Source of the DNA: a virus
DNA length: 45,864 bases
Virus record (IMG/VR): IMGVR_UViG_3300032294_001619
Location: 1-45,864 of that record
Strand: one strand, 5' to 3'
Shown here: piece by piece, positions 1-45,864 of the stretch
Layout: each line of letters begins with the position of its first letter
How positions within the stretch are numbered: position 1 is the first letter of the stretch
Made by a program: the position numbers and the translations under genes
Notes under the pieces: model-generated
What the model saw: the letters and a program-made list of their open reading frames with translations, nothing else
Told to the model about the DNA's origin: nothing
Databases searched by the model: none

Positions 1-1
1 T

Positions 2-808
2 ATGGGTCATTCTCTTCTTCTACTTTGGGGTCCTGAGTCTCAAGGGGATATCGTCAGGTGGTTCCAACTTGGGGGACTCTGGCCTTTTGTGGCACTCCAC
101 GGATCTTTCGCTCTGATTGGATTCATGCTTCGCCAGTTTGAGATTGCTCGTCTGGTAGGTATCCGTCCTTATAATGCAATTGCATTCTCTGGTCCTATTG
201 CAGTATTCGTTTCTGTATTCCTGATGTATCCACTGGGTCAATCCAGTTGGTTCTTTGCACCTTCATTTGGTGTTGCTGCAATCTTCAGGTTCCTTCTGTT
301 CCTACAAGGTTTCCACAACTGGACTCTTAACCCCTTTCATATGATGGGAGTTGCTGGTATTCTGGGAGGAGCACTACTCTGTGCAATTCACGGAGCAACA
401 GTAGAAAACACTCTATTTGAAGATAGTGATCAAGCAAACACTTTCAAGGCATTTGAACCAACACAAGAGGAAGAAACCTACTCTATGGTTACTGCTAATA
501 GATTCTGGTCACAGATTTTTGGTATTGCTTTTTCTAATAAGCGTTGGTTGCATTTCTTTATGCTTTTCGTCCCTGTCATGGGTCTCTGGACTAGTTCTAT
601 TGGGATTATCGGTCTTGCCCTTAATCTTCGAGCTTATGACTTTGTATCTCAAGAGATTAGAGCAGCAGAGGATCCTGAGTTCGAAACCTTCTACACAAAA
701 AACATTCTATTGAATGAAGGTCTACGTGCTTGGATGGCACCAGTAGATCAACCTCATGAGCAGTTTGTATTTCCAGAGGAAGTTCTGCCGCGAGGCAACG
801 CACTCTAA
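2..808 (+). CDS. psbD: Photosystem II D2 protein, 3' part (5' end outside window)
   Basis: D2 is one half of the PSII reaction-centre heterodimer in the thylakoid membrane; phage copies keep PSII working during infection. The visible 268 residues match D2 to its C-terminus. With the first visible Met as residue 85, all key residues fall at their textbook places: Tyr160 (local 76), His189 (105), His197, the P680 chlorophyll ligand (113), and the non-haem iron ligands His214 (130) and His268 (184). Total length would be 352, the normal size, so about 84 codons lie upstream of the window. No internal stop or frameshift is present, so it should encode a working protein. The reading frame ends in TAA just before a strong terminator. 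Host-derived auxiliary metabolic gene. Confidence 0.98.
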
Positions 809-818
809 AATAAATAAG

Positions 819-843
819 GGAGTTCCAAAGAACTCCTTTTTTT
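819..843 (+). terminator. Rho-independent terminator after psbD
   Basis: A perfect 7-bp stem (GGAGTTC / GAACTCC, 819-825 with 830-836), a CAAA loop and seven T residues. It ends the psbD transcript 10 nt after the stop codon. Confidence 0.93.
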
Positions 844-915
844 ATGGCATTTCTTCTAATGCTCTTTTTATTCCAACTATTTGGATTCTTTATGTTCTTT
901 ATGTCTCTATTATGA
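844..915 (+). CDS. Possible 23-residue hydrophobic peptide
   Basis: A 23-codon reading frame starts at the ATG directly after the terminator T-run and encodes an almost wholly hydrophobic peptide rich in Phe, Leu and Met. It would be a single membrane segment. Its TGA overlaps the ATG of the next small frame at 912 (ATGA), the usual coupling arrangement in this phage. No Shine-Dalgarno sequence is visible. Together with 912-1034 it may be one frameshifted single-span membrane protein. Low confidence. Confidence 0.28.
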   Translation: MAFLLMLFLFQLFGFFMFFMSLL

Positions 916-1034
916 TTACTTCTGAAACACCATACAAACTTGCAGAAATTGTTAGAGATACTTGGCCAGGTCTTTACAGAAAACCAGAACCATCTTATAA
1001 TGAAAAAAAGAAATCAGAAAATGAAAAAGTATAA
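912..1034 (+). CDS. Small hypothetical protein, possibly the tail of a membrane protein
   Basis: Forty codons encoding a polar peptide with a Lys/Glu-rich end. The same frame is open upstream (back to 756) and reads hydrophobic across 845-911, so the true gene may include a membrane segment without an obvious start codon. Its ATG overlaps the stop of the 844 frame, and its 3' end overlaps the next gene by 14 nt. I do not recognise the family. It could be coupled translation, a frameshifted gene, or chance. Confidence 0.35.
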   Translation: MITSETPYKLAEIVRDTWPGLYRKPEPSYNEKKKSENEKV

Positions 1035-1326
1035 CGAAGAATATTTTTCAGTCATTGAAACCAAGACTGGAAGGAAAATTGTTGATTGTGGTGATGAACA
1101 AGATGCACTTGCAATGGTTGCATTTGATCCTCAGAATAGAACAATCACAAGAAATAAGTTTCTAATGGGTCCTGTTGTAGACATTGAGATTCCAAAAGCA
1201 CTTCCAACTAATGCAATTGATGTTTCCTCTTATAAAGAACATCAAGAAAATTGGATGGTTGAAAAACTCAATGAACTACCACAAATCAAACTTCCACAAG
1301 GGCAAGGAAAACCTGTGGTTGTATGA
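1021..1326 (+). CDS. Conserved hypothetical cyanophage protein
   Basis: A soluble 101-residue protein with an alpha/beta look and no recognisable catalytic motif. The ATG at 1021 is preferred because the upstream codons of the frame are Lys/Asn-rich and overlap the preceding small frame; an in-frame ATG at 1000 is the alternative. Neither has a strong ribosome site. The TGA overlaps the next ATG at 1323 (ATGA), so the two are probably translated together. It may be of the type found in other T4-like cyanophages, but I cannot name a function. Confidence 0.7.
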   Translation: MKKYNEEYFSVIETKTGRKIVDCGDEQDALAMVAFDPQNRTITRNKFLMGPVVDIEIPKALPTNAIDVSSYKEHQENWMVEKLNELPQIKLPQGQGKPVVV

Positions 1327-1523
1327 ATCACAGAAAGCATAAACAAACTGAGAATCTTAAAAAGAAAAAGATGTACACCCCTGAGGGTTATTTGAAAGAT
1401 CCTCCAGATGCAGAATGTCCTTACTGTGGTAAAAAGCAAAAAGCGTGCTCATATGTCAATAGTCTTGCACGCGCTTGGGCACGTGGTGCCTGTAAAAAGA
1501 TAAATACAGACAAGTCGCAGTAA
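1323..1523 (+). CDS. Small CxxC protein upstream of the HNH nuclease
   Basis: A 66-residue basic protein. It has a Lys-rich N-terminus, one clear CPYC pair at residues 33-36 and two further Cys (42 and 57), so a small zinc site is possible but the knuckle spacing is not classic. It is coupled by ATGA to the preceding gene and lies 3 nt upstream of the HNH gene. The position suggests a nucleic-acid-related role, which is inference only. No family recognised. Confidence 0.6.
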   Translation: MNHRKHKQTENLKKKKMYTPEGYLKDPPDAECPYCGKKQKACSYVNSLARAWARGACKKINTDKSQ

Positions 1524-1526
1524 CTT

Positions 1527-1898
1527 ATGGGACCTCTATATTCTCCAAAAGAATACTTGTTTAACTTACACGTAACAAGTTCTGGGGAGGCGAAACGAAT
1601 GTGGAGGCAAAACATAAAAGAAGAATGGGGACATCAATGTGCTTATTGTGGGTCAGAGGAGAGGCTCACAATTGATCACATTGTTCCTCAATCAAAAGGT
1701 GGAGCAGACGTTACAAAAAATGTAGTTTGCTGCTGCCACGATTGTAATCAGTCAAAGGGACACGAGCACTGGAAGTTGTGGTATGTGCAACAAAACTTTT
1801 ATGATGAAGAAAGATTCAATAAAATAGAGGAGTGGATGAAACCAGATCCACCTACAAATTTGTTTGCTTATCGCCCTAGAAGGAATAACGCATCTTGA
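1527..1898 (+). CDS. HNH endonuclease
   Basis: A 123-residue protein with a complete HNH (beta-beta-alpha metal) nuclease core. The first zinc knuckle is C38-x2-C41. The catalytic D50-H51 lies in an IDHIVPQSKGG stretch, N65 follows, and the second knuckle is C70-x2-C73 followed by N74 and a KG pair. The order and spacing fit the family. It would nick or cut DNA using one metal ion. There is no extra DNA-recognition repeat (NUMOD or AP2), so it resembles small free-standing cyanophage HNH proteins. A role as a mobile endonuclease is possible but not shown. It is followed by a late promoter. Confidence 0.9.
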   Translation: MGPLYSPKEYLFNLHVTSSGEAKRMWRQNIKEEWGHQCAYCGSEERLTIDHIVPQSKGGADVTKNVVCCCHDCNQSKGHEHWKLWYVQQNFYDEERFNKIEEWMKPDPPTNLFAYRPRRNNAS

Positions 1899-1905
1899 AT
1901 AAATA
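1899..1905 (+). promoter_or_regulatory. Late promoter (ATAAATA)
   Basis: T4-type late promoter core (consensus TATAAATA) directly after the HNH stop codon and 50 nt before the 1956 gene. A second weaker copy, TAAATAC, lies at 1936-1942. Confidence 0.6.
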
Positions 1906-1910
1906 AAAGA

Positions 1911-1928
1911 AAGCAGTATATACTGCTT
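1911..1928. other. Perfect 18-bp palindrome (hairpin)
   Basis: AAGCAGTAT/ATACTGCTT is a perfect inverted repeat between the late promoter and the 1956 gene, followed by CTTCT. It could be a weak bidirectional terminator for the HNH transcript or a 5' leader hairpin on the late mRNA. The T-run is poor. Confidence 0.55.
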
Positions 1929-1955
1929 CTTCTGGTAAATACCGAATGCGATTAG

Positions 1956-3827
1956 ATGGCGACTCCATTTAGAATTAAACGATCTGCTGTACCAGGAAAG
2001 GTTCCTGCCGTAACAGATCTACAACTAGGCGAATTAGCTCTTAACACGTTTGATGCAGACCTCTTTACGTTAAGAGCACGTCCTGGTATCGGAACGGATG
2101 TTGTCAGAGTCGGTTCGGGCGTAAGCGTTACAAATATTTTATACGTCACAAAAGACGGAAAGGATACTAATACTGGATTGAAACTTGGAGATGCAAAGGC
2201 AACAATTAAAGCAGCAGTTGCCATTGCTTCAACAATACCAGGATCAGTTGTTAAAGTTTCTGCTGGAACTTATGTAGAAGATAATCCGATTAAACTTGGG
2301 CCCCAGATCAGTGTGATCGGGGACAGTTTAAGAGAAGTTTCAATTGTTCCAAATAATATAAATCAAGATTTATTCCACGTTGCACCAGGCAATTATGTTG
2401 CCGAAATGTCTTATACTGGATCATTAAATGCAGGTAAAGCAATTTTTGCTTTTGATCCTGATACGATTAGATATTTTTCACAATCTCCATACATTCAAAA
2501 CTGCACAAACTTCATTCCAAATAGTATTGGATTGAAGATTGATGGATCGAAGGCAATCGGACCATTAAAATCAATGGTTCTTGACTCATATACTCAATAC
2601 AATCAAAGTGGTGTTGGTGCTTCAATCACTAATGAAGGTTATGCTCAGTTAGTTTCTCTCTTCACGATTTGTGATGATGTTGCAGTTTTTTGTGGATCTG
2701 GTGGTGCCTGTGATCTTACAAACTCTAACTCATCTTTTGGTAATTATGGACTCATTGCTGATGGTGTAGGACCTCACAAATACACAGGTATTGTTTCTAC
2801 TTCTGCGGATGCTGGATCTGATACTTTTGTCTTATCTTTTAATTCTTCTTCTATTGGTGTTCAGACAGCATCATATGATAATGTAACTGGAATTTTAACA
2901 GTTACAACTTCTTCTAATCACAACTTTACTGTTGGAATGGGAGTTACGATTTCTGGACTTGAATTTACTTGCCCATCTGGACCAGGTATTGTAACTTACC
3001 CAAGTGGTAATAATGGATATATTTTTGAAATCAGTTCGGTAGGTGCTGCTAATAGTTTTACCACAAATGTTGTACCATCAACTTTATCGCATAGTTATCA
3101 AAGCGGTGGTACAGTTGCGTTGAATATTATAAGACCATTTGATGGGCAGGTTGTTTATTTTGAAGACTTATATTATACAGTCAAAGGAATTAATATTACT
3201 AATCCTGGAAGTGGATATAATACTCCACCAACAATTACGATTGATGATCCAAGTACTGTAAGTGATTGGGGAGTTGGTGCTACCGCAGTTGCTGAAATGG
3301 TGGGAGGAACTGTTGCTAATATTGAAATGGTCTCAAATGGTAGAGGATACACATCAACTCCAACAGTCACATTCTCTGCTCCTGATGTGGGGATAAATAT
3401 AGCAACAGGGGCAGCAGAACTACTTCCAACTTATTATTCAATCACTCGATCAACGCCAATATCAGCAGGAATTTGTACTATTACTCTGAATGAGAACGTT
3501 CCTTATACTGTTGGAGTAGGTACAACAGTTCCATTCTTTAAACAAAGTCGTGTTCTTGCCTCTGGTCATTCATTTGAGTATATTGGATCAGGAACAAATA
3601 TTAATGGTGCTCTTCCAGCACAAGGTGGAGTTCCTATTCAAGAAAATGAAACTGATTCTAGAAATGGTGGATTGGTTGTTTATACAAGTACAGATCAGGC
3701 AGGCAACTTCCGAATCGGTGATGGTGTCCAAATTAATCAAGTCACTGGAACTATTTCTGGTACATTCTATTCAAAGAGTTTATTTGCAACAATGACGCCA
3801 TTTATTCTAGCATTAGGAGGAGAATAA
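1956..3827 (+). CDS. Virion structural protein with fibre-type N-terminus and beta-helix
   Basis: A 623-residue protein that opens the structural region. Residues about 15-45 hold the LGELALNT.D..LF.LR pattern common at the N-terminus of phage tail-fibre and receptor-binding proteins. Residues about 60-125 (YVTKDGKDTNTG, an Ala-rich helix, then GTYVEDNP) look like the start of a pectate-lyase-type right-handed beta-helix. Two Gly-rich beta modules follow, and the C-terminus repeats an FRIGDGVQI-type strand. No enzyme site is evident. It is followed 3 nt later by the 3831 gene, which has a strong GGAGGAG ribosome site. Probably a tail or tail-fibre component; the exact position in the virion is unknown. 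Confidence 0.82.
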   Translation: MATPFRIKRSAVPGKVPAVTDLQLGELALNTFDADLFTLRARPGIGTDVVRVGSGVSVTNILYVTKDGKDTNTGLKLGDAKATIKAAVAIASTIPGSVVKVSAGTYVEDNPIKLGPQISVIGDSLREVSIVPNNINQDLFHVAPGNYVAEMSYTGSLNAGKAIFAFDPDTIRYFSQSPYIQNCTNFIPNSIGLKIDGSKAIGPLKSMVLDSYTQYNQSGVGASITNEGYAQLVSLFTICDDVAVFCGSGGACDLTNSNSSFGNYGLIADGVGPHKYTGIVSTSADAGSDTFVLSFNSSSIGVQTASYDNVTGILTVTTSSNHNFTVGMGVTISGLEFTCPSGPGIVTYPSGNNGYIFEISSVGAANSFTTNVVPSTLSHSYQSGGTVALNIIRPFDGQVVYFEDLYYTVKGINITNPGSGYNTPPTITIDDPSTVSDWGVGATAVAEMVGGTVANIEMVSNGRGYTSTPTVTFSAPDVGINIATGAAELLPTYYSITRSTPISAGICTITLNENVPYTVGVGTTVPFFKQSRVLASGHSFEYIGSGTNINGALPAQGGVPIQENETDSRNGGLVVYTSTDQAGNFRIGDGVQINQVTGTISGTFYSKSLFATMTPFILALGGE

Positions 3828-3830
3828 AAA

Positions 3831-4172
3831 ATGCCATTACCATTAAACGTATATCAGACAGTTACAAGAGTTGTTAGTACCAATACAGTCGGAATTTATA
3901 CTGCACCAGTAGGATATAGTGGAATTATTCTACTGGCACAGGCGGCGAACATTGGCAACCAGACTCATACCGTTTCATTCTCACATAAGAGATCAGTTGC
4001 TGGTATTGCAGTGACTACTGAAATTGTAAAAGATTTGCCTATACCTGCAAATGATTCTACAAATCTTTTGTTTGGTAAATTAATTCTTGAAACAGGTGAC
4101 TCTATTCAGATTAGTTCTGATAGTGCCACTAATGTAAAATTCATCGGAAGCATCCTAGAAACACTTAACTAA
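3831..4172 (+). CDS. Small structural protein
   Basis: A 113-residue beta-rich protein lying between two large fibre-like genes. It has a general resemblance to the 108-residue product at 12761: an N-terminal strand with YTxPxG/YTVPA, a G-I-x-L-A-x-x-x-x-x-G segment, a K.(L/V)PIP turn and an (L/I).LE..D...(I/V)..D..... ending. Size and position suggest a small head, tail or fibre accessory subunit. It is preceded by GGAGGAG 7 nt before the ATG. No named family recognised. Confidence 0.78.
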   Translation: MPLPLNVYQTVTRVVSTNTVGIYTAPVGYSGIILLAQAANIGNQTHTVSFSHKRSVAGIAVTTEIVKDLPIPANDSTNLLFGKLILETGDSIQISSDSATNVKFIGSILETLN

Positions 4173-4180
4173 TATTAGAA

Positions 4181-7100
4181 ATGTCCCAACCATATAAGAG
4201 CGGTAGACAACAGAATCTTAATCTTGGTATTACCTCAGTTACCGAGAATCGCACAGTCTTACAGACAATCGGTAAGGTTGGGATTGGAACAACAAACGCA
4301 CAAAACCACTCTTTGTTTGTTGTTGGGTCAACAAATATTACAGATCAACTTTATGTTAGTGGTGTACAAGTTTCTGGCGGCGCTTCAATTAGTCAAGACA
4401 TTGTTACAAGAAATCTTTTAGCATCTGGTATTTCTACATTTACTGGATTTGTTGATGCGAATGGTGGTCTTGATGTATTTGGTCAAACTGAACTTGATGA
4501 TTTAAATGTAAGTGGTATTGCAACAATTCAAAACCTGAATGTTCAGAGTGGTTTTGATGTATATGATACTCAGGCAGTATTCCATAACAATCTTTATGTT
4601 GCAGGAAATCTGAGTATTGGTGGAACTACAACAGTTATTAGTGCCCAGGATTTAAGAATCTTTGACAAAGAAATTACTCTTGGTATTACAACTGACGCTT
4701 TTGGAAATGATATCTCAAATGATATTACTGCCAATCATGGTGGTATTGCGATTGCTTCTACCGAAGGTTCTCCGTTAGTTAATCTTGCTCTTACAGGACT
4801 TAGCAGTTTACCAGCAACCTACAAACAGTTAATGTGGGTTGCTGCAAACTCTTATGGTATCGGAACAACCGATGCCTGGATGTTTAATTATGCAGTTGGT
4901 ATTGGATCAACTCTGGTTCCAAATGGAGTTCGTTTTGCTGTTAAGGGAATTCAATTTACTGATGATACAATCAGTACACCTAATCTAAATGTTTCCAATA
5001 ATTTAAGTGTTTCTGGTATTACCACTCTCGCTTCAAATGGTGGTATTACTACAACTGGTGGTGATCTCTATGTTGGTGGAGATCTTTATGTAAAGGATGA
5101 TATTTTCTTTGATGAATTTAGTGCCCGTAATGCAGTTCTCACTGGGAATTTAAATGTTTCTGGTGTATCCACATTTGCTGGAATTACAACTGTTACTGGA
5201 GATACTTTATTCTCCAAGCAATTAAGTCTTTCTGGTGTATCGACATTCCAAGGTAATGTACATTTAGGTGATAATGATACCTTAAATTTTGGTGATGGGA
5301 ATGATTTAAAAATTGTTCATACTGGTTCTAATAGTTTTATTCAAGATGTTGGAACTGGAGCTCTTTTCATTGACTCAAGTAGTGTTTTTCATAGATCTAA
5401 CACACATACATTCCAAAATGGTGGTGGAACAGAAACTCTTGCAATCTTCACTCAAAATGGTTCAGTAGCACTTTATTATGATAATGTAAAAACATTTGAA
5501 ACCTCTGGTATTGGTGCAACCGTTTATGGAACACTCAATACAACTCAACTGAATGCGACTGGAATTGTAACAGGTTCTTCTTTCCGTCCAAGCACTGGAT
5601 ATTATCAATCGGCAAACGGAACCAATGCATTCTATGTTTATGACGGAACTGGAAATGTAGCATTCCAAGGCACTATTGGTGTTGGTCAAATTAATAGTGG
5701 ACAAGGATATCAGGCAATTAATTTATCCTCTGATACTAAACCAACAGTAACATTCATTGATAATGGCATTTTCAATGGTGTAGTCACTGCTCGCCAATTT
5801 GTTGGTGATATTAATGCTGGTGTTGCTACTATCACCAATGCTAATATCACTAACCTTAGTGGCACCAATCTTAATTATTCTGGAATTGGCACTATTGATG
5901 GTGTTACAATTTCAAGTGGTATTGTAACTTCTTCTCAACCAGGAGTAACCACAGTCAAGTATTATGGTGATGGTTCAAACCTGATTGGTGTTAATGCATT
6001 CAATGTTATCAATCAGGACATTTCATCATCTCCTGTATTTCCAACCTTTGCAAACAGCACTGGTGTAACTTCTATTGGTATTGCTCCATTTGAAGTTGGA
6101 TATGTCCCCACATCAGGAAATCTTGGAATTGGTTCAACAAATCCAACTGCCAAGTTAAATGTTATTGGTGATGCAATTTTTACAGGAATTGTAACGGCAA
6201 GAAATTTTGTTGGTGATATTAGTGGCACCAATCTTAATTATTCTGGAATTGGCACTATTGATGGTGTTACGATTTCCTCGGGTATTGTTACATCATCGCA
6301 ACCAGGAGTAACAACCGTTAAGTATTATGGTGATGGTTCGAACCTGATTGGTGTTAATGCATTTAATGTTGTCAATCAAGTTTTATCAGCATCTCCTGTT
6401 TATCCAACCTTTGCTAATAGCATTGGTGTTACTTCAATTGGTATTGCTGATAATCAGATGGGATTTATTCCCACATCAGGAAATCTTGGAATTGGATCAA
6501 CAAATCCAACAGCAAAATTACAAGTTGTTGGTGATACTTTAATTTCTGGTGTTGCCACTGCAAGGCAGTTTGTTGGTGATGTAAATGCAGGTATTGCAAC
6601 AATTAACAAACTTGATTTAAATCAAATTTCACCTGATGGAGTTGATTTTGGTGGCGCTCAATATCTTTTAAGAGCAACTGGTACTGGCACTTGGGAATGG
6701 GCATCTATTCCTGGTATTTTCTCTGTTAACAATATCCTGAATGGATTTAATGTATATGATGAAGGAACAGTTGTAGGAACTGCTGGAAGCATTACAACTC
6801 TTGATTTTAGAGGCAATAATATAGTCGCTTCTGCTGATCCTGCTCCTAATGGCATTGCTACTGTTAGAGTTTCTGATACACCATCATTCCTAAATCTTAC
6901 AGTTTCTCCTGGCATTTCCACCTTAGGGCATATAAGTGCCACATCAGCAACATTTACTGGTAATGTTTCTATTGCAGGAACATTAACGTATGAAGATGTA
7001 ACTAATGTTGATTCCATCGGAGTCATTACTGCAAGAAGTGATGTCAGTGTTGGTGGTGGTCTTTCTGTTACTGGAGTCAGCACTTTTAACAATACGGTTA

Positions 7101-7834
7101 TAAACGGAACAATCAGTGTTGGATCCTCAACGGGAGTATCTGGACAATATCTACAATCAACAGGAGTTGGTGTAACTTGGACAACATTCCCAACTCTTAG
7201 AACAACTGGTATTAATACTGCTACTTCTGGACAATCATCATTTAGTTTCAGTTATAATGTAAACTTCTTGGATGTATTTGTAAACGGTGTTAAGTTGACG
7301 GCAAGTGAGTATGTCGCAACCAACGGGACATCAGTTACCTTGAACTCCCCAGCATTTGCTAATGATATTGTTGAGTTTGTTTCTTATAACACAACCAGTA
7401 CTGGTGGTGGAGGTGGTGGAGGTGGAAGTGGAGCAACACTTCTCGATGATCTTTCAGATGTTAATCTGTCTCTTCCACCAGCAGCAGGTGAAAATCTAAC
7501 TTACGATGGATCTTATTGGGTCAATGATTATACAGTAACCACATCAACCTCAACAACATCCCAAACTGCTATTCATACATTGAGTGCAAGTTCTTATCGT
7601 TCAGTTGAGTATATGATTCAGGCAACGCAAGGAAGTAACTATCACGTCACAAAAGTTCTTGCGATTCATAACGGAACTCTGGCATATCCTACTGAATATG
7701 GAACGATCTATACGAATGGTTCTTTGGGTACATTTGATGTAGACATTTCTGGTGGTAATATGAGACTGCTCGTTACTCCTGCAAGTTCTTCTTCTACATC
7801 TTACAAGATTAAGTTTACTGCAATTAAGGTCTGA
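4181..7834 (+). CDS. Giant repeat-built tail-fibre-like protein
   Basis: A 1217-residue protein made almost wholly of short beta repeats. LNVSGxSTF-type 20-30 residue units fill the first half. A module with FGDGNDLKI and ALYYDN follows near residues 365-440. Two near-identical 121-residue copies (nt 5861-6223 and 6224-about 6585) carry YYGDGSNLIGVNAFNV, PTFANS.GVTSIGIA and LGIGSTNPTAKL. Near 1080 there is a Gly8 linker, then a compact C-terminal domain. The same modules recur in the products at 7867, 11985, 13089, 13457 and 23626. This is typical of a long trimeric fibre shaft with a C-terminal tip or chaperone domain. No catalytic motif. No ATAAATA precedes it, so it is probably transcribed from the 1956 unit. 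Confidence 0.85.
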   Translation: MSQPYKSGRQQNLNLGITSVTENRTVLQTIGKVGIGTTNAQNHSLFVVGSTNITDQLYVSGVQVSGGASISQDIVTRNLLASGISTFTGFVDANGGLDVFGQTELDDLNVSGIATIQNLNVQSGFDVYDTQAVFHNNLYVAGNLSIGGTTTVISAQDLRIFDKEITLGITTDAFGNDISNDITANHGGIAIASTEGSPLVNLALTGLSSLPATYKQLMWVAANSYGIGTTDAWMFNYAVGIGSTLVPNGVRFAVKGIQFTDDTISTPNLNVSNNLSVSGITTLASNGGITTTGGDLYVGGDLYVKDDIFFDEFSARNAVLTGNLNVSGVSTFAGITTVTGDTLFSKQLSLSGVSTFQGNVHLGDNDTLNFGDGNDLKIVHTGSNSFIQDVGTGALFIDSSSVFHRSNTHTFQNGGGTETLAIFTQNGSVALYYDNVKTFETSGIGATVYGTLNTTQLNATGIVTGSSFRPSTGYYQSANGTNAFYVYDGTGNVAFQGTIGVGQINSGQGYQAINLSSDTKPTVTFIDNGIFNGVVTARQFVGDINAGVATITNANITNLSGTNLNYSGIGTIDGVTISSGIVTSSQPGVTTVKYYGDGSNLIGVNAFNVINQDISSSPVFPTFANSTGVTSIGIAPFEVGYVPTSGNLGIGSTNPTAKLNVIGDAIFTGIVTARNFVGDISGTNLNYSGIGTIDGVTISSGIVTSSQPGVTTVKYYGDGSNLIGVNAFNVVNQVLSASPVYPTFANSIGVTSIGIADNQMGFIPTSGNLGIGSTNPTAKLQVVGDTLISGVATARQFVGDVNAGIATINKLDLNQISPDGVDFGGAQYLLRATGTGTWEWASIPGIFSVNNILNGFNVYDEGTVVGTAGSITTLDFRGNNIVASADPAPNGIATVRVSDTPSFLNLTVSPGISTLGHISATSATFTGNVSIAGTLTYEDVTNVDSIGVITARSDVSVGGGLSVTGVSTFNNTVINGTISVGSSTGVSGQYLQSTGVGVTWTTFPTLRTTGINTATSGQSSFSFSYNVNFLDVFVNGVKLTASEYVATNGTSVTLNSPAFANDIVEFVSYNTTSTGGGGGGGGSGATLLDDLSDVNLSLPPAAGENLTYDGSYWVNDYTVTTSTSTTSQTAIHTLSASSYRSVEYMIQATQGSNYHVTKVLAIHNGTLAYPTEYGTIYTNGSLGTFDVDISGGNMRLLVTPASSSSTSYKIKFTAIKV
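5861..6585 (+). repeat. Tandem duplication of a 363-bp (121-codon) fibre module
   Basis: Two in-frame copies begin GGCACCAATCTTAATTATTC at 5861 and 6224. The identity is highest at their 5' ends and at the YGDGSNLIGVNAFNV core. More diverged relatives of the core occur at about 12200-12330 and 12465-12600. Confidence 0.85.
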
Positions 7835-7840
7835 TAAATA
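7834..7840 (+). promoter_or_regulatory. Late promoter (ATAAATA)
   Basis: The core overlaps the end of the 4181 gene and lies 26 nt upstream of the TTG start at 7867. The usual T4-type late core and spacing. Confidence 0.75.
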
Positions 7841-7866
7841 TCTAAAAAGTAAGGGGATATTGAACC

Positions 7867-9231
7867 TTGCCTAGTCAGAATTTTAGGGTCAAAAACGGAC
7901 TTGAAGTAGGAACTGGTGCCACAATAAGTTCTGGTGGGAATATCACCGCAGGCATTATAAGTGCAACTTCCTTTGTTGGTAATGGAAGTCAATTGACTGG
8001 TATAGTTGCAACTGGAACTGTAAATTATGCCAATGTTAGTGGAGTTTCTTCATCGGTAGTTGGTGGAGCAGTTTCGGCAACTAATTTGTTAGTAACTGGT
8101 ATCTCAACATTTGAGGGTGCAATCAGTGTTAGGAATGGATATAACTTAAACATTGGTGACAATAATGATCTGAGAATTTATAATGATGGAACTGATAGCA
8201 GAATTGAAGAAACTGGATCAGGATCTCTTTACATATTAGGGTCTGATATTAATATTCAACAACATTCTACAAATGAGACTATCGCAAAGTTTATAGGTGG
8301 AGGTGCGGTAGAACTTTATTATAATGATAATAAAAAATTAGAAACAACTGGAACAGGAGTTACTGTTACTGGAACTCTTGTTGCTGATCAAATAAATGTT
8401 TCTGGTGTTGTAACCGCTTCATCTTTTAGTGGAAATGCTTCTAGTGCCACTTATTCGACAACATCGGGAATATCATCCTATTCTACTTCAAGTGGTATTG
8501 CCACTTATTCGACAACATCGGGAATATCATCCTATTCTACTTCAAGTGGTATTGCCACTTATTCGACAACATCGGGAATATCTACATCAGTTATTGGTGG
8601 TATAGGTTCTATAACACAACTTCAAGTAACTGGTAACGCATCTGTAAGTGAAAATTTAGGTATAGGAACCACAAATCCACCAGATAAATTAACAGTTTCT
8701 GGTAAAATACAAATTCAGCAAGATTCTGGTTCCAATAATAGAATTGTTTTTAGGGGGCAACCAGATTCTTCTTATCGTTGGAACATTGATAATTATTCAT
8801 CATCTAATGAGTTTAGAATTTATAGAGAAGATGATGCAACTTCGGCAAATGGTTTTGTCGCTGTTAGTATCACTACTAACGGTCAAGTTTCAATTGCATC
8901 TACCGTAAGAGATAGTAGTGGCAATGTTCGCACAGTTCCAGCAAATGCTCAAACATCGGCATACATTCTTGCTGCATCAGATGTTGGAAAGCATGTATCA
9001 ATTACCACTGGTGGTGTTACGGTGAATTCTGGTATATTCAGTCCTGGTGATGCAGTGTCTATATACAATAATTCAGGAAGTAACCAAACAATTACTCAGG
9101 GAACTTCTGTAACGATGTATCTTGTTGGAACAGCAACGACTGGAAATAGAACTCTGGCACAAAGAGGCGTTGCTACTATTCTTTGTGTGGGAACCAATAC
9201 TTTTGTGATTATGGGAGGAGGATTAACCTAA
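7867..9231 (+). CDS. Tail-fibre-like protein, cassette 1
   Basis: A 454-residue fibre-type protein. The start is taken as TTG at 7867: there is no in-frame ATG nearby, AAGGGG lies about 10 nt upstream, and the first residues (PSQNFRVKNGLEVG) match a common phage fibre N-terminus. Order of parts: SATSFVGNGSQLTGI module; IGDNNDLRIYNDGTDSRIEE / VELYYNDNKKLET module; five Ser/Thr/Tyr-rich nine-residue repeats (about residues 195-240); LGIGTTNPPDKL; then a C-terminal domain. The next gene, a glycine-rich protein, begins 1 nt after the stop codon, so fibre and presumed tip are translated as a pair. Confidence 0.82.
   Translation: MPSQNFRVKNGLEVGTGATISSGGNITAGIISATSFVGNGSQLTGIVATGTVNYANVSGVSSSVVGGAVSATNLLVTGISTFEGAISVRNGYNLNIGDNNDLRIYNDGTDSRIEETGSGSLYILGSDINIQQHSTNETIAKFIGGGAVELYYNDNKKLETTGTGVTVTGTLVADQINVSGVVTASSFSGNASSATYSTTSGISSYSTSSGIATYSTTSGISSYSTSSGIATYSTTSGISTSVIGGIGSITQLQVTGNASVSENLGIGTTNPPDKLTVSGKIQIQQDSGSNNRIVFRGQPDSSYRWNIDNYSSSNEFRIYREDDATSANGFVAVSITTNGQVSIASTVRDSSGNVRTVPANAQTSAYILAASDVGKHVSITTGGVTVNSGIFSPGDAVSIYNNSGSNQTITQGTSVTMYLVGTATTGNRTLAQRGVATILCVGTNTFVIMGGGLT
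8449..8582 (+). repeat. 54-bp tandem repeat (2.5 copies) inside a fibre gene
   Basis: Exact 54-bp units start at 8449 and 8503, with a 26-bp partial third copy at 8557. Each unit encodes two related nonapeptides, YSTTSGISS and YSTSSGIAT. It is in frame and so copy number can change by slippage without breaking the gene. Confidence 0.93.
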
Positions 9232-9232
9232 T

Positions 9233-10090
9233 ATGTCTATACTTCAAAACTTTTTTGTAACTACAACAACATCATTAGATATAGAAGTTCTCATGATGGG
9301 TGGTGGTGGAGGAACTTTTACTGAATGGGCTACCATATCTACGAGTAGTGGTGCAGATGATGATTTCGGTATTTATGGTGGAGGTGGAGGGGGTGCTGGT
9401 GGATTGTATATTTACTCGGCATCTTTAAATCCTGGAAGTAGCAGCACAATTGCAATAGGTGGTGGAGGAAGTGGAAAAACTAATGGGTCTGTGACTTCGT
9501 TTACTGGTGCCAGTAATGCTATTGGTGGTGGATATGGAACAGCACGTGGTTACAGTCTTTCTGGGCAAGGATTAGCAGGTCAACCTGGTGGATCTGGATC
9601 TGGTGGACAAGGTACTTCTGGTGGTGCTGGAACATCAGGGCAGGGAAATGCTGGTGGCGGTGGTAGTTTTGTAAGTAGGTCATCTGTTGGTTGTGGAGGT
9701 GGTGGTGGAAAGGGGAGTGCTGGTGTAACTGCTGGACCTAATAATGGCGCCGCCGGTGGATCTGGATATGATTTGGCAACTTTTAGAGGTGGTAGTTCGT
9801 TGACAGTTGCATTTGGTGGTGGTGGCGCTGGTGGCACTCTTTCTAGTTCTTCTATTGGAAATAATGGGGATGGAACTACAACTTCTTCACCTGCTGCCAA
9901 TACTGGTGGTGGTGCAAGAAATTTCAATTCCTATACAACTTCCGCATCAGGAGGATCTGGAAGAGTAATTGTAAGATATACTGGAACAACTACAAAAGCA
10001 ACTGGTGGAACAATTACAACCGCAAACGTTTCTGGAACTGATTATGTGATTCACGACTTTACTGCTGGCGGAACTTTTACTGTAAATTAA
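9233..10090 (+). CDS. Glycine-rich adhesin-like protein 1
   Basis: A 285-residue protein with long polyglycine runs (for example GGGGGGAGGL near residue 50, and blocks near 115-230) and very few charged residues. The runs are separated by Ser/Thr/Asn-rich turns, followed by a GSGRVIVRY strand and a short C-terminal beta domain. The pattern resembles the glycine-rich motifs of T-even gp38-type adhesins, which pack as polyglycine II helices at the fibre tip; that is analogy, not a proven relation. It follows the fibre gene at 7867 by 1 nt and has no promoter of its own. One of five such genes here. Confidence 0.78.
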   Translation: MSILQNFFVTTTTSLDIEVLMMGGGGGTFTEWATISTSSGADDDFGIYGGGGGGAGGLYIYSASLNPGSSSTIAIGGGGSGKTNGSVTSFTGASNAIGGGYGTARGYSLSGQGLAGQPGGSGSGGQGTSGGAGTSGQGNAGGGGSFVSRSSVGCGGGGGKGSAGVTAGPNNGAAGGSGYDLATFRGGSSLTVAFGGGGAGGTLSSSSIGNNGDGTTTSSPAANTGGGARNFNSYTTSASGGSGRVIVRYTGTTTKATGGTITTANVSGTDYVIHDFTAGGTFTVN

Positions 10091-10098
10091 TAATAACG

Positions 10099-10542
10099 AT
10101 GGCACATTTTGCAGAACTAGATCAAAATAATGTAGTAACACAAGTTGTCGTCATTTCAAATGATGATATCCTTGATGGGAATGGAAATGAATCTGAAGAA
10201 GTAGGAATTCAGTTTTGTAAAAACTTATATGGTCAAGATAAAAACTGGATACAAACATCTTATAATAATAAATTTAGATACAAGTATGCTGCGATAGGGG
10301 ATACTTACGATCCAGAAAGGGATGCTTTTGTTTCGCCAGGATACATTTATCTTGAAGAATATGATACTTTTGCATTACCTCCCAAATTTCCTTCTTGGGT
10401 TTGGAGCACAGAAAGAAATAGATTCGTTGCTCCCGTTCAAAAACCAGTAGATACTTTTAGATATTTGTGGAATGAAGAAACTTTAACTTGGGATCTTGTA
10501 GAAGGTTCGGAAGGATGGAGACCATGGAACGCAGAAAGTTGA
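10099..10542 (+). CDS. Conserved cyanophage protein, MAHFAxLDxNNVVTQV family
   Basis: A 147-residue protein starting MAHFAELDQNNVVTQV, followed by an NGNE.EE.G..FC..L.G turn, a W.QTSYNN.FR.(K/R)YA.IG segment and a proline/tryptophan-rich end with W..E. Two relatives lie at 26453 and 26885. Three Trp-containing beta hairpins repeat near the C-terminus (PSWVW, YLWNEE, WRPWN). It lies 8 nt after an adhesin-like gene and before modification enzymes. I know the family as widespread in T4-like cyanophages but not its function; a virion accessory or fibre-assembly role is a guess. Confidence 0.8.
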   Translation: MAHFAELDQNNVVTQVVVISNDDILDGNGNESEEVGIQFCKNLYGQDKNWIQTSYNNKFRYKYAAIGDTYDPERDAFVSPGYIYLEEYDTFALPPKFPSWVWSTERNRFVAPVQKPVDTFRYLWNEETLTWDLVEGSEGWRPWNAES

Positions 10543-10549
10543 TTTAGTA

Positions 10550-10558
10550 TGATATAAT
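10550..10558 (+). promoter_or_regulatory. Extended -10 promoter (TGATATAAT)
   Basis: TGN-TATAAT lies 21 nt before the 2OG oxygenase start at 10580. No good -35 is visible, which an extended -10 does not need. Identical elements occur at 26837-26845 and 31331-31339. Confidence 0.5.
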
Positions 10559-10579
10559 GATTTGAATAGATGATATATT

Positions 10580-11227
10580 ATGGAAAGAAGAATTAATATT
10601 TCAAAAGATCCATTTCCACATTTAATTATTGAGAACTTTTACACTGACGAAGAACTAGAATTGATTTGGGAAGAATTAAAGTTCCTCACAAAACCTGGAA
10701 AACTTTATGATCCTGGTCAGCATCACGGGGCGTGGAACTTTGAAAAGCAAGAATTTATGACAAAATCCAGATCATTATGTCTGGATACTGTCTATGCCGA
10801 TAAAAATCTTTCTAATATCATAACTGTAACACAAAAATTATTCAATCATGGATTTTTAAATATTTTCTATGATAAATTTCCACAACATAAACGAATAAAT
10901 CATATTAATTATTGTAGAACAAAGGTAAGATATTATCACAATGGTGATTATTATGATCCACATACAGACATCAGACACGACTTTTTAGCGTTTAGTTATT
11001 TCCATAAAGAACCAAGAAAGTTTTCTGGTGGAGAACTTTATTTTCCAGAGTATGATGATTATGTGTTTCAGTGTATGAATAATAGTTTAATTCTATTGCC
11101 ATCATATGTTGAGCACGGAGTTAAGAATGTATCAATAAAAGATACTGATTACTACTCTGGGTATGGTAGATATTGTATATCTCACTTTTTTGGAATACAT
11201 ATGGATGGTATAGAAGCAAATGATTAA
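10580..11227 (+). CDS. 2OG-Fe(II) oxygenase (prolyl-4-hydroxylase-like)
   Basis: A 215-residue protein with the full set of iron and 2-oxoglutarate ligands of the P4H-like superfamily: H128-T-D130, then a GGELYFPEY strand, H179 in the YVEHGV segment, and R197 in GYGRYCISH, which should bind the 2OG carboxylate. The reaction would be hydroxylation of a protein, sugar or small substrate using O2 and 2OG. The substrate is unknown. The last 8 nt overlap the sulfotransferase-like gene at 11220, so the two form a pair. The AT-rich codon use differs from the fibre genes on either side, suggesting separate acquisition. Confidence 0.85.
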   Translation: MERRINISKDPFPHLIIENFYTDEELELIWEELKFLTKPGKLYDPGQHHGAWNFEKQEFMTKSRSLCLDTVYADKNLSNIITVTQKLFNHGFLNIFYDKFPQHKRINHINYCRTKVRYYHNGDYYDPHTDIRHDFLAFSYFHKEPRKFSGGELYFPEYDDYVFQCMNNSLILLPSYVEHGVKNVSIKDTDYYSGYGRYCISHFFGIHMDGIEAND

Positions 11228-11939
11228 TCAAATATATCATACGTCTCATTGTGGATCTACTTTAATGGCAACGTTGCTTGCAAATTCCACAGTTGTATAT
11301 GCCGAACCATCTTGGATTCATAATCTCATACAGAATGATAAATTGATTGAAGAATTAACTGATAATACAGTCATAAAGTTTCAAAGTTCTTTATGTCATT
11401 ATTCAGGACATCTTTCTGGAAAAAAAGTCTTCTTGTATAGAAAATTAAAGCATCACTTATATAAAATTAAGACATCAAATTATACTGATAATATAGTATC
11501 TACGAAGTATGAGTATCATTTAAATCATTGTCATCCGTCATTAAAAGAATATCAGTTTGATAGTGATTTGGAAAAAATTGTTTTTATATGGTTGAATATT
11601 ATTCAATGGATAAGTGAGACTTCTGATGTATTGTGGATAGAAACAAATTCGTTTCTGAGTAATAAAAAAGAAACTATTGATATTGTTTGCGATTACTTTG
11701 AAATTGATAGGGTAAAAAATTTTGATCTTTCTAATTTCTATGTGAAATCATTTGGACTTCTTGGAAAAGAAACTTCAATTAATGAAACTGAAATTCCAAA
11801 TTTAGGAGAAGTAAAAACCTTATATCCATCTTATGGGATTGTTGAAGATGATCTGTGCGATCAGTATGATGATATTAATGATTTGATTTCTGGTGTTAAA
11901 TCAGAAATGCCATTTGTTCCTCATCATATTTTGGAATGA
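11220..11939 (+). CDS. Sulfotransferase-like P-loop protein
   Basis: A 239-residue protein whose N-terminus reads as strand, then SHCGSTLMATLL (residues 9-20), then a helix and an AEPS segment. This is the 5'-phosphosulfate-binding loop pattern of PAPS-dependent sulfotransferases. The 3'-phosphate motif is less clear: the loop around residues 70-80 (SGKKVFLYRKL) is a candidate. It overlaps the 2OG oxygenase by 8 nt, so hydroxylation followed by sulfation of the same target is an attractive but unproven idea. Kinase or other P-loop roles are less likely. It is more diverged than the two sulfotransferases at 15982 and 21862. Confidence 0.68.
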   Translation: MINQIYHTSHCGSTLMATLLANSTVVYAEPSWIHNLIQNDKLIEELTDNTVIKFQSSLCHYSGHLSGKKVFLYRKLKHHLYKIKTSNYTDNIVSTKYEYHLNHCHPSLKEYQFDSDLEKIVFIWLNIIQWISETSDVLWIETNSFLSNKKETIDIVCDYFEIDRVKNFDLSNFYVKSFGLLGKETSINETEIPNLGEVKTLYPSYGIVEDDLCDQYDDINDLISGVKSEMPFVPHHILE

Positions 11940-11957
11940 TACGGGTAAAGAAGTTCA

Positions 11958-11964
11958 ATAAATA
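11958..11964 (+). promoter_or_regulatory. Late promoter (ATAAATA)
   Basis: AATAAATAAC lies 20 nt before the ATG at 11985. Confidence 0.75.
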
Positions 11965-11984
11965 ACTAGAAAGATAACTTTCTA

Positions 11985-12755
11985 ATGGCAAATAATAGGG
12001 AGCTGTCACAGGTTGCTGGTTTTATAATAGTAGACGACTCCAATAGAAATATTGGTATTGCTACGACAGCAACTCCCTATGTCGGTATCGGGACCACAAA
12101 TCCACAGGCAAAACTTCAAGTTGTTGGTGATGTAATACTTGATCAGGTTAAAGTTACATCCTCAGGTATTGTAACTTCTTCTCAACCTGGTATTACAACC
12201 GTTGTTTATTATGGTGATGGTTCTAACCTTATAGGGGTTAATGCTTTCAATGTCATTAACCAAGACCTAACATCTTCACCAGTATATCCAACCTTTGCAA
12301 ATAATACTGGCGTAACTTCGGTTGGTATTTCAACTAATAAGATTGTATTTGTTCCAGATCCTGGAAACTTGGGTATTGGAACTACCAATCCACAATCAAC
12401 CTTACAAGTTGGTGCTGCCATTACAATGTACGGTCCTACTGGGATCGTTAGTGCAGTTGCATTCTATGGTGATGGATCTAACCTTATAGGGGTTAATGCT
12501 TTTAATGTTATTCCTCAGGATTTAACAGCATCTCCCGTATATCCAACATTTGCAAATAACACTGGGGTAAGTTCGGTTGGTATTGCATCAACTGGATTTG
12601 TTTATATTCCTTCAACTGGCAGTGTTGGTATTAATAGCATTCAACCAGCATATAAACTGGATGTTGGAGGGGATATAAATATCTCAGGAACTTATAGAGT
12701 TAATGGTCGTAGCGTTCTTGATGACGCTTTGATTTATTCCATTGTATTCGGATAG
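11985..12755 (+). CDS. Fibre-like structural protein with YGDGSNLIGVNAFNV repeats
   Basis: A 256-residue protein made of two copies of the module found duplicated in the 4181 product: (V/A).(Y/F)YGDGSNLIGVNAFNVI, PVYPTFANNTGV(T/S)SVGI and a (L/V)GI....P..(T/Y)(L/K)(Q/D)V turn. The N-terminus (NRNIGIATTATPYVGIGTTNPQAKLQVVGD) is the same beta turn unit. It reads as a shorter version of the 4181 fibre and begins a run of four small structural genes (12761, 13089, 13457, 13795) with little or no spacing. Its own late promoter is present. Confidence 0.8.
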   Translation: MANNRELSQVAGFIIVDDSNRNIGIATTATPYVGIGTTNPQAKLQVVGDVILDQVKVTSSGIVTSSQPGITTVVYYGDGSNLIGVNAFNVINQDLTSSPVYPTFANNTGVTSVGISTNKIVFVPDPGNLGIGTTNPQSTLQVGAAITMYGPTGIVSAVAFYGDGSNLIGVNAFNVIPQDLTASPVYPTFANNTGVSSVGIASTGFVYIPSTGSVGINSIQPAYKLDVGGDINISGTYRVNGRSVLDDALIYSIVFG

Positions 12756-12760
12756 TATAA

Positions 12761-13087
12761 ATGGCGAACGTATTCAAACTCAAAACGAAGGCAAACGTAG
12801 GAGTGACTACGGTTTCAGTTTATACTGTTCCAGCAGCAACTACAACAACAGTAATTGGAATCACACTTGCGAATACTTCTGGTTCTGGTATTAATGTTGG
12901 TGTAGGTGTAAGTAGAGTAAGTTCGGATAGTATTAAACTTCTTAAAAATGTTCCTATTCCACAGGGATCAACTTTGGAATTTATGCAGGGAAATAAGATT
13001 GTATTAGAAGCAACAGATACTTTAACCGTGCAGAGTGATACAAACAACAGTCTTGATGTTGCTCTGACTATTTTGGAGATGACCTGA
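12761..13087 (+). CDS. Small structural protein
   Basis: A 108-residue beta-rich protein with the same plan as the 3831 product: VSVYTVPAATTTTVIGI.LAN at 18-38, LLKNVPIPQGSTLEF, and a (I)VLEATDTL.VQSD ending. In the 3831 protein the matching parts are VGIYTAPVGYSGII, VKDLPIPANDSTNL and LILETGDSIQISSD. Both follow fibre genes closely. It lies 1 nt before the 13089 gene. Role unknown; a small fibre-associated subunit is plausible. Confidence 0.75.
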   Translation: MANVFKLKTKANVGVTTVSVYTVPAATTTTVIGITLANTSGSGINVGVGVSRVSSDSIKLLKNVPIPQGSTLEFMQGNKIVLEATDTLTVQSDTNNSLDVALTILEMT

Positions 13088-13088
13088 T

Positions 13089-13448
13089 ATGGCACTTACT
13101 AAGGTACAAGGTGGAGTAGTTAAGAATACTGCTGAACTAAGTATTACTTCTGTAAATGCATCTGGTGTTGTTACTGCTTCTTCATTTGTTGGTGATGGAT
13201 CTCAACTTACTGGTGTTAGTGGATTTGCGAATGCCCAAGGAACAAGTTGTGGACTTGACCAAGTTTTTACTACGCCAGTGACCTTAACTCTTGGTGGTTC
13301 TGGTTGTGGTATAGTATCAATTACTGCCACTGCTGCCACTGATTATGTTGCATTCGTGAGGGCAAAAAATATTACTGTTGCCTCTGGTTCTACCTTGGCA
13401 ATTTCTGCTGGAACAACAGTTCGCACTAATATTCTCGGACTCTTCTAG
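13089..13448 (+). CDS. Small fibre-type structural protein
   Basis: A 119-residue protein beginning MALTKVQGGVVKNTAEL, with the shared fibre unit SVNASGVVTASSFVGDGSQLTG at about 20-42, then a beta-rich C-terminal half. The N-terminal MALTKV/MALSRI start is shared with the next gene at 13457. It is probably a short fibre or a foot piece co-transcribed from the 11958 late promoter. Three Cys residues are present (54, 72 region), unusual for these proteins, but no metal site can be assigned. Confidence 0.75.
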   Translation: MALTKVQGGVVKNTAELSITSVNASGVVTASSFVGDGSQLTGVSGFANAQGTSCGLDQVFTTPVTLTLGGSGCGIVSITATAATDYVAFVRAKNITVASGSTLAISAGTTVRTNILGLF

Positions 13449-13456
13449 GTAGAACT

Positions 13457-13798
13457 ATGGCACTTTCAAGGATTACAAAAGTTGGTGGCAATTCTCTTGA
13501 AGATCCGTTGAACTTTACGGGTGGCATTCAAGGTATTGGTGCATCTTTTGCTGGTGTGGTTACTGCTACATCATTTGTTGGTTCTGGTGCAGGACTGACT
13601 GGAATTACTGGCGGCGCTTCACAGGTTTATGACAGCACTGTATTTGCTTATCAGAATGTTGTAGAATCTAATATTACTGTTGCACTACCTTATAAGACAG
13701 CAACGATTTATACTGATCCAGACGTGACTGTTGATATTGAGTCTGGTGTTCAGATGAGTATTGATGATGGTTGTGTTCTGAATATTATAGACATATGA
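13457..13798 (+). CDS. Small fibre-type structural protein
   Basis: A 113-residue protein. The N-terminal half has the fibre unit SFAGVVTATSFVGSGAGLTGI. The C-terminal half, NVVESNITVALPYKT followed by VDIESGVQMSIDDGCVLNI, is clearly repeated in the next gene at 13795. The TGA overlaps the next ATG at 13795 (ATGA), so the two are coupled. Gene duplication of the C-terminal domain is directly visible. Virion component of unknown position. Confidence 0.77.
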   Translation: MALSRITKVGGNSLEDPLNFTGGIQGIGASFAGVVTATSFVGSGAGLTGITGGASQVYDSTVFAYQNVVESNITVALPYKTATIYTDPDVTVDIESGVQMSIDDGCVLNIIDI

Positions 13799-13992
13799 CA
13801 CTTCCGATTTATTTTACCGATAATGCTTATAGAACCGCACAAAAAAATGTGGTAGAAACTAATATTACATTAGAGTTGCCTTATAAGACTGGTTTTATTC
13901 AGGCAGACTCTGAAAATAATACCGTTGATATTGAACCTGGTATTGAGTTGAGTGTTGATGATGGATGTATTTTAATCATAACAGAAAACTAA
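13795..13992 (+). CDS. Small structural protein, duplicate of upstream C-terminal domain
   Basis: A 65-residue protein aligned end to end with the C-terminal half of the 13457 product: NVVETNITLELPYKT, then VDIEPGIELSVDDGCILII. The start at 13795 is chosen because it gives the ATGA overlap with the upstream stop; a longer frame from 13771 only adds residues read out of frame through the upstream gene. It lacks the fibre N-terminal unit, so it is a free copy of the domain. A late promoter follows at once. Confidence 0.75.
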   Translation: MTLPIYFTDNAYRTAQKNVVETNITLELPYKTGFIQADSENNTVDIEPGIELSVDDGCILIITEN

Positions 13993-13993
13993 T

Positions 13994-14000
13994 CTAAATA
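13994..14000 (+). promoter_or_regulatory. Late promoter (CTAAATA)
   Basis: CTAAATAACTAAAAAG lies 19 nt upstream of the ATG at 14020. The same downstream context, AACTAAAAA, occurs at the 28629 promoter. Confidence 0.72.
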
Positions 14001-14019
14001 ACTAAAAAGTAAGTTCAAG

Positions 14020-14922
14020 ATGTCAACATTAAGAGTAGACAATATTAAATCAAGAACTGGAAGTACGGTTACGATTCCAGAATCTAATACTCTTGCAGTG
14101 ACTGGTATTGCTTCTATTTCTGGGAATACGAATGTTTCTGGATCTTTGAACGTTACTGGTAATGCAAATGTTACTGGTGCTCTGAATGTAACTGGAAGTG
14201 GAACTGTTAATACTAGTGGCACTATGACCTGTGGTGGTCTTACTGTTAATGGTAATATGACGGTAGATGGAACTACCACCACTATCAGTTCCGTAAATCT
14301 GGTTGTAGAAGATAAAAATATTGGTATTGGAACCACAACTACTCCATCAAATACCACAGCAGACGGTGGTGGAATTACAATCTTTGGTGGTTCTGATGGA
14401 GATAAGACTTTAACTTGGAACAGTAACTCTGACTCCTTTGCTTTCAGTAATGGTGTTGACATTAGAGGTGCTGTTGAAACTGTAAGCACGGCATCAACTT
14501 ATGCAATCAGTGGATCAACAAATGTTATCTTAGAGTGTGATGCTCATAACGGAACGGTATTTACTCACAGTCTTGCAAATGGACAGGTTGGTATTGTTTC
14601 ACTCAGAGACTTTGCAGTTACAAAGAACTCTCTGACAACTTATACGATTATCTTTACTCAGAATGCAACTGGAACTGGTAACACCACAGGATCCACTGGC
14701 ATTGGAACAAATATTTTCTTAAAACCTTATAATGTTGCTGGATTCTCAACTTCTGCAAGAGTTTCTAGTGGAAGCACTGTAACTATTTCATCAACTGCAA
14801 ATGATATTGATATTGTCAGTCTTGCAGTTCATTATAATGGTGGGTCAACTGGAACTGTCGGAAATTATATTGTATATGCTACTGATAATGGCAATTTCAG
14901 ATACGGTGGTGTAAGACCATAA
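14020..14922 (+). CDS. Fibre-like protein, cassette 2
   Basis: A 300-residue fibre-type protein. It starts MSTLRVDNIKSRTGSTVTI, the same N-terminal plug as the products at 19986 (SEIRVNNIKNEAGTGAPTF) and 28657 (SQLNVDVIKNKSGTGGPTL). Short VTGNxNVTGxLNV repeats follow (about 30-75), then a T.ISS.NL.VEDKNIGIG segment shared with 19986, and a globular C-terminal domain (about 150-300). The shared N-terminus suggests all three attach to the same virion partner. The glycine-rich gene at 14938 follows with an AGGAGG site. Confidence 0.83.
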   Translation: MSTLRVDNIKSRTGSTVTIPESNTLAVTGIASISGNTNVSGSLNVTGNANVTGALNVTGSGTVNTSGTMTCGGLTVNGNMTVDGTTTTISSVNLVVEDKNIGIGTTTTPSNTTADGGGITIFGGSDGDKTLTWNSNSDSFAFSNGVDIRGAVETVSTASTYAISGSTNVILECDAHNGTVFTHSLANGQVGIVSLRDFAVTKNSLTTYTIIFTQNATGTGNTTGSTGIGTNIFLKPYNVAGFSTSARVSSGSTVTISSTANDIDIVSLAVHYNGGSTGTVGNYIVYATDNGNFRYGGVRP

Positions 14923-14937
14923 TAGGAGGACTGAATC

Positions 14938-15951
14938 ATGTTTGAATGGCATAAGAAAGAAAAACCAGTCTTTACTGGTATTGCAAGAGGTGTTGGTGGT
15001 TTTGGGTTTGGTGGGGTTGCTGCTGGTGGTGGTGCTAGTTCTGGTTTTTCTGCAACTGGCGGAACAAAAACTGGACCAACTGGTGGATACTTTTTTCACT
15101 ATTTTACAACTCCTGGGCCAAATCCATTCACTTGCAATAGACCAATTCCTGGTGCTAGATTTATCTTAGTTGCTGGTGGTGGATCCGGTTGTGGTGGATA
15201 TGGTGGCGGTGGTGGCGGCGGTGGTGTTGTTTATTCCAATGGAACATTCCCAATTTCCACTGGTGAATGGACTGTTGAAATTGGAGCAGGTGGACCGGCG
15301 CCTAATACTAGTTTTAACAACGGGAGTAATGGAAGTAATTCAAATTTTTATCAACCTGGATCTACTTATCCTTCCCCAACATATTTAAGAGCATTTGGTG
15401 GTGGTGGAGGTTCAACTAGTTCCGGGACCGGATCCTCTGGAGGTTCTGGGGGAGGTGGTGGTACTACTGGTCCTAGTACCGCAACACAACCAGGAGCTAA
15501 TCCTGGGGTATCAGGTATTACTAATGCGGGTAATGCCGGAGGTAGAGCTCCAAATGGTGGTCCAGGATATTCGCACGGCGGCGGCGGTGGTGCCGGAGGA
15601 GTCGGTGGAAGTAGCAATGACGGTTTTGTTTCAGGTCCTGGTGGCGTTGGATTAGGACCTCCAACCTGGTCTTGGTTGCCCACAAGTTTTGGATATAACG
15701 GATTCTTTGGGGGTGGTGGAGGTGGATCTGGATATTCATCTAGTGCTATTCCCAACAATGGACTTGGATCTCCAGATGGAACAGGCGGACAGGCTTATAG
15801 AACTCCCACTCAAAATGGTGAACCTGGTCGCACAAATACAGGCGGAGGAGGAGGTGCAGCATCTACACCAAATCCAGGTCAGCCTTATATTACAGGTGGT
15901 GGTGCCGGTGGTCCGGGTGCTATGGTTATTGCATATCCAGACACTTTATAG
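14938..15951 (+). CDS. Glycine-rich adhesin-like protein 2
   Basis: A 337-residue protein. A short basic N-terminus (MFEWHKKEKP) leads to a Gly-rich stalk. A FILVAGGGSG strand then opens the polyglycine region, with (GGGG)n runs near 80-95, 155-180, 205-225, 255-265 and 305-330. It closes with GGPGAMVIAYP, which matches the GxGxVxxRY closing strand of the other four copies. The strong ribosome site AGGAGG lies 9 nt before the ATG. The closing pattern and gene order identify it as a paralogue of 9233, 20803, 24693 and 29356. Receptor-binding tip is inferred from T-even gp38 analogy. Confidence 0.8.
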   Translation: MFEWHKKEKPVFTGIARGVGGFGFGGVAAGGGASSGFSATGGTKTGPTGGYFFHYFTTPGPNPFTCNRPIPGARFILVAGGGSGCGGYGGGGGGGGVVYSNGTFPISTGEWTVEIGAGGPAPNTSFNNGSNGSNSNFYQPGSTYPSPTYLRAFGGGGGSTSSGTGSSGGSGGGGGTTGPSTATQPGANPGVSGITNAGNAGGRAPNGGPGYSHGGGGGAGGVGGSSNDGFVSGPGGVGLGPPTWSWLPTSFGYNGFFGGGGGGSGYSSSAIPNNGLGSPDGTGGQAYRTPTQNGEPGRTNTGGGGGAASTPNPGQPYITGGGAGGPGAMVIAYPDTL

Positions 15952-15981
15952 TATAGTTTATATTAGATTAAATAAAAACTA

Positions 15982-16800
15982 ATGAGCAAAAAATATTTTT
16001 TCTTGGCAGGATTGCCTAGAAGTGGAAATACTTTGTTATCTTCTATATTGAATCAAAATCCAGACATTCAAGTGTCTGCAAATAGTTTGGTTTCTGAAAT
16101 GTTTTATTATGGAGTCTCTTTACAGTTCAATGAAGTATTTCAAAATTTTCCTGATTATAATTCTTTGGAGAGTTATTTGAGATCTATTTTTGATTCTTAT
16201 TATAAAAATTGGGATGCAAAATATATTATTGATAGGGGACCTTGGGGGACAGAAAATAATCTTAATGTTCTTGAAAATTTGTTTGGAGATAATATAAAAA
16301 TTATTTGTACAGTAAGAGACATAAATGAAATTCTAGCATCTTTTATAAAATTAAATCCAAAATGGATTGATGAAAAAATAAAAGATGAATATAATTCTGG
16401 TATGAGGCATAATAATTTTTATAAGTCTGATGTAGAAATAAAATGTGAAGTATTGATGAGTTCTACGGGACAAATTGATAAAAATTTATGTTCACTATCA
16501 AATCTACTTCAACCAGAAAATAAAAAATATTTACATTTAATTGAATATAATGATCTTGTTGAAAATCCTAAATATGTGATTGATGAACTATATGAATTTT
16601 TAGATATTCCATATCACTACCATCACTTTACGAGTATTAAAAAATTTGAAGCAAACGGCATTCAATATGATGATAATATTTACGAATGCGATTTGCACGA
16701 AGTAAGAAATGAAATTAAAAAAGTAAAATATGAAGTAAAGGATTATCTTCCAGAAAATGTAATTAAAAAATATAGCGGTATGGAATTTTGGAGAAATTGA
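15982..16800 (+). CDS. Sulfotransferase family protein A
   Basis: A 272-residue P-loop protein. The PAPS 5'-phosphosulfate loop is AGLPRSGNTLLSSIL at residues 9-23. The 3'-phosphate site is IICTVRDINEILASF, with R112 and S120. Both motifs fit PAPS-dependent sulfotransferases. It is a close paralogue of the 21862 product: shared blocks include YIIDR.xWGT, KCEVLM.S.GQI and the terminal DYLPENVIKKY. It follows glycine-rich gene 14938, and the paralogue follows glycine-rich gene 20803, so the enzyme occupies the same slot twice. The acceptor is unknown. It looks AT-rich compared with the adhesin. A promoter -35 overlaps its stop codon. Confidence 0.85.
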   Translation: MSKKYFFLAGLPRSGNTLLSSILNQNPDIQVSANSLVSEMFYYGVSLQFNEVFQNFPDYNSLESYLRSIFDSYYKNWDAKYIIDRGPWGTENNLNVLENLFGDNIKIICTVRDINEILASFIKLNPKWIDEKIKDEYNSGMRHNNFYKSDVEIKCEVLMSSTGQIDKNLCSLSNLLQPENKKYLHLIEYNDLVENPKYVIDELYEFLDIPYHYHHFTSIKKFEANGIQYDDNIYECDLHEVRNEIKKVKYEVKDYLPENVIKKYSGMEFWRN

Positions 16801-16825
16801 CATTCCCCACAACATCCTATATAAT
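16797..16825 (+). promoter_or_regulatory. Near-consensus sigma70 promoter, copy 1
   Basis: TTGACA at 16797-16802, a 17-nt spacer, and TATAAT at 16820-16825, with the -35 overlapping the sulfotransferase stop codon. This should be read by host RNA polymerase early in infection. The sequence is repeated at 17552-17580. Confidence 0.85.
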
Positions 16826-16858
16826 AAACCTGAATACATTATTCAAATATGGCACTTC
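16797..16858 (+). repeat. 62-bp direct repeat, copy 1
   Basis: Matches 17552-17613 with three differences. It spans the promoter, the 5' leader and the first codons (ATG GC) of the gene that follows. Copies are 755 bp apart and flank the 2OG oxygenase at 16952. Confidence 0.92.
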
Positions 16859-16920
16859 GGAAATTTATCAAAAAAGATAGTACTATAATTTTTTCTGAAG
16901 AACATTATACTCATCTATAA
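16849..16920 (+). CDS. 23-codon ORF behind promoter copy 1 (possible gene remnant)
   Basis: An ATG in the same place relative to the promoter as that of the 17604 gene opens a 23-codon frame, MALRKFIKKDSTIIFSEE..., ending TAA. Only the first two codons match the 17604 product. It may be the start left over from the duplication that created copy 1, or a real small early peptide. The frame is AT-rich and Lys-rich. Confidence 0.3.
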   Translation: MALRKFIKKDSTIIFSEEHYTHL

Positions 16921-16951
16921 GATAATATAATTGTCATTATTATAAATTTAT

Positions 16952-17548
16952 ATGAATTTTTTCAAAAAAGAAAAATTATCTGATGTGATTATTATTGATA
17001 ATTTTTTAAGTGAATCATATTTTAAAATCTTACAAGATATGGTTACATCTGAATTTTTTCCTTGGTCATTTACGAGAGAAATAACTAATACTAATATTGA
17101 CTCTAGATTAGGATCTTATGGATTTCAGTTTTTGTTAGGTGATTATGATAATTTCAGGAGATGTTCGGAAACTGATTTGACGATGGGGTGCCTTAAAACT
17201 ATAGGAGATTATTTAAATGCTAAAAGAGTATTTAAAGCAAGATATGATATGACACTTTACAATTCAGAAAAGTTTTTACATAAACCACATATTGATGGTG
17301 ATCATATACCAAACTATTTTTCTACAATACTTTATATGAATAATTCTGATGGAGATACCGTCATTTATAATGAAAAGTGTTATAAAATTGAAGAAATGGA
17401 TTATGATATGCAATATACAATTAAGAAAACAGTAACACCAAAAGAAAATCGTTTAGTTTTATTTGAGGGTAATGTTGTTCATACTGGGTACTCTCCTTCT
17501 AATAATAAAAACAGAATTCTTCTTAACGCAGTTTTTGACTTGGGGTAA
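16952..17548 (+). CDS. 2OG-Fe(II) oxygenase-like protein
   Basis: A 198-residue protein with the double-stranded beta-helix ligand set: H113-I-D115 (KPHIDGDH), H177 (VVHTGYS) and R188 (NNKNRILLNAVF). It begins with a VIIIDNFLS(E) strand-turn common in phage and bacterial P4H-like enzymes. It should hydroxylate an unknown target using iron, O2 and 2-oxoglutarate. It is bracketed by 62-bp direct repeats that carry promoters, so recombination between them would delete it cleanly. Codon use is AT-rich. The ATG at 16952 follows a very AT-rich leader without an obvious ribosome site. Confidence 0.82.
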   Translation: MNFFKKEKLSDVIIIDNFLSESYFKILQDMVTSEFFPWSFTREITNTNIDSRLGSYGFQFLLGDYDNFRRCSETDLTMGCLKTIGDYLNAKRVFKARYDMTLYNSEKFLHKPHIDGDHIPNYFSTILYMNNSDGDTVIYNEKCYKIEEMDYDMQYTIKKTVTPKENRLVLFEGNVVHTGYSPSNNKNRILLNAVFDLG

Positions 17549-17551
17549 AAT

Positions 17552-17580
17552 TTGACATTCCCCCCAACATCCTATATAAT
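17552..17580 (+). promoter_or_regulatory. Near-consensus sigma70 promoter, copy 2
   Basis: TTGACA at 17552-17557, a 17-nt spacer, and TATAAT at 17575-17580, 23 nt before the ATG at 17604. It probably drives the three-gene oxygenase operon 17604-19506. Confidence 0.88.
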
Positions 17581-17613
17581 AAACCTGAATACATTATTCA
17601 CATATGGCATTTC
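17552..17613 (+). repeat. 62-bp direct repeat, copy 2
   Basis: Partner of 16797-16858, with three mismatches. It includes the promoter and start codon of the 17604 gene, so this copy looks like the original. Confidence 0.92.
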
Positions 17614-18224
17614 AATCAATTTGGTATTTTAGCGACCTACCAGAAGACGTAGTAGATATTCTAGAACGAGACCTCTCAGAAAAGTTCGAAGAATCAATGG
17701 CAGACTCCCGACTTCACGGAGATGCCCTCAACAAAGATAAACGAAACTCACAAAATGCCTGGATTCCCACCACACATTGGGTTGGTGGATTCGTATGGCA
17801 CTATATTGAACGGGCAAACCGTGAGAACTTCCTATATGACCTTCATTGTATTGATGGAGAATCAATGCAGTTCACGAAGTATAGTGAAGGACAGTTCTAT
17901 GGTTGGCACAATGATGCAGGACTTGCAACTCAATACAAACCCGTAAGTGTTGGTAATCGTCAAGATGGTCTGGCACAAGACTTCGTGAATGAGAACATTG
18001 AACTTGTAAGGAAACTTTCATTCGTGGTTCAACTGAGTGACCCTGATGATTATGAGGGTGGTAACCTGCAACTGCTTGATGAGGCAGGGAATAGTTATAT
18101 TGCTCCTCGTAAGCGTGGTACTGTCATTCTGTTTGATTCCCGCACGATGCACCGTGTTCTTAAAGTCACAAAAGGAACCCGTAAGAGTTTGGTAGGTTGG
18201 ACAGTCGGCAAGCGTTGGAAGTGA
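17604..18224 (+). CDS. PKHD-type 2OG-Fe(II) oxygenase
   Basis: A 206-residue protein of the PKHD/PiuC-like hydroxylase family that is common in T4-like cyanophages. Ligands are H102-N-D104 (GWHNDAG), H183 (TMHRVLKV) and R193 (GTRKSLVGW). Between them lies the typical RKLSFVVQLSDP..YEGGNLQL strand pair and RGTVILFDS. The physiological substrate in phages is not established. It is the first gene of a tight operon with 18233 and 18952. Unlike the neighbouring modification enzymes, its codon use resembles core phage genes, so it is likely a long-standing resident. A near-consensus sigma70 promoter precedes it, suggesting early expression. Confidence 0.92.
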   Translation: MAFQSIWYFSDLPEDVVDILERDLSEKFEESMADSRLHGDALNKDKRNSQNAWIPTTHWVGGFVWHYIERANRENFLYDLHCIDGESMQFTKYSEGQFYGWHNDAGLATQYKPVSVGNRQDGLAQDFVNENIELVRKLSFVVQLSDPDDYEGGNLQLLDEAGNSYIAPRKRGTVILFDSRTMHRVLKVTKGTRKSLVGWTVGKRWK

Positions 18225-18232
18225 GGTAGATT

Positions 18233-18955
18233 ATGGCAGAACAAATGACAGAAATGCAGTTGATGTTCCAAGAACGTCAAAACACTGGAACTGCTTGGAC
18301 TCACAATGAATCCTTTGAGAAGAATGGATACTTGGTCATCAAGAATCTATGGGATGCAGAAGAACTCTATCATCCACTTCCAGAAGAGCGTGGGCAGATT
18401 AACTATTGGGGCAAACAGGTAGATCAGTTTAATCATACTCCAGTAGAGCAACAGGTTGAAGGTTCTCTTGCGCGTTACTGGCACCCACAGTATCGTCAGA
18501 TTCATACTGGTATTCGTCTCAAACTTGAAGAAGCACTGGGACGGAAACTTTATAATACTTATTATTATGATCGTTATTATTTTCCAGGACAGGAACTGAC
18601 TCGTCACGCAGACCGTGATGCTTGTGAGATTTCTGTAACGGTTCACATCAGCACCAATCTGGAAGGGAAGGATGCTGATTGGCCCATCTGGATTAAAACT
18701 CCTGATACTTATGCTGATAAAAAGAAGACACAAGTATTAGTTCCCGGTGAGAATCGTTCTGTGGTTCTTCAAGCAGGTGATGGTATGGTTTATAAAGGTT
18801 GTGAACGCCCACACTGGCGTGATGCAATGCCTGGTGCAAAGAAGAGTAAGAAACTGTTTGGTAAGAATACAGAACCTTATTATCACCAAATTTTCTTTCA
18901 TTATTGCTTGCAAGATGGGCAAAGGGCACACTGCGCTTGGGATAGGGCACGATGA
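18233..18955 (+). CDS. 2OG-type / cupin-fold oxygenase-like protein
   Basis: A 240-residue protein with a YFPGQEL.RH.DRD.CEISVTVHI block, where H125-A-D127 would bind iron, then a VLQAGDGMVYKGCERPHWRD block with H194 as the third ligand. The usual distal Arg is absent; Q219 in YYHQIFFHY sits near its place, so the cosubstrate site may differ. This oxygenase type is familiar from cyanophages. It lies 8 nt after the PKHD gene and its stop overlaps the start of 18952 (ATGA), giving a three-gene oxygenase operon. Confidence 0.75.
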   Translation: MAEQMTEMQLMFQERQNTGTAWTHNESFEKNGYLVIKNLWDAEELYHPLPEERGQINYWGKQVDQFNHTPVEQQVEGSLARYWHPQYRQIHTGIRLKLEEALGRKLYNTYYYDRYYFPGQELTRHADRDACEISVTVHISTNLEGKDADWPIWIKTPDTYADKKKTQVLVPGENRSVVLQAGDGMVYKGCERPHWRDAMPGAKKSKKLFGKNTEPYYHQIFFHYCLQDGQRAHCAWDRAR

Positions 18956-19506
18956 AAACCCCACTTTTTGAATATCCTTCTTATCAATACCAGATTGATG
19001 ATTGGGATTTTAAAAAGAAGGGACTTCTCAATCGCATCAACTCCCAAAAGTTTGTAAGAACCACACTACAAACTTTTGAAACTGACAGGCAAACAAACAA
19101 GAAGTCATATCTACATTACTTTCAAGACCTCATCAAACCTCAACTGTTTGAGTTTTGTCAGGAAGCACAGGTCACTTGTAGTATGACTGATTGTTGGTCT
19201 GTGAGATATAAACAAGGAGACCACCAGACGATTCACAACCATCGCAGTTGGGGATTCTCTGGTGTTCTTTATGTGGAGTTTGATTCAAAACATCATACTC
19301 CCACTTGTTTTGTTGCGCCGTGGCAAGATCCCAGAAATGACACAACAACATTGTCATATCCACAAGATGTCAAAGAGGGAACATTACTTATTGTTCCCTC
19401 TTATACACTACATTTTGTCCATCCTAATCAATCAAGAAAGCAAAGAACTATTATTGCTTTTGATTTGCTACCCAAACTTCCAGATCATCAAGCAATAAAT
19501 ATTTGA
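18952..19506 (+). CDS. 2OG-Fe(II) oxygenase-like protein (TIGR02466-like)
   Basis: A 184-residue protein. Residues 80-110 (CWSVRYKQGDHQTIHNHRSWGFSGVLYVEF) resemble the HxH...SGV.Y(V/L) block of TIGR02466 putative 2OG oxygenases, here H95-N-H97 in place of HxD. EGTLLIVPSYTLHFVHPN supplies H154, with H157 nearby, and R165 in KQRTIIAFD would bind 2OG. It is translationally coupled to 18233 by ATGA. The minus-strand gene at 30678 has the same layout (HYH...SG.YY, FPS..KH, R). Target unknown. Confidence 0.72.
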   Translation: MKTPLFEYPSYQYQIDDWDFKKKGLLNRINSQKFVRTTLQTFETDRQTNKKSYLHYFQDLIKPQLFEFCQEAQVTCSMTDCWSVRYKQGDHQTIHNHRSWGFSGVLYVEFDSKHHTPTCFVAPWQDPRNDTTTLSYPQDVKEGTLLIVPSYTLHFVHPNQSRKQRTIIAFDLLPKLPDHQAINI

Positions 19507-19510
19507 AAAA

Positions 19511-19765
19511 ATGCCAAAATATCATATTCAACATACACAAGAGTTTGAAGGTGTCTCTAATGTGATTTTTTATCAAGGAGATAATCACTGGACAACTGTT
19601 CATGAGCACCGAAAGATCTATAATAAGAAGGCAGATGCCACCAAAGAACTTTATGATTTTGGTGGCACTGTTGTGAAAGATGTTGAGTATAATCCCAATG
19701 CAGTTGATGGTGACGGTGATGGGATTGTACAGGAAGGAACTGAGTTTGAGAGACCAGTAGAATAA
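19511..19765 (+). CDS. Small protein of the YHIxxTQ...YDFGGTVV family
   Basis: An 84-residue protein: YHIQHTQEFEGVSNVIFYQGDNHWTT..., then a Lys-rich K.ADATKELYDFGGTVV core and an extra acidic tail with a DGDGDGIVQE loop that looks like a calcium-binding (dockerin/EF-hand-like) sequence. A shorter homologue lies just downstream at 19789. It starts 4 nt after the oxygenase operon and ends at a late promoter. Function unknown. Confidence 0.72.
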   Translation: MPKYHIQHTQEFEGVSNVIFYQGDNHWTTVHEHRKIYNKKADATKELYDFGGTVVKDVEYNPNAVDGDGDGIVQEGTEFERPVE

Positions 19766-19768
19766 ATA
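19762..19768 (+). promoter_or_regulatory. Late promoter (ATAAATA)
   Basis: AATAAATAG overlaps the 19511 stop codon and lies 20 nt before the ATG at 19789. Confidence 0.73.
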
Positions 19769-19788
19769 GTTGAAAATCTACTTTTAAG

Positions 19789-19962
19789 ATGGCAAACTAT
19801 CATATTGCTAAGACCCAGAACATTCAGGGAACTGAGAAGACCATTTATTTTCAGGGTGATTATAAGTGGTCAACAAACTATGATGACCGTAAGAAATATA
19901 CAAATAAATCAGTAGCAACCTCTGAGATCTATGATTTCGGAGGTACTGTTGTAACTGAATAA
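19789..19962 (+). CDS. Short paralogue of the 19511 protein (57 residues)
   Basis: A 57-residue frame, MANYHIAKTQNIQGTEKTI, then YFQGDYKWSTNYDDRKKYTN and ATSEIYDFGGTVV. It aligns along its whole length with the N-terminal 57 residues of the 19511 product and lacks the DGDGDG tail. It has its own late promoter 20 nt upstream and a second late promoter overlapping its stop. Short but well supported by homology and by promoter spacing. Confidence 0.78.
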   Translation: MANYHIAKTQNIQGTEKTIYFQGDYKWSTNYDDRKKYTNKSVATSEIYDFGGTVVTE

Positions 19963-19965
19963 ATA
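19959..19965 (+). promoter_or_regulatory. Late promoter (ATAAATA)
   Basis: GAATAAATAAC overlaps the 19789 stop and is 20 nt before the ATG at 19986. Confidence 0.75.
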
Positions 19966-19985
19966 ACTGAAAAGTATAACTCAAA

Positions 19986-20801
19986 ATGTCTGAAATAAGA
20001 GTTAATAATATTAAAAATGAGGCAGGAACTGGTGCTCCTACGTTTCCAAATGGAGCAACAGTTCTTGGCACACTCACTGGTACTGCTACCACTGCACAGG
20101 GACTGACTGGTTCTCCTAGTATTACGGTTACAAACGTATCAGCACAAGACGTTCAAGTTGGTGGTGCTCTGACTGTAACTGGTAATCTGACAGTCAACGG
20201 AACTCAGACGATTATTAATACAACTAACTTAGAAATCACAGATCCATTAGTAGGTATTGGATCTGGAAATACCACAGATGCACAAGCAAATGGTGATGGT
20301 ATTCAGATTTATGGGGCAACTAATAAGACCTTCACATATAATGATACTAAAAAGGCATTTGAAGCAAATATTCCAATCGCTACAAATGAGAATAGATTTA
20401 TTACTGGTGCAGAAAAGACTGTATTGATTTCTGGAAATACTGCATCATTAACATATAACTCTTCAAGTGCTAATGTTGCTATCTGTACAAATGCAACTGG
20501 TAACATTACGTTAAATGTTGTTGGCATTCCAACTTCAAGTGATTTTGATAATCACGCTATCACATTTACTGTGATTGCAACTTCAACGAGTGGTGTTGCA
20601 AGAACTTGTACTGCTGTTAATCTGAATGGTGTTCCAGAAACAATCAAATGGGCAGGTGGTTCTCTTGCAAACGCTGTTTCTGGTCTAACAACAACTGCTG
20701 GTTATACAATCTACGGATTTACTGGAATCAATACTGTTGGTTCTGCAAGTACAACTGCAAACTATGAAGTCTTTGGTGTAGCAAGCGGAGGATTCTTCTG
20801 A
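19986..20801 (+). CDS. Fibre-like protein, cassette 3
   Basis: A 271-residue fibre protein. The N-terminal plug SEIRVNNIKNEAGTGAPTF is shared with cassettes 2 and 5. A short shaft follows (VTGNLTVNGTQTIINTTNLEITDPLVGIGSGNTTD), then a C-terminal domain from about 135: TVLISGNTASLTYN, NVAICTNATGNITLNVVG, SSDFDNHAITFTV, YGFTGINTVGSAS.T..NY. The cassette-5 protein at 28657 has the same C-terminal domain, so both shaft and tip-proximal parts are paralogous. The glycine-rich gene starts 1 nt after the stop codon. Confidence 0.85.
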   Translation: MSEIRVNNIKNEAGTGAPTFPNGATVLGTLTGTATTAQGLTGSPSITVTNVSAQDVQVGGALTVTGNLTVNGTQTIINTTNLEITDPLVGIGSGNTTDAQANGDGIQIYGATNKTFTYNDTKKAFEANIPIATNENRFITGAEKTVLISGNTASLTYNSSSANVAICTNATGNITLNVVGIPTSSDFDNHAITFTVIATSTSGVARTCTAVNLNGVPETIKWAGGSLANAVSGLTTTAGYTIYGFTGINTVGSASTTANYEVFGVASGGFF

Positions 20802-20802
20802 T

Positions 20803-21825
20803 ATGGCACCTATTATAAGCAGACTTTCTTCTCTTGGTGGAGGAGGAACTGGTGGGTTTAGTTTTGGAAAAAGAAAAGTTCCTCTTGCTGCTGTCGGTGG
20901 TGTTAAAGCAAGTGGAGGTACTATAATTCCAAGTGCCGAATCTGGAAATGGATATACTTATCACGTATTTTTATACCCAAATGCAGATAATCTTATAGTA
21001 AACACTGCCACTACTGCGGATGTTTTGATTGTTGCTGGTGGTGGTGCTGGTGGTGGACATTTTTATGCAGGTGGTGGAGGAGCAGGTGGTGTTGTCTATG
21101 GACCCAATGTTCCACTTTCTGCCGCTTCACACACCATTTCTGTTGGTAAAGGTGGAGATAAGGCACCAGGCGCACAAGGTGGTTCTGGAAGTAATTCTTT
21201 AATTTCTGGTCCTATAATAGGAACAATCACCGCAGTAGGTGGTGGAGCAGGAGGTCCAGTAGCTGCATTACCTGGTGGTTCTGGTGGTGGAAGTGGTCAA
21301 TATTCAAATACAACTACACCAGCGGCACCTCAACCAGTTCCTGGATTATTTACTGCTTATGGAAATTCTTCGATTGAAAGAGTTGGATATGGTAATGGTG
21401 GTGGTGGTGCTGGTGCAACTAATCTTGTTGCTCCTGCACCAACACGAGGAGGACACGGTGGTGCTGGACAACCATTCCCTGGATTCCCATCAACCATACT
21501 TGCTCCTGCGATACCTGCACCAATAAGACCACGATGGTCTCCTACTGTAGGACCAACAGGATATTTTGGCGGTGGCGGCGGCGGAGCAAATTATTATACT
21601 ACTACAGTTCGACCTTTAGGTGGTGTTGGTGGTGGCGGACAAGGTGGTGGTGGTATAAATCAAGGTCCAGTTGGTGAGTATGATAACGGAGATCCTGGTG
21701 TTAATTTCACCGGTGGTGGAGGAGGTGGTGCAAATTATGTTACTAGTACTACTAATCCACTCAACCCAACTCCTGGTGCTGGTGGAGATGGTGGACACGG
21801 TATTGTGATTGTCAGATATCAATAA
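20803..21825 (+). CDS. Glycine-rich adhesin-like protein 3
   Basis: A 340-residue protein starting MAPIISRLSSLGGGG, like the cassette-5 protein (MAPIVTSLASI). The polyglycine part opens with DVLIVAGGGAGGG, has a GGGGAGGVVYGPN loop, repeated GG(S/A)GGG runs and aromatic/proline loops between (PIRPRWSPTVGP), and ends GGHGIVIVRYQ. Proline-rich loops between glycine runs are where T-even gp38 adhesins vary for receptor specificity, so these loops are the best candidates for host recognition. Analogy only. It is followed by sulfotransferase B. Confidence 0.8.
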   Translation: MAPIISRLSSLGGGGTGGFSFGKRKVPLAAVGGVKASGGTIIPSAESGNGYTYHVFLYPNADNLIVNTATTADVLIVAGGGAGGGHFYAGGGGAGGVVYGPNVPLSAASHTISVGKGGDKAPGAQGGSGSNSLISGPIIGTITAVGGGAGGPVAALPGGSGGGSGQYSNTTTPAAPQPVPGLFTAYGNSSIERVGYGNGGGGAGATNLVAPAPTRGGHGGAGQPFPGFPSTILAPAIPAPIRPRWSPTVGPTGYFGGGGGGANYYTTTVRPLGGVGGGGQGGGGINQGPVGEYDNGDPGVNFTGGGGGGANYVTSTTNPLNPTPGAGGDGGHGIVIVRYQ

Positions 21826-21861
21826 ATTGGTGTATAATAAATGTAAGTAAAGTATTTTATT

Positions 21862-22665
21862 ATGATCTTTGGTGGAAAAAAATATTATTTTCTTTCTGGA
21901 TTACCTAGATCTGGAAATACTTTACTTGGATCTATTCTCAACCAAAATAAAAACATATGTGTAACTGCTAATAGTCCAGTTGCAGATGTTTTTTATGAGA
22001 TAGAAAATTTAAAAAACAATGATCCAAAATTTGTAAACTTTCCAGATACAAAATCAATAGATAATATAAGTAAAAAAATATTCTGTAATTATTATCGTGA
22101 CTGGAAGTTTAAGTATATTATCGATAGGTCTTGTTGGGGAACTCCTGATAATTTAGAACTACTTAAAAAGTATTGTCCTAATGAAATAAAAGTAGTTGTA
22201 TTAATTAGAGATTTAAACGAGATATTAGCATCTTTCCTTTATTGGTCTGAAAATAATAAAGGTAATTTTTTAGAAGAATTCAATACAACTGAAAAAAAGT
22301 GTGAAGTTTTAATGGACAGCAACGGACAGATTATGAAATCTTTACACTCTTTATATAATTTAAATAAAAGCGAAAATAAAAGACACGCACTTTTCGTAAA
22401 GTATGAAGATCTTGTTTCTGATACTGAAAATAAGATAAATGAAATTTATAAGTTTTTAGGAATAAAAAAATATCATCATCAACTAGAAAATATTTCTAAT
22501 TTTAAATCCAATGAAATTGAATATAATGATATTGTTTTTGGACGTAATTTACACCGAGTAAAAAGTAAAATAAAAAAAACCGAATATAACTATCAAGATT
22601 ATGTTCCAAAATCAATCATTGAAAAGTATAAAAATTATAACTCATTGTATCTTTCATTAAAATGA
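21862..22665 (+). CDS. Sulfotransferase family protein B
   Basis: A 267-residue paralogue of 15982. The 5'-phosphosulfate loop is SGLPRSGNTLLGSIL (12-26) and the 3'-phosphate site VVVLIRDLNEILASF contains R116. It shares VTANSPVADV, YIIDR.CWGT, KCEVLMDSNGQI, KYEDLVSDT and the terminal DYVPKSIIEKY with its partner, so the two arose by duplication or from a common donor. Its last 4 nt overlap the Asp/Asn-hydroxylase-like gene at 22662 (ATGA). AT-rich. A TATAAT lies at 21833, 24 nt upstream. Confidence 0.86.
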   Translation: MIFGGKKYYFLSGLPRSGNTLLGSILNQNKNICVTANSPVADVFYEIENLKNNDPKFVNFPDTKSIDNISKKIFCNYYRDWKFKYIIDRSCWGTPDNLELLKKYCPNEIKVVVLIRDLNEILASFLYWSENNKGNFLEEFNTTEKKCEVLMDSNGQIMKSLHSLYNLNKSENKRHALFVKYEDLVSDTENKINEIYKFLGIKKYHHQLENISNFKSNEIEYNDIVFGRNLHRVKSKIKKTEYNYQDYVPKSIIEKYKNYNSLYLSLK

Positions 22666-23189
22666 ACTTTAACTATCAGTTTGTTGGAAAATTAAATTTC
22701 TTTCAGAGAATAAAAATAATCAGAAAGGTTAAAAAAATTTCAAAGTTAGAGTGGGGAGAATTTGATTTTAGACAAAAAACATTTGAAGCTCATAAGTTTA
22801 CTCAAACTGTTCCTGTTATCTTTGATAAAAATTTTCAAAGTACAAAAACAAAATGGTATGATTTATTTCAAGAAGAACTAAAAGATATTGAAAATATCTG
22901 TGTGAGACACTATGGGCAAGGAAAAATTGTTCGTGTTATTTTGACAAAACTGTATTCGCAAAAATCAATACCACCACATATAGATTCTGGTCATTTACTC
23001 GAAGGAATTCGAAGAATACATATTCCGTTAATATCAAATAAAAAAGTTTTATTTGTAGTTGATGATGAAGTTAAAAATATGAAAGTTGGTGAAATGTGGG
23101 AAATTAATAATACAAATAAAATACACTCTGTAAATAACAACAGTGATATTGATAGGGTGCATTTTATAGTTGATTTTATAAATACCTAA
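22662..23189 (+). CDS. Aspartyl/asparaginyl beta-hydroxylase-like 2OG oxygenase
   Basis: A 175-residue protein with the layout of the Asp/Asn beta-hydroxylase family. H106-I-D108 lies in PPHIDSGH, followed by RRIHIPLISNKKVLF (the family's R.H.PL.TN block), VGEMWEINN, H155 in IHSVNNNS and R165 in DRVHFIVDF. The family hydroxylates Asp, Asn or related residues in proteins, and in bacteria also other targets. It is coupled to sulfotransferase B by ATGA. That pairing mirrors oxygenase plus sulfotransferase at 10580-11939, and suggests hydroxylation and sulfation act on one target. A perfect late promoter overlaps its end. Confidence 0.85.
   Translation: MNFNYQFVGKLNFFQRIKIIRKVKKISKLEWGEFDFRQKTFEAHKFTQTVPVIFDKNFQSTKTKWYDLFQEELKDIENICVRHYGQGKIVRVILTKLYSQKSIPPHIDSGHLLEGIRRIHIPLISNKKVLFVVDDEVKNMKVGEMWEINNTNKIHSVNNNSDIDRVHFIVDFINT
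23177..23184 (+). promoter_or_regulatory. Late promoter (TATAAATA)
   Basis: A full 8-bp match to the T4 late consensus, overlapping the end of the 22662 gene and 14 nt before the ATG at 23199. Confidence 0.75.
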
Positions 23190-23198
23190 AAACCTCCA

Positions 23199-23600
23199 AT
23201 GGCATACATCGGAAGACCACAACAAACTGGTCCATACATCAAACTTGATGATATCTCAGATCAGTTTAATGGAACTAAAACTACTTTTAATCTGACACTT
23301 GGTGGTCAACCATACTTCACATCAAATCCTTATACCTTACTTTTATCACTTGATGGTGTCATTCAGGAACCAATCGTTTCTTATGTCATCAATGAGAATC
23401 AAATCACCTTTGCTGCTGCTCCATCTTCAACAGGAAGATTTTATTGCATTGTGTTTGGAACCACTCTAAACACTACTGCTATGACTAGTCTCACAATCGG
23501 CACAAGAACAACTGCCGCAACATTACCATTAAATGGTGAGAATCTTGGTGTTTTGAAAAGAGATGGCACCAAAGGATTCGTCGCTTTTAATGTGGCATAA
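23199..23600 (+). CDS. Small structural protein (DGVxQxP module)
   Basis: A 133-residue beta protein starting MAYIGRPQQTGPYIKLDDISDQF. Its core LLSLDGV(I)QEP..SYVI....ITFAAAPSSTGRFYCIVFG is the same unit that appears in the larger 27376 product (VTIDGVTQYP....YSIYGSVLSFTEAPESG). The C-terminal half is a Thr-rich strand region. A degraded partial second copy of this gene lies at 32540-32645 behind the halogenase gene. Probably a fibre-connecting virion protein. Confidence 0.8.
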   Translation: MAYIGRPQQTGPYIKLDDISDQFNGTKTTFNLTLGGQPYFTSNPYTLLLSLDGVIQEPIVSYVINENQITFAAAPSSTGRFYCIVFGTTLNTTAMTSLTIGTRTTAATLPLNGENLGVLKRDGTKGFVAFNVA

Positions 23601-23603
23601 ATA
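23597..23603 (+). promoter_or_regulatory. Late promoter (ATAAATA)
   Basis: CATAAATAATC overlaps the 23199 stop and is 22 nt upstream of the ATG at 23626. Confidence 0.75.
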
Positions 23604-23625
23604 ATCAAAAGACTATTCAGACATA

Positions 23626-24246
23626 ATGGCGAATAGATATCCGCTGATTTATAACTCCAATGCGAATCAACTTCAAGAACTCCAAGCAGGAGATAATCTT
23701 GATTTAGGTGGTTCTGGGATTAGTAGCGTAGGTAATATTAACTCAACGGGTATCATTACCGCAACGAGTTTCAGTGGTGGATTTAGTGGAACTTTTAGTG
23801 GAAACGCAACTGGACTGACTGGTTCTCCAAGTATTGTTGTAAATAATCTTTATACTTCTGGTATAAGTACCTTTACTCAAAACATAAATCTTCGTGATAA
23901 TGTTAAGGCAAACTTTGGTGATGGTGATGATCTCAGAATTTATCATGACGGAACAAACAGTTATGTAGAAGATACGGGAACTGGAAACTTATATCTTTCT
24001 GGTTCAACTGATGTCATTATTCAGCATCACAGCACTGGTGAAACGATGGCAAAGTTCACTGGCAATGGTGCCTCTGAACTTTATTATGATAATAGTAAAA
24101 AGTTTGAAACCGTTAGTGTTGGTGCTACGGTCACTGGAACTTTATATGCTACAAATTTTGTTGGTAATGGTTCACAACTAACTGGTATTGCTGCTGGTGG
24201 TGGTGAAGGTTCTTACAATGAACTTGATGGTATGCTTTTTGGATAA
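23626..24246 (+). CDS. Fibre-like protein, cassette 4
   Basis: A 206-residue fibre protein. The N-terminus is MANRYPLIYNSNANQLQEL, different from the other cassettes. It then has STGIITATSFSGG, a FGDGDDLRIYHDGTNSYVEDTGTGNLYLSG module and GASELYYDNSKKFET, ending NFVGNGSQLTGI. The FGDG..LRI(Y/V) module also occurs in the 4181 and 7867 products. The domain mixing shows that the phage's fibres exchange parts. It is followed by a late promoter and the 24270 gene, not directly by the glycine-rich gene. Confidence 0.83.
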   Translation: MANRYPLIYNSNANQLQELQAGDNLDLGGSGISSVGNINSTGIITATSFSGGFSGTFSGNATGLTGSPSIVVNNLYTSGISTFTQNINLRDNVKANFGDGDDLRIYHDGTNSYVEDTGTGNLYLSGSTDVIIQHHSTGETMAKFTGNGASELYYDNSKKFETVSVGATVTGTLYATNFVGNGSQLTGIAAGGGEGSYNELDGMLFG

Positions 24247-24249
24247 ATA
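24243..24249 (+). promoter_or_regulatory. Late promoter (ATAAATA)
   Basis: GGATAAATAAC overlaps the 23626 stop codon, 20 nt before the ATG at 24270. Confidence 0.75.
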
Positions 24250-24269
24250 ACTTAAAAAAGAACAATACG

Positions 24270-24677
24270 ATGTCACTCAAAAGAACTAAACTACTGGGAA
24301 TACAATCAGTCACTGGTATTGCAACAGTAGGTATTTTGACAGTTGGAACAACTCAAACTGCTGGTGGAGTTGGAATTGCATCAACCACTTATGTTCGTGG
24401 TGTGATAATGCACAATACTGGATTTGCAACTTGCACTTCATCTCTTTATGTGTATCCAAGTAGTGTCGCTTCTCCTGTGACAGGTGTTGGACAAACTGCT
24501 TATCGTTTAGCAAGAGTAGACTTATCGCAGAATGAAACTTTTTTCTTTGAAATGAATTATCCTTTGGTTCTTACAAATCAAGAAAAGATTGTTGTGGAAG
24601 TTATACCACCAGGGTCGGGAGGAGCAGGTATTGGTAGTGTCGTGAACTATCAAATTCTTGGTGATACTGATATCTGA
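24270..24677 (+). CDS. Small structural protein
   Basis: A 135-residue beta-rich protein: SLKRTKLLGIQSVTGIATVGILTV at the N-terminus, then YVRGVIMHNTGFATCTSSLYVYPSS and a Q(E)KI.VEVIPPG hairpin near the end. The middle and C-terminal layout (attached strand, a short K/N turn, then (L/V).E..D/P) recalls the small structural proteins at 3831 and 12761, but the resemblance is weak. It sits between the cassette-4 fibre and its glycine-rich partner. Ribosome site and start are ordinary. Confidence 0.74.
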   Translation: MSLKRTKLLGIQSVTGIATVGILTVGTTQTAGGVGIASTTYVRGVIMHNTGFATCTSSLYVYPSSVASPVTGVGQTAYRLARVDLSQNETFFFEMNYPLVLTNQEKIVVEVIPPGSGGAGIGSVVNYQILGDTDI

Positions 24678-24692
24678 TAAGAGGTAAATAGA

Positions 24693-25826
24693 ATGGGTGC
24701 AAAAAGTTCAGACAACGGACCTAAAGGTGTTGGTAATAATAAAAGGTTAGATCAACATCTTGTTGAATATTTCAGTACAAAAAGAACGAGTGGAATATCG
24801 ACAAATTATGTTCCTCCATTACCATCTGTAAATGCTACTGGAGGAACAATTACCACTTGGAATAATTACACAATACATTCTTTTCCTGGTGGATCAGTTG
24901 GTAGTTCAAATCCATACACTTTTACTATTCCAGTAGTTGCAACACCTTTAATACCGTCAACCAATTTTGATATTATTTTGGTTGCTGGTGGAGGTAGTGG
25001 TGGAGATGATACTCCAGGTGCTTATGGCGGTGGCGGTGGGGGAGCTGGTGGAGTAAGATTTATTCCACAAATATCATTACCTATTGGATCATATCCAATT
25101 AGTGTTGGTGGCGGTGCAAATGCATCCCCAGGAGATGGTGTAAATGGGCAACCAACAGTTTTTAATCCTGGGGATGGTAATGGTATTCCATCAATTACAG
25201 TTCATGGTGGAGGATATGGTGGTGCCGGTAGTGGAGGAGGAGGAAATCCTGGTGGGTCTGGCGGAGGAAAAGATTATCCCGGTCCAACAGCTCAATTTGG
25301 TGCAGGAAATAATGGAGCAGGAAATAGTCCAGAACCAAGAGCAAGTGGACCAACATCACCCATTGGCGATACTAGATTCCAAGGAAGTCCTGGAAACGCA
25401 ACTGCCTCTGATACATCTTACTCTGGTGGTGGCGGTGGTGGAGCAAGATATAGTCCTCCAACATATTACTCGACGCCAATGCTTGTACCTGGTATCACTG
25501 TTCCTGCTCCCGCAGTATCTTTTAGAGCGCAAGGTGGTGATGGAATCGATTTTAGTCCTATAATTGGACCAAGAGCAACCAATGGATTTGGTGATAGTAA
25601 TTATCCAACAGAAGCTTGGTTTGGTGGTGGAGGTCATGGAGGTCAATACCCAGGAGGAACTGGTGCTCCTGGCACGGGAGGAAAAGGTGGTGGAGGTGGA
25701 GCTCCTCAACCATCAAAAAATGGACAACCAAATACTGGTGGAGGTGGAGCAGTTTATCAGGGAAATGGTGGTCCAGGAATTGTATTAATCAGATACAAAA
25801 ATACTGGAGGATCTACTGGATCTTAA
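24693..25826 (+). CDS. Glycine-rich adhesin-like protein 4
   Basis: A 377-residue protein. A basic N-terminal part (about 1-40, with KGVGNNKRLDQHLVEYFSTKR) is unlike the other copies. It is followed by GGTITTWNNYTIHSFPGG, a FDIILVAGGGSGG strand, (GGGG)n blocks near 110-120, 170-195, 245-255 and 310-345, and the closing PGIVLIRYKN. Loops rich in Pro, Tyr and Ser separate the runs. Fits the same adhesin-tip class as its four paralogues. A GAGGT ribosome site precedes the ATG. It is followed by an oxygenase gene. Confidence 0.8.
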   Translation: MGAKSSDNGPKGVGNNKRLDQHLVEYFSTKRTSGISTNYVPPLPSVNATGGTITTWNNYTIHSFPGGSVGSSNPYTFTIPVVATPLIPSTNFDIILVAGGGSGGDDTPGAYGGGGGGAGGVRFIPQISLPIGSYPISVGGGANASPGDGVNGQPTVFNPGDGNGIPSITVHGGGYGGAGSGGGGNPGGSGGGKDYPGPTAQFGAGNNGAGNSPEPRASGPTSPIGDTRFQGSPGNATASDTSYSGGGGGGARYSPPTYYSTPMLVPGITVPAPAVSFRAQGGDGIDFSPIIGPRATNGFGDSNYPTEAWFGGGGHGGQYPGGTGAPGTGGKGGGGGAPQPSKNGQPNTGGGGAVYQGNGGPGIVLIRYKNTGGSTGS

Positions 25827-25852
25827 CTATAAAACTTTTGCTTTAAAATATA

Positions 25853-26428
25853 ATGAGAGAATTTTTTGTGCTGGATAATTTTTTTGAAGATCCAGATGAG
25901 GTTAGAAAAAGAGCTTTAAATTATTTTAGATTTTATAATTCAACAGATCATCCAGATCCTCAACATTTATTGCAGTTTCCTGGATTGAGAACCAATTATA
26001 TTAATCTTCAAGATACTGAATTATCTAAAATGATTATTGAAAAACAAGCGGCAATAACAAACTTTATTACAAATAACCGCGTAGATTGGTCGCATGAAGA
26101 CAATAGAGTGTGGAATACTTTTTCACTTACTTTTAAAAATATAAACAAGCAGTTACCTCAATGGCATCAAGATTTTATTGGAGAAAATGATAATAAGTGT
26201 GAGTATTATTATGCTGGTGTTGTTTATTTAAATAAAAATGTAAGAAAAGGGAGAGGAACAAAAATAAAACTTTCTTCTGGTGAAATTGTAAATGTTGAGA
26301 ATAAGTATAATCGTTTTGTAATATACAATTCAAAACTTCCACATACGATTGCAAAATCTTTTGGATGGAATAAAGATAATGGTAGACTTGTAATGTCTCA
26401 ATTTTTTTCTTTCAATCTAAAAAAATAA
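25853..26428 (+). CDS. 2OG-Fe(II) oxygenase-like protein (DUF6445-like)
   Basis: A 191-residue protein: FFVLDNFFEDPDEVRKRAL at the start, then QWHQDF (H105-Q-D107), a YYAGVVYLNKN strand, NRFVIYNSKLPHTIAKSFG (H164) and GRLVMSQFF (R178). The metal- and 2OG-binding set is complete. The layout resembles the phage and marine-bacterial group often annotated DUF6445; assignment from memory. It occupies the slot after glycine-rich protein 4, where sulfotransferases sit in cassettes 2 and 3. AT-rich. A TATAAT (25847-25852) directly abuts the ATG and so is unlikely to be its promoter. Confidence 0.78.
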   Translation: MREFFVLDNFFEDPDEVRKRALNYFRFYNSTDHPDPQHLLQFPGLRTNYINLQDTELSKMIIEKQAAITNFITNNRVDWSHEDNRVWNTFSLTFKNINKQLPQWHQDFIGENDNKCEYYYAGVVYLNKNVRKGRGTKIKLSSGEIVNVENKYNRFVIYNSKLPHTIAKSFGWNKDNGRLVMSQFFSFNLKK

Positions 26429-26431
26429 ATA
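26425..26431 (+). promoter_or_regulatory. Late promoter (ATAAATA)
   Basis: AAATAAATAG overlaps the 25853 stop, 21 nt before the ATG at 26453. Confidence 0.72.
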
Positions 26432-26452
26432 GATAAAACAAGAAGGGCAACG

Positions 26453-26839
26453 ATGTTTAATTTTGCGAGAGTTAATTCCAATAACAAAGTTGTAGATGTT
26501 GTCTTTGTATTTGATGATATTGTAACAGATGATGATGGCAATTTATATGAACATTGGGCATACACTCACTTATATGAAAAATATCCAGATTCAAAAAAAG
26601 ATTATTGGGTAATGATTGATAATAAAAAAAATTGGGGATACATAGGTAATACCTTTGATAAGTTTAAAGATGGATTTATTTCTGAAAAACCATATCCATC
26701 GTGGACACTAGATGAAAACACTTTGAAGTGGACTCCACCTGTACCAGAACCAATTTTAACTGATGAAGAAAAAGAAGTTTCAACTAATTTAAACTGGAAT
26801 GAAGAACTTCAAGTATGGGAAAAATATACCTTAATATGA
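26453..26839 (+). CDS. Diverged MAHFA-family protein
   Basis: A 128-residue protein in the same family plan as 10099 and 26885: (F)(N)FARVNSNNKVVDVV start, DDDGN turn, W.YIGNTFDKFKDGFI(S)EKPYPSW core, and a W....PPVPEP ending with two W-E hairpins. The conserved cysteine segment (FCK..LG) of its relatives is replaced by YTHLYEKYPDSKKDYW. More AT-rich than 26885, with its own late promoter. Function unknown. Confidence 0.74.
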   Translation: MFNFARVNSNNKVVDVVFVFDDIVTDDDGNLYEHWAYTHLYEKYPDSKKDYWVMIDNKKNWGYIGNTFDKFKDGFISEKPYPSWTLDENTLKWTPPVPEPILTDEEKEVSTNLNWNEELQVWEKYTLI

Positions 26840-26845
26840 TATAAT
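26837..26845 (+). promoter_or_regulatory. Extended -10 promoter (TGATATAAT)
   Basis: The same 9-bp element as at 10550 and 31331, here about 40 nt upstream of the ATG at 26885. The -10 TATAAT is at 26840-26845. Confidence 0.48.
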
Positions 26846-26884
26846 AAATATTTTAAAATAACATCAATTAATATAAAGAAAACA

Positions 26885-27307
26885 ATGGCACACTTTGCAC
26901 AACTAGATGAAAACAATGTGGTAACTCAGGTCATTGTAGTTGCCAATGAAGATACTTCGGATGTAAACGGAAACGAAGTAGAAGAAATCGGTGTAGCATT
27001 CTGTAAGAAACTTCTGGGTGCTGATACCAACTGGAAGCAGACTTCATACAACAATAACTTCCGAGTACGCTACGCAGGGATCTCATATCACTATAATGAG
27101 GAACTAGATGCTTTCATTGCACCAAAACCCTTTGAGTCTTGGGTTCTTAACACAGAAACCGCTGACTGGGAATCACCAGTTGGTCCTGCTCCCGCACTGA
27201 CCGAAGCAGAAATTGAAGCACGTTCATTCTATCGCTGGGATGAAGAAGCAGGTGCTTGGGAACTCTTTACTCCCGAACCACCAGCAGAAGAAACACCTAC
27301 TGAATGA
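26885..27307 (+). CDS. Conserved cyanophage protein, MAHFAxLDxNNVVTQV family
   Basis: A 140-residue protein, MAHFAQLDENNVVTQVIVV, NGNEVEEIGVAFCKKLLG, NWKQTSYNNNFRVRYAGI, PFESWVLNTETADWESP, ending in an acidic Pro/Glu tail. It aligns along its length with the 10099 protein and, more weakly, with 26453. Codon use is GC-richer than 26453, like core genes, and it has a strong terminator 3 nt beyond the stop. This is the standard form of a family common in T4-like cyanophages; its function is not known to me. Confidence 0.85.
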   Translation: MAHFAQLDENNVVTQVIVVANEDTSDVNGNEVEEIGVAFCKKLLGADTNWKQTSYNNNFRVRYAGISYHYNEELDAFIAPKPFESWVLNTETADWESPVGPAPALTEAEIEARSFYRWDEEAGAWELFTPEPPAEETPTE

Positions 27308-27312
27308 TAAGC

Positions 27313-27337
27313 AAGGAGGGGCAACCCTCCTTTTTTT
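27313..27337 (+). terminator. Rho-independent terminator
   Basis: AAGGAGGG / CCCTCCTT stem with a GCAA tetraloop and a T-run to 27337, directly after the 26885 gene. It separates this unit from the 27342 late promoter. Confidence 0.93.
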
Positions 27338-27341
27338 ATAA

Positions 27342-27348
27342 CTAAATA
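27342..27348 (+). promoter_or_regulatory. Late promoter (CTAAATA)
   Basis: ACTAAATAATAG lies just behind the terminator and 27 nt before the ATG at 27376. Confidence 0.7.
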
Positions 27349-27375
27349 ATAGCAACGCAGATCGTCTATAAATCA

Positions 27376-28632
27376 ATGCCCCTTATCGGCAATCCTTATG
27401 TCGTTGGAGATACGACAGGAAACTTTAAGAAACTTGATAATCTTTCGTCATACACTTTGACGTTTGATCCGTCAGTTAAAGTATCTCTCACAAACGACAC
27501 AATCACTGAAATAGATCATAGGTTCGTTACAGGACAGAGAGTCACCTATACGCACGGCGGTGGAAGTGCAATCGGTGGTCTGACTTCTGGAAGTGCTTAT
27601 TATATTGTTAATAATAGTGCAGACACAATCAAACTTGCTGCAACATATGCAGATGCGCTTGCAAGCAATACAATCAATCTGACTTCTGTTGGATCTGGAA
27701 CTGCTCATACAATCAATCTTGCCTTTGATGGAATTAACACAAGATTCAGAGCAACTTATGGAAACGGTGGAAAAGCAAGAATCACAAATGCTTCCCAACT
27801 GACTATTTCAATCAATGGTGTTCTGCAACAACCATTTGAGACCTCAACGCCTACTGATGGTTATGGTATTGAGCATCCTGGTGTTATTGTTTTCTCAGTT
27901 GCTCCTGGAAGTGGTGATGTTTTCTGGGGAAACATTATTGCCAATAACTTCCCAACTTATGATATTAGTGACAATAAGGTTGATAACTTCACCGCAAATG
28001 GTGTAGATACTGATTTCACACTTTCCCAAGTAGCACCAAATAATGAAAGCGTTCTTGTAACGATTGATGGTGTCACACAATATCCAAGTGATAATGATAC
28101 CGCAAGATCATATTCAATCTATGGTAGTGTTCTAAGTTTTACTGAGGCACCAGAATCAGGTGCAGCGATTCAGGCAAGACACATTGGTTTTGCTGGTGCC
28201 ACAAGTAGTGCAGTCACTGGATTCAATGGAAGAACTGGTAATGTTGGTTTAAGACCTGGTGACCCATTAGTTGGTGTTGGTATTCAGTCTGGTGGGGTTA
28301 CCATTGGTGCTGGTGTTACTCAGATCAATTTTATTGGTGCAGGAAATACAGTTGCTGTTGTTGGTGATCGTATTGATGTTAGCATTTCTGGTGGTGGTTC
28401 TGGTGGCATTGGAACAAACATAAGTGATGTTAGTGGATTTTCTTATATTGACCAAAGTGGAAAACTAATCACATCAAATATAGTATTCGATACAACAAAT
28501 TCTGGAATTTCTAATTCTTATATTTTATTATCAGATAAAAAAATGACCATTGATACTGGTGTTGGAGTGACTATTGGAACTGGAAAACTTTTAGTAATAG
28601 ATCCATTTGATTTGCCAGATCCATTATCATAA
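27376..28632 (+). CDS. Virion structural protein with repeated DGVxQxP modules
   Basis: A 418-residue beta-rich protein. The start IGNPYVVGDTTGNFKKLDNLSSYT resembles that of the 23199 product (YIGRPQQTGPYIKLDDISDQF). Two hairpin modules follow the pattern (I/V)(S/T)I(N/D)GV.Q.P ... (I/L).F..AP..G near residues 144-185 and 225-270; the 23199 protein has one. There is a VTGFNGRTGNVGL segment near 285 and a Gly-rich end. Likely a fibre or collar protein in the late operon leading to cassette 5. Confidence 0.8.
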   Translation: MPLIGNPYVVGDTTGNFKKLDNLSSYTLTFDPSVKVSLTNDTITEIDHRFVTGQRVTYTHGGGSAIGGLTSGSAYYIVNNSADTIKLAATYADALASNTINLTSVGSGTAHTINLAFDGINTRFRATYGNGGKARITNASQLTISINGVLQQPFETSTPTDGYGIEHPGVIVFSVAPGSGDVFWGNIIANNFPTYDISDNKVDNFTANGVDTDFTLSQVAPNNESVLVTIDGVTQYPSDNDTARSYSIYGSVLSFTEAPESGAAIQARHIGFAGATSSAVTGFNGRTGNVGLRPGDPLVGVGIQSGGVTIGAGVTQINFIGAGNTVAVVGDRIDVSISGGGSGGIGTNISDVSGFSYIDQSGKLITSNIVFDTTNSGISNSYILLSDKKMTIDTGVGVTIGTGKLLVIDPFDLPDPLS

Positions 28633-28635
28633 ATA
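28629..28635 (+). promoter_or_regulatory. Late promoter (ATAAATA)
   Basis: TCATAAATAACTAAAAAAG overlaps the 27376 stop and is 21 nt before the ATG at 28657. Confidence 0.76.
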
Positions 28636-28656
28636 ACTAAAAAAGAAGCATAGAAA

Positions 28657-29352
28657 ATGTCGCAGTTAAATGTTGATGTCATAAAAAATAAATCGGGGAC
28701 TGGTGGTCCTACTTTACAAGCACTCACAGTAACGACTAATGCGACAGTTACTGGTGTTGTAACTGCTTCGAGTTTTGTTGGACCAGTAACTGGTAATGTA
28801 ACTGGAAATCTTACAGGAACTGCAACAACAGCAACTTTGGCAACCAATGCACAAGGACTCACTGGTTCTCCAAGCATTTCAGTTTCTGGTGTTAATAATA
28901 CTGGCATTTCAACTCTAACAGATTTGAGAGTTGCATCCATTGCAGATAAAACAACTCTTGTATCTGGTAACTCGGTAAGTCTTGTTTATAATACTGGTGG
29001 TGGTAACGTTGCGATCTGCACAAATCCAACAGGACCCATCATACTGAATGTAACGGGTGTTCCAACCGATAGTTCTTTTGATAATCGTGCAATCTCATTT
29101 GCGGTAATCGTTCAGCAAGGTGCAACTGCTTATGGTTGCACAAACGTTACATTAAATGGTGTTGCGTTTGGTGCAAATGCTGCTGCTGGTGTTCAGACTG
29201 CAATCTCTTATGTGTCTGGAACAGTCGCAACTGGAAGCACCACTGGTTATGATGTCTTTAACTTTACTGGTATTAATACCGTTGGTTCTGCGGCATCAAC
29301 ACTTAACTACAAACTACTCTCAAACGTAAGCGGCGGATATAGAAGGTACTGA
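28657..29352 (+). CDS. Fibre-like protein, cassette 5
   Basis: A 231-residue fibre protein. The N-terminal plug SQLNVDVIKNKSGTGGPTL is shared with cassettes 2 and 3. A short shaft (VTGVVTASSFVGPVTGNVTGNLTG, NAQGLTGSPSI) is followed by a C-terminal domain that closely matches 19986: LVSGNSVSLVYN, NVAICTNPTGPIILNVTG, SSFDNRAISF, FNFTGINTVGSA.STLNY. The cassette looks like a duplicate of cassette 3. The glycine-rich gene starts 3 nt after the stop codon. Confidence 0.85.
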   Translation: MSQLNVDVIKNKSGTGGPTLQALTVTTNATVTGVVTASSFVGPVTGNVTGNLTGTATTATLATNAQGLTGSPSISVSGVNNTGISTLTDLRVASIADKTTLVSGNSVSLVYNTGGGNVAICTNPTGPIILNVTGVPTDSSFDNRAISFAVIVQQGATAYGCTNVTLNGVAFGANAAAGVQTAISYVSGTVATGSTTGYDVFNFTGINTVGSAASTLNYKLLSNVSGGYRRY

Positions 29353-29355
29353 TTT

Positions 29356-30681
29356 ATGGCTCCCATTGTTACTTCTCTGGCATCGATTGTAAAACAGTTT
29401 GGTATTGGCGCTGTTCTTGCTGCTCCTAGTGGTGGTGGATTCACTTATACTGGTGCAAGTGGAGGTGTGGTTAGTGATTATGTAGATCCAGGACCTGGTA
29501 CTAGATATCGTGCTCATATTTTCACATCATCTGGAACTTTTACAGTCACTGATCCTGCTATTGCAAGTGTTGAGTATCTTGTTGTTGCAGGCGGTGGTGC
29601 AGGAGGATTTGGACACGGTGGTGGAGGGGGTGCTGGTGGATTGCGAACTAATCTTTCTGGGCATCCATTAGCAGGTTCAGCATTTCCAATATCACCAGGT
29701 CCTTATAGTGTAACTGTTGGTGGTGGCGGAGCCGGTGCTAATGTTTATCATACAGTTGGCGCTAATGGTACTCCATCGGCATTTTCTACTATCACTTCTA
29801 CGGCAGGTGGTGGTGGTGGTATCAATAATGGTGGAACTTATATAGGAGGAAGTGCTGGAGGTTCTGGTGGTGGTGGATCAGGAGCACCCAATAATCCAAA
29901 TAAGGGAGCAGGAAACAGTCCACCAACATCACCATCGCAAGGAAATCCTGGCGGTGATGGTGCAGGAACTTCCGGTTCATCGGCTGTCGCTGCTGGCGGT
30001 GGCGGCGGTGCAGCAGGTGCAGGAACACCTGCATCGGGGTCTACAACTCCCGGACCTGGTGGAGCAGGAGTTCAAATTGCTATTGCTGGGCCCGCATCTA
30101 CTACAACTGGTGTTGGGGCATTAAATCCAGGCCCAGGACAATATCAATGGTTTGCCGGCGGCGGCGCCGGTTCTGGATCTGCGGGTAATAGTTCTGCAAC
30201 AGGTGGTGTAGGTGGTGGAGGAAGTACAGAACCTGGTTCTAATGGATTAGGATATTCTGGAGTATATGCTACTGGCGGCGGCGGTGGTGGCGCATCTTCA
30301 AAAGGACAAGATTCCCAAGCATCAGGATTCACCAATGGTACAAATCAACCATCTTTTGGAGGAAATGGACAACCTTTTCCACTTTATCAAGGACCTTTAA
30401 TAGGCATACCTTCTTTAAATCCTTTTGGTGGATTTTTTGGTGGTGGTGGCGGAGGTGGATCTGGTAGAGATGGTTGGGTTAATAATGCAGGAGCAGCACC
30501 AAAACCAAATTATACTCCTGGTGGTGGCGGAAAAGCAGCAGACCACAATGGATCAGGGCCGTTAAATAATACTGTTGCTGGTGTTGATTATTTAGGTGGA
30601 GGTGGAGGAGGATACTCCTTTTTCCCAGAAGTATCATTATCTCAACCTGGTGGAAAAGGTATAGTTGTTATAAGAATTTAA
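29356..30681 (+). CDS. Glycine-rich adhesin-like protein 5
   Basis: At 441 residues the largest of the five. It starts MAPIVTSLASIVKQFG, then YRAHIFTSSGTFTVTDPAIASVEYLVVAGGGAGG, a GGGGGAGGL block, a PGPYSVTVGGGG strand, and at least six further polyglycine runs divided by Pro/Ser/Thr/Asn loops. It ends GGKGIVVIRI. Its N-terminal opening matches cassette 3. It overlaps the minus-strand oxygenase at 30678 by 4 nt, tail to tail. Likely tip adhesin by analogy with T-even gp38. Confidence 0.8.
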   Translation: MAPIVTSLASIVKQFGIGAVLAAPSGGGFTYTGASGGVVSDYVDPGPGTRYRAHIFTSSGTFTVTDPAIASVEYLVVAGGGAGGFGHGGGGGAGGLRTNLSGHPLAGSAFPISPGPYSVTVGGGGAGANVYHTVGANGTPSAFSTITSTAGGGGGINNGGTYIGGSAGGSGGGGSGAPNNPNKGAGNSPPTSPSQGNPGGDGAGTSGSSAVAAGGGGGAAGAGTPASGSTTPGPGGAGVQIAIAGPASTTTGVGALNPGPGQYQWFAGGGAGSGSAGNSSATGGVGGGGSTEPGSNGLGYSGVYATGGGGGGASSKGQDSQASGFTNGTNQPSFGGNGQPFPLYQGPLIGIPSLNPFGGFFGGGGGGGSGRDGWVNNAGAAPKPNYTPGGGGKAADHNGSGPLNNTVAGVDYLGGGGGGYSFFPEVSLSQPGGKGIVVIRI

Positions 30682-31319
30682 GGTAAATATAAGTTACTCG
30701 TTTCTGCTTTTAAGGTTCCTTTAAGAAAGACATTAAAAGCAATAGAATATCTAACTATATTAGTATTATTTTTTAAAACTTTATGTTTTAAATAACTGGG
30801 AAAAAACATTAAATCATATTTTTGTGGTTTGATTGTGTATGAAGTAGAATTAATGTGATTCCATTCGGTAATATTTGCGTTAATATTTAATGCACACTTT
30901 TCGTGAGTTGGCGAATAAAAACTGATTTCTGAAGGGATTTCTTCAAACGGATAATAGGATCCACTAAAAAAACTATTACTGTGATAATGCTCTTCTCCAC
31001 TTTCACCAGGGCAGCAACAAGTGCTCCACATAGCACAAATGTATGGTTCTATATCTTCATCATAACAATAAATTTTTTTCAATGAGGATCTAACAATTTC
31101 ATTAATTTTTTCTAGTAATGATAAATATTTTTCATTACTTTCTAATTTAGTAAATGCATTTTTTCCGTCAGACAACATCTCTTGATTAATATTTCCACTG
31201 GCAACATATTCTCTATGATTTTGAATAATATCTCTTTTTATAATGTCAATGTCATTTAGATATAATTTTGTTCTAAAAAGTGGAGTAGGAAATAAGTTTT
31301 CTAAATCAACAGGTTCCAT
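30678..31319 (-). CDS. 2OG-Fe(II) oxygenase, TIGR02466-like
   Basis: A 213-residue protein on the minus strand. The N-terminus LENLFPTPLFRTKLY is the family's usual opening. Ligands: H111-Y-H113 in EEHYHSNSFFSGSYYP, H179 in MFFPSYLKHKVL and R190 in VRYSIAFNVF. HxH in place of HxD is seen here as in the 18952 product. It is the only minus-strand gene in the adhesin region and points toward glycine-rich protein 5, so it is probably transcribed separately. AT-rich. Its start lies 57 bp from that of the divergent halogenase gene. Confidence 0.82.
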   Translation of the reverse strand: MEPVDLENLFPTPLFRTKLYLNDIDIIKRDIIQNHREYVASGNINQEMLSDGKNAFTKLESNEKYLSLLEKINEIVRSSLKKIYCYDEDIEPYICAMWSTCCCPGESGEEHYHSNSFFSGSYYPFEEIPSEISFYSPTHEKCALNINANITEWNHINSTSYTIKPQKYDLMFFPSYLKHKVLKNNTNIVRYSIAFNVFLKGTLKAETSNLYLP

Positions 31320-31330
31320 TTAAAAGTTTA

Positions 31331-31339
31331 TGATATAAT
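31331..31339 (+). promoter_or_regulatory. Extended -10 promoter (TGATATAAT)
   Basis: Third copy of the 9-bp element, in the 56-bp gap between divergent oxygenase and halogenase genes, 36 nt before the halogenase ATG. A TATACT at 31354 is an alternative. Confidence 0.5.
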
Positions 31340-31375
31340 TAATACTATCTATTATACTACAATAATATTAAAAAA

Positions 31376-32542
31376 ATGAATATTGCAATTATTGGGAAAG
31401 GGACTAGCGCAATTATACAAGCATTAATGTTTATAAGATATGGGCATAGGGTGACTATATTTTATGATTCTTCTATACCAGAAATATGTGTTGGTGAGTC
31501 AACAACTCCATTAGTTATGAATCTAGTGCAAAATGTTTGTAAGATTTCTATTGGAGATATGCTTGATGATGGAATTGTATCATTAAAGAATGGAATCAAA
31601 TTTATAAACTGGGGAAATCAAGATTCATTTAGGCATCATTTTTTTAGTAATACTCCCTTAGCGGCACATTTTCTTACTAAAAAATTTAACTTATATATTC
31701 ACAATATTTTAAAAAACTATGGGGTTGAATATATTGATGCGAATGTTGATAATGTTATTGAAGATGATGATAGTGTGATAATTTGTGGCAGAAAATTTGA
31801 TTTTGTCACCCATTGTACAGGTTGGGATGGTTTGAATTTGCAATATAGAAAAGCAATTTTTGAAACTGTAAATTCAGCCCTAGTATATAATGATGATTAT
31901 ATTGAAGATTATTCCTACACTGTACATAGGGCTCATGAAAATGGATGGCAGTTTGAACTTCCATTTCCAGAACAAAATCTGTCTAGACAAGGATACTTGT
32001 TTAATAGAAATTACCAGAGTTTAGATGAGGCTAAATCTTTAGTTAATAAAAAAGATATGAAGTATTTGGAATGGGAGCAAAGATTTTCTAAAAAATTTAT
32101 TCTCACTAAAAGACAATCTGTTAATGGCAATTGCTTGTTTTTTATAGAACCTTTACAAGCATTATCATTACATTATTATGTAATCTTTGCAGAAATGATT
32201 TGTTCATATCTGAATGATATGAACCTTCAAAAATATAATGAAATGAATAAAGACTATTTGGAAAAAATTATTACATATCAAAATCTTATAGCATTTCATT
32301 ATTCTTATGGTTCTAAATTTAAATCTAATTTTTGGAAGGATACTCAAAATAATGCAAAATCAATAGTTCAAAAATTAGCAATACAAGGAGATACTTTAAC
32401 ATACGAAGATTATATTAGAAATGATATTTTTTATGGCACAGAGTATTCCAAATTAGGATGTTTTACTTCTGAAGATCATTTGTATATTCATTGTGGAATG
32501 ATGAATAAAAGTAAAAAAGATATTTTAAACATAAATGCTTAA
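31376..32542 (+). CDS. Flavin-dependent (tryptophan) halogenase-like protein
   Basis: A 388-residue protein with a Rossmann FAD site at the N-terminus (IIGKGTSAI, residues 5-13) and VGESTTP (39-45), the halogenase form of the FAD loop. K71 in LKNGIKFINWG aligns with the catalytic Lys79 of PrnA. G189-W190-x-F-x-L-P matches GWxWxIP with one Trp replaced by Phe. EPLQALSLHYY (257-267) aligns with PrnA EPLESTGIYFI, so the catalytic Glu and following Ser are replaced by Gln260 and Ala261. It is much shorter than PrnA (538). A cyanophage halogenase able to iodinate (VirX1, phage Syn10) is known to me from memory; this may be a relative. A flavin reductase is not seen nearby. Confidence 0.8.
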   Translation: MNIAIIGKGTSAIIQALMFIRYGHRVTIFYDSSIPEICVGESTTPLVMNLVQNVCKISIGDMLDDGIVSLKNGIKFINWGNQDSFRHHFFSNTPLAAHFLTKKFNLYIHNILKNYGVEYIDANVDNVIEDDDSVIICGRKFDFVTHCTGWDGLNLQYRKAIFETVNSALVYNDDYIEDYSYTVHRAHENGWQFELPFPEQNLSRQGYLFNRNYQSLDEAKSLVNKKDMKYLEWEQRFSKKFILTKRQSVNGNCLFFIEPLQALSLHYYVIFAEMICSYLNDMNLQKYNEMNKDYLEKIITYQNLIAFHYSYGSKFKSNFWKDTQNNAKSIVQKLAIQGDTLTYEDYIRNDIFYGTEYSKLGCFTSEDHLYIHCGMMNKSKKDILNINA

Positions 32543-32645
32543 AAACCTCCAACGTATATTGGAAGATTGCAACAAACTATATCATACATCAAGTACTATA
32601 GATATAACTAGATATAACTTATCTTCAACGGGAACAAACCTATTC
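32540..32645 (+). pseudogene. Remnant of a 23199-type structural gene
   Basis: From 32540 the sequence follows 23185 onward closely: TAAAAACCTCCA, then a degraded start (AACG-TATATTGGAAGA for AATGGCATACATCGGAAGA), ACAACAAACT-type and CATACATCAA blocks. Farther on, TCTTCAACGGGAA at about 32622 matches TCTTCAACAGGAA inside the same gene, with the middle deleted. The ATG is lost and stops follow, so it is not translated. It shows that a second copy once stood behind the halogenase slot. Confidence 0.8.
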
Positions 32646-32663
32646 TAATTAAAATTCAGGGTC

Positions 32664-32691
32664 TTGTCAATACCCCTAACTGTGGTAGAAT
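32664..32691 (+). promoter_or_regulatory. Sigma70-type promoter before glutaredoxin
   Basis: TTGTCA at 32664-32669, a 16-nt spacer and TAGAAT at 32686-32691, 22 nt before the ATG at 32714. A TATAAT at 32693 is present but too far from the -35. Confidence 0.6.
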
Positions 32692-32713
32692 ATATAATAT
32701 TTTAAATCCTCAT

Positions 32714-32950
32714 ATGAATTTCACGGTTTATTCAAAGACAGGTTGCCCATATTGCGATAAGGTCAAACAAGTATTGGAGTTGACAAAACAACCCTTTGTC
32801 GTGTATACTTTGGATGAAGATTTTACACGAGAACAATTTTACGCTGAGTTTGGAGAAGGATCTACTTTCCCTCAGGTAATTTGTAATGAACAAAAGATCG
32901 GAGGATCCGTTGACACAATCAAATTCCTCAAAGAAAATCAAATCGTCTGA
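32714..32950 (+). CDS. grx: Glutaredoxin
   Basis: A 78-residue dithiol glutaredoxin. The active site C11-P-Y-C14 is followed by the helix, a cis-proline loop TFPQV (51-55), and GG(S)VDT (63-68) that binds glutathione. Length and motif order fit small bacterial and phage glutaredoxins, which reduce ribonucleotide reductase and other disulfides in the cytoplasm. It opens the replication-side gene block with its own sigma70-type promoter. The 3' end overlaps the next reading frame. Confidence 0.95.
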   Translation: MNFTVYSKTGCPYCDKVKQVLELTKQPFVVYTLDEDFTREQFYAEFGEGSTFPQVICNEQKIGGSVDTIKFLKENQIV

Positions 32951-33161
32951 TGCGAACATAAATAAAGAGGAAGACCACTTCAATCGTGGTATTGAACTCA
33001 TACTTAATGGAGGGAAAAGAAAGCAGACTCAACCATTTCACATTATCTTTGAGAAGATAGTTTGCTTTCTAAATCGGGAAGTTACTATCTATTTTGAATT
33101 TTCCTTTAAGTCAAGGAAGAAAAAAGTAGTTTCCCGGAGAAAAAGAGATGTTAGCAGTTAG
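32886..33161 (+). CDS. Hypothetical basic protein overlapping glutaredoxin
   Basis: A 91-residue frame. The first 21 codons overlap the glutaredoxin gene and the last 14 nt overlap the next gene. The part outside the overlap (HFNRGIELILNGGKRKQTQPFHIIFEKIVCFLNREVTIYFEFSFKSRKKK) has a protein-like pattern with a basic end. There is no in-frame ATG after the overlap, so either it starts inside grx or the segment 32951-33147 is mostly a leader. An inverted repeat AGATAGT...ACTATCT (about 33055-33090) lies within it. Function unknown. Confidence 0.5.
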   Translation: MNKRSEDPLTQSNSSKKIKSSDANINKEEDHFNRGIELILNGGKRKQTQPFHIIFEKIVCFLNREVTIYFEFSFKSRKKKVVSRRKRDVSS

Positions 33162-33378
33162 TCTAGTATTTGGTTCCTTCCTAACAGTATTGTTTCTTAT
33201 AGTGGGACTTGTAACAGGTTGGGTAGCAAGGGAATACATGATGAATTATCGAGAGATTCCAAGACCACATCCTGAGATGTTTGACCATCAGGGAAACCTG
33301 ATACCTGACGAAGTAATCGCATTTAACTTTGAAAACTATCATGACTACGACGAAGAAGACGACAGCGACAACGAGTAG
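33148..33378 (+). CDS. Small single-span membrane protein
   Basis: A 76-residue protein. Residues 3-25 are one strongly hydrophobic helix (LAVSLVFGSFLTVLFLIVGLVTGW). It is followed by a conserved-looking soluble part, AREYMMNYREIPRPHPEMFD.QGNLIPDEVIAF, and a very acidic tail. GGAG at 33138 supports the ATG at 33148. The type is common in cyanophage genomes near this position. The stop overlaps the start of the 33341 gene by 38 nt. Role unknown. Confidence 0.8.
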   Translation: MLAVSLVFGSFLTVLFLIVGLVTGWVAREYMMNYREIPRPHPEMFDHQGNLIPDEVIAFNFENYHDYDEEDDSDNE

Positions 33379-33973
33379 AGCAAAAACTACTGCAACAAAA
33401 AAACCAGCAGCACCAAAAGCAACAGTAATCGCAGAAGCAATTCCTGAACTTCCTGCAAATCCTTTTGTTTTTGAAATTCTAAATGCTGCTTCAAAACAAA
33501 GATCTAGTGCAAAAAAGGTAGAGGTTCTTCAAAAGTATTCTCATCCTTCACTTAAAACACTGTTCATTTGGAACTTTGACGAAACAATTCAATCAGCACT
33601 TCCTCCTGGTGATGTTCCATACTCTGCTGTAAATGAGATGGACTCATTCAAAGGAACTTTGAGTGAAAAGATTGCTGATGCAGTTGATAAAATGGAAGAA
33701 CTTGGAACTAATTCTCTTGGTTCTCAGGATCAAGGACGTTCTTCGATTCGCAAAGAATATCAAAAGTTTTATAATTTTGTAAAAGGTGGTAATGATGGTC
33801 TGAGTTCTCTTCGTAGAGAAACAATGTTCATCAATACTCTTCAAGGACTTCATCCATTGGAAGCAGAGATTGTTTGTCTTGTAAAGGATAAAAAACTTGA
33901 AACAAAATATAAAATTACAAAAGATATTGTTTCGCAAGCATACCCCGATATTATTTGGGGAGGACGTTCGTGA
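33341..33973 (+). CDS. Conserved cyanophage protein (DUF6433-like)
   Basis: A 210-residue protein. The Lys/Thr/Ala-rich N-terminal 25 residues look disordered; the rest (NPFVFEILNAASKQRSSAKKVEVLQKY to the C-terminus) is a compact helical protein with ETMFINTLQGLHPLEAEIVCLVKDKKLE. The group is commonly called DUF6433 in cyanophages; assignment from memory. The ATG at 33341 is chosen over an in-frame TTG at 33329. Its stop overlaps the next GTG (GTGA). Probably a replication- or transcription-region protein; function not known. Confidence 0.78.
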   Translation: MTTTKKTTATTSRAKTTATKKPAAPKATVIAEAIPELPANPFVFEILNAASKQRSSAKKVEVLQKYSHPSLKTLFIWNFDETIQSALPPGDVPYSAVNEMDSFKGTLSEKIADAVDKMEELGTNSLGSQDQGRSSIRKEYQKFYNFVKGGNDGLSSLRRETMFINTLQGLHPLEAEIVCLVKDKKLETKYKITKDIVSQAYPDIIWGGRS

Positions 33974-34314
33974 GTCGAGTTGTTGAAAAGACGCAAGATA
34001 CAGAAAAGCATATGGATCATTGGACAACAGCAGAAAAAGAAACTTGCAAATCACGTTACGGTTGTGATATCATAGTTGAAAATGGTTCTTATGCTGAGGT
34101 TTGCACGAAAGAAGCACCCAGAGATGCTTACATTATTAAGTATCTTGTAGATGATAAAATTTGTTTTGATCTTACGAAAGGAAGTAAAATCAAATTGTTT
34201 GATATGTACTGGGATAAGTTTCGTGGAAATTTAAAGAGTATTGAGTTTGGGTTTGGTAAAATCAGTCCAAAGACCTGGGGTTATCAGGCACCTAAAACGA
34301 AAAAGAAAAAGTGA
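33970..34314 (+). CDS. Conserved hypothetical protein
   Basis: A 114-residue protein. The GTG start at 33970 is preferred because GGGGAGG lies 6 nt upstream and the GTGA overlap couples it to the gene before. Parts visible: WTTAEKETCKSRYGCDIIVENG, KEAPRDAYIIKYLVDDKICFDLTKGSKIKLFDMYWDKF, and a Lys-rich C-terminal tail. Three Cys residues, no clear metal site. Followed 9 nt later by a strong terminator, which ends the 32714-34314 unit. Not recognised. Confidence 0.75.
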   Translation: MSRVVEKTQDTEKHMDHWTTAEKETCKSRYGCDIIVENGSYAEVCTKEAPRDAYIIKYLVDDKICFDLTKGSKIKLFDMYWDKFRGNLKSIEFGFGKISPKTWGYQAPKTKKKK

Positions 34315-34323
34315 TTTCAAAAA

Positions 34324-34352
34324 TGCTGGGAAAAAATCCCGGCAATTTTTTT
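34324..34352 (+). terminator. Rho-independent terminator
   Basis: TGCTGGGA / TCCCGGCA stem (one T-G pair), A-rich loop, followed by AATTTTTTT. Confidence 0.9.
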
Positions 34353-34398
34353 GCCTATTAAGATTTTATAAAACTGTATCACATTATACAACTAATAA

Positions 34399-34428
34399 TT
34401 GATAAATATCCGCGAAAGGGAGTATAAT
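34399..34428 (+). promoter_or_regulatory. Sigma70-type promoter
   Basis: TTGATA at 34399-34404, an 18-nt spacer and TATAAT at 34423-34428. The -10 lies inside an AGTATAATACT inverted repeat. It probably starts the small-gene transcript 34429-34946. The upstream TAAATATC is not well placed for a late promoter. Confidence 0.65.
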
Positions 34429-34491
34429 ACTCCTATCGTTCATCTGGAAACAGACGGAAGTAAGCCGACTCGGAACGGATTTCGTTCATCT

Positions 34492-34617
34492 ATGGAAGCA
34501 CTCATTCTAACTTGTTTACAGGCACAGTTAATTGCTGGGAGAGTTCATCGTCAAGAACTATCTAAGCAAGCAAAGAATGATTTAATTTGGGAGATTAAAC
34601 AAATATCTCCCAAATAG
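34492..34617 (+). CDS. Small conserved-type peptide
   Basis: A 41-residue peptide, MEALILTCLQAQLIAGRVHRQELS, then KNDLIWEIKQISPK. The first 17 residues form a hydrophobic helix with one Cys; the rest is charged. The frame is open further upstream to 34399, but that part would be read from the promoter and leader region, so the ATG at 34492 is the likely start. Similar short MEALxxTCxQA peptides occur, in my recollection, in other marine cyanophages. The 3' end is embedded in an 11-bp hairpin (34585-34615). Possibly an early host-takeover peptide, but this is a guess. Confidence 0.6.
   Translation: MEALILTCLQAQLIAGRVHRQELSKQAKNDLIWEIKQISPK
34585..34615 (+). other. 11-bp perfect hairpin at gene end
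   Basis: ATTTGGGAGAT pairs with ATCTCCCAAAT across a 9-nt loop, ending on the stop codon of the 34492 gene. No T-run follows, so it may stabilise or process the RNA, not terminate it. A TAAAAT lies right after it at 34620. Confidence 0.65.
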
Positions 34618-34683
34618 TGTAAAATAGACGCAAAAGCCGACTGAAGGAACGCTCTTTAACCTAAACCATTAAGGAGAACCCTA

Positions 34684-34848
34684 ATGTCAAAAGTTGTGTA
34701 TCGTGGTGTCGAATATGATACCACAGATCGTCCTAATCAAACATTTAAGATTGAACCTCACGTAGAAATCTATCGTGGATCGATGTTTTATGTTGATGAG
34801 AATGGAAACAAACTCCATATGGAAAAATCCAAAGGAGGTGTAAAATGA
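34684..34848 (+). CDS. DUF4278-like small protein
   Basis: A 54-residue protein with two copies of the YRG motif: VVYRGVEYDT at residues 4-13 and IYRGSMFYVDE at 29-40. This resembles the cyanobacterial and cyanophage DUF4278 family. AAGGAG lies 7 nt before the ATG. The TGA overlaps the next ATG (ATGA at 34845), so the two small genes are coupled. Function of the family is not established. Confidence 0.78.
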   Translation: MSKVVYRGVEYDTTDRPNQTFKIEPHVEIYRGSMFYVDENGNKLHMEKSKGGVK

Positions 34849-34946
34849 ACACTTATTTCGTTCGATACCTTAAAAAGAAGGCGAAGAGAGAACAACTTCT
34901 TAAAGCCGCACAACTGAATATGGCGAAGCAACCACAAGTTGCTTGA
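34845..34946 (+). CDS. 33-residue basic peptide
   Basis: Starts MNTYFVRYLKKKAKREQLL. It is a strongly basic amphipathic helix of 33 residues. A textbook AAAGGAGGTG ribosome site sits 5-14 nt upstream, inside the end of the DUF4278-like gene, and the ATGA overlap shows coupling. A terminator follows within 5 nt. The strong translation signals argue that it is real. Might bind nucleic acid; unproven. Confidence 0.72.
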   Translation: MNTYFVRYLKKKAKREQLLKAAQLNMAKQPQVA

Positions 34947-34950
34947 AGTA

Positions 34951-34977
34951 AAGGAGGGTTGATCCCCTCCTTTTTTT
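34951..34977 (+). terminator. Rho-independent terminator
   Basis: AAGGAGGG / CCCTCCTT stem with a 6-nt loop and seven T residues, just after the 34845 gene. Confidence 0.92.
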
Positions 34978-35008
34978 ATGCTAAAATGCTCAGAGAGAAT
35001 AATACCCT

Positions 35009-35182
35009 ATGGATAAAGACAAACTAAAACTTATCGTCCGTAATCTTGAACTATTGGTTGATTCTCTGAAAGCAGAAGTGTATTCTGATACACAGAGTTA
35101 TCTTAACTATGATGAAGTAAAAAAAGGATTACACCACGACTATGACGAAATCTTTGAAGATGATGATGGATACGCGGATTAG
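35009..35182 (+). CDS. Small acidic hypothetical protein
   Basis: A 57-residue protein, MDKDKLKLIVRNLELLVDSLKAEVYSD, then a second helix and a very acidic end (DYDEIFEDDDGYAD). The first 27 residues would form an amphipathic or coiled-coil helix. It starts the thyX operon: the next small gene overlaps it and thyX overlaps that. Similar proteins occur upstream of thyX in other cyanophages as far as I recall. Function unknown. Confidence 0.78.
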   Translation: MDKDKLKLIVRNLELLVDSLKAEVYSDTQSYLNYDEVKKGLHHDYDEIFEDDDGYAD

Positions 35183-35342
35183 TAGAGCAAAGAAACTTGT
35201 TAAGTTACTTGAAAGACTTACAAAACAAGAGCATCTCTACACAACAGAAAAGATTATTGAAATGAAAGCACAACTGCGAGTTGTTAAGGAAGAAATCGCA
35301 GATCTTGAAGCAAAAACCTCAAAAGGATTTGGAAAGAAATGA
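35166..35342 (+). CDS. Small coiled-coil protein upstream of thyX
   Basis: A 58-residue Lys/Glu-rich protein, almost all predicted helix (LVKLLERLTKQEHLYTTEKIIEMKAQLRVVKEEIADLEAK), with heptad-like Leu/Ile spacing. The start is uncertain: ATGs at 35142, 35160, 35163 and 35166 are all in frame; the last is given because the upstream codons are the acidic overlap with the previous gene. The TGA overlaps thyX (ATGA at 35339). Function unknown. Confidence 0.75.
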   Translation: MDTRISRAKKLVKLLERLTKQEHLYTTEKIIEMKAQLRVVKEEIADLEAKTSKGFGKK

Positions 35343-35974
35343 CCGTAAAACTTATTAGCGTTACGCCAGATGCAGAAAAAACAATGGCATATATTGCACG
35401 AGTCTCTAATCCTGCTAATCAGGATAACGAGAACTATGCCAAGTTGCTTGCTTATTGTATTAAGCATAATCATTGGTCTGTGTTTGAACAGTCTTCTATG
35501 ACTCTTGAGATTGAAACGAATCGTGGCATCGCAGCTCAGATACTTCGCCACCGTTCGTTTACATTTCAAGAATTTTCGCAACGTTATGCTGATACGAATC
35601 TGATTACTGAGCATATTCCCATTCCAGAACTTCGTAAGCAAGACACAAAGAACCGTCAGAACTCTACAGATGATCTTGGTGACTATGTAAAGTTGAAGTT
35701 TCAATCAGAAATTGCTGATCTCTTTACGCACTCTAATAACCTCTACAAGCGCATGTTAGAGGCAGGTGTGGCAAAAGAGTGTGCAAGGTTTGTATTGCCC
35801 TTAGCAACGCCCACACGCATCTATATGACCGGTTCTTGCAGGTCATGGATACATTATATCAATCTCCGCTCAGCAAACGGAACTCAGAAAGAACATATGG
35901 ACATTGCTCTGGAATGTAAGAAGGTGTTTTCCGAACAATTCCCAACAGTTGCAGAAGCTCTTGAATGGATCTAA
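35339..35974 (+). CDS. thyX: Flavin-dependent thymidylate synthase ThyX
   Basis: A 211-residue enzyme that makes dTMP from dUMP using methylene-tetrahydrofolate, FAD and NADPH, supplying nucleotides for phage DNA synthesis. The signature RHRx7S is complete at R70-H71-R72 to S80, followed by QRY. The C-terminal TGSCRSWIHYINLRS block binds dUMP and FAD. Full normal length for the family. It is the third gene of a coupled cluster (35009, 35166, 35339). A late promoter overlaps its stop codon. Confidence 0.97.
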   Translation: MTVKLISVTPDAEKTMAYIARVSNPANQDNENYAKLLAYCIKHNHWSVFEQSSMTLEIETNRGIAAQILRHRSFTFQEFSQRYADTNLITEHIPIPELRKQDTKNRQNSTDDLGDYVKLKFQSEIADLFTHSNNLYKRMLEAGVAKECARFVLPLATPTRIYMTGSCRSWIHYINLRSANGTQKEHMDIALECKKVFSEQFPTVAEALEWI

Positions 35975-35977
35975 ATA
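35971..35977 (+). promoter_or_regulatory. Late promoter (CTAAATA)
   Basis: CTAAATAAAT overlaps the thyX stop and is 22 nt before the ATG at 36000. Confidence 0.65.
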
Positions 35978-35999
35978 AATTATCTTGAAATTATAACTT

Positions 36000-36248
36000 A
36001 TGGCAACATACCCCGTAGTGAATACACAAACTGGTGAACAGAAACAAGTGGAAATGAGTGTCCACGTCTGGGATCAGTGGAAAAAAGACAATCCTGAATG
36101 GATTCGTGATTGGTCCGATCCATCTACTTGCCCTTCTCCTGGTGAGGTGGGTGAGTGGAAGGATAAACTTGTCGCAAGAAATCCTGGATGGAACGATATT
36201 CTTGCAAAAGCTAGCAAGGCACCGGGCTCAAAAGTTAAAAAAATATAA
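36000..36248 (+). CDS. Conserved cyanophage small protein downstream of thyX
   Basis: An 82-residue protein: MATYPVVNTQTGEQKQVEMSVHVWDQWKKDNPEWIRDWSDPSTCP, then GEVGEWKDKL..RNPGWNDIL.KASKAPGS. The strongly patterned Trp and Asp residues make it easy to recognise among T4-like cyanophages, and part of the N-terminus resembles FmdB-type small regulators that have lost most of the zinc ribbon. Role unknown. A homing nuclease gene has inserted between it and phoH. Confidence 0.85.
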   Translation: MATYPVVNTQTGEQKQVEMSVHVWDQWKKDNPEWIRDWSDPSTCPSPGEVGEWKDKLVARNPGWNDILAKASKAPGSKVKKI

Positions 36249-36260
36249 ACTAGGTTATAA

Positions 36261-36268
36261 TATAAATA
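36261..36268 (+). promoter_or_regulatory. Late promoter (TATAAATA) of the HNH homing nuclease
   Basis: Perfect match to the T4 late consensus, 23 nt before the ATG at 36292. The nuclease gene brings its own promoter. Confidence 0.75.
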
Positions 36269-36291
36269 CTTATACTATTCCAACCTGGTTT

Positions 36292-36894
36292 ATGCCTAGA
36301 CAATATACGAAACATCCAGAAATAAAAGTTGGGGATAAATTTTATTACCTTGAAGTTATATCCCCTCCTTTTTATGAAACTTACTCTAATGGTAAAAAAA
36401 GAAAAAAAATTTTATGTAAATGTATTTGTGGAAAAGAAAAAGTTTTCAGATATGATAGTTTTGTCTGCAAAAATGAACTAGATAGGGCAAAGAGTTGTGG
36501 ATGTAAGCATACTTATAGAAATAACCTTAATTCTCAAAAAAGAAGAAAACCAGAAAGCGTTTATAGATACATTTATGAGCAGTATCAATCAGGAGCAAAA
36601 ACTAGAAATATAGAATTCAATCTATCAAAAGAACAATATCTTGAAATTATTAAACAAGATTGTCATTATTGTGGGTCTGAACCAGAATTAAGACAACCTC
36701 ATAGAGGAAAAGGTAGATATGTTGGTATTCCAGTTCCATATAATGGTATTGATAGAATAAACAGTAATGAGGGATATGAAAAAGAAAATTGTGTTCCTTG
36801 TTGTACAAAATGTAATTATATGAAGAGTGATTTAAATGTATCTACATTTACCGAACATATTCTAAAAATAGCAAATCATTTAAAGAAAATCTAG
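36292..36894 (+). CDS. HNH homing endonuclease
   Basis: A 200-residue protein. The N-terminal part (about 1-75) with KVGDKFYYLEVI, CKCICGKEK (C42, C44, C46) and SCGCK (C69, C71) is the zinc-binding module often found before HNH or AP2 parts in homing nucleases. The HNH core follows: C124-x2-C127, D144 in GIDRINS, N156 and the C161-x2-C164 knuckle with N165. The ATG at 36292 is chosen over an earlier frame because that would run through the 36000 gene. It ends 1 nt before phoH. AT-rich and inserted between two core genes: a mobile element. Confidence 0.87.
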   Translation: MPRQYTKHPEIKVGDKFYYLEVISPPFYETYSNGKKRKKILCKCICGKEKVFRYDSFVCKNELDRAKSCGCKHTYRNNLNSQKRRKPESVYRYIYEQYQSGAKTRNIEFNLSKEQYLEIIKQDCHYCGSEPELRQPHRGKGRYVGIPVPYNGIDRINSNEGYEKENCVPCCTKCNYMKSDLNVSTFTEHILKIANHLKKI

Positions 36895-36895
36895 T

Positions 36896-37654
36896 ATGGC
36901 AAGAAGAAAAAGAGGAAACAGCGACCAACCAATCGGAGTTGGTTTGACCGCAAAACAGATGAAGAGGAGAAAACCTCTAAGTGCAGAATATTTAATTGAC
37001 ATTGATCCTCTTACAGAAAATCAAAAAAGACTTTTTGATTCTTATGCCGATGATAAGCACATCGTTGCTTATGGTTGTGCTGGAACTGGTAAGACCTTTA
37101 TCACTCTTTACAATGCTCTTCAAGATGTTCTAGATGAACAATCTCCTTATGAAAGAATCTATTTGGTTCGTTCTCTTGTAGCAACTCGGGAAATTGGTTT
37201 CCTTCCTGGTTCTCATGAAGACAAGGCAGATATTTACCAGATTCCTTATAAGAATATGGTGAAGTATATGTTCCAGATGCCTAGTGATTCTGAGTTTGAG
37301 ATGCTCTATGGCAACTTAAAGTCACAAGAAACTATTAAGTTCTGGTCAACTTCATTCTTACGTGGAACGACTCTTGATAATGCAATCATTATTGTGGACG
37401 AGTTTCAGAATCTAAATTTCCACGAATTAGATTCTATTATCACTCGTGTTGGTGAAAATACCAAAATTTGTTTCTGCGGTGATGCTTCTCAGTCAGACTT
37501 GCAGAAAACAAATGAGCGTAATGGTATTGTAGACTTTATGACAGTCTTGCGTAAAATGAATTCTTTTGATATAATTGAGTTTGGTGTAGAAGATATTGTT
37601 CGTTCTGGACTTGTTAAGGAATACATTATTGCTAAAATGGATGCTGGTTTTTAA
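36896..37654 (+). CDS. phoH: PhoH-like ATPase
   Basis: A 252-residue P-loop NTPase. Walker A is G60-CAGTGKT-67, Walker B is IIIVDEF at 164-170, and FCGDASQ near 193-199 is sensor I. This matches cyanophage PhoH, whose cell function remains unclear; regulation by phosphate is suggested from the E. coli name but is not general. It reads into the exonuclease gene with a TAATG overlap. Regular length for phage PhoH. Confidence 0.95.
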   Translation: MARRKRGNSDQPIGVGLTAKQMKRRKPLSAEYLIDIDPLTENQKRLFDSYADDKHIVAYGCAGTGKTFITLYNALQDVLDEQSPYERIYLVRSLVATREIGFLPGSHEDKADIYQIPYKNMVKYMFQMPSDSEFEMLYGNLKSQETIKFWSTSFLRGTTLDNAIIIVDEFQNLNFHELDSIITRVGENTKICFCGDASQSDLQKTNERNGIVDFMTVLRKMNSFDIIEFGVEDIVRSGLVKEYIIAKMDAGF

Positions 37655-38334
37655 TGTTTAATCATATTGATCTTGATCTCCCTCAGTTGGAGCGTGAAAC
37701 CATTGATGGTGTAAGGTACTATAAAGTTCCTGATGAAGAAGAACTTATCCGACTGGTCTCCATTACTTCGGTGACCAGTCATTTTAATAAAGAAATCTTT
37801 GTTAAATGGCGTAAAAAAGTCGGAGATGTAGAAGCAGATCGTATCACAAAAGCGGCAACAAGTCGTGGAACTGATATGCATACTCTTACTGAACATCATC
37901 TTAAAAATGAAGAACTTCCAGAAGTTCAACCAATCTCTGATTTCCTTTTTAAGATTGCAAAATCAGACTTAAACCGTATAAATAATATTTACGCCCTTGA
38001 AGGGTCCCTATATAGTAAGCAATTAGGTATTGCTGGGACAGTTGATTGTATCGCTGAATATGACGGCGAGTTAGCAATAATTGACTTTAAAACTTCTAAA
38101 AAACCAAAACCACGTGAGTGGATCGAACATTATTTTGTTCAATGTATGGCATATGGATGTATGCTTTACGAACTGACTGGTATTTCAGTCAAAAAACTTG
38201 TAATTATTATGGCCTGCGAAAATGGAGAATGCGTCGTTTATGAAGAAAGAGACAAATCAAAGTACATCAAACTTCTCTCCCAATACATTAGAAAGTTTGT
38301 TAGAGATAAACTGGAACTCTATGGAACCAAATAA
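37654..38334 (+). CDS. PD-(D/E)XK (RecB/Cas4-like) exonuclease
   Basis: A 226-residue nuclease. After HTLTEHHL near residues 75-85 the catalytic core is GIAGTVDCIAEYDGELAIIDFKTSKK, giving the D...D-x-K triad, followed by the QCMAYGCM helix typical of RecB-type nucleases. It probably processes DNA ends in replication or recombination. It starts by TAATG overlap with phoH and its end overlaps gp33 by 14 nt. The same gene order is usual in T4-like cyanophages. Confidence 0.9.
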   Translation: MFNHIDLDLPQLERETIDGVRYYKVPDEEELIRLVSITSVTSHFNKEIFVKWRKKVGDVEADRITKAATSRGTDMHTLTEHHLKNEELPEVQPISDFLFKIAKSDLNRINNIYALEGSLYSKQLGIAGTVDCIAEYDGELAIIDFKTSKKPKPREWIEHYFVQCMAYGCMLYELTGISVKKLVIIMACENGECVVYEERDKSKYIKLLSQYIRKFVRDKLELYGTK

Positions 38335-38581
38335 AGAACTAGAACAGGCAATAGAAAATAAGTTTTTAACACCTTCTAAATTTGCTCTTGAAATTGAGAA
38401 TATTGTTGCAGTAGAAGGTTTTAATTATATTGATGCTATTGTTCATTATTGTGAAATTAATGAACTTGAAGTAGAATCAGTAACTAAACTCATTTCAAAA
38501 CCTTTGAAAGAGAGGTTAAAGTGGGACGCAACTCGTCTTAATTTTATGAAAAAAACTTCACGTGCTCGATTGCCTTTATGA
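38321..38581 (+). CDS. gp33: Late transcription coactivator gp33
   Basis: An 86-residue protein: LTPSKFALEIENIVAVEGFNYIDAIVHYCEINELEVESV and a short basic C-terminus ending KTSRARLPL. Its place between exonuclease and gp59, size and helical pattern fit cyanophage gp33, which links RNA polymerase, the gp55 sigma and the sliding clamp at late promoters. The ATG at 38321 is preferred because a longer frame from 38222 would overlap the exonuclease by 113 nt. The many ATAAATA promoters in this window would be its targets. It overlaps gp59 by 4 nt (ATGA). Confidence 0.85.
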   Translation: MEPNKELEQAIENKFLTPSKFALEIENIVAVEGFNYIDAIVHYCEINELEVESVTKLISKPLKERLKWDATRLNFMKKTSRARLPL

Positions 38582-39174
38582 TCGTGACTCCTTTTGAAAC
38601 TTATCAACATTATCTGTCACTCAAAAATCATTTCACAAATCCAAAATACGACTTCTTTAAATATGGTGCGAAGACTCGTGCCAGTATGACTTCTTTCAAC
38701 AAAAGAAAGGACAAATACTGGTTCGAAAAAACAAGTCGCAAGTATTCTGATAAAGAAGTCGTAGATTTTTTAGTATCAAACTTTGTAGCATCAGATTCCC
38801 CTAGCAACTTATGGATTGGAGAAATTATCAATTCTGGAGAAAGAACCTACGCAGATTGGATGCGGAGACAGCAGAGTTTGACTTACTTGTTCAAAGAGCA
38901 AAGCAGCGAATTGTTCTTGGAGAACGAATTACAGGATGTTTTCAACTGTTCCAAAGGACACCCGAAAGTCCTCAAAAAGTTTCTAAGCGGGAAATTGTCA
39001 CTAGAAACTTTTACAATCTACGAAAAAATATTTGGTTTCTCAAAAACCTTTGATAAAAAACTTGACGATCCTGTATGGGAAACCGTAAGTTTAAAATTGA
39101 AAAAATATATGCCATTCCTAAATATTGATGTGTTCTTTTTTAAAAAGATTTTACGGGAAATCATAGATGAGTAA
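38578..39174 (+). CDS. gp59: Loader of gp41 helicase, gp59
   Basis: A 198-residue helical protein with a TPFETYQHYLSLKNHFTNPKYDFFKYGAKTRAS start, the standard opening of gp59 (T4 gp59 is 217 residues). It is highly basic in the N-terminal half. It loads the replicative helicase on gp32-covered forked DNA. Position between gp33 and gp32 and coupling to gp33 (ATGA) fit. The end overlaps the DUF1825 gene by 8 nt. Confidence 0.93.
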   Translation: MIVTPFETYQHYLSLKNHFTNPKYDFFKYGAKTRASMTSFNKRKDKYWFEKTSRKYSDKEVVDFLVSNFVASDSPSNLWIGEIINSGERTYADWMRRQQSLTYLFKEQSSELFLENELQDVFNCSKGHPKVLKKFLSGKLSLETFTIYEKIFGFSKTFDKKLDDPVWETVSLKLKKYMPFLNIDVFFFKKILREIIDE

Positions 39175-39499
39175 CTTTTTTGACTCCGATATTATTCAAG
39201 AAGAATTGAAAGAAATTAATAAGTTACAAGAGGAAATATACGGAAGTATTCTCTCTTTTGGTATGATGTCCCGTGAGACCAAGCTGGAACACATTGAAAA
39301 ACTTGAGCTCTTGCTAGAAAAGCAAAGAGTGATGTATACTAGGTTATCCCTTTCAGACGACCCAACAGCGGTTGAGATGAAAGAGAACCTACGCAAATCA
39401 GTTGCCCTGATGGGTTTCCCACCAGAGACTGATATGCAAATATTATTCAGTAGTATGAACAAAACCATTGAGTCCCTCAAGCAGTACATTGACCGCTGA
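39167..39499 (+). CDS. DUF1825 family protein
   Basis: A 110-residue helical protein, FFDSDIIQEELKEINKLQEEIYG, KLEHIEKLELLLEKQRVMYTRLSLSDDP, LMGFPPETDMQILFSSM, TIESLKQYID. This matches DUF1825, a family found mainly in cyanobacteria and their phages. Function unknown. In this window it is co-transcribed with gp59 and directly precedes gp32, so a link to replication is plausible. The gp32 promoter -35 overlaps its 3' end. Confidence 0.88.
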   Translation: MSNFFDSDIIQEELKEINKLQEEIYGSILSFGMMSRETKLEHIEKLELLLEKQRVMYTRLSLSDDPTAVEMKENLRKSVALMGFPPETDMQILFSSMNKTIESLKQYIDR

Positions 39500-39517
39500 G
39501 GCAATCTCTGTTATACT
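39489..39517 (+). promoter_or_regulatory. Sigma70-type promoter of gp32
   Basis: TTGACC at 39489-39494, a 17-nt spacer and TATACT at 39512-39517, 43 nt upstream of the gp32 ATG. It overlaps the end of the DUF1825 gene. Suggests separate, strong early expression of gp32. Confidence 0.72.
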
Positions 39518-39560
39518 ATCCGAGTAATCCCCCGAATCCAATTCATCCGAGGTAATCCAA

Positions 39561-40490
39561 ATGTCTTTTGCTGACCTTAAGAAGCAATCTAAACTTGGCA
39601 ATCTTACTGCCAAACTGGTTAAAGAAGTTGAAAAAATGAATACAAACAGCGGTTCTTCTGATGACCGTCTGTGGAAACTGGATGTAGATAAGAGCGGCAA
39701 TGGTTATGCCGTGATCCGTTTCCTTCCTGCTCCGAACGGTGAGGACCTTCCGTTCGTGAAACTCTACAGTCACGCATTCCAAGGTTCTGGTGGTTGGTAT
39801 ATTGAGAACTCTCTGACTACTCTGGGTCAGAAGGATCCTGTGTCTGAACTGAACTCTGAACTGTGGAACAACGGCACTGATGCTGGTAAAGAACTGGCAC
39901 GTAAGCAGAAGCGTAAACTGACTTACATTTCTAACATCTACGTTGTAAAAGATCCTGCTAATCCCTCCAACGAAGGTAAAGTTTTCCTGTATAAGTTTGG
40001 CAAGAAAATCTTTGACAAACTGACTGCTGCAATGCAACCTGAATTTGAAGATGAAGAAGCGATTGATCCGTTTGATTTCTGGCAAGGTGCCAACTTCAAA
40101 CTGAAAGCAAAGAACGTTGCTGGTTATCGTAACTATGATTCTAGTGAATTTGCAAATCCCAGTCCTCTTCTGGACGATGATGATGCAATGGAAGCAATCT
40201 GGAAGAAGCAATATTCACTTGCCGAACTCGTTGCTGCCGATCAATTCAAGTCTTATGATGAACTGAAAAAGCGTCTTAATTATGTTCTTGGTTCTAAATC
40301 TTCTTCCCGTATTGATGAAGAAGTTGCTGAAGAGGAAGAATATTCCCGTGGTCCTGTGAAAGATCTTGATGATGATCTTCGTTCTGAACTTAACAACCTG
40401 CAACCGACCCGTCGTGCCGTTGCTACTGTCGAAGAAGATGAGGACGACGATGCACTCAGTTACTTCGCAAAATTAGCATCTGATGATTGA
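39561..40490 (+). CDS. gp32: Single-stranded DNA-binding protein gp32
   Basis: A 309-residue protein. The N-terminal basic helix LKKQSKLGNLTAKLVKEVEK mediates cooperative binding. The OB-fold core includes WKLDVDKSGNGYAVIRFLPAP and GKVFLYKFGKKIFDKL. The C-terminal tail is highly acidic (EEDEDDD) and ends SYFAKLASDD, the usual protein-docking tail. T4 gp32 binds zinc through His and three Cys, but this protein has no Cys at all, so that zinc site is absent. Terminator follows. Confidence 0.96.
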   Translation: MSFADLKKQSKLGNLTAKLVKEVEKMNTNSGSSDDRLWKLDVDKSGNGYAVIRFLPAPNGEDLPFVKLYSHAFQGSGGWYIENSLTTLGQKDPVSELNSELWNNGTDAGKELARKQKRKLTYISNIYVVKDPANPSNEGKVFLYKFGKKIFDKLTAAMQPEFEDEEAIDPFDFWQGANFKLKAKNVAGYRNYDSSEFANPSPLLDDDDAMEAIWKKQYSLAELVAADQFKSYDELKKRLNYVLGSKSSSRIDEEVAEEEEYSRGPVKDLDDDLRSELNNLQPTRRAVATVEEDEDDDALSYFAKLASDD

Positions 40491-40532
40491 TGTCTAAATA
40501 ATAATGCTCTAACAAGGTCGCACTTTTAGAGA

Positions 40533-40558
40533 AGGGTGGAGAAATCCACCCTATTTTA
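40533..40558 (+). terminator. Rho-independent terminator after gp32
   Basis: AGGGTGGA / TCCACCCT stem with GAAA tetraloop, then ATTTTATT. A CTAAATA at 40494 lies between the stop codon and this hairpin. Confidence 0.85.
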
Positions 40559-40559
40559 T

Positions 40560-40567
40560 TATAAATA
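40560..40567 (+). promoter_or_regulatory. Late promoter (TATAAATA) of GIY-YIG nuclease 1
   Basis: Full 8-bp consensus, 26 nt before the ATG at 40594. Confidence 0.78.
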
Positions 40568-40593
40568 TTATTGCGACCTTAATTTAGAAGCAG

Positions 40594-41259
40594 ATGGAAT
40601 ATTATACTTACGCATACTTGCGTGAAGATGGAACACCTTACTATGTTGGTAAAGGAAAGGGTAGAAGAGCATTTTTAAAGCATGGTTCTTTTTATCCCCC
40701 TCCAAAGAAAAGAATATTATTCTTAAAAAGAAATCTTACAGAGAAGCAGGCATTCATTCATGAAGTCTATATGATTTCTGTATTTGGTAGAAAAGATTTA
40801 GGAACAGGTATTCTTCATAATAAAACTGATGGTGGAGATGGATGTTCTGGAAAAATAATGACTGAAAAAGATATTGAAAACAGAAGAAAAGGAAGACTTG
40901 GAAAACCACTATCAGAATCTCATAAAAGAAAAATTGCCGAAGCAAATAGAGGAACTCCAAAAACTATGACTGAAAAAAGGAAGCAGTCAGATATAGAAAA
41001 AGGTTTAAGAGCAAGGGGAAAATTAATTGGTGATAAAAATCCAACTAAAAGACCAGAAGTTAGAAAAAAAATAAGTGATTCTTGTAAGGGAAGAAATGCT
41101 TGGAATAAAGGTATTAGTAATCCTAATATAACGGGTGGAAGAAATCCGAGAGCACGAAAATTATGCTATAATGGTGTGGTATATGATTCAATAAAGGATG
41201 CTGTGAGACTCACTGGTAAAACAAAATACCATATTACAACATACAGTTCTTTTTTATGA
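40594..41259 (+). CDS. GIY-YIG homing endonuclease 1
   Basis: A 221-residue protein. The GIY-YIG core is YTYAYLREDGTPYYVGKGKGRR, with the YAY and YYVG elements, R24/R25 and catalytic E57 in IHEVYMI, then N76. NUMOD3-type DNA-contact motifs follow (GKPLSESHKRKIAEANRG and similar), and a C-terminal intron-nuclease helix-turn-helix (ARKLCYNGVVYDSIKDAVRLTG). It resembles SegA-type free-standing nucleases of T4. Close kin of 44011-44670. The TGA overlaps the ATG of the 41256 gene (ATGA). It lies between gp32 and a conserved cyanophage gene. Confidence 0.93.
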   Translation: MEYYTYAYLREDGTPYYVGKGKGRRAFLKHGSFYPPPKKRILFLKRNLTEKQAFIHEVYMISVFGRKDLGTGILHNKTDGGDGCSGKIMTEKDIENRRKGRLGKPLSESHKRKIAEANRGTPKTMTEKRKQSDIEKGLRARGKLIGDKNPTKRPEVRKKISDSCKGRNAWNKGISNPNITGGRNPRARKLCYNGVVYDSIKDAVRLTGKTKYHITTYSSFL

Positions 41260-41873
41260 AATCTGATTACTATATTGATAGGATTTCTAAGAAGGATGCG
41301 GAAGAACTTCTACTGACCTATCACTATCTCAAAGATTTTTCAAAAGGTTACAAATCAGGATATAATTATGGTTTGTTCCGAAAGAATGACTTTTCTCCTC
41401 TGAATATTGGAGGACCAGTTGGCGTTTGTATTTTTACTGGACTTCCAGTTCCAGAAGTAGCACAAGGAGCATTTGGATTAGCAAGAAATGAACAAGAAGG
41501 ACTGTTTGAACTTTCAAGACTTTGCATACACCCTGACACACAACAAGAAGAATATAACATTACTTCATGGTTCGTATCCCGATCCATTAAACAGTTACGA
41601 AAGGATACTCAAGTTAAAGCAATCATCTCTTACGCTGATAATGATTTTCATACTGGCACAATCTATCGCGCTTGTAACTTTAAGTATTGTGGTCTTACAG
41701 ATGCAAAAAAAGATTTCTATTATGCAGACGGCACCAAACATTCAAGAGGTAAAATGAAAGGTGCTGTGGGAGAATGGAGAGACCGCTCCCGCAAGCACCG
41801 ATATGTGATGATGTTTGATAAGAAACTAAAACTTTTATGGACCGATGAGACGAGTGTTCTCAGTGCGAATTAG
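41256..41873 (+). CDS. Mom/GNAT-like protein
   Basis: A 205-residue protein. LFELSRLCIHPDTQQEEYNITSWFVSRSIKQLRKDT..KAIISYAD..FHTGTIYRACNF is the GNAT-fold core seen in Mu Mom-like DNA-modification proteins and related phage proteins. The catalytic detail is not certain. Mom transfers an acetamido group to adenine in phage DNA, which protects it from restriction; whether this protein acts on DNA is inference. It is coupled to the nuclease by ATGA. It converges with gp53 and the two overlap by 39 nt. Confidence 0.75.
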   Translation: MKSDYYIDRISKKDAEELLLTYHYLKDFSKGYKSGYNYGLFRKNDFSPLNIGGPVGVCIFTGLPVPEVAQGAFGLARNEQEGLFELSRLCIHPDTQQEEYNITSWFVSRSIKQLRKDTQVKAIISYADNDFHTGTIYRACNFKYCGLTDAKKDFYYADGTKHSRGKMKGAVGEWRDRSRKHRYVMMFDKKLKLLWTDETSVLSAN

Positions 41874-42536
41874 TTTCTTATCAACGTATTGAGAACTTCT
41901 ATCATAATGCATAATCACTCTCATATCATTTAAGAATTGCTGCAAGTAAGATTGTCTTAATATATAAATTTCTCTTTTATCATCATTCAAATTTATTTCA
42001 TATTCATAATTTGTAACTCCTATAACTGGATTTATTTCGCCAGTTGTATCTGGTGCAAAAACCTGATTATCATATGGTCCAACACGTGTATATGTTGCTC
42101 CAGGTGAAACAGTTATTTTGAAGTTAGAATCAACTTTTTGCCCTTTTAGTAGAATTAATCTACCTTTTTGATCTTTGACTTCAACTGTTTCATAGTGATG
42201 AATAGAATTTAAATTTTGAGTAGTGTATTTGTTTTCTGCATAAACATATAAATCACGATTTGATAAAGGCCACTGATCTCTAACATTTATGATTCCAGCG
42301 GTTAGTAGAACAACCCAATCGTAATCTGCCTGACCATAAACCAATTGAGCAACAGTATCTGGTCTACCACCTTCTGGAATTTGAAATTTATTGAATAGAG
42401 TTGCTTTATCTTGTAACCAGTCTAAAAGTTTAACTCTACGAAATAAATTTTTAACTCTTACATAATCTTGTGAGGAGTTTTTGTGTGAGAGTGGTGATTG
42501 ATATTCTAGATCTGGTAGTTCTCTGAAATATGGCAT
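41835..42536 (-). CDS. gp53: Baseplate wedge protein gp53
   Basis: A 233-residue protein. YFRELPDLEYQS... opens it, followed by KNLFRRVKLLDWLQDKATLFNKFQIPEGGRPDTVAQLVYGQADYDWVVLL, the hallmark of T4 gp53 (196 residues), which joins wedges to make the star-shaped baseplate. A C-terminal extension beyond T4 length is common in cyanophages. It starts 1 nt after gp48. Shares late expression from the promoter at 43576-43582. Confidence 0.93.
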   Translation of the reverse strand: MPYFRELPDLEYQSPLSHKNSSQDYVRVKNLFRRVKLLDWLQDKATLFNKFQIPEGGRPDTVAQLVYGQADYDWVVLLTAGIINVRDQWPLSNRDLYVYAENKYTTQNLNSIHHYETVEVKDQKGRLILLKGQKVDSNFKITVSPGATYTRVGPYDNQVFAPDTTGEINPVIGVTNYEYEINLNDDKREIYILRQSYLQQFLNDMRVIMHYDRSSQYVDKKLIRTENTRLIGP

Positions 42537-42537
42537 T

Positions 42538-43557
42538 TTAGTAACCTACTCCATCCATTGATTCTGGTTGATCATAATCTTCACTGTAAATTGGGTTAAG
42601 TTCTTTGAATACTACTGACATTTGCAAATGAACTGGTGCTCCATCTTCATATGTTGCATAAGTTCCTGATGCAGTATAATTTACCGAAATATCGGTTAAT
42701 GCACAAGGTTTGAATGTATTTAAAAAACTATGTTTTGCAGGTCCCGTTTTATAAGTCAGTTGATAAACACTCGGAGCATTAATAAAAAGACCAGCATTTG
42801 TGTTACTGCCAGTTCCTGCACCACCATTTCTGGCAGACATTGTTTGTTTTAAAACTTTAATTATTCCTTTGATTTCTTCCGCTTCCTGTCTAGATCTAGG
42901 TGCAAGATCAAATGTAAATGGAAAGGTTCTTAAATTAACACCTTGAAATAGTAATTCAAGGTTAGAATTCATAACTTGACCCGTTGCTCTTGATATTAAT
43001 CCTGTTGCATTTACATTACCACCAAGAGCACTTAATGAATTCCCAGAAATAACATTTTGTATTGCATTTTGAAGTGTTGGATTGTTAGAAACTTCTGTAA
43101 GGTTACTTTTTAAAAATTTCATTGCTTGACCGATAGCATCCAATCCTTTTGTTTGAGCCGCACCAGCAAATCCAAGAGCAGCTGCTTCAATAGGATTAAT
43201 ATTATCCTCACCCCATGATACTGAGATCGAATCGCTAATATTTTGTGGTATTGGTAAAATAATATAGTGTGTTGGGCTAACTTTATTTGCTTTTTGTCTT
43301 TGTTGTGTAGTTTTTGATTGTAAAGGTGGACCAAATTCAAAACCACCAGTACCTCCACCAGGAATGTAATCAAATATTTTAATCTCTAAGTAATCAGAAG
43401 TATTATCTAATCTTTTTAGTGGATATCTAAAAGTTGTTTTACCACCACTTTTGTTTTGTGATGTGGTTGCACCTGCGTATGCATTTGCATACGCATTTTG
43501 AGTGTTTGCGGTAGTATATGCTTCACTCCCTATTGGAGCACCGACATTGAGTGGCAT
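42538..43557 (-). CDS. gp48: Baseplate tail-tube cap gp48
   Basis: A 339-residue protein with a flexible N-terminus, RYPLKRLDNTSDYLEIKIFDYIPGG, HYIILPIPQNISDSISVSWGEDNINPIEAAALG, and FQGVNLRTFPFTFDLAPRSRQEAEEIKGIIK...M, a typical tail-tube-terminus fold also seen in gp54 and gp19. The last part (CALTDISVNYTASGTYATYEDGAPVHLQMSVVFKEL) is characteristic of gp48-type baseplate proteins. It caps the hub and begins the tail tube. A late promoter lies 18 nt upstream on the minus strand. Confidence 0.9.
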   Translation of the reverse strand: MPLNVGAPIGSEAYTTANTQNAYANAYAGATTSQNKSGGKTTFRYPLKRLDNTSDYLEIKIFDYIPGGGTGGFEFGPPLQSKTTQQRQKANKVSPTHYIILPIPQNISDSISVSWGEDNINPIEAAALGFAGAAQTKGLDAIGQAMKFLKSNLTEVSNNPTLQNAIQNVISGNSLSALGGNVNATGLISRATGQVMNSNLELLFQGVNLRTFPFTFDLAPRSRQEAEEIKGIIKVLKQTMSARNGGAGTGSNTNAGLFINAPSVYQLTYKTGPAKHSFLNTFKPCALTDISVNYTASGTYATYEDGAPVHLQMSVVFKELNPIYSEDYDQPESMDGVGY

Positions 43558-43570
43558 TTATAGTACTTTT

Positions 43571-44011
43571 TTAGTTATTTATTCGGAAATTTGCAAAAGG
43601 TATTGCTTGTAAGTCTTTTATTTCTGATGCAAACACTTCATACAAAGATCCAACAACTTCATTCCAAGTATATTGTCGTACTTCTCCCCAGTGCATATTG
43701 AGTCCTCTAAATCCCCACTGAAAGACATCTGTCACCGCAACTAATGGATTTTGGTCATATCTAATATTTGGAGTTTTGGCATTATAAACGAAGATATAAA
43801 ATTTACCTACTTTTGGAATTTTTCCAGTCTCCGAAACAACTTCCAAAAGTTCCAACATTAAATCATCACCACTTTCCTTTCCTGTGATACCGTTAAGAAC
43901 GGCACGAACTCGGTTTTGATTGCTATCAGTATCTGTTGGTTGTTTTTTTGCTCTTTGTTCGGCAAGTTTTCTTCTTTGAGATTGGAGAAGAGTCTCTCTC
44001 TTTTCTGCCAT
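43571..44011 (-). CDS. Conserved virion-type protein upstream of gp48
   Basis: A 146-residue protein. A basic helical N-terminus (LLQSQRRKLAEQRAKKQ) is followed by NRVRAVLNGITGKESGDDLMLELLEVV, then KFYIFVYNAKTPNIRYDQNPLVAVTDVFQWGFRGLNMHWGEVRQYTW. It sits in the baseplate operon and has no recognised fold. I recall homologues in other cyanophages in the same place; a baseplate function is inferred. Its ATG shares a base with the stop of GIY-YIG nuclease 2 (TAATG). Confidence 0.82.
   Translation of the reverse strand: MAEKRETLLQSQRRKLAEQRAKKQPTDTDSNQNRVRAVLNGITGKESGDDLMLELLEVVSETGKIPKVGKFYIFVYNAKTPNIRYDQNPLVAVTDVFQWGFRGLNMHWGEVRQYTWNEVVGSLYEVFASEIKDLQAIPFANFRINN
43576..43582 (-). promoter_or_regulatory. 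Late promoter (ATAAATA, minus strand)
   Basis: Reads GAATAAATAACTAAAAAAG on the minus strand, overlapping the end of the 43571 gene and 18 nt upstream of gp48. Confidence 0.76.
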
Positions 44012-44670
44012 TATTTGATATTCTCCATATTAATAAATTTTCCACCCCCTTTAAGAATAAGATGCCTAGAAAGTCCGGTTTTTTCCATAGTCTCAGTCAT
44101 AGATACATACACTTTTCCATTATAAAGAACTGATTTTCGATTGGGGCTTGGCCTACCTTTCATCAATTCACTATGTCTCTTATGTTTGTCTTTATCAGTC
44201 TTATTTTTTTCTGCCATCTTTTTTAAATTTTCTGTGTAGTAAGACATTGGTCTTGGATTATTTTTTAATCTTTCTCTTTGTGTATTTGATATTTTTTGTC
44301 TTACTTCCTCTGAAATTGTTCTTCCTCTTAAACTTTTTTTATTTGCCGCACCTATTTTTGCTCTAACTTCTGGTCTTTTTGAGGGATGGTTTTCTCCATA
44401 ATTAATTGGAGGAGCATTACCACCATCAGCAATATTCATTAATATACCAGTTCCATCACATTTTTTACCAAATATGGCAATCATATAGATTTCGTGTTTA
44501 AAAGCTTCTTCTTCTGTAAGATTTTGTTTGAGTTTTACTATTTTACTTTTATCTTTTGGTGGATTGCAATTTTTACCTCTATGGTCATACAATCTATGCC
44601 CTTTACCTTTTCCAATGTAATATGGTTTTTTATTTTCTTTTAGATAAGCATATGTGTAATATTCGTTCAT
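44011..44670 (-). CDS. GIY-YIG homing endonuclease 2
   Basis: A 219-residue relative of 40594-41259. The core is YTYAYLKENKKPYYIGKGKGHR, with YYIG, R26 and catalytic E60 in KHEIYMI, then GGN motifs. NUMOD3-like parts (LRGRTISEEVRQKISNTQRE; SELMKGRPSPN) and the C-terminal helix-turn-helix (KSVLYNGKVYVSMTETMEKTGL) complete it. It lies between gp4 and the 43571 gene. Its TAA overlaps the ATG of that gene. AT-rich, own late promoter: a mobile gene inserted in the baseplate operon. Confidence 0.93.
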   Translation of the reverse strand: MNEYYTYAYLKENKKPYYIGKGKGHRLYDHRGKNCNPPKDKSKIVKLKQNLTEEEAFKHEIYMIAIFGKKCDGTGILMNIADGGNAPPINYGENHPSKRPEVRAKIGAANKKSLRGRTISEEVRQKISNTQRERLKNNPRPMSYYTENLKKMAEKNKTDKDKHKRHSELMKGRPSPNRKSVLYNGKVYVSMTETMEKTGLSRHLILKGGGKFINMENIK

Positions 44671-44689
44671 TTATATTTTGATCTTTTTG

Positions 44690-45130
44690 TTATTTATTAC
44701 CAAAGAGATCGTCTTCTGTGATTACTTTAAAAGTATATCCTCTATCGGCACACCATTCTTTTGCGGCATTCCACTTTGCTTGATTTTTAGCATATTCATA
44801 TGCTTCGTAGATGTATCCTTTTGTTTGTCTTTTTGGTTTTGTCGGAGGAACAGTTTGCCTTTTTGGTTTGATCTCTATCATATATTTTTTGATAGAACCA
44901 TTTTCCTCTTTGACTTTGATAAGGAAATCTGGAAAATATCTATGTGCTCTTCCATCAATTGGAGATCTATAAGCGACACATTTTTCCTCAGAAGACCACT
45001 CCAAAACATTTTCATTGAGATCACAATAAACACAAAATTTTCTTTCCCATAGTGACCTGTATATAATGTTTGTTGGATCTCCGTGATACTTTTGGGGATA
45101 TGTTGGTTTATATTTTCCTTTATACGACAT
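44690..45130 (-). CDS. gp4: Head completion protein gp4
   Basis: A 146-residue protein: MSYKGKYKPTYPQKYHGDPTNIIYRSLWERKFCVYCD.NENVLEWSSEE, PIDG..HRYFPDFLIKV, KYMIEIKPKRQT, then a Tyr-rich basic helix. This is T4 gp4 (head completion, about 150 residues), which has a fold of PD-(D/E)XK type: E in SLWERKF, D in YFPDF, E-x-K in MIEIKP. The ATG at 45130 is chosen over an upstream in-frame start because the MSYKGKYKPT opening is conserved. GGGGTGG precedes it. Confidence 0.93.
   Translation of the reverse strand: MSYKGKYKPTYPQKYHGDPTNIIYRSLWERKFCVYCDLNENVLEWSSEEKCVAYRSPIDGRAHRYFPDFLIKVKEENGSIKKYMIEIKPKRQTVPPTKPKRQTKGYIYEAYEYAKNQAKWNAAKEWCADRGYTFKVITEDDLFGNK
44691..44697 (-). promoter_or_regulatory. 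Late promoter (ATAAATA, minus strand)
   Basis: TAATAAATAAC on the minus strand overlaps the gp4 stop, 20 nt before GIY-YIG nuclease 2. Confidence 0.72.
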
Positions 45131-45545
45131 TTTTCCACCCCTTAACAGATTTTCTTTTTCCTTGTAATAATTCACAAATGTGACCAGTACTTAAGTTATT
45201 CTCTTTGCAAAAATGTGACAAACAAGAAAACTCAACTATTTTATCATCTTTAATTAAACGACCTTTTTTATGTAAAGATGGACGTTTTTTTCCTATGGAA
45301 CTCTTCTTCATTTTTTCTTTTGTTTTTTTGGAATGTTTTTTTCCTGTCATTCCATGATTTTGTAATCGTTTTATTTTCTCATCTTCTGTAAGATTGTTCC
45401 AATAAAATGCCGCTACATTTGATTTTTTATTTAAAATATTATCGGCATAACAGTTCCATTGTTCGTCTTTTTTTATATCAATTGAAATTATTCCTATATT
45501 AGGAATATTAAGTATCTTACTTATTTTTTTAGTGTTAAACTCCAC
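45120..45545 (-). CDS. NUMOD-type homing endonuclease, probably degraded
   Basis: A minus-strand frame whose C-terminal half has a NUMOD3-like motif (HGMTGKKHSKKTKEKMKKSSIGKKRPS) and an intron-nuclease helix-turn-helix (KIVEFSCLSHFCKENNLSTGHICELLQGKRKSVKGW). No complete nuclease core (GIY-YIG or HNH) is visible. The frame is open back to a TTG at 45668, but that part is antisense to the 45616 structural gene and upstream of the minus late promoter, so GTG at 45545 is given; the true start is unclear. It ends inside the gp4 start. Probably a remnant of a homing nuclease. Confidence 0.6.
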   Translation of the reverse strand: MEFNTKKISKILNIPNIGIISIDIKKDEQWNCYADNILNKKSNVAAFYWNNLTEDEKIKRLQNHGMTGKKHSKKTKEKMKKSSIGKKRPSLHKKGRLIKDDKIVEFSCLSHFCKENNLSTGHICELLQGKRKSVKGWKNVV

Positions 45546-45571
45546 AGGTTGTATAAACTTACTTTCCCAGT

Positions 45572-45579
45572 TATTTATA
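45572..45579 (-). promoter_or_regulatory. Late promoter (TATAAATA, minus strand)
   Basis: Full consensus on the minus strand. It would transcribe the NUMOD frame and gp4. It is 1 bp from a plus-strand late core. Confidence 0.75.
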
Positions 45580-45580
45580 T

Positions 45581-45587
45581 CTAAATA
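45581..45587 (+). promoter_or_regulatory. Late promoter (CTAAATA)
   Basis: CTAAATAACTAAAAGAC lies 28 nt upstream of the GTG at 45616 and is back to back with the minus-strand core. Confidence 0.72.
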
Positions 45588-45615
45588 ACTAAAAGACTCA
45601 TAATAGGTATTTAGA

Positions 45616-45864
45616 GTGCCTGCACCAAGACCAAGAAAAATATCAGAGTTTAAACCACTTTTTACCAATCTTGCACAAACCTCACATTATCAGGTAATTT
45701 TTGGTGGATTATCTGGTTCGTTAAGATCTTATCTTAGACTGAGAGGAATTGATTCTCGTTTTATTGGAGAATCTGTTGGATTGCTTTGCAATACTGCTTC
45801 TCTACCTGGAAGTTCTTTTGCGACAGCAGATATTGTTGGTAATTATACTGGTGTTGCCGAAAAA
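45616..45864 (+). CDS. Structural protein, 5' part (runs off the window)
   Basis: The first 83 codons of a plus-strand gene, starting at GTG 45616: PAPRPRKISEFKPLFTNLAQTSHYQVIFGGL, SYLRLRGIDSRFIGESVGLLCNTASLPGSSFATADIVGNYTGV. The opening is one I recall from a tail or baseplate protein of T4-like cyanophages with a tail-tube-like fold. A TAG at 45604 in frame and a late promoter 28 nt upstream support this start. The 3' end is outside. The exact virion role cannot be fixed from the first 83 residues. Confidence 0.8.
   Translation, partial: MPAPRPRKISEFKPLFTNLAQTSHYQVIFGGLSGSLRSYLRLRGIDSRFIGESVGLLCNTASLPGSSFATADIVGNYTGVAEK

Follow-up and report, generated by a model that had tools for sequence, protein, structure and literature searches.

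Predicted oxygenases, sulfotransferases and a halogenase interleaved with adhesin genes in a probable host-recognition island of a marine cyanomyovirus

The window (the whole stretch of DNA analysed, 45,864 nt) is a genome fragment of a T4-like cyanomyovirus, which infects marine cyanobacteria. From about 1956 to 32542, with the psbD-side HNH gene on one side and nrdC on the other, it contains an island that is best explained as a host-recognition cluster built from exchangeable cassettes; VrlC and gp14, the borders expected for such a cluster, were not identified in the 46-kb fragment. All 12 open reading frames singled out as modification enzymes in the original prediction were recovered at their positions, as were two gene overlaps (8 nt for 10580/11220 and 4 nt for 21862/22662; genes are named by their lowest coordinate). 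They lie, as proposed, in and between fibre cassettes with five Gly_rich_2 proteins (9233, 14938, 20803, 24693 and 29356):

9233–10090, +, Gly-rich adhesin 1 (Gly_rich_2 PF21722, E 1.5e-11; 1.4% Pro)
10099–10542, +, small phrog_7759 protein following the adhesin, a fibre companion and perhaps chaperone (E 1.4e-36)
10580–11227, +, predicted 2OG-Fe(II) oxygenase, AT-rich (PF13640 at cut-off; phrog_61; HTD...H; dN/dS 0.07–0.11)
11220–11939, +, regular partner of 10580 with sulfotransferase-like motifs only (11-member family A3; dN/dS 0.08–0.17)
11985–12755, +, fibre-like protein (phrog_28668)
14020–14922, +, fibre-like protein (phrog_36132)
14938–15951, +, Gly-rich adhesin 2 (PF21722, E 4.7e-8; 9.2% Pro)
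15982–16800, +, predicted PAPS sulfotransferase, 26% GC (PF00685, E 2.6e-14)
16952–17548, +, predicted 2OG-Fe(II) oxygenase (PF13640 at cut-off; phrog_274)
17604–18224, +, predicted 2OG oxygenase widespread in cyanophages (PF13640, E 2.7e-15; T4-GC 412 / phrog_61)
18233–18955, +, probably 2OG-like protein, labelled 'ferrochelatase' (phrog_2954 / T4-GC 615)
18952–19506, +, 2OG-FeII_Oxy_5 protein with HxH, not HxD (PF13759, E 5.6e-13; T4-GC 155 position; S-SM2 counterpart)
19986–20801, +, fibre-like protein (phrog_36132)
20803–21825, +, Gly-rich adhesin 3 (PF21722, E 1.1e-20; 9.1% Pro)
21862–22665, +, predicted PAPS sulfotransferase with TPST-like fold, 24.5% GC (PF00685, E 8.6e-16)
22662–23189, +, predicted AspH-type hydroxylase (Asp_Arg_Hydrox PF05118, E 7e-13)
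23626–24246, +, fibre-like protein (phrog_8745, tail fibre)
24693–25826, +, Gly-rich adhesin 4 (PF21722, E 5.5e-14; 10.6% Pro)
25853–26428, +, predicted 2OG/DUF6445 oxygenase (PF20043 above, PF13640 below cut-off)
26453–27307, +, two phrog_7759 companions (26453–26839 and 26885–27307)
27376–28632, +, fibre-like protein (phrog_2885 / 38233)
28657–29352, +, fibre-like protein (phrog_30742, tail fibre)
29356–30681, +, Gly-rich adhesin 5 (PF21722, E 8e-10; 7.9% Pro)
30678–31319, −, 2OG-FeII_Oxy_5 protein convergent with adhesin 5, 4-nt overlap (PF13759, E 5.7e-16)
31376–32542, +, predicted flavin-dependent (tryptophan) halogenase, short form (Trp_halogenase PF04820, E 1.5e-26)
20138–28870, no strand, block gained or lost whole: fibre, adhesin 3, sulfotransferase, AspH, fibre, adhesin 4, oxygenase, companions, fibre (L010 and L098 comparison)

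Eleven of the 12 genes fit the enzyme families first proposed for them (eight 2OG-oxygenase-like proteins, two PAPS sulfotransferases and one halogenase), the exception being 11220. They are heterogeneous and do not form the single set envisaged: 17604, 18233 and 18952 are widespread in cyanophages, the other nine are AT-rich cassette genes (about 25–30% GC), the 10580/11220 pair occurs away from adhesins elsewhere, and the halogenase family is also found in other surroundings in other phages. Wherever substitutions sufficed, the enzyme genes gave dN/dS values of 0.02–0.17, demonstrating purifying selection.

Judged against the curated Pfam cut-offs, 2OG-FeII_Oxy_3 (PF13640) is present in 10580, 16952 and 17604, barely so in the first two, and 2OG-FeII_Oxy_5 matches 18952 and 30678 strongly. 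The sole Pfam family passed by 25853 is DUF6445, with Oxy_3 below cut-off and the HQD...H...R residues kept, and 22662 is assigned to the AspH-type hydroxylases by PF05118 together with its HID...H...R motif. All 28 sequences examined from the 17604 family keep HxD...H...R, and HxD...H with a distal Arg is also found in 10580, 16952, 22662 and 25853. The canonical 2-His-1-carboxylate triad is absent from the Oxy_5 proteins 18952 and 30678, which have HxH, kept in 12/12 and 26/26 relatives. The nearest matches of oxygenase 17604 are PiuC and prolyl hydroxylases: in the PDB, its family profile hits PiuC, prolyl 4-hydroxylases from bacteria and algae, and prolyl 3-hydroxylase 1.

The 18233 family has an invariant HxD...H in 29 sequences, and its profile aligns with the 2OG family (hhalign E 9e-5, 59%) as against 2% for the Oxy_5 profile; PDB matches were non-significant and no Pfam domain, Ferrochelatase included, was hit at E ≤ 0.01. 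Going by sequence, the protein is probably 2OG-like, and the 'ferrochelatase' label of phrog_2954 is doubtful. The 'DNA endonuclease V' label of phrog_274 does not suit 16952, which matches PF13640 at cut-off; a P-SSM7 gene labelled 'denV' also hits PF13640. Both labels are widely used and appear wrong for these gene families.

Genes 15982 and 21862 encode PAPS sulfotransferases by profile (Sulfotransfer_1/3 at or above the curated cut-off), fold and PAPS-binding residues (R16, T20, R116 and S124, invariant in 40 sulfotransferase sequences). The 13 best PDB folds for the AlphaFold model of 21862 (pLDDT 94.8) are all tyrosylprotein sulfotransferases (TPSTs), which are also the best match of the sulfotransferase profile. 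Fold, profile and PAPS-binding residues are TPST-like, but identity is only 15–19%, and tyrosine specificity is doubtful because the second Glu of the TPST 'EET' motif, which we take to be the catalytic base, aligns to Asn37 in the phage sulfotransferase. No Tyr enrichment was found in the adhesins adjoining sulfotransferases. The third sulfotransferase-like protein of the original prediction, 11220, combines a P-loop-like 'HTSHCGSTL' with a C-terminal motif resembling that of the sulfotransferase family, but has no hit in Pfam, NCBIfam or the PDB or by tblastn against phage records, a profile-profile probability of 5% and a low-confidence model (pLDDT 52). Among 13 related loci, 12 have its homologue adjoining one of 10580.

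The halogenase-like reading of 31376 stands, with a PF04820 match above cut-off. Its active-site Lys and Glu, presumably catalytic by analogy with PrnA, are invariant in alignable relatives, and GWQFELP is a variant of a GWxWxIP-like motif. P-TIM40 has a halogenase in the same place, before glutaredoxin. The relatives came from phage records; the query against viral_contigs confirmed none.

Between 2 and 19 2OG genes were found in each of 16 phage records, and since such numbers are usual we dropped the gene count as evidence; it is unremarkable by itself, and position is the unusual part. In ten cultured marine phages, 36 of 115 2OG genes lie within 10 kb of Gly-rich (Gly_rich_2) adhesin genes where 12.8 are expected (p < 0.001 by rotation, which overstates independence because these genomes are related by descent and syntenic). 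Near Gly_rich_2 genes, 35 were counted downstream versus 4 upstream, and the control genes gp23 and UvsY in the same genomes showed no 2OG clustering. A 2OG gene is the immediate neighbour of a sulfotransferase in 26 of 47 distinct loci, against 10.6 when random genes from those loci are taken instead; sulfotransferases themselves adjoin a Gly-rich gene in 9/47 loci, not clearly above the background of 5.8. Gly-rich adhesins with an enzyme no more than two genes away contain 6.8% Pro versus 4.5% (p 0.001–0.004), a test chosen among 28 comparisons that ignores the relatedness of genomes.

Adhesin and enzyme genes are gained and lost as one block. Block 20138–28870 is missing from a close relative, L098, with its flanks joined within 146 bp; in L010 it is approximately 95% identical up to 28397, the neighbouring oxygenase genes are 85–90% identical, and sulfotransferase 15982 has no full-length counterpart. 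In another relative, L096, a sulfotransferase is fused to AspH. We also considered S-SKS1 as a sulfotransferase/AspH pair and discarded it, the neighbouring gene not being AspH. PAPS supply was not counted as evidence either: the 129-aa kinase often adjoining the sulfotransferase has only weak similarity to APS kinase, and the 117-aa protein paired with it looks like NMN adenylyltransferase. The sulfotransferase/2OG pairing again adjoins tail genes in pelagiphage-type podoviruses, and in those of the HTVC023P type a window-type 2OG gene lies within three genes in 41/41 marker loci and a Gly-rich gene within five in 16/41. The pairing recurs in two phage morphotypes, and a link between enzymes and adhesin genes is supported by genome-wide clustering, block gain and loss, and the podovirus pairing.

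Our preferred reading is that the cassette enzymes may be companions that modify adhesins, a proposition we consider evenly balanced. In each cassette, genes for fibres and Gly-rich adhesins would come first and those for the companion modifying enzymes after them. Late in infection, 2OG oxygenases of peptidyl-hydroxylase type, together with TPST-like sulfotransferases that depend on PAPS, would modify the adhesins or fibres of the cassette, either ahead of assembly or in the course of it. The target would be the residues themselves or a glycan attached to the protein, and the outcome altered binding chemistry or fibre stability. As the enzymes would act in trans, their targets need not be the immediate neighbour alone. 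The fuller proposal is more tentative, with clearly less than even prospects: a phage system devoted to modifying adhesins post-translationally, in which prolyl/aspartyl hydroxylation and sulfation (perhaps halogenation) of Gly-/Pro-rich tail adhesins, on cassettes moving between marine myo- and podoviruses, would diversify host binding not only through sequence but also through chemistry. The tie to adhesins is least secure for the halogenase and for 10580/11220.

As the main alternative, it is possible, if rather unlikely, that the enzymes act on the host surface, where hydroxylation, sulfation or carbamoylation of the infected cell's lipopolysaccharide or exopolysaccharide would block superinfection by phages sharing the receptor; their place in the host-recognition cluster would then stem from the co-evolution of receptor genes with genes for receptor modification. 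Glycosyltransferases of the pelagimyophage host-recognition cluster have been read likewise (PMC7029224). Relatives carry glycan genes at the same locus, with a carbamoyltransferase, a GT9-like protein, an HldE-like kinase and an epimerase between the adhesins of L096, a sulfotransferase, a glycosyltransferase and a nucleotide-sugar epimerase between fibre genes of S-SRM01, and a carbamoyltransferase adjoining the 2OG pair of P-RSM4. These carbamoyltransferase, glycosyltransferase-like and heptose genes allow for a glycan substrate, virion or host, and heparan-sulfate 3-O-sulfotransferases are also among the structural neighbours of 21862. However, no recognised glycosyltransferase or sugar-nucleotide gene was found between the adhesins of the window, the enzymes studied most closely find their top matches, in sequence and in fold, among peptide-modifying proteins, and adhesins and enzymes are swapped as a single block.

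A hyperplastic island might also gather unrelated accessory genes, their proximity to adhesins reflecting insertion tolerance and recombination and their substrates being separate (DNA/RNA repair, amino acids, 2OG/NtcA signalling). Halogenase relatives beside gp33, talC or petE/S-layer genes fit this account, as does the 10580/11220 pair, for which at least eight related loci show a position between gp33 and gp59 in the replication region, at a distance from adhesins. UvsX/RecA shows borderline 2OG enrichment at 5 kb only, with a 2OG gene within that distance in 7/10 genomes, and roles in DNA repair and 2-oxoglutarate signalling were proposed earlier (PMC3037559; PMC9146016). We nevertheless judge it distinctly unlikely given the strong one-sided clustering downstream of adhesins, not seen for gp23 and UvsY, the specific sulfotransferase–2OG adjacency, the sulfotransferase–AspH fusion and the podovirus recurrence. 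That some 2OG-like proteins are virion or assembly proteins with binding or chaperone folds is very improbable: the PHROG that 25853 matches best, phrog_1644, carries the label 'minor coat protein' and the Oxy_5 proteins lack the canonical carboxylate, but labels of these PHROGs are unreliable and the metal ligands and distal Arg are (nearly) invariant in the aligned families.

Modification of adhesins by their companion enzymes would have a partial parallel in chlorella viruses, in which we know of no adhesin cassette or sulfotransferase. According to the account of Eriksson et al. (1999, via PMC9301287), a chlorella-virus prolyl 4-hydroxylase occurs with 4-hydroxyproline in viral proteins, a likewise viral peptidyl-prolyl hydroxylase acting on viral proteins, although of a eukaryotic algal virus. 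The function of phage sulfotransferases has been termed unclear (PMC10580990), and in the open-access literature, which leaves most subscription journals outside, no report of phage virion hydroxylation or sulfation was found. Oxygenases in host-recognition islands have already been noted without mechanism. Mizuno et al. (2014, PMC3909814) listed 'Fe(II)-dependent oxygenase superfamily protein' (8 genes) under 'host recognition' in metaviromic islands, with neither sulfotransferase nor adhesin pairing. Zaragoza-Solas et al. (2020, PMC7029224) described the pelagi-/cyanomyophage host recognition cluster as a similarly variable island of tail fibres and enzyme genes, but stressed glycosyltransferases and host-surface change, without sulfotransferases or a hydroxylase–adhesin link.

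Wittmers et al. (2022, PMC9599517) read 2OG-Fe(II)/'ferrochelatase' genes of HTVC023P-type podophages as iron/heme partners. The adjacency is that of 17604/18233, but the 'ferrochelatase', on whose label the published reading depends, here looks 2OG-type, and the pair adjoins tail genes. T4-like marine phages have many 2OG oxygenases, explained so far by DNA repair or 2-oxoglutarate signalling, the roles Sullivan et al. (2010, PMC3037559) proposed for cyanomyovirus T4-GCs; T4-GCs 412, 615, 155, 611, 100 and 212 are the families of 17604, 18233 and 18952, probably of 10580 and 16952, and of the halogenase. Unrelated ocean phages also have these enzymes next to tail genes, which makes adhesin self-modification testable, and adhesin clustering and block exchange make the idea directly and cheaply so on cultured virions. 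If adhesins are indeed modified, sequence alone would be insufficient to read host range.

The window, a 45.9-kb IMG/VR record, derives from a T4-like cyanomyovirus. Its fibre/enzyme island is flanked by genes recognized by sequence and by the gene order shared with S-SKS1, P-TIM40 and S-SSM5:

2-808, end of psbD
1956-32542, fibre/enzyme island
32714, nrdC
35339, thyX-like gene
36896, phoH
39561, gp32
41835-43557, baseplate genes

The related locus L103 (123-747) is the empty counterpart of window 1956-32542, its HNH gene adjoining nrdC with the fibre island absent. Two similar ORFs (window 40594-41259 and 44011-44670), putatively encoding GIY-YIG homing endonuclease-like proteins as judged from sequence, lie beside gp32 and the baseplate genes. 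The five Gly-rich proteins of the window (adhesins 1 to 5) belong to Pfam Gly_rich_2. A small phrog_7759 protein, possibly a fibre chaperone or companion, has three window copies (10099, 26453 and 26885) and occurs near Gly-rich adhesins in many phages.

All 12 enzyme ORFs of the original prediction, here named by start position, are present. Ten of the 12 family assignments have Pfam support at some threshold, including 25853, which is supported via DUF6445, its 2OG profile falling below cut-off. ORF 18233 is probably 2OG-like, having an HxD...H motif and a moderate profile match to the 2OG family without matching the Oxy_5 profile; 11220, noted as sulfotransferase-like, could be assigned no further than by its motifs. 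The Oxy_5 proteins (18952-19506 and 30678-31319) carry HxH...H in place of HxD...H across the relatives checked, so that their chemistry may differ from that of ordinary 2OG oxygenases. The “ferrochelatase” label of 18233-18955 and of families phrog_2954 and phrog_3531 appears wrong, as there is no ferrochelatase domain match and HxD...H is kept; phrog_3531 is also matched by 2OG proteins. The cyanophage label “DNA endonuclease V” (phrog_274, denV) likewise appears wrong for two genes matching 2OG-FeII_Oxy_3 above cut-off:

window 16952-17548
L121 (P-SSM7) 3185-3763, “denV”, T4-GC 100

By GC content the enzymes form two groups: 17604/18233/18952, at 37-44%, are collinear in both S-SM2 and Bellamy, and the other nine genes are AT-rich, at 24-30%; the Gly-rich adhesin genes have 44-49%.

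We located PF13640, PF13759 and Gly_rich_2 matches across entire records of marine phages, and ten genomes with Gly_rich_2 genes were compared with expectations from rotated positions; these share ancestry and gene order and hence are not ten independent samples. In these related genomes, 36 of 115 2OG genes lie within 10 kb of Gly_rich_2 (12.8 ± 4.8 on rotation, p<0.001), with 35 counted downstream and 4 upstream. The clustering persists without Bellamy and is weaker at 5 kb (15 vs. 6.9, p 0.03). No 2OG enrichment was found around the control anchors gp23 and UvsY in the ten genomes (5 vs. 12). Around UvsX/RecA the excess within 5 kb was borderline (12 vs. 6, p 0.06), in keeping with the oxygenase that lies near UvsX in 7 of the 10.

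A viral-contig scan confirmed at least 590 sulfotransferase relatives, of which the best 80 were kept. Among these 80, a window-type 2OG gene is immediately beside the sulfotransferase in 26 of 47 distinct loci, compared with 10.6 for random same-locus genes (maximum 19 in 500 draws); adjacency to Gly-rich genes did not clearly exceed the same-locus background in the same 47 loci (9 vs. 5.8). Forty-one of the best 80 loci hold a gene matching podoviruses HTVC023P and HTVC027P best, and these have a window-type 2OG gene within three genes in 41/41 and a Gly-rich gene within five in 16/41. In cultured HTVC023P itself, two 2OG genes and a “ferrochelatase” gene are followed by genes for tail proteins. 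The association thus extends beyond T4-like phages to HTVC023P-type podovirus loci. Two small proteins are often encoded 3' of the sulfotransferase, a kinase of 129 aa with weak similarity to APS kinase (18 loci) and a protein of 117 aa resembling NMN adenylyltransferase (14 loci), as in L086 (12142-12868), a related phage locus, and relatives.

Comparison with two other related loci indicates that enzymes and adhesins are gained and lost together. Region 20138-28397 is 95% identical to L010 (sulfotransferase and AspH 99.5%), neighbouring 17548-19756 is 83-86% identical over the stretch, and no full-length counterpart of the 15982/16952 pair exists there. Region 7142-13228 (adhesin 1, 10580/11220, fibre) is ~92% identical to L098 with one gap, in the fibre gene. 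In L098 the positions equivalent to 20095 and 28870 lie within 146 bp of each other, and the block between them (adhesin, sulfotransferase, AspH, adhesin, oxygenase) is therefore missing in its entirety. Between window and relatives, enzymes with enough substitutions are under purifying selection (dN/dS 0.02-0.17) and adhesins evolve faster (0.30-0.44).

The modelled sulfotransferase (pLDDT 94.8) has tyrosylprotein sulfotransferases (TPSTs) as its 13 best predicted fold matches, followed by polyketide and heparan-sulfate sulfotransferases. Its PAPS-binding residues are invariant, but Asn37 aligns with the TPST Glu that we take to be the catalytic base, and we therefore refrain from naming it a TPST. 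For the 17604 family the matches are to PiuC, to prolyl 4-hydroxylases from bacteria and algae, and to prolyl 3-hydroxylase 1; a published survey placed phrog_61-type proteins near human EGLN3 (PMC12774648). Proline is richer in adhesins followed by an enzyme gene (one of 28 comparisons, relatives not separated), with 7.9-10.6% in window adhesins 2-5 and 1.4% in adhesin 1; this pattern, picked from 28 and uncorrected for relatedness, would fit a proline substrate.

Other contexts differ. The 10580/11220 pair lies between gp33 and gp59 in no fewer than eight related loci, and halogenases elsewhere lie beside gp33, talC or petE/S-layer genes; that of P-TIM40 is placed as in the window, with a large gene on one side and glutaredoxin on the other. 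The related locus L096 (2889-13995) has an operon-like series between adhesins: halogenase, GT9-like, carbamoyltransferase, oxygenase, sulfotransferase, AspH fusion, cupin, HAD (these two assigned by sequence only), HldE-like kinase and epimerase. One 419-aa protein there (9272-10531) fuses Sulfotransfer_3 to AspH, mirroring the 21862/22662 overlap. The Gly-rich adhesins adjoining the series are unusually Cys-rich. With a similar series in L086, including carbamoyltransferase and halogenase, these loci point to sugars, and a glycan on the adhesin or on the host is a possible substrate.

Earlier work introduced the term host recognition cluster and suggested that surfaces are altered (Zaragoza-Solas 2020, PMC7029224), placed island-encoded Fe(II) oxygenases under the heading “host recognition” and gave no mechanism (Mizuno 2014, PMC3909814), interpreted 2OG/“ferrochelatase” partners as iron-related (Wittmers 2022, PMC9599517), or proposed 2OG signalling while repeating an earlier DNA-repair idea (Sullivan 2010, PMC3037559). 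We found no sulfotransferase/hydroxylase adhesin cassette reported in the open-access literature searched. The adhesin-linked enzyme module is real and recurrent, and adhesin modification, with the adhesin as putative substrate, is its best single explanation, one to which we give roughly an even chance.

Follow-up and report, generated by a model that had tools for sequence, protein, structure and literature searches.

Our results suggest that the halogenase encoded in the window, a 45,864-base IMG/VR virus record, belongs to an uncharacterised short class of flavin-dependent halogenases (FDHs) that is under selection, and that it is not a damaged form of VirX1. Judged by sequence kinship, the nearest known chemistry of this class is peptide bromination. 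We favour, with a probability of about 45%, a reading in which this FADH2-dependent halogenase is functional, has an open active site and modifies an aromatic side chain in a peptide or protein.

Motifs of the halogenase gene

The window covers part of a T4-like cyanophage genome, with psbA at its start, then a long tail-fibre module, followed by halogenase, glutaredoxin, thyX, phoH and ssb genes (Table 1). The halogenase product matched the Pfam Trp_halogenase family (PF04820) at 1.5e-26 (93.7 bits; cut-off, 21) and PHROG phrog_2928, 'tryptophan halogenase', at 4.7e-60; these matches and our motif readings agree with the original prediction of a viral flavin halogenase homologue with altered motifs. 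An AlphaFold (AF2) model (pLDDT, 93.4; pTM, 0.92) matched FDH structures (Foldseek E values down to 1.6e-23; TMq of about 0.8; Z scores of 30 to 40), including the PrnA structure 2ard (Z, 35.8), although such a match of a model is no demonstration of function. By profile score and predicted fold, the protein is an FDH homologue of the PF04820 superfamily, and we consider it probable that it functions as an FDH.

Table 1. Positions in the window of the halogenase gene, its motifs and adjacent genes
Feature	Position	Strand	Basis
Glycine-rich tail-type protein (PF21722), last of the tail-fibre module	29356..30681	+	Pfam; context only
2OG-Fe(II) oxygenase (PF13759), divergent, 56 bp upstream of the halogenase	30678..31319	-	Pfam, PHROG
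Short FDH homologue, 388 aa	31376..32542	+	ATG start
GxGxxG FAD-binding motif, reads GKGTSA, residues 7-12	31394..31411	+	Sequence
K71, counterpart of catalytic Lys PrnA K79 / SrpI K84	31586..31588	+	PrnA alignment; K in every relative spanning the site
GWQFELP, residues 190-196; GWxWxIP with second Trp replaced by Phe193	31943..31963	+	Sequence, alignment
EPLQA, residues 258-262; catalytic Glu replaced by Gln261, Ser by Ala262	32147..32161	+	Sequence, HMMER alignment, relatives
Glutaredoxin	32714..32950	+	Pfam

Alignment confirmed the proposed equivalence of K71 with the catalytic lysine of PrnA, and K71 is likewise aligned with that of VirX1; the counterpart is a lysine in every aligned row that covers the site. 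The predicted change of GWxWxIP to GWQFELP was also borne out. For the change of EPLES to EPLQA, the motif had been read correctly but its numbering was one too low, the residues being Gln261 (codon CAA, 32156-32158) and Ala262, not Gln260 and Ala261; Q261 faces E346 of PrnA in the HMMER alignment. The FAD-binding motif retains two of its three glycines, the final one being an alanine, as in the S-SCSM1 protein. Two hallmarks of canonical PrnA/RebH-type tryptophan halogenases, WxWxIP and the catalytic Glu of EPLES, are thus absent from the window protein, and the Fx.Px.Sx.G motif is incomplete (F256 and P259 are present; Ser is replaced by Ala262 and Gly by Ser264). The reduction of the substrate-binding part in this short protein, claimed earlier, is real: the alignment jumps from about residue 107 to about residue 158 of PrnA (window residues 94 to 97), and the protein has a reduced C-terminal part as well. 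Together with the altered motifs, this makes a substrate other than free tryptophan likely, as had been suggested. A sequencing error at Gln261 was ruled out, since Gln is also present in P-TIM40 and in a dozen relatives found independently in IMG/VR.

A short class allied to peptide brominases

When the window protein alone was searched against IMG/VR, no relative was confirmed; an alignment-based (profile) query returned at least 565 stretches, and relatives of the halogenase are present in 65 phage records. In an alignment of 190-odd FDH sequences, a long class, which includes VirX1, has mostly 470 to 540 residues, GWxWxIP and mostly EPLESNG, whereas a large short class, found in cyanophages, has mostly 360 to 440 residues and GWxF instead of GWxW. 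The Phe is near-universal in the short class, as is Trp in the long class, and the short class formed one side of a branch in both trees. The nearest named relatives of the window protein are the 'tryptophan halogenases' of S-SCSM1 (44.6% identity) and P-TIM40 (37.6%). We know of no assay of any phage short-class FDH.

The short-class profile also had matches in MAGs of bacteria and archaea and in Prochlorococcus MIT 0701. One cellular FDH (L106) lies beside a precursor ending in a core LCCCW and a YcaO gene, those of L112 and L116 have the catalytic Lys at position 84, and NHLP export genes adjoin the FDHs of L112, L114 and L116. SrpI, an obligate brominase (PMC12615548), acts in a leader-dependent manner on the SrpE precursor, whose core is LCCCW, and its K84A mutant is inactive (PMC10858898). 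On the strength of the precursor with YcaO, Lys 84 and the export genes, we take the cellular FDHs in srp-like clusters to be SrpI-type peptidyl-tryptophan brominases, a typing by gene context and not by the SrpI sequence itself. In a careful tree, with distant phenol-type relatives as the root, the phage FDHs of the short class fell together with the SrpI-type rows and the MIT 0701 protein (L111) in one 31-row clade (support, 100/94), in which the phage rows were a sub-clade (98/97) sister to the SrpI-type rows and not within them. This clade has long branches, some of its internal placements are open, and the window protein shares only about 25% identity with the SrpI type. An exact-peptide search, which reaches close kin only, did not find SrpI-type sequences in viral contigs.

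An earlier review described tryptophan halogenase as absent from known hosts (PMC2984593). The genome of MIT 0701, a cyanobacterial host, does encode a short FDH, which lies near the SrpI-type branch, but strong matches were found in only 2 of 151 sampled genomes of its family, MIT 0701 and one other, with scoring limited to 10 candidates per genome; a recent host origin of the short FDH is therefore unsupported.

VirX1 fell outside the short/SrpI clade and grouped with ordinary bacterial FDHs. The original prediction had mentioned it as a known iodinating cyanophage halogenase; its tree placement and its retention of GWxW and EPLES lead us to reject it as the nearest model. A functional likeness could nevertheless be argued, with the window protein an open-site small-molecule halogenase using bromide or iodide on free host metabolites during infection and Gln261 suited to phenols or pyrroles. 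Like VirX1, the window protein is viral and lid-less, and it is short; VirX1 takes many free aromatics and favours iodide (PMC8407142; PMC7948982), and in many cyanophages the short FDH gene lies amid scattered metabolic-type genes. Against this stand the separate clades, the division of the classes by GWxF and GWxW and the canonical long FDH that Gln-type genomes also carry, which indicates that the roles probably differ. We regard such a small-molecule role as unlikely, though worth keeping in view.

Glutamine at the catalytic site

SrpI-type rows read GWIFVIP and FMEPLEATAI, with the Glu kept. As GWxF and EPLEA thus occur in the type of an active obligate brominase, the nearest kin of known activity, the changes of Trp to Phe and Ser to Ala are signs of neither damage nor inactivity, and the change of Glu to Gln is the only real departure of the window protein from SrpI-type motifs. 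Gln is present at this site in the window clade, S-SSM7, L047-L051 and a long-form Syn1/Sf-CH3 group, Glu is back in the S-SCSM1 subclade and His is found in L022. Well-supported branches force at least four changes at the site, and in the trees Gln and Glu interchange inside the window's own clade. No alternative Glu was found to suggest that the catalytic residue lies elsewhere, a possibility raised in the original prediction. The His-bearing protein is a short FDH (L022, 1293-2429) with FTEPMHALSI and a Leu in GWxL. In S-PM2 (L016; AJ630128, 2986-4473), a long FDH reading EPLQATS is broken by an in-frame stop into pieces of 80 and 415 codons.

The consequences of this substitution differ among known enzymes. 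Replacement of Glu by Gln made PrnA about a hundredfold slower (PMC5727139) and abolished the activity of the malbrancheamide FDH (PMC8407142), whereas the catalytic Glu is unconserved in phenol and pyrrole FDHs (PMC10306068). Distant phenol-type relatives in our data read FLDPVFSSG here. Since phenol and pyrrole FDHs manage without a conserved Glu, it is plausible that the Gln-type FDHs act on an activated, phenol-like ring.

The mutant data and the loss of the Glu could also mean that the protein is catalytically dead or nearly so, retained for a structural or regulatory role as a flavoprotein in a phage that also has a canonical FDH. A long canonical FDH (Lys, GWxWxIP, EPLES) does occur in five of five Gln-type records of at least 50 kb, three of which are one clade, and in none of nine Glu-type records of that size, a post hoc observation that represents about three independent lineages. 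The Gln-type records with such a gene are P-TIM40 (W02), S-SSM7 (W04), G002, G003 and G004. Among the nine, G007 carries a divergent paralogue of 461 aa in tandem, and a 38-kb Glu record (G011) does carry long FDHs. However, dN/dS (Nei-Gojobori) in the Gln subclade L035-L044 was 0.05 to 0.12 for most pairs with unsaturated dS and 0.12 to 0.20 for the three closest informative pairs, far below 1, which argues against a dead enzyme; between the window and its relatives, divergence was too high for dN/dS to be informative. Across 14 Gln rows, 56 of 379 columns were invariant, including K71, G190, W191, F193, P196, EPLQA and flavin-site residues, against a mean majority frequency per column of 0.59. 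With the interchange of Gln and Glu added, we think a dead enzyme improbable; the inactivity that had been suggested finds no support in the invariant lysine or the purifying selection.

Several short-class phages carried FDH genes in tandem or an additional FDH. Side-by-side pairs occur in L052, L054-L056, L059 (a long protein of 512 aa and a short one of 370 aa) and L061, and P-TIM40 has an additional, third copy with GWCYNIP.

A further alternative is that halogenation has been lost and that the protein is a QhpG-like flavin monooxygenase acting on an aromatic residue within a peptide. WxWxIP, thought to prevent hydroxylation by FDHs (PMC10696468), is altered in the window protein, QhpG is an FDH-like enzyme that acts on peptidyl Trp (PMC7876137), and cellular kin gave weak matches to the QhpG model. 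Yet the window protein has no QhpG match, the catalytic Lys is retained throughout and GWxF is shared with the SrpI type, of which the one characterised member brominates. This, too, seems to us an improbable explanation.

Proposed function and comparison with known systems

Fold, lysine, clade, selection and motif states are read from the sequence, and from here on we infer activity, halide, peptide substrate and phenol preference. In our preferred reading, a peptide-acting halogenase, a host reductase would supply reduced FAD, as in two-component FAD halogenases. Reduced FAD, O2 and a halide, probably bromide, would yield hypohalous acid, which would reach K71, and K71 would halogenate the aromatic side chain, held in a wide site that lacks the lid. 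Both this wide site and the kinship with SrpI point, tentatively, to a substrate that is a peptide or protein; loss of the helical lid is known to broaden the substrate range of VirX1 (PMC7948982). As Gln261 cannot take over from the Glu as a base or in stabilising charge, the ring is probably activated beforehand, for example tyrosine or a hydroxylated aromatic. Against this reading are the Glu-to-Gln mutant data, the low identity to SrpI types, which keep Glu, and the gene content of the window, in which we found neither a flavin reductase (PF01613) nor, among the small ORFs around the halogenase, a candidate RiPP-like or proteusin precursor.

The neighbourhood offers leads to a substrate. 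Of 17 records, 6 had a 2OG-Fe(II) oxygenase within 1 kb of their short FDH, where 2.0 were expected (P = 0.009, kinship among records ignored); at wider limits, with three thresholds tried in all, P was 0.026 (1.5 kb) and 0.05 (3 kb). We treat this nearness as a lead only, and the divergent oxygenase next to the window halogenase as a possible partner. Three other oxygenase-like genes (16952-17548, 18952-19506 and 25853-26428) are dispersed with it in the tail-fibre module. Tail or structural genes adjoin or lie close to some window-clade members (L021, L022, L025, L031 and L033) but not others (L029 and L035-L044), and clade members are also found in replication regions. Variable tail regions often pick up cargo genes, and nearness to tail genes is again a lead and not proof. 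In L042, a heme oxygenase gene (6290-7000) immediately follows the Gln-type FDH, an arrangement seen in several phages of that group.

It is conceivable, although we would not expect it, that cyanophage protein halogenases and neighbouring 2OG-Fe(II) oxygenases decorate aromatic residues, either in tail or adhesin proteins of the phage itself or in a host surface protein, the Gln type having moved from Trp to Tyr; a phage virion protein as the target is similarly a long shot. If true, this would be a previously undescribed virus-encoded protein halogenation system.

Cyanophage 'tryptophan halogenases' have been catalogued for years without a role, apart from a speculative one in antibiotic protection (PMC2984593). 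Their split into a long class, like VirX1 and bacterial FDHs, and a short class grouping with a peptide brominase turns the question of their substrate into a concrete hypothesis that can be tested. The recurrent natural change of Glu to Gln provides ready-made variants for probing the role of the catalytic Glu in FDHs, and new peptide-halogenating biocatalysts might also come of it.

Among known systems, the closest is SrpI, the peptidyl-Trp brominase encoded in srp (proteusin) clusters from sponge microbiomes; the cellular sequences of SrpI type share with the window protein its clade, short length, Lys, GWxF and an Ala after the Glu site. The window protein differs in its Gln, in being phage-borne and in that no YcaO or NHLP exporter gene was found near it. 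The P-TIM40 short FDH is alike in EPLQA and in the order halogenase, glutaredoxin, thyX and phoH, whereas that of S-SCSM1 retains Glu (EPLEA); to our knowledge, neither has been characterised. VirX1 of cyanophage Syn10 (PDB 6QGM) is also a viral FDH with the Lys and a lid-less open site, but has 507 aa, GWVWNVP and EPLESNG. PrnA, a tryptophan 7-halogenase, is similar in fold and Lys position and differs in having Glu346, WxWxIP, the segment 108-157 and a C-terminal part that binds Trp.
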